A stretch of 64,000 nucleotides of DNA, taken from Ascidia mentula. Lineage: Eukaryota; Chordata; Ascidiacea; Phlebobranchia; Ascidiidae. The notes below the pieces were generated by a model. That model was not told the origin of the DNA. It was given only the letters and a program-made list of their open reading frames with translations, and did not search any database. The DNA lies in assembly GCA_947561715.1 (NCBI GenBank), contig OX387198.1:5642001-5706000 (forward strand). Direction: 5' to 3'. The position numbers and the translations under genes were made by a program. Positions 1-64,000 of this stretch are shown here, piece by piece (the first letter of the stretch is position 1; every line of letters starts with the position of its first letter).

Positions 1-1124
1 TCCCAATCCTATGACAGTGGTTTTGACGCCTAAGGCAGCTTTTGATGTTGAATATGACGTTGTTTCCAAAGTGGTCAAATTCATCGAGACTTTCGTCGTG
101 GCTGTTGTGACTTCCGTGGAGTTTGGTTGTTCTGTAGCTAAGAAAACAAGAATATGTTTACGCGCTTTTGTTCAGACAGCATTTTATATACAGAGCATAT
201 TTTTTGTCACCTGCTGTTGAGATTTGTTGTAGTTGCGAATTGGTGGAAGTTCTTGCATTTTCTGAATACGTCAGCCAATCTATCCAAAATCCTGAAGAAA
301 GAAAAACACGTTGTTTGTGAAGTTCAAACATTACGGTTATTCATAAAGAAGCTTACCAGTCGTATTAATTATCCAATAGTCAAACAAAAACCTTCCACTG
401 GCGTTTTGAGAAAGAAAAAAGTAAAAATGATCGTTCACTGATTGATTCTTTGAAATGTGGAAAGTTTCGCTGCAGTTATACTTGTCTTTCCAATACCCAT
501 GAAATGAAATTTTGGTTGGGAAATTGTTTGTATAAATGTAACACTTGGTATTGTGGCTTGTTCCACAAAGATACTGTTGTTTTTGTCCATATCCTGCATT
601 TTGTAAATGCAATTAAAAACATAAGAAAATATTTTATTAATTTGTACCTCCAGGTAGTGTCAGCATATCTACGCAGTTGCAGTGCTTGCTGCTTCCGTTG
701 CAAAACGCAACATCGTCCGACACCTTCTTTTCCATTCGTAAATATCTAACTGCAATAACCATGACCTCGTTGGCGAAGTTGACGTTGAATTTAAACGTGC
801 AAAAAATGGTTGAATTATGTTCGCTGCCGTCAAAATTCGGCGACATTATCCTCCCTGACTTGTAAGTTGTTGTATTTGGGTCACAGCAAAACCCTGCAAC
901 AAAGATGTTAAACAATTAAATTAATAAAAAACTTAAACTGGGGTTTAACATCGTTAGGCTTACATTTAGCCAATGTTATTCCCACTAAGGATCATTATAA
1001 AAACGCTTCGCCCGCAATAAACGTACATTCTGCGGGCTGGGGCATTTTGTCAATCAAGACAATTGAACTTACCGTAACATACGATGGATGCCATGACTGT
1101 CGTAAGTAAGTGAATCCTTGCCAT
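1..1124 (-). CDS. R1: CUB-domain type I membrane receptor, 3' end cut by window
   Basis: Exons 1073-1124 (signal peptide starting MARIHLL), 648-893 and 357-593 (two halves of one CUB domain), and <1-137 (Thr-rich stalk leading into the membrane segment). The transmembrane end and the cytoplasmic tail lie beyond the left edge. The CUB signature is clear: Cys pair, a GRIMSPNF-like strand, a YLCG strand, and a closing strand of GRFLFDYW type. All introns are GT-AG and phase 1. R1 is a recent duplicate of R4, which matches it along the whole visible length including introns, with few changes and one codon less in the first CUB exon. The likely role is a cell-surface receptor; the ligand is unknown. 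Seen: exon structure and domain. Inferred: receptor function. Confidence 0.85.
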
Positions 1125-1394
1125 TGTATCTACAAAAATCTAGAAAAATATGTAATGCAAATAATGGTGAGCTAAATACAAGTGTAAAACACTATTATCC
1201 AAGTTCTATCTGTTTCCAAACAACAATTGTTCACATACTGTACGTACTAAAACATGACTTTTTCTTCACGCTTTTCAACATTGTTAACTCTGCCACAGAA
1301 AGGTTTATTTAATTATTGTAGATTATGTACAAAAACTGCATTCAGTCTGCCCACTCTTCACTGAAGATACCAACTGATACCTTTAATGCTGAGT

Positions 1395-1560
1395 TTAAAG
1401 AGTGGCGAATTTCTTGTCAAAGGAAATGGCGTCACAACTTACTTTTCCCGGTAACGAAACTATGGGCGTGTTGTGTGTAACAAAAGGCGGCCCTGTTGGT
1501 GTCTGCCAGAGGTCGGGTCTGCTTATTAGGCATAAATAGTGGTCAGAGTGACGTTTATTT
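1395..1560. promoter_or_regulatory. Conserved block upstream of R1
   Basis: About 320 bases before the R1 ATG lies a stretch (core 1449-1530) that recurs upstream of R4 (8769-8850, recent duplicate), and in diverged form upstream of R6 (13483-13560) and R8 (18196-18260). Shared elements include GTAACGAAAC or GACAACGAAA followed by GTGTTGTGTGTAA and TGCCA-AGG. The constant position before each start suggests a promoter or enhancer part. An open minus-strand frame crosses the R1 and R4 copies, but has no start or domain. Confidence 0.45.
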
Positions 1561-1907
1561 TTGAGCGTAAGTAGAGAAAAAACGATTTTTACACTGTCTA
1601 AAGAAGATGTCAATTTTTTTATTGCACTTCTTTTTTCGACTGATATTTGAAATAGTTTCGTCACAAAACAAAACAAAATGTACAAAGTATTAAAGAGATG
1701 CCAATGAGCAAGATACGACTGACAATAAGAAGCAGAAATATTTAAGCTCAATTGGGGATTTTCTGCAATTTGCACTTCAAAAGTAAAACAACTCGCATGT
1801 TACAGTAACAGCGTAGCAAGCGTTTCTCAGTTAAACAATTTTGCCGTTGGTTAAAGCAAGACAGCAATTAAAAAAGAATCTCTACGTAATTTTCAGCTCA
1901 TCTTTAT

Positions 1908-3417
1908 TTAATCTAAGTTCATATACACGTGCTTCTGTAGCTGCATCGGTTTCTCGTACGGATTTTCTTGACTTGTTTCCGCATTCGTGTAAGATTGTGC
2001 ACTTTCCAGCGATGGCGATTCTAACATACAACATAACCATGAGAACCATGTATACGCGATCATAGGAAGTTTGTAAAATAATATTTACCTGGAACTGATC
2101 CGAGTTTTACCTGTTGGCGTTTCCTCCTGCAAACAGTTTGTAGCTGTAACAATTGTGACGTATTACCCAAACCAAACGCTCACCTGATTAAAAGCAGAGC
2201 AGCAATAATAAGGACAAGAGAAATGAATGCTGCAATTACACCTCCGATTATTACGGAATGGTCTGCTCGTTTTGACGGCGCGTTGCTAGGATTTAAGTTT
2301 TGTGAGGACGGGGTCGATGTTGTCATATGTGAAAATAGACCTAAAAGCAACGTTACGTAAATTGATTTTTATTGTTATATTTAAAAAAACGGTGTACTTG
2401 ACGTCGTCACGGTTGAGGTAACAAGTTTTCCTGTCGTGCCAGACTGAGAAGAAGTCGTGGGAATCACAGTACTTGTTGTTGGAACTACTGTCGTTGGCCC
2501 TTTGTATAAAACAAAACTAAGTAAATACTCAGATTAGGTCACGACAATTGCTTTTTTTACCATACCCATAATGTCAGTTATTTCGTACAGCAAGCTGAAC
2601 CCGCGCTGATTGACGATTTCGTCAGAGTAGAACAAAATCTGGTATGGCATCTTTCCGCTCCTGAGCGTCCTGAAATCCCCGCATCCATACTTGGTCTTCA
2701 TATTTCTCTCCTGTTCCATCCCGATTGTGTTGTTCGTTAAGAAATAGCACTTTTTGCTGCTTGTCAATCCGCAAAGGTAGACTTCCGAAGGACTTTCTGT
2801 AATTTGATATCACAGAGCTTTTATTAGGTTGTATATCTGACAACATTCTTTCGCCGTGCTAACAATTAATATCTAGAAGGCAATTTTGACCACTATGCAA
2901 AACCATGCGTAGTTTTCAGTCAAGAGTGCTAAAATAGTTGAGCAACTTGGTGGAAACTAAACGGTAACAATAAAATCGCTGCAAACATCTCTAGCTTATT
3001 TATCATAGACTAGGATTTTGCATCTAACCGTTCAGCAGTGTGAGGTGGTCGTAACAGAGGGAAGCGTTGCCTTCGCAATACGACCCTGCACAATGTTTAC
3101 TTTTCTGCAGCTCGAGAAAGTCGATGACAACCACTATAAACTGTTCGGTCGAAATTTGTGGCAGATACCACTTGCACGCTTGTTGTGGCGGGTATGTTTG
3201 GTTATTCCCGTAATTTGGTGTCGTTATGTTTCCCTTCGTGTTCCTTATAGTTCCGAAAGTCGTGTTGCATGACAAGTCGTTGCACCTGGCCTTGCCTAAA
3301 ACGTGAAATTAGTTATGCTAAAGTAGCTCGCATACCAGCAGATTGTACACACTTACCGATCAAACAGCAAAACACGAATAGATAGACGATCCGGAGATAC
3401 GGCTTCAGTGTGATCAT
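1908..3417 (-). CDS. R2: CUB receptor, 322 aa, with a tail shared with R5
   Basis: Exons 3357-3417 (signal MITLKPYLR...), 3029-3295 and 2566-2796 (CUB), 2398-2499 (Thr/Ser/Val stalk), 2184-2340 (more stalk, then a membrane helix of about 24 residues ending in LLLIR), 2089-2126 (basic juxtamembrane RRKRQQ), and 1908-2020 (tail). Phases are 1-1-1-1-2-1. The tail holds three tyrosines in QSYTNA (YxN, Grb2-type), NPYEKP and VYMNL contexts. The tail exon differs from that of R5 by one residue, while the CUB domains are clearly different genes; similarity to the R5 region stops near 2108, inside the juxtamembrane exon. An AATAAA signal overlaps the stop codon. R2 looks like a chimera made by duplication. 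Function as a tyrosine-signalling receptor is inferred. Confidence 0.86.
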
Positions 3418-4148
3418 TTTTTAGTAAGAACAACGTTATTTTAGAACAAATCTGACATTCAAGAATATATAAAATACAACGATAAAACTTGCCAAACAAT
3501 TATGGCATCTGTCTGCCTAAAACTTGTAACCAATGCCAACGTAAAGATTAAGTTTTTGCGGTCTAACTACTTTTCAACATTCTACCTGGTTGCAACAGCA
3601 ATAGTTGGTGTCCTAACCGCAACGGGGGTTAATGGTCATTCATTTGTTAGCAAATGTGACGACATCTTTTCTAATCGAATTCATCCATATAAGTTTATTA
3701 CACCTGGGTGACTAAGAAGAGCATCCGGCACGTAGGTTGTTGCTGGTTTGTCTGAATCAGCGGTATGACAACAAGTGTGTTTAGTCTGTCTCTGATTAAG
3801 GGCGCTTTGCTTTGTTTAACCTTATGGTGGTCGAGATTGTGCACTTTTATAGCCTTTACCAATGAACACCTAGACACTTAGCAGATTACCAATTTTGTTC
3901 GCATTTCATAAAACGTCATCATAAACCCGTCGTAATTGTGGGCGACCTTGTAATATTCAGTTACTGATGTACCAAATATAAGTTGTATATTATGTTTTAT
4001 TCAAAAACTTTAGTTTGGTCGTTAAGATTGATTTCACGTTGAAAGCAAGCAACATGCACTTAATTGAAACAATAATATATTTAAATTCTTTTAAAAAAAC
4101 ATAAATAACTCTCAAGGCATTTACAGCACGTTGTCAACCGTTTATTTT
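3418..4148. other. Spacer R3-R2
   Basis: About 730 bases with no coding exon I can support. It should hold the R2 promoter (right of 3417). The AATAAA just left of the R3 stop would end the R3 transcript at its start. A short plus-strand open stretch at 3502-3711 has no supporting signal. Confidence 0.5.
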
Positions 4149-5798
4149 TCATTTCGGTGGTTTATGGACCACACTGTACGTTACGTCATCTTGCGCCCCG
4201 TTTTCAACGTCAACTTCCATAGAGTTGTATAACTCGTTGTCGACGATCTTCTTTTCTCCTTTGTTTACAACTGCGTAGACTACGTCGCTTTGTGACGTAG
4301 TGTCGGATGTATTTTGGCGTGCTGGACCCTCAGCTACTGGAAAATTTTCTGTTTCTCCATGATTCTCTGGGATGTTGTTGAAAGCTACCGTTATGGGTGA
4401 ACCGTATGTGTTGGCTGTCGTCTCATTAAATGGCTTGCGAAGGTGCTGTCGCTTCAGATATTTTCGCCTGTAAGAAGGTGGACTCGACGTTGGATGTTTT
4501 TAACTTTCGCTGGCGCAATTCATACCTCATAAAAACCGCAAGCAGGACAAGCAGAAAGATTCCAGCAACTGCTCCGGTTACAGGACCGATCCAATCAGAG
4601 TTTGTTTCCTCTGTATTCGTGGTCACGTCTGTTGAGGTGATAGAGGTTATGTCTGTTGAGGTGATAGAGGTTATGTCTGTTGAGGTGATAGGGTTTATGC
4701 CTGTTTCGTTGATAGGGATTATGTCTGTTGCGGTGCTGGATACACGTGATGTATTGAGAGTTAGAGCTGTAAAATACATACGATGCAAAGTTATTTTATG
4801 ACGTAACGGTTTTCCCCTCTGTCCAGTGTGCAAAATTTACAGGCGTATCTGCATACTGCTGGTAATACGAGTAAGAATGATTGCTGATTCTGTCAGGAAT
4901 ACAGCTAGTGGCAAGTGTTCTTTCAGAATCATTTTCTTCGCCGTTTCGGACGCAAGTTAACAGTTATATACTGACCAGGAGAAGGTGTAGTGATGGCTGT
5001 CGTTCTTTGGGTTGAAGCCGATGTGGTGGAGATCAACGCTTTAATGTATAACTCTCTTGTTATTACCAGCAGTGAAACCAAGCATTGTTTTTACTGCACA
5101 GTATTAGTATCGATGTACCTGTTATGTCCCGAATGTGATAATGCAGGTCAAAACCCCGATAATTAATGTTTTCGTCGTCGTCGGAATAAAAATACAGTCT
5201 GTACGGCTGTTTAGTGGAATGTAGAACATTTTTGATGTTGCATGAAAAGTTCTGCATTAAATCATCCGCTGTTTCTTTTAGGACTGTATTGTTTCCAATG
5301 ACATAACAGAGTTTACTGCTTGTGTTTCCACATATGTAAAGCTCTGTAGAATTACCTACAAATTTTATGTAAAAACATAAAATTCGCCACCATTGCAAAT
5401 TACATTGTCCTTTACCTGGCAGTAAGGTTAGATGGTCGACACAAACCGTGATATTTCCCTCACATAAATTTTTCTTGCACGATTCGGGTTTTTGTATCTC
5501 CAGAAAACTAATCACAATTACCACAACTTGGTCTAAATTGATTGTTGGTAACTCCCATGTACATGATTGAAGTGGGGGATAGATTTTATTGCTTCCGTAG
5601 TTCGGGGAAGTTATTCTACCAAACGCGTCTGTAAGTTTTCCACTTTGTGTTGCGCTGCATGTTAAATTCACTCCTTTGACTTCCACTGTAAACAATAGTT
5701 TCTTTAAATTAGAAAACATAAGTTATCGAGAAGTCACAACATATTTACTTTGTTCACTTACACATAGCAAAACTTGACAATACTAACATCGTTAACAT
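4149..5798 (-). CDS. R3: CUB receptor with two canonical ITIMs, 388 aa
   Basis: Exons 5762-5798 (signal MLTMLVLSS), 5416-5685 and 5119-5355 (CUB, closest to R5 and R7), 4976-5038 (stalk), 4526-4766 (stalk of 8-residue Ile/Thr/Ser/Asp repeats, then the membrane helix VTGAVAGIFLLVLLAVFM), and 4149-4467 (tail of about 106 residues). The tail has VVYAVV and VTYSVV, both matching the ITIM pattern V/I/L/S-x-Y-x-x-V/L/I, 33 residues apart between tyrosines, with ELYNSM (YxxM) between them. By family knowledge, paired ITIMs recruit SH2-domain phosphatases, so R3 is probably an inhibitory member. An AATAAA signal starts within a few bases of the stop codon. The start is the only ATG before the hydrophobic leader. 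Confidence 0.88.
4628..4735. repeat. 24-base minisatellite coding the R3 stalk
   Basis: Four 24-base units (4628-4651, 4652-4675, 4676-4699, 4700-4723) and half a fifth. The first two are identical and the others drift. Each codes eight stalk residues of ITST/DITS type, so copy-number change would alter stalk length without breaking the frame. Confidence 0.85.
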
Positions 5799-6595
5799 TT
5801 TTCTTGACTGAAACACTGGCGTTAAACAATGCATGATATAACAGCATTACATGTAAGCTTTAATTAGACCAGGACGCTGTATTGGGCTCCTCCACTCTGA
5901 TTTTGTACCCTAATACTGTGAAAATACAAACAATATTTGTACAACATTTTTTGAGTCTACACCGACAGTGCTTTCTAAGCACTTCTTCGCTTGTTTTGCT
6001 GGAGTCATACAATGTTAAATGCGGTTACATGTGACGTATAGTATGATTCACCAGGTAATATGTAGGCGGTCAAAACATTTGACAACAAGACCCTATAGTA
6101 GCCATGGGCGAAATAATCCCCATGAATAGCTATGTTCTGTCTCGATTGAAGGACTTTAGTACAATGTTTTTTTTGTTTTTTTTTATGGGAGGGATTGGTT
6201 CGCGTTTTTTAAAGAGGCAAAGTAGTTTTCCAGTTTATTGTACGAGATGAATGCTAATCATTTATGGTTGTTCATGCTCCTGTCGTACCAATAAAAGATT
6301 GTTACATCAAACGTTACTTTCAACTAGTCAGTTTGACTTCGGCACTGCAACATGACGCATAAGTTTAAATGAGTAAAATTCGACAGTCATGCAGGGACGA
6401 GGTAGTGTTTAAAATAAGTTGATTGATACTTGGTGACGTCACAGAAAGCGAAATAAAAGTAATTATGTGGCCCTTTAGGAAACAACAGGAATGTAAACAA
6501 GTTCTCAACGACAAGAAAAATCAAATAAAAACGTCCATTTGAATGTAAGATTTGAGTTTTCACGAAAAAATGAAGAAATTTCTTGAATTCTCCCT
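5799..6595. other. Spacer R4-R3
   Basis: About 800 bases with no gene seen. Contains a poly-T run near 6162-6183 and a TGACGTCA (CRE-like) site near 6433-6440. Confidence 0.5.
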
Positions 6596-8443
6596 TTACT
6601 TGGGATTCTCGTCGCCACTGTCGGTCGCCCAAGAGCTCGCATAACTCACAGCGTCAATTTCGATGCGGGTGTACAACTCGTTTGTTTCTTGTTTCTTCGG
6701 CTTGCGGACCTGGGCATACTGGGGGATCTTATTTTGCGTTGGCGCGGGCGATTCGGCAGTTGCGTTTTCGGAAAGCTTGGTGTCCGTATAGTTGGTCGTG
6801 GAAACGACTTGTTGTAACGGATTTTCCTGTTTCGGATTCTGGCGTCTCTTCCTAAAAGTATCAGGCGAACATGAGCATCAAAACATATACTTTGATGTTC
6901 AAATAATCAACATGATTACATTCACATTGTGGCTAACTACATACGTACTCTTGTGTCACAATAAATTTCTCAACAGTTTGTATATCAAGCAAAAGTTTCA
7001 TCCACAGTTATGTTTATCATCACTGATGTCTGCCCAGTATGTCAAGAATATTGGCTTTCTAATAAGGAGTATAGTACTTGCTGGTGCACTGTCATTAAGA
7101 GTAGTCAGCTCCAAACTCTTTGCTCCTAAGATGGTTTATCTTAGTTGCTTGGAATTTGGTTTATGTCTTGATATTTTTCAACATTGGATTTGTGTTGAGC
7201 ATTGGGATGTAGTAGCTATGTCTTTTTAAGTTGGACATCTCTACATATTCACAAACCTGCATAGAAGGATGACAACAAGGATGGTGGCAAACCAAACTAT
7301 TGCTCCTATTGCAACTCCCAATCCTATGACAGTGGTGTTGACGCCCAAGGCAGCTTTTGTTGTTGAATATGACGTTGTTTCCAAAGTGGTCAAATTCTTC
7401 GAGACTACCGTCGTGGCTGTTGTGCCTTCCGTTGAGTTTGGTTGTACTGTAGCTAAGAAACAAGAACAGGTTTACGCGCTTTTGTTAAGGCAACATTTTA
7501 TATACAAAGTATATTTTTTGTCACCTGCTGTAGAGATTTGTTGTGGTTGCGAATTGGTGGAAATTTCTGCTTTTTTTGAATACGTCAGCCAATCTATCCA
7601 AAATCCTGAAGAAAGAAAAACACGTTGTTTGTGAAGTTCAAACATTTTACAATGAATTTTAAAGGAGCTTACCAGTCGTATTGATTATCCAATAGTCAAA
7701 CAAAAACCTTCCACTGGCGTTTTGAGAAAGAAAAAAGTAAAAATTATTGTTCACTGATTGATTCTTTGAAATGTGGAAAGTTTCGCTGCAGTTATACTTG
7801 TCCTTCCAATACCCATGAAATGAAAATTTAGTTGGGAAATTGTTTGTATAAATGTAACACTTGGTATTGTAGCTTGTTCCACAAAGATACTGCATTTTTT
7901 GTCCATGTCCTGCAATTTGTAAATGCAATTAAAAGCATCGAGAAATTTTTTGATAGTTTGTACCTCCTGGTAAAGTCAGCATGTCTGCACAGTTGCAGTG
8001 CTTGCTGCTTCCGTTGCAAAACGCAACATCGTCCGACACCTTCTTTTCCATTCGTAAATATCTAACTGCAATAACCATGACCTCTTTAACGAAGTTGACG
8101 TTGAATTTAAAAGTGCAAAAACGGTTGGTTGAATTATGTTCGCTGCCGTCAAAATTCGGCGACATTATTCTTCCCGACTTGTAAGTTGTTGTATTTAGAT
8201 CACAGCAAAACCCTGCAACAAAGATGTTAAACAATTAAATAGATGAAAAACTAAAACTGGGGTTTAACATCGTTAGGCTTTCATTTAGCCAATGTTATTC
8301 CCACTAAGGATCATTATAAAAACGCTTCGCCCGCAATAAACGTACATTCTGAGGGCTGGGGCATTTTGTCAATCAAGACAATTGAACTTACCGTAACATA
8401 CGATGGATGCCATGACTGTCGTAAGTAAGTGAATCCTTGCCAT
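6596..8443 (-). CDS. R4: CUB receptor, 329 aa, complete sister of R1
   Basis: Exons 8392-8443 (signal MARIHLLTTVMASIVCY), 7964-8212 and 7673-7909 (CUB with many Asn glycosylation sites), 7257-7452 (Thr-rich stalk and membrane helix VIGLGVAIGAIVWFATILVVILLC), and 6596-6851 (tail starting RKRRQ). The tail carries NYTDTKL, PQYAQV, ELYTRI and VSYASS. The Yxx-V/I sites resemble ITIMs but lack the preferred residue at -2. The 3' exon shows what R1 is missing in this window. The tail resembles those of R6 and R8, including the ending ASSWATDS. It is flanked by R3 downstream and R5 upstream. A conserved block lies about 320 bases upstream of the ATG. Confidence 0.88.
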
Positions 8444-9428
8444 TGTATCTACAATAAACTAGAAAAATATGTAATGCAAATAATGGTGAGCTAAATACAA
8501 GTGTAAAACACTATTATCCAAGTTCTATCTGTTTCCAAACCACAATTGTTCACATACTGTACGTACTAAAACATGACTTTTTCTTCACGCTTTTCAACAT
8601 TGTTAACTCTGCCACAGAAAGGTTCATTTAATTATTGTAAGATTATGTACAAAAACTGCATTCAGTCTGCCCACTCTTCACTGAAGATACCAACTGATAC
8701 CTTTAATGCTGAGTTTAAAGAGTGGCGAATTTCTTGTTAAAGGAAATGGCGTCACAACTTACTTTTCCCGGTAACGAAACTATGGGCGTGTTGTGTGTAA
8801 CAAAAGGCGGCCCTATTGGTGTCTGCCAGAGGTCGGGTCTGCTTATTAGGCATAAATAGTGGTCAGAGTGACGTTTATTTTTGAGCGTAAGTAGCGAAAA
8901 AATGATTTTTACACTGTCTGAAGAAGATGCCAATTTTTTTATTGTACTTCTTTTTTCGACTGATATTTGAAATAGTTTCGTCACAAAACAAAACAAAATG
9001 TACAAAGTATTAAAGAGATGCCAATGGGCAAGATACGGCTGACAATAAGAAGCAGAAATATTTAAGTTAAATTGGGCATTTTCTGCAATTTTCACTTCAA
9101 TAGTAAAGCAACTCATATGTTACAGTAATAGCGTAGCAAGCGTTTTTCAGTTAAACATTTTTCGCGTTGGTTAAAGCAAGACTGCAATTGAAAAAGGATC
9201 TCTACGTAATTTTCAGCATATCTTTATTTAATCTAAGTTCATATACACGTGCTTCTGTAGCTGCATCGGTTTCTCGTACGGATTTTCTTGACTTGTTTCC
9301 GCATTCGTGTAAGATTGTGCACTTTCCGGCGATGGTGATTCTAACATACAACATAACCATGAGTACCATGTATACGCGATCATAGGAAGTTTGTAAAATA
9401 ATATTTACCTGGAACTGATCCGAGTTTC
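7317..9428. repeat. Duplicated segment, copy B (R4 plus tail of R5)
   Basis: Partner of 1-2108. It covers most of R4, the R4-R5 spacer, the R5 tail exon and part of the R5 juxtamembrane exon. The direct-repeat offset is about 7.3 kb. Confidence 0.85.
8715..8870. promoter_or_regulatory. Conserved block upstream of R4
   Basis: Near-identical copy of the block upstream of R1, at the same distance from the ATG. Part of the large duplication that made R1 and R4. Confidence 0.45.
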
Positions 9429-10756
9429 ACCAACACCTGAAGTCTCCTCATTTCCCGCTTAGTTTCTTTCCTTAGTTTATTGTTCCTTGTACAAGATATC
9501 CTTAAGTAGAAATCAAAAACTATCAAAACATAAGTAGAAATCAAAACTTAATCCACGGTTGCCTTAAATACGTGTGTTTTGAAGGTGTAATTTAGTGGTG
9601 AACTGTTTTACTTACCGCCAAGCCGCAAACAGTAAAACAATCCCGAACGCCAGTACACCGATGATTATACCGAACTCAGCCGACATTACAATGTTTTTCA
9701 TGGTTCCTCGAATATGTACTGATTCTGTGTAGGAGCTATAATTCCTGGGGTTGGAAGCTTCTGCGACTTAAAGTGAAAGATTTAATTCGCCCATTACTTT
9801 CAGTTTGTCAAAGCATGGTTTGGTGACAGTTTAGGTCTGTTTTGTTAGCTACATGTGTTTATAGTGAAAATCGGGGAGTTGACTGAATGATGCTTACCTG
9901 GAAATGACGTGGAGGCAAAGGCTAAGTTTCGAGGCACAAATGGCGTGGAAGTCTGTGATGCTGTGTACGTTGATGCTGAAGGTATCAATATAACTAATCA
10001 TAATTTGTTCGAATCCATTTGAGCGATATACGCAGTGACCACATTGTTCTAATATACGTTACTTAATATTTGCATCTTCGGTTGAATATTAGCTACCTGT
10101 TATGTTCCAAATGTGATAGTTCAGGTTAAAACCCCGTTGGTTGATGTTGCCGTCTGAATAAAAATACAGTCTGTATGGCTGTTCAGTGGAATATAGAATT
10201 GTTTTGGTGTTGCATGGAAAGTTCTGCATCAAATCATCCGCTGTTTCTTTTGGGACTGTGTTGCTTCCAATGATATAACAGAGTGTGTTACTTGCATTTC
10301 CACATATGTAAAGCTCTGTAGAACTACCTACAAAGTTTATGTAAAAATGAAATTCGCCATCATTGCAAATTTCTTTGTCCTTTACCTGGCAGTAAGGTTA
10401 GATGGTCGACACAAACCGTGGCATTTCCTTCGCACACAATTTTCATGCACGATTCGGTTTTTTGTATCTCCAAAAAATTAATCACCATTACCACAACCTG
10501 GTCTAAAGTGATTGTTGGTAACTCCCATGTACATGATTGAAGTGGGGGATAGACTTTATTGCTTCCGTAGTTAGGGGAAGTTATTCTACCAAACGCGTCT
10601 GTAAGTGTTCCACTTTGTGTTGCGTTGCATGTTAAAGTTACTCCTTGCATTCCAACTGTAAACACTACATTTGTTTCAGAAAAAGCAAGATTTACTCATT
10701 AATATTTTCCACTCACCCACTGGACCAAGCAATAAAAACAACAACACCGTTAACAT
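9228..10756 (-). CDS. R5: CUB receptor, 322 aa
   Basis: Exons 10717-10756 (signal MLTVLLFLLLGPV), 10386-10655 and 10097-10327 (CUB with GRITSPNYGS and YICG strands), 9898-9975 (stalk), 9616-9760 (stalk plus membrane helix FGIIIGVLAFGIVLLFAAW), 9409-9500 (juxtamembrane, basic, KLRKETKREMRRL), and 9228-9340 (tail). Phases are 1-1-1-1-2-1. The tail has QSYTNA, NPYEKP and VYMNL, nearly the same as R2. The juxtamembrane exon is 92 bases against 38 in R2, because the duplicated sequence breaks off inside it. The ectodomain is close to R3 and R7. A stop codon overlapping AATAAA is shared with R2. Confidence 0.88.
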
Positions 10757-11506
10757 TTTCCTCCACTGAAACTCCAGCGCTAGCAATGCTACTGATGACT
10801 GCAAATATATGAAAGGAACTATTAGATCCTGACCACACTGTTTGGACTCTGGGAACTAAATTTCAGTCCAAAATCACGTTTTCGTATCAATGTATCGCTC
10901 TAGTATTTCCCCTCTGTATTATCTTTATATATTATGTCTTTTATAGTGAGAAAAATCAATGCCTAGTTCGCCAGCTATTCCTGCAAAATTTACAGCTTTG
11001 CATAGTATATTAAAAACTATTCTTGATTACGATATGACGCATGTGTTCAGTTGAATCAGAAGCCTATTCTTGCCTGCAAGCGATATTGGTTCTTATAGTG
11101 TTGATTACTTCGAACTAATAACCCGTGGATGCTCAAGAGATCGAGCAGCAACCGAAACGTTAACTGGTTGATCAGAATATGATACACGTGTTTTAATGAA
11201 TGATTTCTGATGGCAAACGAGTACGGAATTGACATATATAGAAAGAAATGAATCATCGGTACAGATTGTTAAACGTTTCCTTGTTACAGTACAGCAAGAA
11301 AAAGTGCAGCACTCAACACAATAAAAACTAAAATAAACTTGGCTATCTTCGCTGTTGTTAAACACATTTCCCCCTTTTTTGGGATATACAATTCGACGCA
11401 AAAATGATAATCTGTTCAATTCCTCTCATGCAAAACAATTTTATGTAAAAATAATTCAAATTCAATCCAGCCACGCGAATAAACTTGTGGAACAAACCAA
11501 AGTAGT
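10757..11506. other. Spacer R6-R5
   Basis: About 750 bases with no gene. The left two thirds (about 11040-11500) resemble 15655-16120 upstream of R7, showing that the R5-R6 and R7-R8 pairs descend from one pair. Confidence 0.5.
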
Positions 11507-13180
11507 TTATTTCAGGGATCTTTTTGTATTTTGGTCCTCTGCTTCGTCGTCACTGTCTGTCGCCCAAGAGCTTGCAAAGCTCACACCATCGACATCCACG
11601 TGACAATACAACTCGTTGGCGACAACCTTTTTTCTCGGTTTAACTTCTGCATATTGCGCGTCGGAACATTGCGCTGGCACAGAATCGGTTGTGGTTGTGT
11701 TTCCAGAAAGCTTGGCTTCTGCGTAGATAGGATTGCTTTTCTCATTAGAACCGTCTTCTTGCAACGGACTTCCGGGTTTTGCGCTGCGACGTCTTTTTCT
11801 AAAAATGCAAACGAACTTTGCTGCAAAACAAATAATTTTAACCATGGTGATTCTTTGGTCTCGCAGCTGTTTGAAAATGTTGTGATAATTATGACCACCA
11901 GAACAAACCTGCATATTATGATCACAAGAACGACGGTTGCACACAACGCAAATGTCCCTGCAGCGCCACCTGCTGCCACCGTTGTTGTGTTAATGGGAAA
12001 GATTATTGGGTGCTCAGATGAAGTAGTTGTTGGTCTTGGAGTGTTCACGTTTGTTGTCAAAGATGCCGTCGTGTTTTCCTCAGATTCTAGACGTTTATAG
12101 TTTCATTTTAGATTAACTCTCGCGTTTACCAGCCGGTGTTGTTGACCTGGTTTTGTTGTTGATAAGTTGACGCTCGTGACTGGCACTGATTCAGATGTGG
12201 CGTGTGCATATTGGCTTAAGTCTTGTAAATATTCTAAATGCAAACCCCTTACTTACAAGTGAATAATAAAACGGAAAGAATGTATTACCAGAAGGGACTT
12301 ACCCCTAATACTTATATCCCAATAATTGAGTAAAAATCCTTTTCCTGTGGTCGTATTGCTCGAATAAAACGAAATATGGAGATTTGTTTGGTTGTATTTC
12401 AACTTGAAAGTATCATGGCAGTTGTATTTGTGTTTCAAGTACTCCTTTACTTCCTGTCCAACATTTCCCAAAAGTATGTAACACATTGTTTTGTTCGTTG
12501 TTCCGCACATGGTAACTAATATCATGTTTTTTAAGATTTTAAATAACGTTTTTACATTTATGACTCAATGTTACGTACCGTTTATCAGTTTCAAAACATC
12601 TTCACAGTTGCATGTGTCTGCACTCCCATTGCAAAATGAAACATCACTTCCATTCTGCTTGCGAATATCTATAAACTTGACGGCGAAAAGTAATATACTT
12701 GAATCTGTTTTCTTTGGAAGCCATGAACAAAACTGTCCATTTGGATAGTTCTGCCCAGTGACGAAGTTAGGAGAAGAGATATTTCCAGATTTGCTCATGT
12801 TAGTGGTAGAAACGTCACAACTCGATGTTGTAATATCTAGAAAGTTGGGTTTTCTGTTTGCACAGTTTCGACTTGTAGAACATCTTTTACTTTACTGTGA
12901 TAAGATAAAGATTTTAATATTTGTCCGTCGCAAACAAAAAAGATTGTAATACTGAAATCGTATCAATCTTTCAATCAACTTATATTAGTCTATAACATCA
13001 CTTGTGGATATACGATAGAAACATGAAACATGATCTTGTCACCTTTTGGGGCACATGATTTTTGTTATTCAGAAAAAACGAAATATTATACTTTCGAAGA
13101 TATAGTGTTGAAAGATAAGTAGTATACTTACCAAAGTGTAGGCAAGGTATCAGGATAACAATGATAACAACCTTTGACAT
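11507..13180 (-). CDS. R6: CUB receptor, 358 aa
   Basis: Exons 13132-13180 (signal MSKVVIIVILIPCL), 12579-12836 and 12303-12515 (CUB, with GNISSPNF and CGTTNKTMCY), 12147-12233 (stalk), 11909-12086 (Thr/Pro stalk and membrane helix of small and aliphatic residues ending LVIIICR), and 11507-11798 (tail). The tail starts RKRRR and holds NPIYAEAKL, AQYAEV and ELYCHV, then a Ser/Asp/Glu-rich end. These Yxx-V/A sites are ITIM-like but imperfect at position -2. R6 is the closest relative of R8; their last two exons are nearly the same. AATAAA overlaps the last sense codon and the stop. A conserved upstream block lies about 300 bases before the ATG. Confidence 0.87.
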
Positions 13181-13957
13181 TCTTTTCAACGTTGTGGTTT
13201 TAGAATAAAATAGCAAACATATGTGAAGCAAACCCGGATTCGATTACCTGAACTAAAAATACCGCCTAACAGATATCAATTTATCATAAATATGTTTTAT
13301 AAACCAACATAACTCTGCTTGAATGCTCTTTCGGTTTACTACTTTCAAGGTTATCTGTTAACAGAATACACTAACGTACTGTCTTAAAACTTTGCAACTA
13401 AATCCTGGTTGGCGTTTTCAAACTGAGAAAAATATTTTCTCAGAATTTCTTCTCGGCGGAAGAGTTGTAAGGTTTTGCTTTCGTGACAACGAAATGGTGC
13501 GTGTTGTGTGTAAAAAAGACGAACGTGTAGGTGCATGCCAAAGGTTTGGATTTCCTGATTGGCAAGACAAAAAACTACATTTTAATTGCTTACTCTGCGT
13601 TAATCGCAACTGCTACTTGATCAATGACGAGACTTCCCTACATTTCATTCTTATAGAACCTTTGGTGTCAGCAAACTGTTGTGATAAAATGTAGAAAATT
13701 TCGCCAATGAGCCGCTGATTTTAATCAGGTCTGTAGTTTCGCATACATGGATCAATAACTTAATGATCTCTCAAGGAAAAAGTTATTAATATTGCCAAAT
13801 CGAACAGAACTGGGGAATCTTCCAATGTACCATTAAAGGTATTTGGTTGCATGTTTTTGTAAGGGTATATTCGCTTAATCCACTGTCTACCCAAAAAGGT
13901 ATTGAGACGCAAAGGCCGTTCACGAAGTGATAGAAATATTAAAAATCGGTATTCTTT
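13181..13957. other. Spacer R7-R6
   Basis: About 780 bases. Holds the R6 upstream block (13475-13575). No gene seen in the rest. Confidence 0.45.
13475..13575. promoter_or_regulatory. Conserved block upstream of R6
   Basis: Diverged match to the R1/R4 block, about 300 bases before the R6 start, with CGTGACAACGAAA, GTGTTGTGTGTAA and TGCCAAAGG in the same order and spacing. Confidence 0.4.
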
Positions 13958-14238
13958 TCATTCCAAGTCAATGTATTCGTATCCTCTCAACGGTATCGGC
14001 AGCTCGTAAGCGTGTTCTTGATGAGTGTATGGATTTGACGTCGAATGTGGACTTGTAGACGTGGGCGGTTCTATGGAACAGATTTAATACTGAAGGCAGT
14101 TGAACTCCCGTGAAAAACATATGATATATTTACGTGAAACAGTTCCTGGTTGGACCAACTCTTTCAGTTTTCTCATTTCTTTTGTAAGTTTGCTTTGTCT
14201 TGCAGAAGATCTCCTGCAGAAGAGTTTGAGTTAATTTT

Positions 14239-14309
14239 ACCTAAGCTACGTAACTCAACACACATGTTTGGAGTTAGCCATAAAGTGTTTTGAGTTACGT
14301 AGCTTAGGT
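14239..14309. repeat. Perfect 20-base inverted repeat in an R7 intron
   Basis: Arms 14239-14258 and 14290-14309 are exact reverse complements with a 31-base spacer, inside the intron 14214-14331. The arms contain GAGTTACGTAG. It may be a small hairpin element or a remnant of a short terminal-repeat transposon; no target duplication was identified. Confidence 0.8.
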
Positions 14310-14648
14310 TTTGGAGTTAACCAGCACTTACCGCCAGAAAACGAACGATAAAATAAGCCCAACTGCCAGCACACCTATGACTGAACCTAACACAGCTGGC
14401 AGTAAGACACCTTGATTTTGTGGTTCCGTTTTGAAACGATCGTCTTGGGTGAAAGCTTCTAAAAATAAACACAATTCAACACCATTTAACGGACACAGGC
14501 AAATCATCACGCATCGTAAAGTCGTTCGTAACTCACTGTGCGTTTTTCCAACCGTTGGATTTGAAAATGACGTCGTGTCGAAGTTGTTTGGTATCTTTGA
14601 TTCGGTCACTGATGGCGTCTGTGATGTTGTTATTTCAGCTTTTGTTTT

Positions 14649-14680
14649 TGTAGTTGTTGTTGTTGTTGTTGTTGTTGTTA
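14649..14680. repeat. Triplet repeat coding Thr run in the R7 stalk
   Basis: A GTT triplet run on the plus strand, read as ACA (Thr) codons on the minus strand just inside the R7 stalk exon. R9 has a shorter, interrupted version. Slippage-prone and in frame. Confidence 0.8.
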
Positions 14681-15549
14681 CCACTGTAGCAACAACAGAA
14701 AACTATTGTTTTGTATGTCTTGTTTCTATATGTTATAATAGGCTTATTTATACTTTTCAAGCAGGCCTTGTACTTGAAGGTATCAATATAACTAATCATA
14801 ATTTGTTTAAATCCGTTTCAACGATATACGCAGTAGCAACATTGTTCTAATAAACATTTGTATTCTTAGGTTGAATATTAGCTACCTGTTATGTTCCGAA
14901 TGCAATAATGCAGGTCAAAACCCCGATGCTGATATTGTCGTCGGAATAAAACCACATTTTGTATGGCTGTTCAGAGGAATGTAGAAATGCTTTGTTGTTG
15001 CATGAATAAGTCTGCATCAAATCATCCTGTGGTTCTTTTGGGACTGTGTTGCTTCCAATCACATAACAGAGTTTACTGCTTGTATTTCCACATATGTTTA
15101 ACTCTGCAGAACTACCTACAAAGTTTGTGTAAAAATACAATTCGCCATCATTGCAAATTTTATTGTGTTTTACCTAGCAGTAAGGTTATATGGTCGACAC
15201 AAACCGTGTCATTTCCCTCACATAAAGTTTTCTTGCACGTATCGCGTTTTTGTATCTCCAGAAAATTAATCACAATTACCACAACCTCGTGGTCTGAATT
15301 GATTGTTGATAATTCCCATGTACATGATTGAAGTGGGGGATACACTTTATTGCTTCCGTAGTTCGGGGAAGTTATTCTACCAAACGCGTCTGTAAGTTTT
15401 CCACTTTGTGTTGCGTTGCATGTTAAATTCAAACCTGAGGTTCCAACTGTGAACAATACGTTAATTCAACTTAAAAAAGGAAAAAAAATCCTCATTAAAT
15501 TTTTCCACTCACCCACTGGAAAAAGCATTAAAAGCAATGCCGTTAGCAT

Positions 15550-16130
15550 TTTCTGTGACTGGAACTGCAACGCTTAACAATGCTAGTTTGTGGTGGTGAG
15601 CAAGTAGTTCTGCAACTACTTCTGAGCACTGGACAATATAACAAAACCTACGCTGGATTATGACACATGTGTTTAAATGAATCATATGCTAATTCTTGCC
15701 TGCAAGTCATATGTTGGTTCTTATAGTTATGATTACTTCGTACGTACCACCAGTAACCTGTGAATGCCCAAGAGATAGACCAGCAACAAAATGGTGAATT
15801 GTTCAATTACAACATGACACACGTGTTTAAATGAATAATGTTTTGACTGCAATGCAAGTACTGAATGAACGTTGATAAAAAACTGATTCATCTGTGGAGT
15901 TTGTCGAAAGTCTCCTTGTTACAGTACAGCAAGAACAAGTGCGACATGCAACACAATTAAAATTATAAAACACTTGGCTAGCTTCGCTTTTATCAACACA
16001 CATTTCCGCACTTAAGTCTCACAATCCGACCCAAAAATTATAATCTGTTAAATTCTTCTTGTGCATAAAAATTTTGTGAAAAAATAAGTTAAATTCAATC
16101 CAGCCACGCGAATAAAATAAACACAAGCAG
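15550..16130. other. Spacer R8-R7
   Basis: About 580 bases, similar to the R6-R5 spacer. No gene seen. Confidence 0.5.
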
Positions 16131-17940
16131 TTATTTCAGGGATCTTTTTGTATTTTGGTCTTCTGCTTCGTCGTCACTGTCTGTCGCCCAAGAGCTTACA
16201 AAACTCACAGTATCGACATCAACATGACAATACAACTCGTTGGCGACAATCTTTTTCCTCGGTTTAACTTCGGCATACTGCGCGTCAGAACATTGCGCTG
16301 GCACGGAATCGGTTGTGGTTGTGTTCCCAGAAAGCTTGGCTTCTGCGTAGATGGGATTGCTTTTCTCTATAGAACCGTCTCCTTGCAACGGACTTCCGGG
16401 TTTTACGTTGCCACGTCTTTTTCTAAAAATGCAAACGAACTTTGCTGCAAACCAAATGACTTTAACCAATGGTGACTTTTTGGTCGCGCAGCTGTTTGAA
16501 AATGTTTTCTCACATGTGATTACAAACCTGCATATTATGATCACCAGAATGATGGTTACAAACAACGCAACTGCTCCTGCAGCGCCACCTGCTGGCACCG
16601 CGATTGTGTTAATGCGAAACATTGGCTGCTTTGATTTTGTTGGTTTTGAAGTTGTTGCGTTTGTTGTCAACGATGCCGCCGTAGTTTCCCTGGGTCCTAT
16701 ATGGTTGCAGTTTATATTAGACTAAAACATCGCTCCTGATGAAAAATCCAACATTGTTGACCTGCTGTAGTTATAAGTTTGTATCTGGTGGTTGGCGCCA
16801 ATCCAGACGTGGTTTGTACATGTTCCGAATACTTTTCAAAACCAATACTGTATTCTGCATGTAAACGCCAAATAAAACTGACACATAAAAGGAAGTATTG
16901 CAATGTGTAGCTTACCTGCAGCATTTATATTCCAATACTTAAGTAAAAATCCTTTGCCTGAATTTGACCGACTTGAATAAAAAAAAATGAAATGACTTTG
17001 GTGTTGGCTTCTTTTTAAAGTGTAAATATTATGACACTTGTACTCATGTTTTAAATACATAATATCTTCTTTCGTAATATTTCTTTCGTAAAGTACGTAA
17101 CACATTGTTTTGTTTGTTGCTCCGCACAAGTAAACTGCAAAGATGATTCTTTTCAGATGATAAAACATAAGCTTATTCAAATAAGCATTTTGTTTTTGTC
17201 ACTTACCATTTTGCAGTGTCAAATGATCTTCACAATTGCATTTTTTGAGAGTTCCGTTGCAAAATTTCAAATCGTTCAAATCTTGCTTGCGAACATCCAA
17301 GAACTTTACGGCGAAAACAAACATAAATATATATGTTTTCTTTATCGGGTTCCACGTACAGTATTGCTTATTTGGATAGCTTCGAACACTGCTGAAATTC
17401 GGAGATGTGATGTTTCCTGATTTGTTTAACCAGCCAGTTGGTACGTCGCAACGTAATGCTTCCAAAACTAAAATTGGAGAATGAAGTTAAGATTTAACAT
17501 CGTTTCTAACGGATTAAATTTTGGGTGTGGTGAGCATTTATATTTTATTTCATTGAAAGGTAATATAGAAAACTGGAATTGATGAATGTAGCAATTTTTA
17601 ACACGTATAAAGGAGGCCTCCGCCATGCATAGTACGGCACGAAATACGATGAGGTTTTGGAAGTGATGTCTGGCTCGGCGACGCACGACCTGGCATAACA
17701 AGACATTGACACCATCATTCTTTCTACTATGTAGTGTTGCAGTTTTGTACTTTTTTACTCACCCAAGCAGAATCAAGAAGCCATTGCACAAGATTTCACT
17801 GTTTTGGGGCACATGTGCCGTTTGTCAGTCAAAATATTATTCTTTCTACGAGGTATAAAAGTGTTGTTAAAGAAGTAATTTCACTCACCTGCAAAGCTTG
17901 AGCAAGAAGTTAGGATTGCAATCACGAAAACTTTTGACAT
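16131..17940 (-). CDS. R8: CUB receptor, 361 aa, sister of R6
   Basis: Exons 17889-17940 (signal MSKVFVIAILTSC), 17207-17467 and 16916-17134 (CUB, GNITSPNF and VYLCGATNKTMCY), 16762-16854 (stalk), 16528-16696 (stalk and membrane helix AAGAVALFVTIILVIIIC) and 16131-16422 (tail). The tail has NPIYAEAKL, AQYAEV and ELYCHV as in R6. The last intron (16423-16527) is 105 bases, a multiple of three, and open in frame, so a retained-intron form would add 35 residues between helix and tail; the R6 intron does not stay open. R7-R8 and R5-R6 form two similar gene pairs, with similar sequence also in the gap between them (15.65-16.1 kb against 11.04-11.5 kb). Confidence 0.87.
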
Positions 17941-18902
17941 CCTTATCAACCTAGTAGTTTGTGATACAGCAAAACGAAATTAAGTGTAGCCTATCCGGTT
18001 TCGACTACAGGAAGTTAACAAAACTTACTCAACCCACCGAAACTTTCAAATTTGCAACTATACCAGTTTTTCATTCTCCCTTTCCTGTAAAACATTTACA
18101 TCCATTAAGGTGCTGTCTTTCTTGTTCGAACCTCCATCATCGGCGCATTTGACTAAATATAGTTTTTTCTTTCTCGTGGAAGTGTTGTTACTATTTTGAT
18201 TTCGTGATAACGAAACTACAGGCCTACGTGCTGTGAGTGCCCATGCAATGCCAGATATCTGACCTTCTTGTTTGGCATGGACCCGAGTTTGCGTTTGAGA
18301 ATAAACGATGCTTTCACTAAATGTGTTTAGGTTAAATAAATTCAAATATTTTCTGGGAAAACTTATCTATTCGTTCGACGTTTCAGTCGTTATCCGACCG
18401 ACCTTGATTAGGACAATACGTAAACGCAAATACGACGATAAATACTAGAGCGTGAAAAGGCAAAAATGGGGACGGGAAGGAAGGCGAAAAGAAAAATCCG
18501 CGCCAACCCAAAATATGTGCAAAGCACAATGCTTGGAGGTGAGCTGAACAATCAGGTTTAACCACGTAGTATGTGTCAAATGGATGAAACGGGCCGCTAA
18601 TTTTTAACATCTGCAACGATTTTGCTAATTTGGATAGAATCATAGCTTTGACGGACAGCTTGCTGGTAAAATTTAAAACAAAACCGTGCGTAAACTGAAC
18701 CCTAATTCGTTCCAGTCTGCTTTGATTTTAAACCCTAAAATACAAAACTGAAAACCAGTCTTTCAACTCGACATGTATTGGTGGACGACTTGTATTGCAT
18801 ATTTGTGTGTAAGAGTATAAGCTTATTCCACAGTTTTTTACAAAACGACGTTAATGAAAATTCGTCACAAGTTAATAAAAATATTCAAAATCGGCATTCT
18901 AG
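17941..18902. other. Spacer R9-R8
   Basis: About 960 bases. Holds the weak R8 upstream block. Short minus-strand open stretches (18058-18345, 18383-18643) look like chance. Confidence 0.4.
18190..18290. promoter_or_regulatory. Weaker conserved block upstream of R8
   Basis: Starts TTCGTGATAACGAAACTACA and continues with CGTGCTGTGAGTG and ATGCCA, about 255 bases before the R8 start. Similarity to the R6 block is partial. Confidence 0.3.
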
Positions 18903-20343
18903 TCATTCCAAGTCCATGCATTCGTACCCCTGCAACGGTATCGGTTGCTCGTAAGCGTGTTCTTGATAAGTGGCCGGATTTGACGGTGACTGTGGACTTT
19001 CTGACGTTGGCGATTCTGTAAGGTTAAATTCCATGTTAGGTTAACTTTTAATCTTAGTGAATTATGCATGCAGCAATGAATTTACGTGGAGCAGTTCCTA
19101 GTTGAACCAATACTTTGAGGCTTCTCATTTCCTTTCTGAAATTGCTCTGTCTTGCAGAAGATCTCCTGAATTTCAGTTACGTTTACCTTAATTTCTAATC
19201 AAAGTTTGAGTTACGCTAAAAGTTGTTCTTACCGCCAGATAGCAAACGATAAAATCAACCCAACTGTCAGCACACCTATGACTGAACCTAACACAGCTGG
19301 CAGTAAGACACCTTGATGCTGTGGTTCCGTTTTGAAACGATCGTCTTGGGTGAAAGCTTCTGAAAATAAACACAAATAAACCATTAATAGACGCAGACAA
19401 ACGCATCGTAATGTCGACTCACCAGGCGTTTTTCCAACGGTTGGATTTGAAAATACAGGCGTGTTGAAGTTGTTTGGTATTTTTGATTCGGTCACTGGCA
19501 TCTGTAATGTTGTTTTTGCGGCTTTTGTTTTTGTTGTTGTTGTTGCTGTTGTTACCACTGTAGCAACAACAGAAAACCACTGTTTCGTATGTCCTAATCT
19601 ATATGTTATAATAGACATATTAATCGGGTTATTTGTACCTGTCGAGCAGGCCTTGTACTCAAAGCTTATTCTCTTGTAAAAGGAAAATGCCCTCAAGGTA
19701 ATATTTGACCATTGCGCTGGGTAGTACACAGGACATGAAGTCAGACACCTGCTTGGAGTGAAATCCCCATCTCGTGCAAGAACCAAACATGTGGAAGCTG
19801 TCGCTAGAAGCAAAATAAACACAGTTGCTTATTGATCCAGCCACAGTTTTTACTTTACCCACAAGATTTCGTAGAAATTCCAGCAATCGTTCCGCTTGTC
19901 ATTTTGACCTGAGCTCCGTTGAACTTGTTACTGACGCCTATAGTTATTGTACATTCAAAATTCCTTGAAGATGAGTAACTCACAGTGGATCGGGTGGTCG
20001 TGGGTTGCAAAATCCCACTGCAGTAGGTTTTCCTATCTGACAGACGTTAATATATTTTAATCAAGGCGTATTAATTTATACCCTTACAGCAAGTACGCCC
20101 AATGAGGCATTCAGTAGTTTTTAAACAGGTCAAAGTATTGCATTTCGGCACTCACTGTACAAAATCTCTACTAACGAGAATTTTCTTACTTTTTACGACT
20201 AATGAGCGTGCAACTCTGGCCATACTTCGTCTTGCGATTGTAGTTGAACTTGGCGGTGCATTTCCGAATACTACGCAGACACCTGGTGTAATAAAGGAAA
20301 TTAAACACTGGAAAAGAGCTACGTATATGCTTGTTGATGGCAT
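18903..20343 (-). CDS. R9: receptor with a diverged CUB-like domain, 284 aa
   Basis: Exons 20283-20343 (signal MPSTSIYVALFQCLISF), 19863-20036 and 19639-19803 (six-Cys ectodomain in two phase-1 exons), 19423-19557 (Thr-rich stalk), 19233-19359 (stalk and membrane helix like R7), 19086-19165 (juxtamembrane) and 18903-19015 (tail). The stalk, helix and tail are near copies of R7, but the ectodomain is unlike it: its second half, ending SFEYKACS, fits the Cys-ended class seen in R13-R20. The donor of exon 2 is taken as GTGGGT at 19857-19862, which is what keeps the frame; a stronger-looking GTAAAG two bases further does not. The tail has ATYQEH, AYEQPI and YECMDL; the tyrosine of YEYIDL in R7 is Cys here. 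Models of exons 2-3 are less sure than the rest. Confidence 0.72.
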
Positions 20344-21368
20344 TTTTTGTTGTTGACTTGAATGCTTTCAACCCGCACGCAAATTCAATAAAGCTCTTTT
20401 TTTAACTTGCCTTTAGTTGTGATTGACAAAGCAAGGACTAGAGTTAGGAGGTGTCTCAAAGCTTTGTGTCCGCATCTTTGGCGCATGATTTTTTCTCGTT
20501 TTAAACTTACTTTCTGTGTCGTCTAAATTCAATAGTTGCACTACTTTTCAACGCGGTGACGTAAACGTGACCATGGGGGACAAACTTTCAACTGAATCGT
20601 CTGTAAGTATCTCTCCCCAGATAAACTGTCGTAACGCCCTATACAAACGTTTACGTTACCACCCCCTTTGGTTATGTAAACTAAACCCTTGAGCAATGAC
20701 TCAAACAACGTTTGCTGGTATTAATATTTTTCGCATTCCTTTCGTGGTGAATATTTTACGCACGAAAACGTCTCGTGATTTGACGCGGCTTCACTTTCTA
20801 AATCTGGTTCTATGTTAATTAAAAAGAAATTCCACCTCTCACATTGTTTTGTAGTTTTTCCTGTTCAGCTTACTTCCAGCTTTTAGTTATCATTGATAAA
20901 TTTTAAATGTTGACTGACAACATCCGTACAGATCCGAACACTACCTCTTACAGATATTAAATTGAAAATCGTAAAGTTTTAAAGAATAAAGTTAGCAAGA
21001 TCATCTACATCACTTGCGCAAAAGCAAATAAACAATGACCAGACATGAAACTGAGAAACGAAGTTGGGAAACCTTTAATCAAACGAGTGATGTTCATGTT
21101 ATGTTGCTGTGTACACGAAATAACCATTTTCGTGCCTTTGTTTATACGCCGAACGCGACGTACGTTGGTATAATGATCTAACTGCGTCGATACGCAGAGC
21201 GCTAACCGTTCCTTTCCTGATACAGCACCCGATGAATGAATCACCGCTGTTGCGGATTTTGTCGTGCAAACTATTGTTTATATGATAGGCAGAAGCGCAC
21301 AGGTCCAAACACTAATTGCTTACCAACGTGTGAGCACGGTTAAAAAGACAATGCAAAATGGTTGTGCG
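20344..21368. other. Spacer R10-R9
   Basis: About 1 kb. GTGACGTAAACGTGACC near 20560 could be part of the R9 promoter. A minus-strand open stretch at 21005-21308 lacks supporting signals. Nothing else seen. Confidence 0.4.
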
Positions 21369-22303
21369 TTACTTATTCCGAAACGAAGTTGTTGAATGAA
21401 TGCTCGCAGTCTCGGGATCCACGTGCGACTTAAGGTACATAACGTTATCCAGAATCACGCGTTGCGACAATGCGTCGTCGTCCTCCTCTTCAATATTCTC
21501 CATCCCTGTATCGAGAAACTTCTTCCTGCTCCTCCGACTCCTCCGGACTCTGTCTCCAGAGTCCTGTTCTTGGCTCGCGAACGTGCTGTGCTGTGGATCG
21601 CCCCTCGGGCTACTGGCTGGTGAACTTGAGAGACTTAGAGCCGAACTAGCAGCAGACAGTGAAAGTCCATCCAGTCTTGGGTCTATGGTCCCGTAGTTGA
21701 ACTCCACAGGCGTGTATGTGTTTCCGTGGGGTCGATTAAAGTCGTGCTTCTTGAGATCACGGCGTTTTTTCGACCTGTCGTGTTGATTCAAAACGTCAAG
21801 ACAAAAAACGCAGTTTTTAGCAACATTTTGTACTTGCCATTTTCGTATGAAACACACTACAGCCAGAGTGATGACTACAATGACAATAGAACCCGCTCCT
21901 ACTCCAATAACAATTGGAAGGTATTGGTATTTTCCATCGTCGCGTGGCAGAGCATCGATTCGAGTGACATCGTCAAAGGTCGTTTCCAACGGTGACAAAG
22001 TTGTATTTTGTCCTTCCACCGAAACCAATGCAACTGATAAGAATGTGCAATTAGGTACCTGACAAAGCATACTTCTATACTATGGGCAAAGTTTGCTTAA
22101 AAGTGTAGTGAAAGGACTTGCAAGCTTTTATCAATGTTCAATATGCCTGGTTTTTTGAATTGATCATAAATTTCCGCGTACCTTTCTGTTATTGCTGGTT
22201 TTAGGAGTTAAAGTAATAATGCCTAAGCATGGCCATACATATTGTACTTATATCTTCTAATCTTACCTGCGCATGTGACTAACACCCTTGCACTTAAACT
22301 CAT
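21369..22303 (-). CDS. R10: membrane protein with a minimal ectodomain and long tail, 233 aa
   Basis: Exons 22267-22303 (start MSLSARVLVTCA) and 21369-22033, joined in phase 1. The join creates a good signal peptide (to about residue 20), about 37 extracellular residues with no Cys, one helix (LPIVIGVGAGSIVIVVITLAVVCFI) and a tail of about 165 residues in the same exon. The tail has TYTPV, NYGTI and VMYLKS tyrosines, a Ser/Ala-rich stretch, basic RRSRRSRKK and an acidic EEEDDD run. There is no CUB domain. Another open stretch upstream (22386-22628, with a possible phase-1 donor after VLVRP) could be an alternative first coding exon and would add an ectodomain; I cannot decide. The helix has no charged residue, so it does not look like a classic adaptor partner. 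Confidence 0.62.
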
Positions 22304-22895
22304 GCTGTCCAATCTATTAGTATTGTAAACAACCTCAACGTTTGCTCGGTATCATAACAACGTCCAGTACTAATAGCAAGCACCCTCAACAATGCATTGT
22401 TGTAATACCGGGCCGAACAAGAACATTTGTCATCCTTATGATAATTGCCGGCGCTTCATGTGGTTGCGTCGATTTTGTATATGCTTTGCTGTATGTGTGA
22501 TTATGCGCGCCGTCAATAACGACAGGATCGAGGGTTACACAGGGTTCGATTAACATGTTAGCGCCAAAGGATAGTGTGTAGATTAGATAAGGCCAATAGC
22601 GAGCGTCTACCATACGTTTCGAAAGCAAAGTCGGTTTAAAGCCTTATCGACACCTTCAAAACAATAATCACTCCATATGCATCTGTGCTGCTTCGCACTG
22701 TTCACCACTTGCTGCAGATGCATTTGATTTTGAAGCATCAGTGCCCGACTGATATTATCATTGGAAACATATGACCAGGTTTATACCCAGAGCAGTAAGT
22801 TTTATATTTGGCGACGAAAACACATCACACATGTAAAAATACTAGGTCGATTTGTATCAAAAATTACGTGGCGTGCAACCAACGTTGAGTAAATT
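22304..22895. other. Spacer R11-R10 with a possible R10 alternative exon
   Basis: A minus-strand open stretch at 22386-22628 begins MLSKRMVDARYWPY and could join R10 through a GT donor in phase 1 after VLVRP. It has one Cys and no recognisable domain. Otherwise nothing seen. Confidence 0.3.
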
Positions 22896-24665
22896 TCAGC
22901 TCCCTTGGGCGTTGCGTGGCAACATGAATTCATAAACGCTGCTCACTGTGGTGATCGATGGCCGCATGGTGGCGTAAACGGAGTGCATTTGATTCTCTCT
23001 ATACGTACGCACATCAGAGCCAGTATCTTCTGGGTAACTGATGTCAACGTAATGGTTAGCAACAGCCGCACCTATAACGTAATTGGTTTAGAATGCCACG
23101 AGGTTTCGGCTGAGTTCATTTGCATGCAATGCGGGCACAAAACACACCTGATTGGCCGGCAAGGTGTTTAAATTTCCGTTTTTTTCTGCAACACAAAATA
23201 TAGGTGTTACAAGAAAGCAGTTTTTTACGTTTTTGCCGTTTTTCAGAAAATATAAATTTCCAAAAAAATGACATATAAGATTTGAATGATTGCTTACCTT
23301 AATCTGACTACAATACCGACAGCCAGAAATACAACCAAAATTACTATAACACCAACAATGACGGTAGCAGTTGTGTTAAATCCATCGTGTTCTGGTCCTT
23401 CGCAAACAAAGTAAGTTACTAAACTTTCGTGTCAAACGCATAAAACCCGTGTCACACTTGTACCTGGAGTTTTGGCGTTGTTGTGAGCAATTTGAACGCT
23501 TGGTGTCGTTTGGTTGACAACTGGATCGGGATCTAAATAGTAATGATAGTTTAAAGTTTATGTCACGACATTAGCTTGCTTACGTTATCGAACGTGATGC
23601 ATTGCTAGAAACTGCAACTTTGGCACAACTGTAAAAAATAATACATTAACACGGAAAGCTATTCATCGGGAACAATTAACTAGCAATGAATTGCACCGGC
23701 AATCTAGCCTATACTTGACAAAACATATCTCAACGTAAAATTAATGTAAAAATATTTATTAATTTTACCTTTGCAACTTATCACGTGATAAGAGATATTG
23801 AAACCTCTTCCTTCTTTAAATCCGTCCGAATGAAAGAAAACGTTGTACGAAGAATCTTCAATCAATATTTTACGCATAAACTTTTTGTTACAAATTCCCT
23901 TTTGCCTCGCTTGTCTGCTGCAATGATGCGGAATCACACGTGGGCTCACCAGAGCGTAACATTGAAAGAAAGATTCGGGACTTCCGCATCGCAAAAATGG
24001 GTCAACTAAAACACAGCGTGTTCAAATTTCTACAAATCGTAAATTTTGTAATGATACAAAACATGCAACTAACGTCACGGGAATACGTATATTCATATCA
24101 AACTTAAAAACATGTAAGGAATAGAGGATTGGAGCCAATTATTATATGTGCAAAAGAGCCATTGGAGCCAATTATGTTTTTATACTGAGCTGCAGACGTG
24201 GCCATTGTTTCGACCTGATAGGTCTCATCAGTGCAGCTATGGTGTGACTTACAACAAAAGTCAACAAAATATCCGGCAGGACTTTCGTTTTGTGCGGTGA
24301 CCAGTGATAGATAAACAAATATCTTCATACCTATGCTAAACGTAACTTCGTCAGAGCAAGGAACATCCATGAATTGAAACTCAATCACCACGAACTGTGT
24401 GTTGATATCTGCATCAAATTTCCAACCACATTCCTGATTTTTCGGGTAAGTTTTGTTTCCTCCATAATTCGGGGAAGTCAGAAAACCAGAAAATCCCATT
24501 AAGTTATGCTGCGAAGCCGGAATGTCGCACGCCGACTGGGCGACTGTAGTTAAACCTAAAAATGCCGAATTTATATGCATTGACATGTTTAGGATGCTGC
24601 CCTTACTTACTTGTAACTGCTACCAAGTACGCTAATATTGCGGCTGTCGTAATGTTCATTACCAT
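22896..24665 (-). CDS. R11: CUB receptor with two YxxM motifs, 299 aa
   Basis: Exons 24611-24665 (signal MVMNITTAAILAYLVAV), 24331-24555 and 23769-24005 (CUB, with GFLTSPNYGG and a C-terminal GFNISYHVISC), 23464-23532 (stalk), 23298-23397 (membrane helix VIVGVIVILVVFLAVGIVV), 23148-23185 (basic juxtamembrane RKKRKFK) and 22896-23071 (tail of about 58 residues). The tail has NHYVDI, ISYPED, RTYREN, SVYATM and SVYEFM. The last two are YxxM motifs, known in other receptors as docking sites for the p85 subunit of PI3-kinase, so this looks like an activating member. The intron between the CUB exons (24006-24330) contains a hammerhead ribozyme in sense orientation. The gap to R12 is only 293 bases, the shortest in the array. 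Confidence 0.87.
24188..24238 (-). ncRNA. Type I hammerhead self-cleaving ribozyme in an R11 intron
   Basis: Read on the minus strand: stem I 5' strand AGCTGCA (24238-24232); core CTGATGA (24231-24225); stem II GACCT-ATC-AGGTC (24224-24212, five perfect pairs, 3-base loop); core GAAA (24211-24208); a short stem III region with the A-T and C-G closing pairs and a self-complementary TGGCCA; GTC cleavage triplet ending at 24195; and stem I 3' strand TGCAGCT (24194-24188), which pairs perfectly with the 5' strand. All invariant core bases of the hammerhead family are present. Cleavage would fall between 24195 and 24194. The very short stem III is typical of genomic hammerheads that work best as dimers. 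It lies in the same sense as R11, so it would be part of the R11 pre-mRNA. Activity is not shown. Confidence 0.85.
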
Positions 24666-24958
24666 TTTTTTCTACTATATTTCCTGTTACTTGACTGGAC
24701 TAAATCATTTTCCAAGTGCTGTACGAAAAAAACCTTGAACCATTTTTGATAAAAAGTTTTTGTATTTCGGCCCCTTTCCTTTGTAACACAACTTCGCAAT
24801 GCGCAGAAAAAAAGTAATTACTGCGTTTGTCAGAAACAAGAGAACGTGCGTTGAATCTTTGTGTGGTCACTAGACCTTTCCAGGTACCAAAGTACATCTC
24901 TCGCTACACCCGCGTTTCAGTAATGCACGCATGCTTCAAAAGAAACTCGTTTACAATT

Positions 24959-27533
24959 TTAAACCCCAGTATTTGGCAAAGCAGGGAGTTTTCCCGTGTC
25001 CTTGTCGCTGTTGTTCCTGCTGCCGTGTCCATATGCGGGCCCGGCACTTTCGTACAGTATGTTGTTCACCATCTCCCGTTCGCTAACCGCCTTCTTATGC
25101 ACGGTCACACAGCAATACACATCATGGTCAGTGATAACTTTGCCTTCTGCGAACATTGTGACGTCATTAGCCGTGACGTAGCTCCTTGAAATGCTGTTGT
25201 CGTTTGCGTCACTGTAAGTTTCATCGTGTTTTATTTGTTGGAAAGTTGTTGTTGTTGTTGCTGGACGGTTGTAGGGAACTGGGTCTGACATCACGTACGG
25301 GTTCATGACTTCCTCTTCATCTCTTCTTCTTTTCTCCTCTTTGCGGGTCTTGTGTAAGTGTCTTGCAACGAAAAGTAACTTGTTATCATATGTATTCGTA
25401 ATGCTGAGAATAAACAGACTGACCCATGGTTATGAAAACATTGGCATGTTTTATTTATTTAAAACGTTTCGGCAATACGTAAAACATGTCATTGTTATCA
25501 GTACTATGAGCCAATCCGTTTAGTCTCAGAGTTATGAGTAAACCCTCTATTCGTGTTCCTAAATTCGCAATTCTCCTGTGTTTGTTGCGAAGGTTTAAGG
25601 TATTTTGAACTGAGGACACAAATATTTTTAGAGATAGTCGTGAACAGAAACGTAGGGCATTAACTTTTGAAAGTAAGGTCAAGAATGCCAGCATACTCCC
25701 TTCTGGGAAACTGTTTTCATTGTGAATATCTTTGCGACATTTGGAACACAACATTTATAATTATCTCGTGTCAACTATTCCGGTGGCCAACTCATTTCCT
25801 TGTATAAGTTGGGCACTGGAAAGATATAATGTGTCGCGGTAAAGCAATAATTCCAGGAAATTGGTATCACCAGCAGTGTCTGGTCTGCGATGACACTGCA
25901 CATGTTTCAGCGCAGACTCGGGGACCGCCATGCGCTTAAGATTTTCCAAAAATAATCTTCCTTTAATTTTTGTGAAATGCTTTAAAATATTAGTCATGAC
26001 CCAATTTAACGTTCGAAGATATTCTTTAGTCACAAATAGTGATTTGCTTCTGACCGAACGCACCCAAATTTCTAATAATAGCAGGGGTGTTGCAATATGA
26101 GAAGTGAAATAATAGAATATAGCGTTAGGTCGATCCCTTACCTTTTCACACACAATATAACAACTGCCAATGTAGTTCCAAACATCAGAAAGGCTATGAC
26201 TCCTGCCATCACATATAGAATACTTCGACCTAAATGCAAAAAGTAAGTCTAGGGTAAACGTTCGTTGGCACATTTCGAACAATCCCACGTACTATCAATT
26301 GCTCCTGGTGTCCTCGTTTGCGGTGTCGTCGCCAAACCGGTCGAAGTCAGTTTTGCTATCGTTGTTGACATTGTTGGCATTGTTGGCATTGTTGATGTTG
26401 TTAATGATGATGATAAGGGTATTGTTGTTGATGTTGTCACTTCAGTTGTACTTTGGAGTGCACCAAGTGTAGAAGTCAATTGTGTACGGGCGGTTATCGG
26501 TATTGTTGATGAAATGGTTGGCAGTGCAGTTGTTCGTACAATGGTGCTTGTTCGCACACTCCGGCTTGTAGATGCCACTGGATCAAACAATGGAGTCACC
26601 GGTTGCGGCGGATCTGTTGAGACAACGAAAAGCTGCTTTTAGACATGTACAATAGGCGTAATATTGCCAAACAAACGAAATGTACCCATTGCGATCCCGG
26701 CGTTTACAACGTTAATCACGCTGTAAGCGAGTATGAATCCCGTTCTTGAGTTGAGAGCGTCAGCGTAAAATGTAATACCGAAGTGATTGTTGGTGCTTGT
26801 CAGGTATCCGTTCACCGAACCGCAATATCGCGACACACTTGGCGCAATGTTTTTCGCCCTCGTGCTTGGTGTTTGCATGACGTAGCATAAGGACTGTTGG
26901 ATCGTTCCACATAGGTTCAATGTGGCGTTTGGTCCTGTGGAGAAGAAGGTATTTTAGAAAAAACAGTGGTTATTCGAATGCAACATTTAATTCCCCATAA
27001 AGTCGCTAACCACATTCTTAGCTAGAGTCTACCTAATACTAACATTTAATGTACTCATTCAGATATTCTGCAGCATAGTTTTAGCGTAACAAGATCAGTG
27101 GAAACAATACAATTTACGTGTAATGTCAAAACGCAAGTAATTACCCGTGTTCAACGCGAGGATGTCGGTACACTGAGTATTCGTGCACAAACCAGTTTGT
27201 GGACATTTTTGGGTATTACTCTCTAAATCGAGGTTCACAATTCTTAGAACCACAATTTGTTCCGTCGGGTTAACTGCAAAGGTCCAGTCGCACTTCTGAT
27301 TGGGGGGGTAAGTTCCGTTGGTAAGAGGTGGTATTATTATACCTTTCAGGTTGGCAATGGTTCGCTGTTCCACGGGTATTTGGCACGAAAGTCTTGCGGA
27401 CTGCTGTCCGCTTACTGAAATTCAAGTAATGAATAAAAGAACTGTATAAAATATCAAAAAAGCATTGCTTACCTGTACAAACTGTGCCAAGTACAATCAA
27501 TAATCCAACAACTTGAGTTTTTATTGTAAACAT
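24959..27533 (-). CDS. R12: CUB receptor with long mucin stalk, 463 aa
   Basis: Exons 27473-27533 (signal MFTIKTQVVGLLIVLG), 27145-27414 and 26686-26934 (CUB, with NGTYPPNQKCDW and NLCGT), 26293-26613 (107-codon Thr/Ser/Pro stalk), 26142-26229 (membrane helix VMAGVIAFLMFGTTLAVVILC) and 24959-25361 (tail of 134 residues). The tail begins with a basic/acidic segment (KEEKRRRDEEE) and has NPYVMS, VPYNRP, ETYSDA, RSYVTA, VYCCV, ILYESA and AYGHG, the most tyrosines in the array. The intron before the tail (25362-26141, 780 bases) is the longest inside a CUB gene here and holds unassigned open stretches. Phases 1-1-1-1-2 match the family. Confidence 0.87.
25455..26130 (-). other. Unassigned open stretches inside the last R12 intron
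   Basis: Two stretches open on the minus strand: about 125 codons from the intron start down to 25761, and 100 codons at 25455-25754 in another frame. They have mixed composition with Leu, Arg and Lys and motifs such as RRPDTAGDTNF and KCRKDIHNENSF, and end in a stop overlapping AATAAA. I do not recognise the family. They could be a decayed insertion of another gene, or chance. No start, signal peptide or splice structure supports a working gene. Confidence 0.3.
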
Positions 27534-28519
27534 GTTTTCCCCACACTATTAGAAAAACCTGTTTTTCTTTGGTAATACACTGCAAAAAATGAAGTTTTGG
27601 TAAATTTAAACTCTAATTAAAATTCTGCCAACTATGCGATCCAAAAACATTACTACAGCTGAGCGACGTGCCCGCTATTTGTGGATATTGAGCGATCAAA
27701 AATCTCAATCCTGCGACTATATTACACGTGACGTCAGAAGCACGGCTGTCCAGATCACCACACGCTCGCTTTTACTTTACCCCCCACTAAAAAAGTAACG
27801 ACATCGTTCGTGCTGTGACCGCATTCATGAAGTTATGATTTTTATATTCAGCCGATTTCGTGATCGCAGTTAACTCTCGTTGCCGACAATTGCACGATCG
27901 TTGCGTTTTTGGTTCGAGTGGAGCTATAATGGTATCACTATTTGGCAGATGGTTTGAATTTAGGTGAAGCGGTAACATCTGATTCAGACCTGGGATGGCC
28001 AAAGCGAACGTTATTCGTTGTGACATTTCGGCCAAATCGATTGGGGATAAATAAAACTGTGTTGTGACGAAAACCAAAACATTTACGAGTTTTTTCATAG
28101 CTATTTTCTATGCCTTTTTGTACCAGTAAGACACATGTGTGTCCTAGTTGGTTGTTTTGCTGGAGCTATCCCCAGTGGCAGCAATTCATAAGTTACGAGT
28201 TTGTACTTTGATCCAGACAATTACTTCCTGCTTCTTTGTTCTATCTCGGGACATTCTTATACCCAGGAAACGTCTTACAAAACGTCACGCATACCAGCAA
28301 CCAGCTATCCATAAAATACGCTAAATTGGTACAAAGGTTTATTACAACAAATGAGTCCAAACACATGATAACACGGTGGATTGAAGGAAAAAGATAGTTC
28401 TTTTTCACGCACGCCAAATTATAAATCACGTCGAAGTAAGACGTATGATAACAATGACACATTGACACAAAAAGTGATTGAAGTTTCTCGTCATCACAGA
28501 CGCATGTGTGTCCCAACAT
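27534..28519. other. Spacer R13-R12
   Basis: About 1 kb. A TGACGTCA site near 27733 lies about 200 bases before the R12 start. A 103-codon minus-strand open stretch (27787-28098) starts with a hydrophobic leader, MKKLVNVLVFV, but the rest shows no domain; it could be a small secreted protein or chance. AATAAA near 28337 suits R13. Confidence 0.35.
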
Positions 28520-30493
28520 TCACATGTTCATATACGTTGGGTTCACCGGCGATTGGTTCTGTATCGGTGCCTCGTACACCGCCTCGTCTGCGGCCTCGTT
28601 CACGTAAATGCTGTCATGAGGAGGCACGGGTTCTCTCTGCGCCTCACCCTTGGCGCCAACATTGATATACATGGGCTGCTCCTCCGAAGCCTGGCGTTTT
28701 GGTACTGGTGCAACATGTTGTGTCCCTTTCTCTTCATCACCACCAGCACCCTCTTCTCTGTTGTTACTGCTAGTTGCAATAGGTCTCATGCTCCCTATTG
28801 GAAAGTAAACATTTAAAGAGGTGTCTACACTGCGTGTAGTGCTATTTGTGGTCACCACATGTGCCGCTAAAAGATATCCAATATAACGTTTACTTAAAAC
28901 GCAAGACGCCAATGACACAATAGCACGTTTGTATATTTTAACTTATCCTCACCTCGCTTGCTGTGGGTGGAACTTTTGCTCTTTCTGAAAACAACACAAA
29001 ACGTGAATAAATCTCTGCGAGTTGCCAAGTTGATGTGCAGTTGTAAAACAGGCGAATTTAAACCTATTTGTGGTGAAATCTTACCTTACACAAACACAAG
29101 CAACAACAAAGACTGCCACCAGCGCCAAAGGTATGCCGACGGATATTCCCACAATAGCTCCTACTGGTAGAACATCGTTTATGGGTGGGGCGGCCGTTGT
29201 ACCGTTGACGGTGACGGTGACATTGGACATTACAGGAGTTACAGGATCTACAGGAGCTGCAGAAATGCATGTGTGTGGTAACTTTGTATGTATCTCATAA
29301 TAGGTGACAGACGTGTCTTCTTAATGCAGTTATATGTGATAAGGTGTTGATGAATGTAAGCTGGGATTAGAAGTTGCATTAAAACTGGGCAAGTTTGCTG
29401 GTTGAAGTTTTGTGAACCATAATACCAAACCAAGCAAAGCGTTTTTTAAAACCGTTATCTCCTGTAGTCTTTGCCAAATGAATAATGACATCTAATGCAT
29501 GCAAAAGAGCCATAATTATCATCAAGAGTTGCAAACAGGTGTGCACACTTTTTCTACCTAATGTAAGGTCTCATCAGTGCAGAAGGAGACCTTATATAGG
29601 TCGAAACAGCGTGCACACCTGTCTGCAGCTCTCAATAGAATGTAATTTAGTTTTCATTGAAATTTGATTCACAAGGTCACCAACCTGTCGTACAGTTTAT
29701 GATTGTGTAGCTGAATCTGAAAACTTGCCCTATCTTAGCACTCGCGTTGACAGTCACGGTAAAATTCAGGATGTTTGTTGGAGGTACCAGTGTTAAAATT
29801 CTAAACAATGACCCATTAATATTGACTGGACAAGACTTGTTCGTTGAACGGTAGGCGTAGCAGCTCGGTTTCTGTGGACCCGATAGTATTTGACCTGTAA
29901 AATGATCTCGTATTTATTCAATTCCTGCAATGCGCAGTGTCAGTCTCAGGTTTAAAACTTTATGTAATTACTGGTGCACTATGTGTGTATTGTATAAGTT
30001 ACATTTTTTGGGGGGAAATACGTGTAAATTATACATTGCGATGCTTTAGTATTTACCATCTGGCATTTTAACTCCTGCTTGTGCTTCCAAGATATCAAGA
30101 CGCCCTACTAGCATTTGGTTCGTGTGGTTATCTAAAGTAATGTTTGGATGAACCACCGTGTGTACTGTTGCGCTGTCATTAAATGAGTACTCAATGTTCT
30201 TATTCAGTGCATGTTCGCCGCAGTTTTGAGCATTCACATCTCGGCTTATGAGAACTGCAAAACATGATAAAGATAAACATTGGGTTATTTGACAAAACTA
30301 CAACATAAAAGCATCGTTCAATTCGACTTGAAATTTGCTCTTATACCATGCAGATAGTATTCGTTTTTTACTCATGTCTGAGGTTAATTGTTACAACCTT
30401 TGGACATTTTTTAGCATGTTTTCTTTATTTGGTCAAGTTACCTGTAAGAGCAGTCAAATATAAGCTGATCATCAACCTCACTTTCAATGCCAT
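28520..30493 (-). CDS. R13: receptor with Cys-ended CUB-like domain and YMNM tail, 312 aa
   Basis: Exons 30442-30493 (signal MALKVRLMISLYLTAL), 30057-30254 and 29685-29894 (CUB-like; second half closes FRFSYTIINC), 29085-29256 (Val/Thr stalk and membrane helix VGAIVGISVGIPLALVAVFVVACVCV), 28953-28984 (short juxtamembrane RKSKSSTHSKR) and 28520-28794 (tail). The tail has PMYINV, SIYVNE, VYEAP and NPTYMNM. By family knowledge YVNE is a Grb2-type YxN site and YMNM a strong PI3-kinase docking site, as in CD28-like receptors, so an activating or costimulatory role is likely. The intron 29257-29684 holds a palindromic relic of the hammerhead element. AATAAA at about 28337 may end the transcript. 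Confidence 0.85.
29523..29634. repeat. Decayed inverted pair of hammerhead-type elements
   Basis: The stretch is an imperfect palindrome centred near 29577. The right arm on the plus strand keeps stem II (ACCT...AGGT), GAAA, a 4-pair stem III (ACAG/CTGT), GTC and TGCAGCTC, but its CTGATGA box is altered. The left arm on the minus strand keeps CTGATGAG and GAAA but has a broken stem II closing pair and GTT for GTC. Both arms share a GTGTGCAC stem III loop. Nearby sequence (GCAAAAGAGCCAT at about 29501) recurs next to the R11 ribozyme, so both loci come from one element family. Confidence 0.65.
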
Positions 30494-31994
30494 TCTTACA
30501 CGTTGCCTAATCAAAAACTGCAAAAGGTTTAAACTTTATTAGTAAACAGTATAATGGCGTTGCGAAATCGCCTCAGCTATATTCCAAACTGTGTTTCTTT
30601 CTGTAGCAAAATCCTTTTGTTGTTTTGTTAGAAACATTTTACAGTGAGATACTCCAGTCGTTATTCAACCGACGAAGGTGATTCAACACACTGATATACA
30701 CATTGCGTTACGTCACCATGACGTGACGTCGCAGTTGCGCCCCATGGGGTAAAACGGGTATGAATCAAACAGGAACTGTTGTCATAGACCATGGATCTTG
30801 ATGCTTGCTGTTGTTACGTAACCTGCCTAATGGAAATAATATGACGGATGTATCTAATGTGTAACTGCGTATGTGCTCCTGTAACGGTGTATAGTACTGT
30901 TCAAGGCAACCTTAAAATAACTTGGAAATCACAGTAAAGGCTACCCTTATAAACTAAACTCTAACGTCTAAACGATGCTATCGACGAATGGGGTTCCTAA
31001 TTTCAAATGGACGACCATTAAAACGAGTAACCTCCATTGCGCGCCTGGCTTGACTCCCACCTTGAATACACAATTCGTTTTCAATAATAACCGCTTTGCT
31101 TAGTGTATTGCGGGGTAAGTTTTAACTCCGGAAAGACTTCGTGGCACGGATTGATCGTCACCACACGTTTCTGCTTGCACATCAGGCGCTTCCCCTTTTT
31201 GGCGTTTGTTTCTTCGCGTACCCGGACAGCAGCTCAGCGTTTACTATCTCCGCAGTTTCGCTCACTGAAACTTTCCCTTCTTAACACGCGATGCATGTCG
31301 TGGCTTTAGAGGAAATTCAAACGGGTTCAAATTTTGTTGAAGTTTCATTTTTGCTTTTTGTTGAAAGCGGTTTGGTACATTGCCAAATGCGCGTGAATTT
31401 TTATGCGAGACGTTCTCGCATTGAACTGCTTTCACTATCTGAGGGAGCGGCTAGATAATGTAAGGCAACCACCGCATTTAACGATGTCTGACGTATGACA
31501 TGATCTGAATCATGACCCTGACTTAATATCAGTCAAATAATCTTCAATATTATCAATGTAAATTTATATTAAAATTGAGCATGGACGTTTATTGCACGGT
31601 ATGTCGACTTAAATAAAACTGTTCGTTTAAGAAAACAAGATAAACAATTTCAGACATGCATTGGATATACATTAATGTTTGGTCTTGGGAAAACACATTT
31701 CCGTTTATGACGTTGACAAATGTTAAAGCTGACACTGGTTTTTGTATCTAGTTATTTTGAGCACAACTTTATCGTAAATATTGGCTGGTTTGGAGATGAC
31801 GTAAATTACATGTCATATGTCACATATTTCTTTCCAGTCATTTGAAGCCCTAATAGGGTGAAGTCAAGAAACACGCCTTCCGCCGACGCCCTTTCTTAGT
31901 TGCTCTATCAGATAGCGGTCAAACAAGTCGGACGCATCGGGTGCATGAGTTAATCGTGATATGAAGCGGTGAATTGAAGCGCTGTTGATATCGG
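30494..31994. other. Spacer R14-R13
   Basis: About 1.5 kb with no gene. TGACGTGACGTCGC near 30720 may belong to the R13 promoter. Confidence 0.4.
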
Positions 31995-34261
31995 TCAGTT
32001 AAACTCCACATAGACCGACTTCGGTCTTCGTTCATACTGGGAGTTTCCAAAAACGTTCGGCTTCACGTAACCATATTCGTCCACTTCGGTTTCCGTTGCC
32101 ATTGAGTTCACGTACTCTTGGTCTCCACTTGTGCTCGGTAGCGCCGGTTGTGGTTGCGTTTTTCTTAAATCAGTGGCACTTGGTGGAGCTAGTGGTTGGC
32201 ATTTCAACACTTTGCGCTCGATGGTCCGAAACTTTCTGAAAAATTTTTAAGATTGTAAAGAATGGTTCCAGTGACCTAGAACACAAATTCCTATTGTGCC
32301 GTAAATTGTGACTTACTTTTTTTCGCGAATGAGCAGAAAGCTGAGAAAAACTGCCACGACTAAAAGAAAACCGCATACAATTACAGCTGCTGTGAAAGCA
32401 CTCAAGTGTTTTCGTGCAAGTTCTTGGGCCTCCCTCATGATTTTTTCTGGTAAAAAAAATTTGTGGCGGTTAAAGCGTAAGTTTTACATAACGTTTGATC
32501 TCTTTAAAACTGATAGTTGTTGCACTACATGCATTACTGGTAACAAGTGATGTAAGAAAAAAATGTGTCACCTGTTTTACTTTCTTCGGGTAGCGTGGTG
32601 TCGTTTGTTATCATTTCTGCAATAAAGTAGCAACTATTGTCAGCGATGTTAGCTAAGATTCATTTTCGTTATATCGGAAGATAATAACACGTGATTGAAG
32701 TAAACAACAGTGTCTAAGTAGCGTCGGACGTGACACTGTTCTCTTGTAAAAATGGGTGGGACTCTTTCGTCCCATCTGAAAGGGGTTATTTCGTGCAACT
32801 ATTTTGGGGTATCGTAATATCGCTAATCGCACGTTTTGTATTTGAAGTCATAAAACTTGTTTTAAAATAGCCGAAATCTTGGCACGATACAAATTGTCGC
32901 GGACTTTTATTTTTATAGGGCAGAGGTTCCTATTCGTTGCCAGGTAACTTTAGTAAACGTGGAAAGTTACTTTTATTTTATAGATTGTTGCAAACAACTT
33001 TGTTCAAATAGGATTTTACCGAAACGTACAATAGTTTCTTGTCGTTAATGACGGTCAAATATATTACCTGGCGGGCACGGGACCAGGGTGTAGTTGACCG
33101 CGAATCTTCCCAGACTTTTCCGACCATTCGACCTGAACCTAATGGTCGGCGGCCACGAGTCGAGTTCATATATTTGCATGCTGCAGCCGCACTGAGGAAG
33201 ATTCTTGGGGTATCCACTATGAATCATACCTTTCGACGCGAAGGCGTAGCAGTTCTTCGGCCTGCTATTTCCGCATATTCGCAACCCTTCAAAATGCGAT
33301 GGTTTTAATTAAACTTGCGTGGGGCCACCATACATGACATAAATTAATATTGTTGTCGTGGTGTTTATTTATATAAAAATTCTGCCTCCTTTGCTTTCCA
33401 ACTTCCATCTGATTTCGGTCAACATAACTTGATAAGGAAATGTAACTTTGTTACCAATGGATATCAGCACTTTTTGCCCGTCCACAATCTGACTTACCTC
33501 AACCAGTCGCTCAAAGAAATATATATATATAGTAGTAAACAGGAATAATATATCAGAGGTAATAAAAATAGTAGCACAAAAAATGGGAACCAAGTTGATC
33601 ATTTCAAAACCATTATCATAAAAAAAAACCTATTAGAGTCACTTTGTCATCAACAGAAAGCAAATATTAACAAATTATTGCGTTTATTTTTAATAAAAAT
33701 GCATTTCCACTTGCTTACCATTTGGCAAAACAACAAAATTGTTCGGACAGTGTATTGACTGTACGCCGGTTGCCAAGTAGTTGAATTGTAGAAGCAAAAT
33801 ATCTGATTGTTCCGCTTCTATCTCCCACGTGCATCTTTGTTTGGATGTGTACGTGTACCCGGTATTACCTTCTCCGCCGTAATAATGCTGGCGATAATTG
33901 GGATGCTTGATCACACCGCTTCTGTTGTTAAGTGTAAGTGGTCTGTTGTTGGACATGCATTGGCCGCTCACGGTGATCAGCAATAGCCCTAACCAAATAG
34001 TACTTGCATTCACATATAACTATAAATTGTTAATTGATACAAAACCATTTCGCCAATCAATTACAAATAGATGTTACAATGCAGGTGTCATGTATGGTGT
34101 TGAAGAAATGCTTTGAATTTTCGTAACAATCATAGAATACATACATACAACAATTAAATCATTTTGTTTCACGCAATTGTTTCAAGCTAACGTTAAACTA
34201 TTCCAAGAGCAAAAAATTCAATGCAACTCCTACCTTCGAAAGTAATTAGAAACACCAGCAT
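31995..34261 (-). CDS. R14: receptor with WPP-class CUB-like domain, 310 aa
   Basis: Exons 34234-34261 (short signal start MLVFLITFE), 33719-33988 (signal end LLLITVSG and first CUB half, with GVIKHPNY), 33068-33286 (second half with ICGNSRPKNCYAF, CGC, SWPPTIRF and closing NYTLVPC), 32572-32616 (15-codon stalk), 32317-32446 (membrane helix AAVIVCGFLLVVAVFLSFLL) and 31995-32235 (tail). The tail has QEYVNS (YxN), DEYGYVKP, SQYERR and SVYVEF. R14 and R15 are close relatives with the same exon sizes in the second half (219 bases). The acceptor of exon 2 at 33989 is chosen because it alone keeps the frame with the phase-1 first exon. Confidence 0.82.
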
Positions 34262-35053
34262 CGTCCCAGTAGACACTATTACCTCAGCGGAATACAACTT
34301 CTTTTAGTTTTCCTTGAAAATGTCAAACTCAACTCTTGGAATGTCAACGAAAATCTAAGCTATTTAAAGGATCTTTAACGCAAAATAAGGTCAGTTACGT
34401 TCACGACACCCTGCCTCTCGTCACTTTTTGGTTACATAAACACTGACGTACGAACACGAAGCATCTACTAATATACATTTGAATGATGCAGGTCTCGTTG
34501 AACGGGCGAAGAGCAGTCCCTCACTTCCCTTAGTGATGAATAACAATTGGTCTTGTGGGTAGATGACGTATTCTCATTACCTGTTTGATCGTTAGACACG
34601 ACGGGTCGTCCATTTAAACACGGAAATCACTCACTTCACCTCTTCCTTACGTTCACTCTTACCAAAATAAACGGTTTGTTTTAGTCTGGAAAATCTCAAA
34701 ATGCGGTGACGTTAATTCGCGAAGAATTGGAATTTTGCTGCTGAAACGGTTTTCCGTGGTGACGAAATAGTCCGTGCTATTTTTTTGTGTGTTATATACC
34801 TTGATTGTGTAAATGACATTTTGGCAGAGCGTAACTGTTCTTCTTTTCTTTAAAGTACGCTATAAGGCTGTTGCAAATGGTAATAATCGTACGAAAGCGT
34901 TTTATCCAACAAAGCCGCCACAACATTGCATTTACACAAAACTTTTTATTGTCTGTGATCATGATAACTCCATAGATATAAGAAAGAAACAACAAGTATA
35001 CAATAATACCACAATTCGCTTCAAATTTACAATTTGGCGTTAAGTCTTCCAAC
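34262..35053. other. Spacer R15-R14
   Basis: About 790 bases, no gene. GTGGTGACGAAATAGTCCGTG near 34755 recalls the block upstream of R1, R4, R6 and R8, but is at a different distance. Confidence 0.35.
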
Positions 35054-37055
35054 TCAACGTATGTCGACATATGCCGAGGTGCGGCTGATGGGTTGCTCAT
35101 AATGCGAAGTGTTGTGTGTCACTGGTTGAACGTAATCGTAGCTGTTTTGGTCTTCAGCGCCAATAAAAGAATTGACATAACCGGTGTCGATGCTAGAAAC
35201 GCTCGGTGGCGTTTGTGGTGGACGCGCGGATGGAACACGGCGACCGGTAGGTGGCTCTTTGGACCGGTTTGAGGTATCGGATGGTTGGGGAAGAAGTTGT
35301 TTGCGGCCGGTAGAGGTCTTTTTTCTAAACAGTGAACAACTTGTTTTCAAAGATTCGAAGAGTCATTTTTTTTCCAACATAAGTAAAGAAAATACTAATG
35401 GTTTTAATAAAGGATTCGTGTTTGTTAGAGATAAAGTCTTACTTTTTTTCGTAGTAGAGCAAAAACGCCAGGATCACAGAAGTGGCTCCGAAAAGGGCAC
35501 TAACAATCACCGCTACACGGAATGCTGTCCAGCCAGCTTCAAGCAATGTCTGTTTATCTAAAAGTCAAATAATTTCACCATTTCTAGTGAAAATGCAACA
35601 CTACTTCCGAATTGAAACAAAGTTACAACAAAGTAACTCTGCAGTTATAATACTATCACAGCGAAAAAACTTTAAAACGTAGTTCTACCTGTAGGCGTTG
35701 GAGACGAAATGTTCAACGATGTAATATCTGTAACATAAATTACGTCAGTTGCACAGCTATCATATCAATACGTTAACACACAGAGCTTGCTGTCCAGTTT
35801 GTAGCAATTACGAAAACATGCGGAATATTGTATTGCAAACTCCCATTTCTAGTTAATAGGAATTGCTCTTCTGGCACTTAACTTTCGAAAGTGTTCATTA
35901 AAACCAACGTTGTGTTCACCATTAATTACTATGCGAGGCAGCAAAAATACCCCCTTCCTATAGGTTTATAAACATTGCGATATTGGAATACCAGTACCTA
36001 CAAAAGACATAAGTCTAAAAAGGCCAACAAAAATAGGTTATATATGCATACACTGTCAGTTTTGAGCCTGAAAACTATCGTTTCTGTGATTGTGGTATAA
36101 TTTTACATAAGGTGGAAATCGTCAGGGCCAATTGCAACAGACAGGGGACACTCACGCAACGGGCAGTCCACAAAAGTGAAGTTGATTGAAGCTCCCTTGT
36201 AGTTTGATCTTGCGTTCGAGTAAAACCCGATCACTGGTGGCCATTTATCAACCGAATACACGTTCATTCCGCATCCACAGCTAGGAAGCATGTAATCACA
36301 ACCCTGTTCCATCATTCCCTCCGGCGCGAATGCGTAGCAGTTTTTGGGCGCACTGTTTCCGCACAACCGTAAACCTGCGATAATCAACAGCAAAACTGTT
36401 AAAGTCGGATAATAATCAAACAGTGCATCGCTAGATTCGTTGCCCAAACAGGAAAATAGGCGCTTTTAAATTCTAATGCACTGTACTTTTCTGGCAAACA
36501 TTACACCAAACCAACAAAAATTAATTATAAACTAAACTAGACGAACACCTAATAACTTGGGGAAAAAAAAACTAAGCTAGACGAACACCTAATAACAGGT
36601 TTTTGTCTGGTTGCAATCCATGTTTCATTAAACCTATGCTGACCGTTGGGGAAAGTGATGTAGTCTGTGTTGCATGTCACTGATTGTGGTCCTGTATTCA
36701 GCATTTCCACTCTGAGTACAAGGATTTGATTGGGAGCTCCGTGCAACGTCCAATAACATCGTTGGTTCGGAGGATAATAGCTGTAGATGTAATTGGGAGT
36801 CCTGATGACTCCGCTCTTAGTCATGATGTTTATTTCGTCTGGTTCAAGGGCGCATCTCTGTGCGTTGTTTGAACCTAAAATCATTGGGAAATATCGGAAA
36901 TAGTTATCGTACAGTTACGACGTTACTTATTCCAAATAAACCCGTGTAAACTTTAAGTGTTGATTTCGTGTATGATACATACAAGACGTTGTTTAATGCT
37001 TCCCCTTACCTGCAATAACCAATATCAATCCCACCAAACATAACTTTTGGTTCAT
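35054..37055 (-). CDS. R15: receptor with WPP-class CUB-like domain, 306 aa
   Basis: Exons 37010-37055 (signal MNQKLCLVGLILVI), 36644-36874 (first half, GVIRTPNYIYSYYPPNQRC), 36156-36374 (second half, LCGNSAPKNCYAF, CGC, KWPPVIGFYSN, closing FVDC), 35689-35727 (13-codon stalk), 35443-35557 (membrane helix AVIVSALFGATSVILAFLLYY) and 35054-35324 (tail). The tail is rich in tyrosine motifs: TGYVNS, SYDYVQP, SHYEQP and SAYVDI. SAYVDI fits the ITIM pattern S-x-Y-x-x-I, and YVNS fits YxN. The first half is still a recognisable CUB, which ties the WPP class to the CUB family. Neighbours R14 and R16 have the same plan. Confidence 0.85.
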
Positions 37056-37611
37056 TTTTATTCTCATCAAAGCAAAGACACAAAGTGCAAAAAATGTGTC
37101 CGCCACTGTTCGTCTTCCACTCCTGCCTTCCACTTTCAAATATTTCGGTTAACATCTGCTTAACCATCATCAGGTGTTATGACGCATGTTTACTGGCCTA
37201 TTGCGCATGCGCAAACGAGCAAGGCGATTAATCTCGCTTTCGGCGCTGTCGAACCGACTTGGGTAATTCCGAGCCCTGCCTGGGTTAAACTCGTATAGTT
37301 TCCGCTCTTTCTAGCGATGAGCAATAGGAAATGATGTACTGTTGGGTCACAAGAATGCACGCGAGTCCTGCACATTTATTTACCTTTGCAATCTGCGCAC
37401 GAAGCAAACTGTAAACTCTAAATGCACTTATTTACAATTTTCTGACTGTCAGAGTAAATTTCTTGCCGAAACCGGATCGGACACTGGGCCTTCACGTACA
37501 ATATAATTTGCGCTACCAAAATGGCGAAATGCAATTAACGGCAAACAAACAAAGTTTCTTTGAAATAGCAGTAGAAGTAGAAAAAAGTGCACATCACGTC
37601 AACCACGCTGA
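37056..37611. other. Spacer R16-R15
   Basis: About 560 bases with no gene seen. It includes TATTGCGCATGCGCAA near 37200, an NRF1-like palindrome, as a possible R15 promoter site. Confidence 0.35.
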
Positions 37612-39477
37612 TTAAATCTTCCTGTCTGCATCGATGTTGTGGTAGTGATCCAAATTATGCAGTGAGGTCTCGTCGCGAAAATTTTGGTTGCGAAACGTCA
37701 CGGGAGAATCAAACGATGGCGAACGCGGTCTTCTGTTAATAAGAGTCTAAGTGTCCACGGCGCTTGCGTAAAGCTTAATCATGTCGTACCTGTAATACAT
37801 GACCACCGCGACGGTGGCAAGGAGAAGGATGAGGGAAAAAACTCCCATGACGACCGCAATTATTTTTATTCTCCGTAAATCTGTTTCCAACGAAGCTTCG
37901 AGCGAAGATCGACCTGAATTATACTGAGGTTGAAATACAATACACAACATAGACAAAATTGTTAGTCCGTTTTTTACTCTGTTGAACCCACAGAACAGCT
38001 AACATATAGCTGTCAAACCGAATAATAAAACATTATAAGAAGAGCAAACCTTGCGGGAGGCGTTTAGCGGCAGTAGTTTCATATTCAGTTGACCGCATGG
38101 TGGTGCTGGTGGTCAGTTTGGTTTGTTCTGTGTTAAAAACAGGGCACTAGCAATAAAAAAATGCGTGCTTGGTTTATCAACAATATTTTTGGACATTTAT
38201 AGTTCTTTAAATATTACAATATTCACTACTGCACCTTCTGTGATACTCGTGGTCACTTCGCTTCTCTCAATACTCGGACAATCGATAAAGGCGTAGCTGA
38301 AAAGTGCGTAGTAATAATGCGAATCGCTCTTAATCCGTGGCGGCCAGGTCGTGCTCTGCCGCGTGGGATTCGGACATGCGTCGGTGACGTAGCGACCCGC
38401 TTGGCACGTGACCGCTTCCGGCGAAGTCGGCGGCGTGACGTAGAGGCCACACCAGGCGTCGGTCGTGTGTTTGTATTCGCGTGACGTGTTGTCGTGCGGG
38501 AGAATCGAGCCTGGGAAATAGGCGAACATTTGTATTGTCGTGCACAAAGCCCACAGGTTGGGTTTGCATTGCGGTATGCTAAATTTACATTATTTGGATG
38601 TTTTATGTGGCACACCTGATATATAATGAATTTTATATACTTTATTCGATATTGTATCTGTTCAGTTGGCATGATTGCAAGTTTTGCAAAACTACACACA
38701 AAATTCTGAGAATAAAAAGACTAATGATGGCATAAGTTCTTGTCGAAACGTTTTTCGTGTCAAACATGGCAATGTTGACAACATTATCATGGGTCAGTCT
38801 TTTTTTTCTTTTTAAGTTTTAAAATATCTACCAAATAAACACATCGAAAAAATTTTGGAAACTAACCGTCTGGTAGGACGACGCTGTCTCTCCAATAATC
38901 ATCAGTATATCTCACTATGTGGGGAACCGTAACCAGGAACATCACATCCGTGCGGTTGCTAGGCGGAGTAAACGTCCAATCACAAACCTCGCCAGTGCTA
39001 TTCCATATTTCGTAGTAGAAATGACCGTGACGTTGAGTAAAGGTGGTTTGGCCACACGAAGCGTCGCAAAGTGTATAACAGAGCGCCCCTAATTTTAAAT
39101 GCAAGTATCTGTTACGTGCAAGCAATGACGTGCATGACATGTTAAGTTAAACAGTTAATGTTTCCATCTATTTAAGTAATGACACTGCTATATTTATTTA
39201 TTTAAGATTCTATAAAATAAATATTACTAGTCTTTCTAATAGACATGTTAAATTCAGCAATTATTAAATCCGGTGTATAATTAGGACGTCACGATGAAAA
39301 AAAATAGGAAAGTCTTCCGAAGACTAACATTTGACAAAAAATTTTTAGCAATCATTAAGAGGAAGACAATTTTATACAACTTTCTAACGTTCCCAACTGT
39401 CAAAAAATACAACAAAATAAATACCAAGTGTACTTACCTACAAGGACGAGTGCAATAACAAATGCTTGAATCCCCAT
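37612..39477 (-). CDS. R16: WPP-class receptor with a tyrosine-poor tail, 286 aa
   Basis: Exons 39438-39477 (signal MGIQAFVIALVLV), 38867-39088 (first half with three early Cys), 38235-38510 (second half with AWCGLYV, TWPPRIK and FSYAFIDC), 38050-38127 (stalk), 37790-37913 (membrane helix IIAVVMGVFSLILLLATVAVVMYY) and 37612-37732 (tail of 40 residues). The acceptor at 38511 is picked because the exon then begins with the same kind of sequence as R17. The tail has a single tyrosine, DHYHNI, unlike its neighbours. If the last intron is not removed, the protein would end after a short RYDMIKLYASAVDT tail. This may be a decoy or a weak signaller. Confidence 0.78.
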
Positions 39478-40489
39478 AACCGTCCCGTTAGAATCCAGCA
39501 GTTGTGCTCATACTTATATCAGTACCAAGCGACCGCATGTCGCGTTTCAAAACACCAAAACAATACACGACACAAACTGACCTCCAAGAAGGGGAAAAAA
39601 CATTCGGCACGATTTGGCACAGAAGCAAACATTACTGTCTCTCGCGGCTCCTTCTTTCCCACACTATTCTCTTTCCTCATCAATCACAACGGCACGGGCG
39701 TTTCTTACACTGGATATTGGTTGCTCCCCTTGCGTCCGACTCGGGCGAGTTGTTTTGAGCCCGTGGTCGATAATTGCGATTTGCACGGTGCATATGCGGC
39801 GCGGTTGGAGCACCTCCCGTGCTTTGTCAGACCGATGTATATTTCGTCTCGCCTTGTACGTCGGTGACCGCACGACGGTTATTGGATAAATGAGATTGTT
39901 GGATCGATACCTGACGTGTTTAATTGCCTCCTTAAGACTCCCTTATAATTATCTATACGCATGACAATATTAAAATATGAGACTGTTAGTTATTGATATT
40001 TCACACTTAATGAAAAGCAATTCCGTTTGTTCGCATTGCGTATTTCTGTGTGTTAGATTTAGGTAAACATAACTGGGAAAAAAAGTTTGCAGTGGACCAA
40101 AACAAACGCACAGTTAGTAGGTTTTGTTGCATTGTTTTCACACATTCCGGTATTTTACTAAGCGCTTTTACGACTACAATAACGTCGCGATAAATCCGTA
40201 CATCTCGCAATCACGTAACACTGTCGGCAAACACTCCACAATTTACTTGACGTGATGGATTGATTGCAACCAAGGGGACAAAAATCATAAAACATCACAC
40301 AGTTTGAACTTGTATGTGTATTTATTCCGTATCAAAACACGTACACTTACAGTGATAAAATCGGTTTCCTTTGTTTTGATACAGCGTCGTTTACGTCAAC
40401 ACCTTCGTTCATTATTTCACAAACATACAAATGGCAATAACCTATTGTCTGGAATAGGTTTGACGTCGCTTCCGTAAGGTTTCGAACCC
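39478..40489. other. Spacer R17-R16
   Basis: About 1 kb. Overlapping plus-strand open stretches at 39466-39889 have no start context or domain. No gene supported. Confidence 0.4.
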
Positions 40490-42165
40490 TCAACGTTCGA
40501 GTTGGTTGTAAACCAGGTTTGAGTTCTCACTTGCTGCGGAAAGACCCTGGTACTCGTTGTCGGAGTTAAGCGTCGAATTGGCGTACGGCGTTTGATAAGT
40601 TGGGTTGATTGGTGGCAGAGGTGTATTTGCTCTTGAGCGCCCACTGCTGGTAAGAGCACTTCGTTGGTGAATGCTGTTGTTACTTTGCGGTTTTTGTTCA
40701 GGGCGTGTTTCTTTCTTCCGCTTGTCTCGACTAAAAGTAAATTTTGATAGTTTAAAAAGCGTACAATCAAAGTATATTAGGTTTCGTGCAGATAAACCTA
40801 CGGTGTAAGTGTAACGCTCTAATTATCACACGCTTTACCACAGTGATCGTAGCTTACATTGCTTTCACGAGAAGGGCAGTTGATAACAGAACGCTTATTG
40901 TCAGCAAAACTCCGAGAATCGCGAACGTTCCGATCATGGGATCACATTGCGATTGGGAATCGGAACCTAAAAAAGCATAGAATTCGTGGCATAGCACGAC
41001 CACTGCACAGTAAATTACAGTTGTATATCAATCAAAAATGCTTAAGTCCAGTGGTTCCCAAACTTTTTTGTACTCACAAGTCCCTTGTACATTTTCTTTT
41101 ATTAAACCCCTCGGGTTGTGAACTACTGCTTATAGTAAGTCGCAAGACGTTCACCTGAGTTGCCTGCGCTGTTGGAGTCGCAAGGTAGATACGTGTATAT
41201 AAACTGCACGTAAAAGTTGTTCGAACCACGGCCTGTGACGACTGGTGGCCACTGGGTGGAGACGTTTGCCGGTTTGTTGCACGCACTTTTGAGAATCTGT
41301 CCTGGTGTGCAAGCCTTGGAATTTTGTGGTACATAGACTCCACACCATGCGTCGTCGGGATATTTGTATTCTATCGCTTTGTATACCAGCAGATTACCTG
41401 CAGTTGAGTTGTGTATCGGGTTAAACTTGCATCGGACCAATGTGTCATATCCGCTACAATGGCTATTCAATCGGAGTGGTAAATCGAGGGCATTGCCCTA
41501 AGGTTACAAATTTAGCCTCACTAACGGAATATTCACACTCTCTTTAGGTAAGTTAAAATAGTGCGCATAGTTTTCAGCACTTTACAAACGAATATGGCAC
41601 TTAAGTTTCAGATAAAGTTGTCCAGAACTTGTTCATGTTAAAATCAGGAACGAACCGTCGGGCAAATATATGTATTTTCCTGACTGGTAATTTGTTACAT
41701 ATATTATCGTCAACACCAGCAAGACGTCCTTTTCCTTGTTTGGAGATGTAACTGTCCATTTGAAACCTTGGTTTTTTTGTACTGCGAAGTAGGCTGTCCC
41801 AATCGTTTTGTTTGTGTTGAGCAGAATAGTTGTGGCGTGTGTCACCACTGCCAAGCAAAGACAAGCTGCCAAGTGCAAAACAAGCTCGTTAAAACGTACC
41901 AAAATGGCGGAGCATTTCAAAAATTTACAAAGTGCTTGAGGTGTGTAATCATCAACACAGGTTCAGTACGTATTTGTATTGGAAAAACCCAAGCTGGCCG
42001 ATCTATAACCAGTTACTTGTCAAAATGTCGTGCTATACGTGGCTTACATTCTCTTTGGGAACTACCCTTTTAAACGGTTACAATGTGTGACCATAAAAAA
42101 TTGAAGCAATGCGTCAATAAATCGTATCAATACTCACTGAGGAAGGATAGTCCACGTGCAAGCAT
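40490..42165 (-). CDS. R17: WPP-class receptor with a canonical ITIM, 276 aa
   Basis: Exons 42138-42165 (MLARGLSFL), 41656-41865 (signal end CLCLAVVTHA and a diverged first half without the usual Cys pair), 41155-41397 (second half, AWCGVYV, QWPPVV, closing YTYLPC), 40858-40966 (membrane helix MIGTFAILGVLLTISVLLSTALLV; no separate stalk exon) and 40490-40730 (tail). The tail starts RDKRKK and has NPTYQTP, PYANS, EYQGL and, near the end, LVYNQL, a canonical ITIM (L-x-Y-x-x-L). This suggests an inhibitory receptor. The second and third exons and the tail are well supported; the first exon rests on a short leader and good donor. Confidence 0.82.
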
Positions 42166-43222
42166 TGTAGTCTTATCTTCTCCGAAAAGTTTACGGCCGG
42201 GGATAACTTGAAACTTCTGTTTGAATATACAAACCAATGCAACAATGTCAATGCAACATTTTCGAAAAACCGTTATCACATTCTGTGCTAAAATCTAGTG
42301 CAAGATGCATGTTATTAACGCGCGCAAATGCATTGTGTACTGATACTGCATACACCTGCTGGCCTTTATCTCAACTAATGGACTGCCCTCTCGCGGTCCT
42401 TAATATCTTTATTGCAACAGTGTAAGCACACTGTATAGTCTCAATAGAGCGAATTAGATACACTCGCACCTGCGGTCGACACACAGATGACGGTAAATCA
42501 CACATACAGTGGTGATATCATAGGAGAGGGCTGCCCGACAACTGCTGACGTCACACGGAAACGCGTTGCATCAACGTTATTCAAGGAGGGCACAAACACA
42601 GTAACGCCAACTAACCTCTGTTGTGTCCTACGACAACCTCTTCGACTCTGTCACAAGCAACAGTGTGATTTGTTGTGTTTTTCTTTCGATGATTTTGAAT
42701 GTTTCGTATACGGAATGTTAAGTTTCAAACCTTACAGGGGGGATTTTAGTCTGCCTCACTTTAAGCTGTTGGCTACGCATGCAAATCTGTTTGCGTTTGC
42801 TATTAACCAAAACAAACAATACCAGTCTGTTTTTACCCATTATAAGGGCGTTGTGTTGACCATGTTTGTACAAAATGAAACGAGATCACAACAATTGTAA
42901 AGCACAAAAGTTAATAAACAGTCACAAACATCATTTTCAGCAAATGTTTTGTTTCAATTTGTTGCCACTTTAATGATCAAACGTTCATTATTTATTCGGA
43001 AATGTGTGACGTCACGAGTGAAAAATGCACCTAATTTCCTGTTTTGTTTGACATGTAGCCCTCTGTGGCTGTTCCGATATCAGTCTCGTACCGACTGAAT
43101 AGTGCAATAATTTTACGCTATGTAGATTTCAATGCGCACAGTAAAGCGTTTTCCACGTTTGCCACATTTGCCACAAGCGCAAATCGGCGTAACACAATCA
43201 AACTTTTATAAAAAACATTTTT
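42166..43222. other. Spacer R18-R17
   Basis: About 1.06 kb. The left part is the R17 promoter side; from about 42625 it belongs to duplication unit A. It includes a TGACGTCA site near 43007 that is repeated in unit B near 46528. A 137-codon plus-strand open stretch (42487-42900) has no support. Confidence 0.4.
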
Positions 43223-45002
43223 TTATCGATTTCCGTCATCCAGTACAATGTATTCCGGGATGTTTTGTGGAATCGGAGCAAGATATCCCTCGTTATCCAA
43301 CCTCACCTGTTCATTCCTTGACGTATCAGCGTGTCCTAAAAACGAATAGCAGTATGTTAATGAAGTGGAATATTTTGCCTTCGTCACAAGCCACCAAATG
43401 CTACCCACTGTTCTGTGACGGAATGAATTTCCTGCTGCAACGGCAAAGGAATTTTCTGCCCAATATCGTAGTGCTGGTGGTCGGTCGATCATAAACAGGA
43501 ATGTTCGGTTTCAGTGCAACTTTTGGACATAGGACTGCAGGACTTTTATCTGCATTGGCAACCGTTTTGCTCACGTGGTTTACGTTGTCTGTCGCCTCAG
43601 ATCGGCTTTGTAATGACTGGGAACTTGCTGAGGTTGGGAGGACGGGGATTGAACGATCTTGTGTTTCTGTCTTGCTGTTTGGCGCCTCCATCTTCGCGCT
43701 GGAAATGCATTTTCTGTAAATCGAGTAAAACTTAATAGGGCACAGAGAAATAACTGATTATGCAGCCTTGGATTCGCACAATTCTGTGTGTTCGGTTTTG
43801 CGTTAAAATTGCGTGGCAATAGGGTCGTTTTTCAATCCCCTACATACAGTGATGTACAAAAAGTGCAATAAATGACTGCAAAAATATAAACGTAAGGAAC
43901 ACAAACCTCAGTTTCTTCATGTACCGTTTCCGGCTGTAACACAACACCACGTTGCAGAGCATGGATAGTGAAAGAGCTCCAGCCAATGCAATAGCCGCGA
44001 AAAAACCTAATAATTTAGCCATTTTCATATTGCTGCTCTATAGTTTCAGTGCATACACTGCGACATACCTATTTTCCAAGACTCAATGGTTAAACCCGTT
44101 TTTACAGGCATTAATGTTGTTCCATGCGAGGTTGTCTCGTAGTGTCTCGTGGTTGCTTCTGAGGTCACATGCTGTGGTTTTTTGCAGGTTAAGTTGACAG
44201 GTTTGCAAGCGTAAAACGTGTGAATTACGTTTGACAAATTTTGAGTTCTGTTTACGAGAAAGTCAATTGTAGGAGGCCACCTAGCGGACTTGCTGACTAT
44301 TATTGACCCGTTGCAAGAGCGCGTTGCAATTGCTGTAAAATTGCACCAGCTTGCGAAGACCGCATAACTTTCAACAAACATGTAGCACGTCTTCTGTATC
44401 GGACTTGTTAGTTGGGTATCTGTTGTTAACAATGTGATGTTAACATCATTTACAAAGGAACATACGGTGAACTGCAATATATTGTGGTGTGTTTGGCATT
44501 TACTATGAACAAAAAACTACACCAACCAACCATTTATTTAAATACACTACCGTTATAATAGCCACAACCTAACATAAAGGCACCAAAAAACTTCTTTAAA
44601 AAACAGTATAGCCCCAACACTGCTTACCATCCGGCAATACGATTCCATTGTTAGCATCCGTAACGTCGATTTCCAATATCTTGTAAGTCGGGTCGGGTGG
44701 TGTAATAATGATGGTTTTGTTGCTTCTCAAGAACATGTTATTTTTGCAACCGACAGTCGTATGTGCAAGGGCAAATGTAACTGTAAGAATGTAAAAGCAA
44801 TAAATCGAATACCTAAATGCAGATGTACATAAATTTTAAATTGTTCCATTTCTTAAAGTTCATCGCAGGTAGTTTATTAACATGTATATATATTTACTGT
44901 ATCGTAACACAGTCGCACAGTTTAGTTTGCTTTTGAATAATTAGGGACTAATATGTACTTACCTATATATGCACAAACAAAAACTTGTAGTTGGTTTGTC
45001 AT
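43223..45002 (-). CDS. R18: WPP-class receptor, 351 aa, duplicate of R19
   Basis: Exons 44963-45002 (signal MTNQLQVFVCAYI), 44628-44780 (short first half ending GIVLPD), 44106-44419 (second half with CYMFVES, RWPPTIDF, FYACKP, plus a Thr-rich stalk), 43907-44037 (membrane helix LLGFFAAIALAGALSLSMLCNVVL), 43409-43713 (long juxtamembrane/tail exon, 102 codons) and 43223-43335 (last tail exon). The intron 44038-44105 is only 68 bases and phase 0, an exception in the array; the alternative donor at 44068 breaks the frame. The tail has PVYDRP, GYLAPI and PEYIVL. R19 supports every junction. The 113-base last exon has the same length as in R2, R5, R7 and R9. Confidence 0.83.
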
Positions 45003-45709
45003 TTTTCGTATGGTTCTCGTTCAGCGAGTGAAGTTCCTGTTAAAAACCTTTTTATGGCATTCCATGCATACGCAACCCTTTCATAACTGCTGCTAAACCT
45101 AATTTGGTTTCATCAGGCAGTTGAATTGAGCATTTTATTAAGCACCGATACTTACTTGTTTGGGCCCCATGCGTACTTTCCTCCTTGCTATTATAGGTAG
45201 TGATTGAGCTTTCTTGCTCGAACTCTGCCCAACTTCCGTATTAGACAAATCACGAATATGGTGTGATTTATATTTTCGACAGGAGGTCAGGTAGTGGGCA
45301 TCGGGGTTTTGTATCCTTTGTTCTCACCAAGACGGTGATTATGCCTGACTATAGAGGAAATGGACTTAATCGTTCACTACAAGAAGGGTCACGTCAATTT
45401 CCAGTCACTTTTTTGAGAACTCGTTTTATTTTTTATGCACAAAGTTAAAATAAAATTGCAAACGCTGTCCTGCTATAAAAAAAAGAAATGGATCGCGTTG
45501 TTAAGTTGACTTCTTCCAATAATTCGACACTTCGGTTGTCATTTAGCTGAACTTTATCAGGAACTGCTGGTTGGCAAACCGTTTGGGTCATATTTAACAA
45601 CGTTATCAACAAACTGTGATGCTTTCTAAACATGGACGTAACAATGTGGGCACAACGTATATACATATGTACACATTTTGCCTAACGTAGTTTAATTGTA
45701 TTTGGATTT

Positions 45710-45969
45710 TCATCCTTCTCTGACGTTCTTAACGTAAACTTCCGATCCGCTTTGATCTTGCGTTTCGTTAAAATCTAAATACTCTACTTGGTTTGTATGC
45801 ATAGGCATCTCATACACGTCGTTAGTTGAGGTGTTTTGATAAAGAGCATGCGCTCCTTCGTTTCCTGTCGTTGATGAGGAGGTTGTGGATACATGTTGGG
45901 TCATTGCAGTTAGAGTACGACTCAGAGAAGCTGCGGATGGAGGCGGGCTAAGTGAGGGTGCCTTAGGTT
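45710..45969 (-). other. Orphan copy of the R20 tail exon
   Basis: A 260-base open exon with an intact acceptor at its right end and the same stop as R20 (49965-50224), with only a few residue changes. It holds LYQNT, VYEMP, VEYLDF and EVYVK tyrosine motifs. No signal, CUB or membrane exon belongs to it: similarity to R20 runs on only to about 46154, where the next duplicated block starts. It was carried along as the end of a duplication unit. Its acceptor is phase 1, and the exon 46908-47212 of R19, which lies upstream in the same direction, ends in phase 1, so it could serve as an alternative last exon of R19. Use is not shown. Confidence 0.75.
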
Positions 45970-46719
45970 CTGCGAAAACATATAATTCAATACTGATACC
46001 ACAGTACCTAAGCCAGATCCAAGTTATTTTGCCAAGTTTCCCATTCCTCTGTGTATAGGTCAGAACGGCGGAAGTGGTGTTTTTTTGTTTCAAATGTTAG
46101 TAAAGTCACGAAGCGGACATACCCACAGAAGGTGTACTCAAAACACACTGACTCGCGTCCCATGACAACGTCTTCGACACTATCTCAAACAACAGTGTGA
46201 TTTGTTATGTTTTACTTTCGATGATTTTAAAGGTTTTGTGAGCGGAATTTAAAGTTTCAAGCCTAACAGGGCGATTTTAGTCTGCCTGACTTAAAGCTGT
46301 TGGCTATGTATGCAAATCTGTTTGCGTTTGTTACCAACCAAAATAAACAACACCAGTCTGTTTTCACCCCTTAACGGCCGTTGTGTTTTATTGTACAAAT
46401 TGAAACGAGTTCGCAACGAAGCACAAAAGTTAATAAACAGTCACAAACATCATTTTTTAGCAAATGCTTTGTTTCAATTCGTTGCCCATTAAATGATCAA
46501 ACGTTCATTATTTATACGGAAATGTGTGACGTCACGAGTGAAAAATGCACTTAATTTCCTGTTTTGTTTGCCATGTAGCCGTCTGTGGCTGTTCGAATAT
46601 CGATCTCGTACCGACAGATGAATGCAATTTATGCTATTTAGTTGTTTCATTGCGCACAGTAAAGCGTTTTCCACGTTTGCCACAAGCGCTATTCGGCGTT
46701 TTCTAAAAAAAAATTAATT

Positions 46720-48485
46720 TCATCGGTTTCCGTCATCCAATACCATGTATTCGGGGATGTTTTGTGGAATCGGAGCAAGATATCCCTCGACATCCAACCC
46801 CGCCTGTTTATTCCTTGACGTATCAGCGTGTCCTGAAATAACGCATAGCAGTATGTTAATGAAGTAAAATTTTTCGTCTTCGTCACAAGCCACTAAATGC
46901 TACCCACTGTTCTGTGACGGAATGAATTTCCTGCTGCAACGGCAAAGGAATTTTCTGCCAAATGCCGTGGTGCTGGTGGTCGGTCGATCATAAACAGGAA
47001 TGTTCGGTTTCAGTGCAACTTTTGGATACCGGACTGCAGGACTTTTTTCTGCATTGCCAACCGTTTTGCTCACGTGGTTTACGTTGTCTGTCGCTTCAGT
47101 TCGGCTTTGTAATGACTGGGAACTTGCTGAGGTTGGGAGGACGGGGTTGGAACGATCTTGCGTTTCTGTCCTGCTGTTTGGCGCCTCCATCTTCGCGCTG
47201 GAAATGCATTTTCTGTAAATCGAGTAAAACTTACTACGTGCAGAGAACCAACCGATTATGCAGCCTTGGATTCGCGCAATTCTGTGTGTTCGCTTTTGCG
47301 TTAAAATTGCGTGGCAATAGGGACGTTTTTCAATCCCCTACATACAGTGATGTACAAAAAGTGCAATAAATGACTGCAAAAATACGTTTATCATATAAAC
47401 GTAAGGAACACAAACCTGAGTTTCTTCATGTACCGTTTCCGGCTGTAACACAACACCACGTTGCAGAGCATGGATAGTGAAAGAGCTCCAGCCAATGCAA
47501 TAACCGTGAAAAAACCTAATGATTGAGCCATTTTTAAATTCCTGCTCTATAGTTTCCGTGCATACACTGCGAAACATACCTATTGTCCAAGACTCAATGG
47601 TTAAACCCGTTTTTACAGGCATTAATGTTGTTCCATGCGAGGTTGTCTCGTAGTGTCTCGTGGTTGCTTCTGAGGTCACATGCTGTGTTTTTTTGCAGGT
47701 TAAGTTGACAGGTTTGCAAGCGTAAAACGTGTGAATTACGTTTGACAAATTTTGAGTTCCGTTTAAGAGGGAGTCAATTGTAGGAGGCCACCTAGCGGAC
47801 TTGCTGACTATTATTGACCCGTTGCAAGAGCGCGTTGTAATTGCTGTAAAATTGCACCAGCTTGCGAAGACCGCATAACTTTCAACAAACATGTAGCACG
47901 TCTTCTGTATCGGACTTGTTAGTTGGGTACCTGTTATTAACAATGCGTTGTTATCATCATTTACAAAGGAACATAAGGTTAACTGCAATATATTGTGGTG
48001 TGATTGGCATTTATGAACAAAAAACTGAACCAATCATTTATTTAAATACAACATAAAAGCACCAAAAAACTTATTTAAAAAATAATATAGCCCCAACACT
48101 GCTTACCATCCGGCAATACGATTCCATTGTTAGCATCTGTAACGTCGATTTCCAATATCTTGTAACTCGGGTCGGGTGGTGTAATACTGATGGTTTTGTT
48201 GCTGGTTTGCAACATTGTGTTATTTTTGTGGCCAGCAGCCGTATGTGCAAGGACAAGTGTAACTGTAGGAATGTTAAAGTAATAAATCGAATACCTAAAT
48301 GCAGATTTACGTAAATTTTTACATTGCTTTGTTTCCTAAAGTTCATCGTAGGTAGTTTATTAACGTGTAAGTATATATACAGTATCATAATAAAGTCGCA
48401 CAGTTTTGTTTGCGTTTGCATAATTGGGGGTTAAGATGTACTTACCTACAAATGCACAAACAAAAACTTGTCGTTTCTTTGTCAT
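46720..48485 (-). CDS. R19: WPP-class receptor, 352 aa, duplicate of R18
   Basis: Exons 48446-48485 (signal MTKKRQVFVCAFV), 48107-48262, 47617-47930 (second half with WPPTIDS and Thr-rich stalk), 47416-47546 (membrane helix SLGFFTVIALAGALSLSMLC), 46908-47212 and 46720-46832 (tail). Sizes match R18 except for one extra codon in the first half, where the lone Cys of R18 (VGCKNN) is His. The tail has PVYDRP, GYLAPI and PEYMVL. The last intron donor is GTGGGT as in R18. R19 and R18 are a direct tandem duplication of about 3.5 to 4 kb. An intact frame over all six exons in both copies argues that both are in use. Confidence 0.84.
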
Positions 48486-49964
48486 TTTCCGGTTCTCGTT
48501 CAGCGAGTGAAGTTCCTGTTTAAAACTTTTCTGTGGCATTCATACATACGCAACCCTTTTATAACTGCTGCTAAACCTAATTTGGTTTTATCAGGCAGTT
48601 GAATTGAGCATTTTATTAAGCACCGATACTTACTTGTTTGAGCCCCAGCGTACTTTCCTCCTTGCTATTCTAGATAGTGATTGAGCTTTCTTGCTCGAAC
48701 TCTGCCCTAACTTCCGTATTAGACAAATCACGAGTCTGGTGTGATTGATATTTTCGTCCGGTCGTCAGGCAGTGGGCATCGGGGTTTAGTATACCTATGT
48801 TCTCATCAAGACGGTGATTATGCCTGACTATAGAGGAAATGAACTTAATCGTTCACTATAAGAAGGTTCACGTCAATTTCCAGTCACTTTTTTGCGAACT
48901 CGTTTCATTTTTAAAGCACAAAGTTAAAATAAAATTGCAAACGCTGTCCTGCTATAAAAAAACAGAAATGCTTCGCGTTGATAAGTTGGCTTCTTCCAAT
49001 AATTCGACACTGCGGTTGTCATTTAGCTGAGCTTAATCAGGAACTGCTGGTTGGCAAACCGTTTGAGTAATATTTGACAACGTTATCAACAAACTGTGAT
49101 GGTTTCCAAGGATGTACGTACCAATGTTAGCACAACGTATATACATACGCACACGCATTTCTGCCTAATCTAGTCTATTGTATTTGGTCGGTAAGCAGAT
49201 TGTCTAACCGCTACTTTTCTCCTTGTCAATACAGGTAGTGATCAAACAAATTCTCCCTTCCAACTAGAATGCTCTTCTGACTTTCCCATTAGATAAAGAA
49301 CAATCCTGATATGGAGTGATTCATATTTTGTTCGGTGGTCTGGAATTGCGCTTGACACGGAAGTTAAATTTAATTGTTCCTACACAAGCACGCGCCATTG
49401 ATGAATTTTAGCACCACAGAGTTCCACAAATCATTTATTTTTCGAAAGAACAAAATCGAAAAAGGTTGTTCTGTTATCGTATACCAAAAGCACACATATT
49501 TTTCAGCACTAAGTGTGTTCTCACAAAAATATAGACCGAATTATGTGAGCTGCAGACAGTTGTGTAGACACTGGTTAGCCGGCAATGTCTGTCGCTCACT
49601 GATCACCATTGGCTCATGTGCTTGTACAAATACATATTTTTTTGATTCAACATTTTCGGCTTCTGCACAAGTGGGAATTTTAAGGGAATTACAGACGTGT
49701 TTACCCTGTAATGACGAAAATATCAAAAAATTTTTGTTTATTGCCCTGTTTTTATTTAAGATACACATTTTTAATGCCCTCAAGGGAATGCGACAGTTCA
49801 ACAACTTTTTGCTTCGCGTTTAAGCGACACTGCCATGGTTCATAAATGTGCGCAAAATGATTGCAAGATGTATATATATATAATACACAACTACATCGAA
49901 ATGCAAATATCACAGTTTGATTTCAAGAGTTCAGCTTGAAATCAAGAGTATGTTTCATCTTCTT
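48486..49964. other. Spacer R20-R19 with a third copy of an upstream block
   Basis: The R19 upstream block (about 48600-48850) matches the R18 one (45060-45330). A weaker third copy follows at about 49200-49350. The rest, to the R20 stop, shows no gene. Confidence 0.45.
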
Positions 49965-52308
49965 TCATCCTTCTCTGACGTCCTTAACGTAAACTTCTGA
50001 TCCGCTTTGGTCTTGCGTTTCGTTAAAATCTAAATACTCTACTTGGTTTGTATGCATAGGCATCTCATACACATCGTTAGTTGAGGTGTTTTGATAGAGA
50101 GCATGCGCTCCTCCGTTTCCTGTCGTTGATGAGGAGGTTGTGGATACATATTGGGTCATTGTAGTTGGAGTACGACTCAGAGGAGCTGAGGCCGGAGGCG
50201 GGCTAAGTGAGGTTGCCTTAGGTTCTGCGAAAACATAAAATTCAATACTGACACCACACTACCTAAGCCAGATCCAAGTTATTTTGCCAAGTTTCCCATT
50301 CCTCTGTGTATAGGTCAGAACGGCGGAAGTGGTGTTTTTTGTTCCAAGCCACGAAGCGGACATACCCACTGACAGTGTATTCAAAACACTCTGACTCACC
50401 GCTAATCTGTCGTTGCGCCAAAGTTGGCGGCGCGATGTCGGATACGGGGACTTTATCATTCTGCCCATTGTGCTGTGACACGACCTGCAAGTTGCTGAGG
50501 TGAGACTGTACGGAGATGGATCGTTCTGGAAGTCCCGGTGCTGGTAGCTGCAGCGTCCCCGTGTGGCTAGTTGAGTTAGACATTGGATCATACGACGCCG
50601 TCGCATATTCGTTGATGACAAGTTTGTCGCCTTTGATGAATTTCTTTCTCCTGTGTTTATAAAATGCCCACATTTTTATGCACATTTCCAATTTGGCATT
50701 AAAACGGTGTTATCAAGGTTTAAAACTAATGTAGGTATTGCAAGTAAATAGACTTTATTATTGTCACTTTTGATACTTTTATCTGGAAGTCCCAATTGTT
50801 ATTCAGCTTGTTATTCACCAACCACCTAGAGCGGTTTTCTCACTCAATCCAGGTGCTGGGCAAGCAATGACGCTTTTCCTGCTATACAACAAATACTCAC
50901 ATGATAACGTAGATGAGTACGGCGAGCATCACAAACGTGATGGCAAATAGAACACCCAATACGGCTGGGGCCGGATCTTACAAAAAAGCAATAATTCATT
51001 ACATTAAGTTTAATTTTTTGTCCTCAAATCAACACGCAAATCATTGAAGTCACAAAAGGATATATTTTGTCTGATATAACTACCACAACGTTTACTTCAA
51101 AGCAATTTGTTCTCTAGGCTGAAAAAAATGCAGTGAGTATAGGTTTTCGGCGGTACCGTGAGCTTTGGTCTTTGGACACTCCAAAAAAGCGTAGGAGAAC
51201 AAATATTGTCCTTTTTCTTGGCTTTTGATGGAAATCTTCGGGGGCCATGACGTCGCTATTTTAGGGTAAGTGTCGTTGCAAACTTCGGCCAGTAGATCAA
51301 AGCAACCGTGCTGGTTCGATTTTTCTTTCACGAAACCGTAGCATAGCGGCGATGGTGTGTACGATGTGTAAGATCGTATGTTGGTTTTGGGCGTAACTTT
51401 ACCTTGGGGGAAAGCATGAGGGTTAATTTATTTCTTGACGAAACATGATTGTTTAGAATTTCACTGATGGTGTGCAATTGAAAAGGCAAACTTCATTGTT
51501 CAGCGAAGGTGAGGTTGCATGGGTACATTCCAAAAAATCTTTGCCAGGTTTAATTAGTGCTGTAGCAATCGTTTTTGTTTGTAAAACTATCCATCAAACA
51601 TTAATTGATACCATGAACACATATGATGAGAATTGCTTTCAATATAATGGAAGTGACTTACTCAATATCGAATCGAATTACTTTCTTTAACAAAGTCCTA
51701 CCATCTGGAAGCACTATTGAGTCCACATCCTTATAAAGCCTCAAGACCACCATGCGGACAATAAAGATGGGGTTTTTCGTTGACAGCGGTTGCGTGAAAG
51801 TCCAACTGCAGTTTATGGCTGTTGGCGTAGTTCCCACGATCGGTGCAAGTGCAAGTACTTCACCGAATGGCCCGTATGTCGTTGTCCTATCACAGCCCGA
51901 CGATGCCGAACACGACACAATGTAAACTGAAAAAAATGCGCAAAAACTCTGTGAAGTACGAGTTACTGAAAATGTTGAATATTGCCGGTGCGTATTGAGT
52001 TGCCGATGAGTATGTTATTATCTCTATACGAAAACGTTTTAAGCATCAACTTTCATGGGTACGCGTATAGTATTGATGTCACAAGAGAAGGGCCGCAATT
52101 TAGTTTGAAAGTGAAAGTTCAGTTCCAAAGCAGAAGGATCACTTCAAAATGTTTTTTTATTATGCACCGTCTCACACGTAGTATTTATGTCACTCTACAT
52201 CCGCATCATACGTTTGCTGTGTTATTAAACAAAACTACCAGCTCACTTGGCCCAACTAATTTACGCTGCAAACAGAAACACTTTACCTTGCATAAAAAAC
52301 AAAACCAT
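49965..52308 (-). CDS. R20: WPP-class receptor with a long two-exon tail, 359 aa
   Basis: Exons 52287-52308 (very short leader MVLFFMQ), 51702-51926 (first half, beginning VYIVSCSASSGCD), 51157-51402 (second half with CYGF, SWPPKIS, FSYAFLEC), 50901-50976 (membrane helix AVLGVLFAITFVMLAVLIYVI; no stalk exon), 50400-50650 (84-codon tail part) and 49965-50224 (86-codon tail end). Tyrosine sites are NEYATA, SYDPM (YxxM), QYVST, LYQNT (YxN), VYEMP, VEYLDF and EVYVKD. The first exon is the weakest call: the leader is formed only after the splice. The final exon has an orphan copy at 45710-45969. R20 is the last gene with a CUB-like module before a 2.5 kb gap. Confidence 0.8.
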
Positions 52309-54873
52309 TCCGCAATAAACTTGCAGCTTTTCGATGGACATCTTTGTCAAGAGCAACATTTCTACTTATCAATTCCCAATGCGGTGTTCTTAACTTTTAT
52401 ATTGTGGTATTTTCCTCACATATATATATGTATATTCTCTCGGCTTAATACCCGTCCCTGACGACTATTTTTGCACACGAAGATAAAAGGAGAGCTGACT
52501 TCCCTCATTCGAAAGTAATTCATCTTCTCCGTGCGCGCACGTCCGACTTCCGAACCCGAGCAACATCGTACCGTGTTGGCACTTGGTTTTGGTAAAAACT
52601 TCCGGCGATCGCACGCTTCTTGCCGTCTGTATGCTGGTCTATGGTTACAAACAATACCATGCGAGAGACAGGGGTCAAATTCTGGTTTGAATGCAGCAAC
52701 CACTTTATAATGGAGTAAACTCGATGACATATAATTGTCAGACCGCTGGGCACAAATTGTCAGACCGCCTCTATGCTGAATGTTTCGTAACTGTGAACAT
52801 TGTGCCGAATGCTTATCTAGTATATAGACTATATAGTTTGATTGATATACTGCTGTTTTGCGCGTTTTCGCTGGATGCAAGGGGCTGTAACTCCAGCCTT
52901 GTGTACGTGACATATTAGTGTTCCCCTACGCACCCAAGGATCTTTGTCGGTCCGATTTTGACGCCTGGTGGCGTGCGGGGAAGCATCATAGACCACTTCC
53001 GCCACTTTTTTTTATTTGTTGCTGACCTACCAATGTCGTAAAAGTGCGAAGTCATTAAGTGAAGGTCAACTTGTGTCGAACTGCACGTAATGTGCAGTTA
53101 TACGTCACAAGGTTATACGTCATAGGGTCAATCGCAACCAAACTGAAAATATGGTGGAGTAATATCGACCTATTAACTTGTTGCCAAAAAAAATGGCAAC
53201 AGACACTGAACAATGCTTTAAACAGATACTGAAAAACTAACAAAAGTTGCACAAAACCCTTGGTTTAAAAATCGAACATTTTTTTGCGCAAAATGTATTT
53301 CTATGAATAATGAGGCAAAAATCGTTTCAAGTTTCATTCACCATAAACGCAGTCAAACTTGACTTAAACCAACTTCGAACCTAGCGTAGAGCAGGATTAG
53401 ATTTTTGGTGCATCAATCCAGGATTAAAATATAATCCCGGATAGAGAATACGACAATCTGGAATAATTCCACGTTTAGCGGTGGATTAGCTTGATTAAGG
53501 ATTGAGGTGTTGTATTATTCAATAAATGCATGATCCATGAGGAATGACTTCCGTATGGTGGGAACGTCCATCTGAGTAGTCGGTTACTAAATGTCAAGCT
53601 CGACATGACCCGTAGTAACCCAACGAGATATGAATATACCATCCTCCGCCGACAATGTTGATGTAACATATCCGTCTCCCATCATGCGATATGCTGTAAC
53701 GAGAAGCCTGGCGGCATATTGATATATGCTGATGATAGCTGTACACGTTTCATTGCTTGCTTCCGTAGGTGTCTGCGGCTTTATGATCAGTGAATAATAA
53801 TAGCTCATGTCGATTTGAGTTCCCAATTTATTTTGGTATAAATTTGAGAGACATACTTACAAAATGTTGAGCTAAAACAATGAAAAGCTTATCTGAGAAC
53901 TTTGAAATCACGCAAAATGATATAAATTACTCACATATGTATATGAGATATACGCAATGTAGTATTCCAAATCTTGAACATTTTGACACTAATCCATCTC
54001 GGACAATTCGGGGTAAATCCTGGTATTTTGCAAGCGTGTCAACCACTTGTTTGGCTGTGCTCAATCAAATGAAGTATTAATGTTCTAAAACAGCTTTTTT
54101 GATCGCCACTTCTTACTACTAACGTATTTAAAATTTTCGCAAACTTTCGTGTGTTTAGATTACGACTGAAGTATTTCAAGGGTTATGGTGACCCAGCATA
54201 CGTGTCTGTGAGCGTAATTTGCGTGGTAGTACGGATGCACGTCTTGTTGTATTTTGTGTAACTTTGGCATTCTCTTTACGACTCATACATTTGGTCATGC
54301 GAATTTTGTTTACCTTTCCACGTTTTTTTTTTGTTTTAATTACCACTGTATGTGAAAGCGTCATGGTAACTTATAAAACTTGGATCTTTTTCTGGAATAT
54401 GTTTTCATATGCAAGCACGGCCTTCTATCCACTATACAAAACACTCCAGCATTCCCTGGCAATAAGAAATATAAATTGAACAAAGAACGACCATGCGAAA
54501 CTTCGATACTTAACAAAACAGGATACATTACAGTCGATGAAACATATTTGTGAAGAGAAATTTGACAAGAAAAAAGGGCAATTTACTCGCTTACTTGCAA
54601 TCAATTTGGATCGAAAATTTTGCTTCCGTCTTATTCAAAAGAAGCAGATTGTCTACGAGGCATTGTGTTCAAGTAGTGATAAACAGTAATTGTCATGTGT
54701 ATGTTTCAGCAACAGCGAGAACAATCGTCTTAGCAACAGTACGGCACAGTCTCACAGTAAAGTCATGTGGCACGGTTTTGCCGCGCTGCCACATGTCACA
54801 CAGAGGTTATTGCAAAATATACTCAATATAAATTCTCTGTCGCCACGTAGCGGACGTAAAGCCACGCTCTCTC
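52309..54873. other. Gene-free stretch between the CUB-like and FN2 parts
   Basis: About 2.6 kb without an exon I can support on either strand. A TTGTCAGACCGC motif occurs twice within about 30 bases near 52737-52770. Minus-strand open stretches at 53475-53826 and 52416-52913 have no splice or domain support. It marks the border between the two receptor types. Confidence 0.4.
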
Positions 54874-56877
54874 TTACGTTTCGGCGAAATTGCTACCTCT
54901 GCTACCGAATCCTGAGTCGCTGGTGACGTACCGAACTTTATCCGGAGTCGATTCGTCGACCATCATCGGCGCCGCATTGTCATCTGTCGGCGCTGCAGCC
55001 TATTGAATACAGTAGACTTGCGTAACATAATAAACACGCAGGCAAGTGATCCTGCAACTGAGAATTGAAAATGTCAACTTACAACTTGTATTTTCTCGTG
55101 GTTTTCATTCAATTTCGTCTTTCCATTGGAAAGGGAATGTTTATCAACCATTGGAATCCCCGTTTCCTTGTCCGTGGCGATGTCTTTCGCTTTCTCTCCA
55201 GTCTGGCGACGTTTTCTGTTAAAATGAGTTTACGAGTGTCGATGACGATAAAATTTTACAGTGAAAGTAATTAAACCGCTACAATTCAAACGTTGTCATG
55301 TAATGTTTCACAAAAAACAGACCAGTGGACAATACCTTAAATAAAAATAAACTGCTGTTACGACTACCGCCAGCACAATCAGCACCATCAAAGAAATTAG
55401 CATTGGTATTGTTTTGCTGCTTGCTGTATTGGTTAAAGCAGTTTGCGTTGTTTGGTCTGTAAAAAAAATACGTTGGGTTTAGATACAGTTGGCAGCAAAT
55501 TATTTGTAACATACACCGCTCGGATACAGCGTATATTACACAAAAATTACCGTTTGCCTGCTTTCCTTGTATCTTCTGATCATAGGCTGTTGACTGTATA
55601 ACATCGGTTGAAATTGAAGCGGATTTCTGCTGCTTCGCGACATCTGCAAAATCGTAATATGAGTGTTTTGGATTTGTATTCAATTTTGAGACACACGAAA
55701 AAACCAGTGACTTGTGAAGCGCACCTAAAGCTGTAGTTTCTTTGTACTGGGTTCCAATCGACGTGCTAATATTCGGCTGTAGTGTGATGTGCTGACCTTC
55801 TTGTTTAGACGTCATAGACTGCGGTGTAGCCGTGGTAGTACCAGCGGTAACGGTATTTCCTCTCTCCGTCGCTATCACGACGTTGTCTACTGACCCAATA
55901 GTGATGGAATCAGATGTGGTTGAAATTGGGGTTTTCGTTGTCGGGTTTTGTTTTGTAATGGTGGAGATTGTGGTGCTTTCTCCAGTTGTCGTTATGGGCG
56001 AAGTTGTCTCCGAAATAGTCGGCCCAGCAGCTGTAGTAACTTTCAAAATTTTAGGACTTCTTGAAGTGGATTTTGTAGTTGTAGTGCGCAACGTGGTGGT
56101 GGTGGCGGTGGTGGTGATGGCGGCTGTCGTCGGTTTAGGTGTTGTTGTGTAAATTTTTGTCCCATTCGCTGGACATTCGCCACATTTTCCATATTCTTTC
56201 CCACTGGTGTAATTACTCACGATGGGACACCAGTAGTAGCTTCTGAGGTAATTTGTATAATGAATACAACTTGTGTGGTTATGTCCGTGTTCGTCTACGT
56301 ACGGCCAAACGCACTGCTGGCCATCAACGGTACATTCTGCGCAGGGAAAAAAAAACATTTTTGATTTTTCGATAAAAGTAGGTGACAGTTTTGTAAGGCA
56401 CACACCCTACCTGTTTTGGGGGGAGGACATGCATCCAAGCAGTAACTATAGTCCACATTTTCAGTGCTCGACGTAACTTCTGACTTAATTCCACACCATT
56501 TGCCACGAAAACTAGCAATACACCTGTTATATTGCTTGCCCTTGTATGTAAATGGAAAGACGCAGTCGATTCCACTTCTGGTACATGTTCCTTGAAATGT
56601 AAAGAATTCATAGTTTAACTATTCACACATACACAACGGGCCTACGGCAACAAGATTAGATCATCACACAGCAATCTTAATGTAAAAACCCACGAGGCTT
56701 TACGGAGGTCGTTGCTAAAGGAGACTGCATAATTCATGGATGAGAACACCATCGTACGATTTCTAGTGACGCAACCAAGCATCCAGTGTAATCAAAGGCT
56801 GACTTACTGTTTGCACTTTCCACATTTCCTTCGCACACGGCAAAAACCGCAACAATTACTAAAGATGTTGAGAACAT
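54874..56877 (-). CDS. R21: receptor with two fibronectin type II domains and mucin stalk, 444 aa
   Basis: Exons 56808-56877 (signal MFSTSLVIVAVFAVC), 56411-56590 (first FN2 domain: CVFPFTYKGKQYNRC, KWCGIK, DYSYC), 55725-56336 (second FN2 domain with CVWPYVDEHGHNHTSC and YYWCP, then a Thr-rich mucin segment of about 145 residues), 55551-55643 (stalk), 55336-55456 (membrane helix MLISLMVLIVLAVVVTAVYFYL), 55083-55215 (basic juxtamembrane and tail) and 54874-54999 (tail end). The last intron is phase 0, unlike the CUB genes. The tail has few tyrosines (RYVTS) but a DSGFGS motif. FN2 domains in other proteins bind collagen or glycans; the ligand here is unknown. Close to R22 and R23. Confidence 0.87.
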
Positions 56878-58212
56878 TGCTGTCAATTCAATACCAACAG
56901 AATATCAAAAATGAACAATTATAACCCTAACCTTGTAAAAAAACATGAACCTTATTAACAATGTGAATTGTTGCGTGACTATTACCTCACACCACGCAAA
57001 AGTTACTATAGATCGTAAAAATCTCACTTCTACAGGCTATTGTGTATGTCCCAGTCGTTGACTTTTTGTCCTTGGGACAACGGCTGGCTCTACCATACCC
57101 CGTAAACATTTAGGCTTATGAATCACACAAGCATATGGGAATTGAGGAAGTTGGTCTACCGAGCAACGTGTTTTACGCATACCCTTCCTTGTATCTTGCC
57201 AAACCTTGTAAAAACTACGGCAAATGGACCATTGTTTTCTAAACTTAACTTGTAATATATGCTTGTATGTATGTAAGCTGTCATTGTGATTCCATATTGG
57301 TTATAACCTAAAGTTAATGCAGCTACCGGAGTGATTTTTGTGTTGACAACCTAACTAAAAAAAGGAATCCTGTCTGTAGCTTCATTTCTGTAACACTTCT
57401 GACCTGGTAATTCAGAAAAAATAGTTGTACTGTTACAACCGCTCACACAACTGCCAGTTGTTTGAATAGCGCCAACAGAGCAACGCGGATACTACAGGGC
57501 GGCACTTCGTTTCAACGTGGTGCGAGCGCTCAAATGTCAGGTTACTATGGGTCACAATTGTGCCGGTGGTATTGCAGGTCAATCGGATCAAGCTACCACG
57601 ATTGTTGGAACTATTCTTCCTTTTCCTACACGCCGCGTTGATTTACATAGCTTGCTTGAGACATACAAACTGGCCAATGGGTACTTTCTACAAGGTTAAC
57701 TGCTACTGCAGAAATTCAGCCTTTGCGCTTAAATGGATCATTCTTTAATCTTTTCGCTGTTGCCATTGAATTATACAACAGCAAATCAATACAAAAAGCA
57801 GGCGTTTTTGAAAGAGATGATCGATAACTTACACACACATACATACAAAATGGATTTGAATATACAGCATTTGCATGAACCGTACGATGCGTTTCATTGT
57901 ACAATGATAAACTGGCGAGTTTTGGAAGAATCCGACACAGCAGTGATTCGGAAATAACGGATTGCAACCCAGGATATCACGTTCATTCATACTTATACAT
58001 GTAGATAAACATAACCACTGGAACGTGGTGTTGTTTGGCAGCATTCGGTATCGCATATACACAATGGCTCATTGTCAATGACTAGTGACTGCTGGCCTTT
58101 TGTAGAAATACAACATGGAAACATTTGTGTTCTAGCACCGTATCGCTCATTATTAGAATGTCGGCCCAGTCCCAGAATTAGTGTTTTGGAACAAAATCAG
58201 CAATCAAGTTTT
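56878..58212. other. Spacer R22-R21
   Basis: About 1.3 kb. Short open stretches on both strands overlap each other (57517-58062) and none has support. The R21 promoter should lie at its left end. Confidence 0.4.
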
Positions 58213-60174
58213 TCAAACGGCTTGCATGGCCTCGTCGACACCAGAGTCTGGCGCCGAAGCATCGCTGCCTTCTTCACGTTTCGCTTCAGTGCTTTGAGCA
58301 ACGGCTGCGGTCTGGAAACAAGGAAGTCGCCGCAGGCAATTGTGATATTGTTCCAACTAACCGTTTTAAGCAAAAAAATAATTTTAACAAAACAACGTGT
58401 CTGTTGAATCTCGGCACGACTCGTCAGTAAAACTTGAGTTTCTGTAACATCTTCTACAATGTTAAGAGGTTATCTCTGTTACTGTTTAACTCGAGTTGCT
58501 GTTTAACTCTGAATGGAAGTTAAAAAATAACGCTTTTTGTGTGGTATCGAACTTACTGTTTGCTGCATTAGTGGCAAGGCTGTTTCGGCATTTATTTCCC
58601 GGTCAGAGTCTCCTTTGCACCCGCCACACCTGCTGCAAAAATTACAAAAACTTTCTCTGACATTCATTGACATGCAACGAGTGGAGGTGAGCACTTTGTC
58701 AAACTACATATATACTTACGACGTTACTGGCTCACCTCTTGCAACAACAGAAGACCACAAAAAATAAAAGCACAGCGACTCCCGCCGACATGGCCACAAT
58801 TATCCAAAGCAGACTGCTTTCAATAGGTGGCGCAGTTGAGTCCGTTGTCGGTGTCTCCATGTCGGCGTCACGATGAACATCAGAATCTGCCCAGTCTAGA
58901 CCAACGTTACAAGCTGCATTAATGTTTAGATCATAATGTAGCAACATAGTTGTTGTCGATGACTAAATGAGGTATAATAAGATTCCCAAAGTGTATGTAA
59001 CAGCCTTTTATAAAGAATATAGATTTGTGTCCAATATATTATTTCATGCCCTGCTAGACTACAAATAAAATGAATTGTGGTCATTTTCGGTATTATCAGG
59101 TCGGACTAAACCTTTAAAAAAGTTATTTCACATTCTTACCACTATTTTTTGTTCCATCGCGTGTTGCAACATGACTCGAATCTTTTGTTGAGAAGGCGTG
59201 GTAAATTGGCGTTGAACCAGTCTGATCGTCGAAGCTCAATCGTTCATTGTCAGTCGTTTTACTGCGTGGGGAGTTTGTCGCAGAAGTTTGCTGCTCAGTT
59301 GGTGTCGTGCCAGCTATTGTTTCATGTTTATTTGACGGGGTTGTCGACAAGTTTTCTGTGGTAGTCTCCGCGGCTTTACTGCTTGGATCTAGTGGCTCGA
59401 TCTGAGCCGAAGTGTGAATAGCTTCTACAGCCGTCGTGTATTCTCCTGCCGTTCTCATTGCGTTAGCGATAGTTGATACAAATCGACTTGCGTATTCTGT
59501 TGTCGTAGAAACGTAATCCGGGTCGTGCCAGGGCCACACTGACGAATACAGCACCGGGCCACCTTCAGGGCACGTGTCCGCGCATTTGCCATTCTCGCGG
59601 CCACCTTTAAAGTTTTCGACGATGGGACACCAGTAGTAGCTGTTCAGAAACGAACTGTAGTATATGCAGCTCGTGTGGTTTAAACCATTATCATCGACGT
59701 ATGGCCACATGCACTGAAACCCCTCAACGGTACATCCTGTGGCAATGAAAATATTAGAAGAACGAATTTGAGCCTTTTCCATATAAACACAACTTGCACA
59801 ATGTTCCTACGCATCTTTACAAGAAAAATGTGCAAGAAAGGCGAAATGCAAGCAGAGCGGGCTTACTTGATTTTGGGCATTCTATACAATAACTGTAGTC
59901 CACGTTTTTTGTTGCCTCGGTTATTTCTCGTTTTATCCCGCACCAGGCCCCAGCAAAACTTCCAATACAGGTGTTATATTGCCTTCCTTTGTAGAGAAAG
60001 GGAAACACGCAGTCCACCCCGCTTTTGGTGCAGGTTCCTGCCGACAAAAATAAACTGGATGTTTAAACCAGTAATATGCACTCAACTAATGCAAACTTAC
60101 GTACGTTCGGAAGCTAATACAGCTCTCCACGAACACGCCACAAGCAAAGGAAAGTAAAACGACCAGTTACCCAT
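58213..60174 (-). CDS. R22: FN2-mucin receptor, 396 aa
   Basis: Exons 60105-60174 (signal MGNWSFYFPLLVACSW), 59867-60037 (first FN2: CVFPFLYKGRQYNTC, AWCGIK, DYSYC), 59140-59736 (second FN2: CMWPYVDDNGLNHTSC, YYWCP; then a Ser/Thr-rich stalk of about 145 residues), 58736-58913 (stalk and membrane helix LLWIIVAMSAGVAVLLFFVVFC), 58557-58632 (Cys-rich juxtamembrane) and 58213-58311 (tail end). The end of the helix and the start of the tail hold CCCK and CGGC, possible palmitoylation sites. The tail has no tyrosine motif but a DSGVDE sequence in the place of the R21 DSGFGS. Two alternative acceptors exist for the last three exons' starts (58630 or 58633; several near 58905-58914); all keep the frame. 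Confidence 0.84.
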
Positions 60175-62439
60175 GTTTACCACTAGCCTACATAACCTGA
60201 ATATATAAAAACCAGTACCACCTTCTTGTACATGTGATTTACGATATGAATATCAAATTATTATATACGGTTAAAGTTACGGATCAAGTCGTTTTTCTTT
60301 TACCTTTCTGGAACAGCCTTAAATAACACCACAGAAATACTCTGTCCATACTCTCACTTGATTTAGTTTTCAGTTTCTACGCGTTTTGATACACGAGGTT
60401 GCAACTGCTGAAATTCTCGCCTAGTAACTCTTCTTTACATCTTGAAATTCAAGTCAATCCTCTAGACCCGAGTAACATCAACATTTGTCGACTATTTGCC
60501 CGACCAAGCATTCGCTTATTACAAGAAATCGTGTAGCTGCGTTCGGCGGACTTGCTTGTAAAATTGCTTATCTTTAAAGCGATAAGGAAACACTTCCAGT
60601 GATCATAAGAGCTCTGGTCTCACGGTTTTGGACCGCTTCCATTTACAGACGTTCTTGGTAGACCCACCTCAAATACAAACTGATTATTTTGAATTCTGGA
60701 GACCGACAGATTTTACCCAAAAAAGATTTTTTATACGTAATTTGTAAAACTATACAAAACACGGTAGAACTTTGAATTGTTTGGTGCTGTCATTTGCCCA
60801 AATCCTCCACGACCGTATCAAAATGAAACATGTGACTACCTTTAAGTATAGTTTTAAAGTTTGCCGAACATAATTAGACTTTTGTATCCGACGTTATGTA
60901 CTGTTTGCATAGTTTCAGTATCTGTACAAAACCTCAACATAATTCGCTACATATGTCTTTCGATCAAAACAAACTAGTTTCGCTGTAACGCCATCCTTAC
61001 AGTCCAATGTTCGATCATGTAATTACAATGCGCACAAGGAACTTATTTCATCCGTCCTTCGTGACCTTCCATGTCGTCGTAAAGGTATTTGGCATTTGAT
61101 GGCCTTCCTTACCAATAGGCCAAGATACTTTACCTCCGTTGCAGCCATTGTGTGAAGCGCTTATGTTTGTCAACACAGTAAAGTCGTTCGTTTCTATGAT
61201 GACCACCTGTCATCAGAGTTGTCGCTCCAGATCTTGCAATATTGTAATTCGCACTGTGAAGGAATTGTCATAAAGGCGTTGCATGGAATGATATTACCGC
61301 TACAACATGGATCGCAAAACGGTTTCTCAGTTCATATCATGCAACAGTCTTATTCAACAAGGCGCACAACAAAGTTTTCCACAATTGCTTTGATCCTTCG
61401 AGTAGTTACAATAACCGGAAATTGGTTTGGAAATGACTGGAATTTCCACGAAATTTTGTTCGGTCTCCTGACCACAAAACAATCGCGTTGGGCGGTTACA
61501 ATTTCTCATTCTGTGTTTCTGTGCTGAGAACAAGCATGCAGTACATTTCCATTACCATGTTATAGGCTATACGTTACTATAATTTGTTAGAAACATAAAG
61601 TTAGAGGCTTCTAGCTTCAAAATACAAACCAATTCCAGAAATTTGCGGTCGCAGAGAAAAATACTATGCCTGACCGAGAGCCAGATTCTTGTACTGTTAA
61701 CGAGCAAGTTTGACTGTCAAAATATGTTTTCTATATTGGTTTATGTTACAACTTGTAATCTTAAATATAAATTTTGTCGCACAATCTATCAAGTGGCACT
61801 GCAAAGCAATAGTAGTATTGGGCAGCAGTAAACCTATGCACGCGCCCGCTGCTCGATCGATAATAGTTTGTTACTGTAATGGTTGTCGCAGAATTTTAGC
61901 ATAAACTTCGTTGTGTGCACTGCTCGTTTTTCGACTGTTTATACCTCCAGGAAAACTGGGCGAACTTTTCTTTCAGTTATTTTGAATGTTATACCAGTTT
62001 TCGAGTTTCAAAACCAGCCCGAAGTTAACTTGCCTTCCTGTCTAACATTTTCCGCATTGTTGTTCGTGGTTTGCTTGCAACTTCAGACGAAAACATTGTT
62101 GCTATATTTGGGTTCGTCAGTTGCATGTGAAACCCTCTTGTGTTCCTCACACGCAATTACGTTGCACTGCGTTGCTGTTATAGAGTTAAAAAGTGTAGCT
62201 TTCGGCAGCCACGTTACAGCTTTGAATATGGAAATTCAAAGTTTTGAGTGGATGTCATTTCTCTTTTTATGTTCCAGTATTAGCGAAATACATTCAAATT
62301 CAGTCCACAATATACAGCATATGTATGTATACGTATATATATATACATATGATGATTTAAGTTGAATTAGTTTGAACTTCCATTATGGTTGATTGTACAA
62401 CATCAGTAGTGCCAATATCTTAAAAATAAGTCATAATGA
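60175..62439. other. Stretch between R23 and R22
   Basis: About 2.3 kb where R23 membrane and tail exons would be expected. I find no hydrophobic exon with proper splice sites on the minus strand. A 160-codon plus-strand stretch (61883-62365) is hydrophobic but has no splice, domain or family support. Confidence 0.4.
62315..62352. repeat. AT-rich microsatellite
   Basis: Alternating TATG/TATA/CATA runs between R22 and R23. Low complexity only. Confidence 0.7.
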
Positions 62440-63691
62440 TTAATTGGCGTAATATGGTATCAGTAGCATGGGCAGCAGTAGAATTTGTTGACTGCGGTGT
62501 ATCCAATGGTCGACCGAGTTGGTTGTGGCTGTAATACGGTTTGTAGGACTTATTGGGGCCACAATTTTCCAATGGTGTTGCGCTGCTGTTGTTGAATTCA
62601 AAGAGCTTTGAACAGTGCTTAATGTAAGGTTACTTCTTGTGGTCGATTTTGTAGTTTTAGTGCGTAATGTGGATATTGTGGTGCTTTCTCCAGTTGCCGT
62701 TATGGGCGAAGTTGTCTCCGAAATAGTCGGCCCAGCAGCTGTAGTAACTTTCAAAATTTTAGGACTTCTTGAAGTGGATTTTGTAGTTGTAGTGCGCAAC
62801 GTGGTGGTGGTGGCGGTGGTGGTGATGGCGGCTGTCGTCGGTTTAGGTGTTGTTGTGTAAATTTTTGGCCCATCCGCTGGACATTCGCCACATTTTCCAT
62901 GTTCTTTGACATTGATGTAATTACTCACGATAGGACACCAGTAGAAGCTACCGAAGACAGTTTTATAATAAACACAACTTGTGTGGTTATGTCCGTGTTC
63001 GTCTACGTACGGCCAAACGCACTGGTAGCCATCAACGGTACATTCTGTGTTAAAAAAAGTATTTTTGATTTTTCGATAAAAGTAGGTGACAGTTTTGTAA
63101 GGCACACACCCTACCTGTTTTGGGGGGAGGACATTCATCCAAGCAGTAACTATAGTCCACATTTTCAGTGCTCGACGTAATTTCTGACTTAATTCCACAC
63201 CATTTGCCACGAAAACCATCAATACACCTGTTATATTGCTTGCCCTTGTACGTAAATGGGAAGACGCAGTCGATTCCACTTCTGGTACATGTTCCTTGAA
63301 ATAACAATAAATCACATTTTTGGGGGGTTTTCTTCTTGGTACATGGGTCGGGCACTTGACCAGTGCTGCAAATCACGCCCATGGTTTTACATTTACAGAT
63401 CGTGGGTAGGTTGACACCAAGCGATTATATTGCCCATTTCTATCAGTATGTGAATAAATTTCGTACTAACGTAGATGATTTTGCGTTCTTTCTTGCAGTA
63501 CTTTATAACCTTTATGACCAGTTGTACAGAAGAAAGAAAGCTTTACTTTGTTAGTCAGTTGTTTTGCTACTCATTACGACGCAATTATACTAGAACAAAA
63601 GATATTGAAAACTTTACTTACTTTGCTGTGGTACCAAACTTGACTCAGAGATTGTCAAGAACATGCAAAGTAACAAACAAAACGGCAACAT
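62440..63691 (-). CDS. R23: FN2-mucin gene, near copy of R21, 3' part lost or unresolved
   Basis: Exons 63622-63691 (signal MLPFCLLLCMFLTI; 70 bases, the same size as the first exons of R21 and R22), 63115-63294 (first FN2, nearly identical to R21) and from 63044 leftwards (second FN2 and Thr-rich segment). The mucin segment follows R21 to about 62690, then diverges, and the frame stops at 62440-62442. A Ser/Thr-rich reading continues in another frame just before that stop, which suggests a frameshift. I find no membrane exon or tail in the 2.3 kb to R22. It may be a truncated duplicate, a secreted form, or have distant 3' exons that I cannot see. Confidence 0.62.
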
Positions 63692-64000
63692 TCTTCTCAA
63701 TCCTCGAATTCTTCGGAAAATATAGTTTGAAAGTACTTGCTATAATACACAGCGATAGTATTTTTTGCCTTGTGGTTGTTGCCTTTCGATGTTCACCACA
63801 GCAAATTTCGCTAGACTACGACTAGGACTTTCCTAAAGCGACTGATTGCTATATGGGCTGTTCGTGCTACTTCAGGCAAACAGTTATTGTGACTTGAATT
63901 GAATTTTGTATTTGTATGTGAAGCCCTTGGGAATCTCCATCCGGAATTACGTGGCAATGTATTGCTGTTTTTCCAAATAAACTGGGGATTTTACCAGCTC
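63692..64000. other. Right edge, upstream of R23
   Basis: About 310 bases with no exon recognised. It should contain the R23 promoter. Confidence 0.35.

What the first reader, a model, noticed from the sequence alone, without database searches (positions are those of the whole stretch)
1..63691. A one-strand array of about 20 CUB-type and three FN2-type receptors with tyrosine-signalling tails
All genes share signal peptide, one ectodomain module, stalk, single helix and a tail, and all point the same way. The tails vary strongly in tyrosine motifs. Families such as KIR, FcR-like, LILR and NITR show this pattern of clustered inhibitory and activating receptors, but on Ig or lectin folds; CUB and FN2 folds with ITIM-like tails in a cluster would be a new version. 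A role in immune or allorecognition is inference.
Basis: partly seen in the sequence, partly recalled or inferred. Interest (0 to 1): 0.9.

Follow-up and report, generated by a model that had tools for sequence, protein, structure and literature searches.

The report
Sea-squirt array of paired CUB receptors
A sea squirt, very probably Ascidia mentula, carries about 40 neighbouring receptor genes, mostly built on CUB and fibronectin-II domains instead of the usual immunoglobulin fold; in some of them near-identical outer domains sit on different tyrosine-signalling tails, the layout of the paired immune receptors of vertebrates.

Summary
Its minus strand carries 23 receptor units: 20 CUB-type (12 clear, 6 distant relatives by profile, 2 unresolved) and 3 FN2-type. 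The array runs at least 45 kb further left (17 more units), its strong relatives were found nowhere else in the genome, and it apparently lies within a giant nesprin gene of the other strand. All 34 tails examined carry two or more tyrosines (one left-out, unclear tail model has none); ITIM, ITAM-spaced, YxxP and especially NxxY motifs exceed shuffled tails. The genome encodes SHP-2 and two Syk-type kinases. New: two CUB exons and their intron behave as a cassette. R19 and R21 share it at 84-91% identity while the introns on both sides look random and the tails differ: the 'same ectodomain, different signal' layout of paired receptors. None of 35 transmembrane helices is charged, unlike activating KIR or LILR (recalled). 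Immune function, expression, ligands and polymorphism are untested. Seven searches of an open-access library listed nothing comparable. New variant of a known kind.

The parts
62440..63739 (-). R1, FN2-type unit: candidate signal peptide, two FN2 modules, Thr-rich stalk; no helix found
   Evidence: FN2 33.9 bits; candidate signal-peptide ORF 63617-63739 and no helix; model
58213..60166 (-). R2, FN2-type receptor: candidate signal peptide, two FN2 modules, stalk, helix (58736-58913); tail uncertain, no Tyr in the model
   Evidence: FN2 31.6 bits; models
54425..56877 (-). R3, FN2-type receptor: signal peptide, two FN2 modules, stalk, helix, tail with 2 Tyr and none of the motifs counted
   Evidence: FN2 35.7 bits; phases 1-1-1-1-2-0-2
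49965..51926 (-). R4, divergent CUB-type receptor; helix ORF 50900-50977; tail with 7 Tyr
46720..48294 (-). R5, divergent CUB-type receptor; helix in ORF 47394-47546
45708..46154 (-). Orphan copy of the R4 tail exon (92% identical)
43223..44812 (-). R6, divergent CUB-type receptor, duplicate of R5
40490..41915 (-). R7, divergent CUB-type receptor; tail with ITIM LVYNQL
37190..39140 (-). R8, divergent CUB-type receptor; 3' end uncertain
35054..37055 (-). R9, complete CUB receptor; tail with 5 Tyr including SAYVDI
   Evidence: CUB 28.4 bits; phases 1-1-1-1-2
31995..34019 (-). R10, CUB receptor; helix in ORF 32316-32483; tail with 5 Tyr
   Evidence: CUB 22.1 bits
28520..30472 (-). R11, divergent CUB-type receptor; tail YINV, YVNE, YEAP, YMNM
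24959..27533 (-). R12, CUB receptor; tail with 8 Tyr
   Evidence: CUB 20.4 bits, cut-off 21.4
22896..24659 (-). R13, CUB receptor; tail with 5 Tyr
   Evidence: CUB 30.0 bits
21369..22303 (-). R14, helix and long tail (LDNVMY); ectodomain not found
18903..20343 (-). R15, unmatched ectodomain; tail 72% identical to that of R17
16131..17940 (-). R16, CUB receptor; ITAM-spaced tail YAEV...YCHV
   Evidence: CUB 21.7 bits
13958..15528 (-). R17, CUB receptor with R19/R21-type ectodomain; YxxP tail
   Evidence: CUB 27.6 bits
11507..13180 (-). R18, CUB receptor; tail 92% identical to R16, first ectodomain exon 55%
   Evidence: CUB 24.0 bits
9228..10756 (-). R19, complete CUB receptor; tail NPYEKP...HVYMNLD
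   Evidence: CUB 33.9 bits; phases 1-1-1-1-2-1
10097..10655 (-). CUB cassette of R19 (exon, 58-nt intron, exon)
   Evidence: 84-91% identical to the R21 cassette, flanks near shuffled level
6596..8413 (-). R20, CUB-family receptor; ITAM-spaced tail YAQV...YTRI
   Evidence: no Pfam CUB hit
4149..5765 (-). R21, CUB receptor; two ITIMs VVYAVV and VTYSVV plus DNELY
   Evidence: CUB 29.9 bits
5119..5685 (-). CUB cassette of R21; the ORF folded was 5117-5683
1908..3417 (-). R22, CUB receptor with own ectodomain but R19-type tail (97% over the 37 tail residues modelled)
   Evidence: CUB 32.6 bits
1..1094 (-). R23, CUB-family receptor (ectodomain 93% identical to R20); continues left to -721
2104..9431 (.). 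Right half of a 7.3-kb tandem duplication (other half -5162..2111), 94% identical; its edges fall near the tails of R22 and R19

Best explanation
This is a tunicate paired-receptor complex: about 40 tandem genes for type I membrane receptors that use CUB (and, at one end, tandem FN2) domains to bind ligands outside the cell and, in nearly all, tyrosine tails to signal inside. Duplication and exchange of the CUB cassette put the same binding face on different tails, so cells can weigh ITIM-like (SHP-2), ITAM-like (Syk), YxxM/YxN (PI3K/Grb2-type) and NxxY (PTB/Dok-type) signals. Most likely it serves recognition by blood cells (innate immunity or self/non-self). Shown: array, folds, tails, cassette pattern, presence of SHP-2 and Syk-type kinases. 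Inferred: phosphorylation, partner binding, ligand sharing, immune use. Motif-to-partner links are recalled.
Against: No expression, phosphorylation, ligand or polymorphism data. Only 11 of 34 tails hold a strict ITIM, in the window 4 of 20; R3's tail holds none of the motifs counted and R2's modelled tail no Tyr. The ITAM-spaced motifs of R16, R18, R20 and R23 have Val at +3 of the first Tyr and an 11-residue gap, off the usual pattern (recalled). Gene models are computed; splice sites are GT-AG by construction. Two ectodomains (R14, R15) are unresolved, six are only distant CUB relatives, and four of six flank units scanned gave no CUB match (F10 and F3 did). A fast-evolving array is also expected of gamete or adhesion receptors. 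NxxY is mildly raised in the ectodomains too (12 against 6.8, 28 of 1000), though the Phi-x-NxxY form is not.
Confidence: 0.62

Rival explanations
1. Gamete or fertilisation receptors: the array diversifies to recognise egg coat or sperm (self-sterility) rather than pathogens or cells.
For: Ascidians have self/non-self gamete systems (recalled; a review of ascidian fertilisation is in the listing, not read). Two duplicate pairs have dN/dS of 1.42 and 1.51 (R5/R6, R1/R3).
Against: ITIM, ITAM-spaced and YxxP tails with SHP-2 and Syk in the genome fit haemocyte signalling better; the dN/dS values rest on 28 and 26 changes and were not tested for significance.
Confidence: 0.15
2. Endocytic or scavenger receptors: YxxPhi and NxxY are sorting signals for clathrin adaptors (recalled), and the CUB cassette captures soluble ligands as in cubilin.
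For: YxxPhi in 31 of 34 and NxxY in 25 of 34 tails; best sequence relative of solved structure is cubilin.
Against: Endocytosis alone would not select the excess of YxxP, ITIM and ITAM spacing, nor put one ectodomain on unlike tails. The two functions are not exclusive.
Confidence: 0.13
3. Adhesion or guidance receptors of the neuropilin/CDCP1 type that happen to be duplicated; no recognition role.
For: CUB fold shared with neuropilins.
Against: About 40 units in one place with exchange of ectodomains; no Phallusia or Ciona counterpart found, at the limited sensitivity of searches whose control found both species.
Confidence: 0.07
4. Degenerating duplicates: mostly pseudogenes with chance Tyr motifs.
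For: R1 has no helix found, an orphan tail exists, R14 has no ectodomain found, F11 shows only an ectodomain.
Against: 10 of 12 ectodomain pairs show dN/dS below 1, and tail motifs exceed shuffles.
Confidence: 0.03

Closest known systems
Fester family and fester co-receptors (FF/FcoR) of Botryllus schlosseri
   Same: Tunicate; clustered multigene family of type I receptors; tails with ITIM, hemITAM or a YxxI/L/V core motif; inhibitory and activating members inferred (PMC12065747: passages and section 11 seen).
   Different: Botryllus FcoR ectodomains are IgV, sushi and IgC2 modules; here CUB or FN2. Botryllus is colonial; Ascidia mentula is solitary. Haplotype variation is reported there, unknown here.
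KIR, LILR, SIRP, PILR and Siglec paired receptors of vertebrates (details recalled)
   Same: Tandem arrays, shared ectodomains on different signalling ends, gene conversion between members, ITIM tails.
   Different: Ig or lectin folds there; here CUB/FN2. Here all 34 tails examined carry tyrosines and no helix of 35 is charged.
CD200R family (recalled)
   Same: Inhibitory receptor that signals through an NPxY motif and Dok adaptors, comparable with the recurring Phi-x-N-x-[LI]-Y motif here.
   Different: Ig fold, few genes; PTB or Dok binding untested here.
Cubilin, C1s, MASP, PCPE-1 and neuropilin CUB domains
   Same: Sequence profile and fold.
   Different: Those are multidomain proteins without this tail (recalled). 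The array's CUB domain has a phase-1 intron after its L-x-L-P-x-G stretch, whereas CUB domains read at two other loci of this genome (L004, L008) are split in phase 0 a few residues earlier.

Membership tests
CUB domain (PF00431) | Profile match over the curated cut-off | tested here: met
   9 of 17 window CUB-type units scanned over the cut-off; R12 just below; 7 none; 3 not scanned
CUB domain (PF00431) | CUB beta-sandwich fold | tested here: met
CUB domain, second set (R4-R8, R11) | Relation to the clear CUB set | tested here: inconclusive
   hhalign 96.9%, E 1.6e-10 to the CUB set, but no Pfam CUB match (R4, R7, R8, R11) and no meaningful PDB match (best E 0.3)
Fibronectin type II (PF00040) | Profile match over cut-off | tested here: met
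   3 of 3 units
KIR/LILR/FcR-like/NITR | Ig-fold ectodomain | tested here: not met
   26 protein entries scanned, window and flank: no Ig match over a cut-off; one sub-threshold hit of R11 to a transglutaminase Ig-like domain (14.3 bits, cut-off 26.6)
KIR/LILR/FcR-like/NITR | Activating members with charged helix and short tail (recalled) | tested here: not met
   0 of 35 helices charged in the core; 34 of 34 tails examined with two or more Tyr
Botryllus FF/FcoR | IgV-sushi-IgC2 ectodomain | tested here: not met
   CUB/FN2 instead; definition
Botryllus FF/FcoR | ITIM, hemITAM or YxxI/L/V core motif in the tail | tested here: met
   ITIM in 11 of 34 tails, YxxPhi (I, V, L, M or F) in 31 of 34; hemITAM not searched for
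[quoted passage not shown]
   one haplotype held
Paired receptors (functional class) | Near-identical ectodomains on different signalling tails | tested here: met
   R19/R21 first CUB exon 86%, tail 29%; R17/R21 84% and 17%; cassette borders
Paired receptors (functional class) | Shared ligand with opposite signal | not testable with these tools
   needs binding and signalling assays

The most novel reading that the evidence does not exclude
A leukocyte-receptor-complex analogue evolved independently on the CUB fold. About 40 self-signalling receptors lie, apparently, in the intron space of one giant nesprin gene. An exon-intron-exon CUB cassette is moved or converted between genes so that one binding specificity is tried on inhibitory and activating tails, and a recurring Phi-x-N-x-[LI]-Y motif, shared across unlike ectodomains, adds a PTB/Dok-type code to the SH2 code.
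Probability: 0.4. Interest if true: 0.9.

Novelty: new variant of a known kind. Interest (0 to 1): 0.78.

Why it matters
Clustered inhibitory and activating receptors are known on Ig and lectin folds. If this array does the same job on CUB and FN2 folds, the tyrosine signalling logic is the conserved part and the binding fold is replaceable, in a solitary tunicate, of the sister group of vertebrates. It also gives a clear, testable case of how one ectodomain is put on different signalling ends, and a candidate recognition locus for a solitary ascidian.

Tried and rejected
Homologues: R19 alone found none at E 0.01 among 1315 candidates. A profile of nine receptors gave eight hits at E 1 or better among the 8000 candidates scored (the cap); best E 6.1e-4. 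Of the five read, four look like chance matches in Thr-rich stalk and helix and one is a bivalve CUB protein at E 0.085. The database does hold tunicates: the Syk control found Phallusia and Ciona. The search needs shared 5-letter words, so absence of distant relatives is not shown. Clavelina lepadiformis was considered as source and rejected on chromosome lengths. Low-scoring Pfam hits to RIFIN, Stevor, TMEM154 and viral membrane proteins look like stalk or helix composition and were not followed. dN/dS: two tail rows with R15 were read in a wrong frame and dropped, leaving 8 of 10; values over 1 were not tested for significance. In one search R21 was mis-phased because I left out its 4-nt first exon. 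In one search the R17 coordinates are approximate. Tails of 6 of 40 units (R1, R2, R8, F2, F3, F11) were left out of the motif counts as unclear (R2's model has no Tyr); R22 and F12 tails are partial. A claim that the array lies in exactly one nesprin intron was rejected, because the two flanking exons differ in phase. Second fold job not used.
Full report
Source. The genome (195.8 Mb, 79 contigs) is a tunicate: its mitochondrial COX1 keeps its conserved glycines only with AGA/AGG read as glycine (six codes compared, conservation judged from recall). Contigs C2 (19,883,144 bases), C52, C67, C70, C71, C72 and the 19,461-base mitochondrial contig match the lengths published for Ascidia mentula kaAscMent1.1; C69 is 0.01 Mb off, C1 and C73 were not compared, and the totals differ (195.8 Mb in 79 sequences against 197.0 Mb in 95) (PMC11109543, passages seen). 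I take the window as A. mentula chromosome 2, 5,642,001-5,706,000, a solitary phlebobranch ascidian.

The array. The four largest families of repeated ORFs are all on the minus strand. A simple gene finder trained on these ORFs, bounded gene by gene and completed by hand for helices, gives 23 units in the window and 17 more (called F1-F17 here) down to about -45,000. Intron phases follow one plan in CUB and FN2 units: phase-1 joints through ectodomain and stalk, phase 2 after the helix, then the tail (13 units checked, of which F17 also has two phase-2 joints in its ectodomain and R21 was mis-phased by me). The cluster's modelled introns are 136 phase 1, 66 phase 2 and 26 phase 0, against 30, 34 and 87 in the right-hand plus-strand neighbour. 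A genome search with R19 at E up to 10 found strong relatives only here; the matches elsewhere had E 0.12 or worse. F8 (without stalk) and F17 behave likewise. Four other CUB loci that were read look like ordinary multi-domain CUB proteins.

Ectodomains. Pfam, profile and fold evidence place the main set in the CUB family. It adds a CY...C pair after the CG of the CUB core, invariant in the 11 sequences aligned. R4-R8, R11 and two flank units (F8, F15) form a second set with the same break after LPDG; it matches the first by profile but not Pfam or PDB. R14 and R15 are unresolved. R1-R3 carry two FN2 modules each. Of six flank units scanned, F10 and F3 are over the CUB cut-off and F8, F13, F14 and F17 are not.

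Tails. 34 of 40 units were examined. All have two or more tyrosines. In 26 non-redundant tails the excess over shuffled tails is largest for NxxY (33 against 9.7) and Phi-x-NxxY (15 against 1.8), then ITIM (15 against 4.6), YxxPhi (51 against 23.9), YxxP (19 against 8.5), YxN (19 against 9.8) and YxxM (7 against 2.5, 32 of 2000). By unit: ITIM 11, ITAM-spaced 6, YxN 14, YxxM 8, YxxP 18, NxxY 25, ITSM 0 of 34; in the window 4, 5, 8, 5, 13, 12, 0 of 20. As control, nine ectodomains show no excess of ITIM, YxxPhi, YxxP or YxN, and a mild one of NxxY. R2's uncertain tail model has no Tyr. The motif Phi-x-N-x-[LI]-Y (DNELY, RDNIIY, NNILY) recurs over unlike ectodomains; its likeness to PTB/Dok docking as in CD200R is recalled, not tested. 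None of 35 hand-picked helices has a charged residue in its core. The genome encodes SHP-2-type tandem SH2 exons (best match human PTPN11, E 1.4e-87) and two intronless tandem-SH2 kinases; one was matched to SYK and ZAP-70, the other was judged by reading.

Cassette exchange. Twenty-seven pairs of duplicated DNA of 150 bp or more lie in the array, none inverted, the largest 7.3 kb at 94%. Some break inside genes: R22 has its own ectodomain but R19's tail (97% over 37 residues), and R16/R18 and R15/R17 are more alike in the tail than outside. The reverse is more telling. R19 and R21 share exon 1 (91%), the 58-60 nt intron (88%) and exon 2 (84%) of the CUB domain, while the four flanking stretches compared are at 0.60-0.65 against 0.60-0.61 for shuffled sequence and the tails at 29%. 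An intron that keeps 88% identity between two unalignable flanks is hard to derive from whole-gene duplication and ordinary divergence; the cassette was most simply moved or converted. F1, a duplicate of R21, repeats the pattern with R19; R17 shares a somewhat wider unit with R19. R21 has two ITIMs, R19 YxN and YxxP motifs.

Nesprin. To the left, on the plus strand, lie a CH domain and nesprin-1 spectrin repeats; to the right spectrin repeats, nesprin-1 repeats and a KASH domain. The 900-residue model nearest to the array on the left gave no Pfam match, so that edge is inferred. The last left exon modelled ends at -45,613 with a clear donor, the first right one starts at 67,498, and the array fills most of that 113-kb gap. 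The two exons differ in phase, so at least one exon is unmodelled and the array may sit in more than one intron.

Literature. Seven searches for receptors (listings capped at 10 to 20 rows) listed no CUB- or FN2-based ITIM/ITAM receptor cluster; some searches were for genome papers. Those papers were seen as listings only, apart from the three read in passages, and subscription journals are not held. The closest is Botryllus FF/FcoR (PMC12065747, passages and section 11 seen).

Verdict.

Noticed in passing
C2, window coordinates about -84900 to -45613 and 67498 to about 134600, + strand: A giant nesprin (SYNE) gene, CH domain and repeats on the left, KASH on the right, appears to enclose the whole receptor array on the opposite strand.
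   Followed up: partly
G000:C2:5.98-6.32 Mb, C2:4.18-4.34 Mb, C72:16.9-17.4 Mb: Very large arrays of protein tyrosine phosphatase exons (211 matches in the genome, 150 of 532 candidates scored), one starting about 276 kb right of the window.
   Followed up: no
L030, L031 (G000:C67:7964600-7978600): Two Syk-type kinases with tandem SH2 domains encoded without introns, 12 kb apart.
   Followed up: partly
C2, window coordinates about 129800 to 164000, - strand: A Pellino E3 ligase and, by reading only, an EGF/nidogen-type gene and DPP4-like peptidase genes to the right of the array.
   Followed up: no
G000:C69:5.37-5.40 Mb: Eight weak matches (E 0.07-0.72) to one stretch of the ectodomain of the leftmost unit F17, perhaps a related domain array.
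   Followed up: no
window 45708-46154: Orphan tail exon that could serve R5 as an alternative tail.
   Followed up: no
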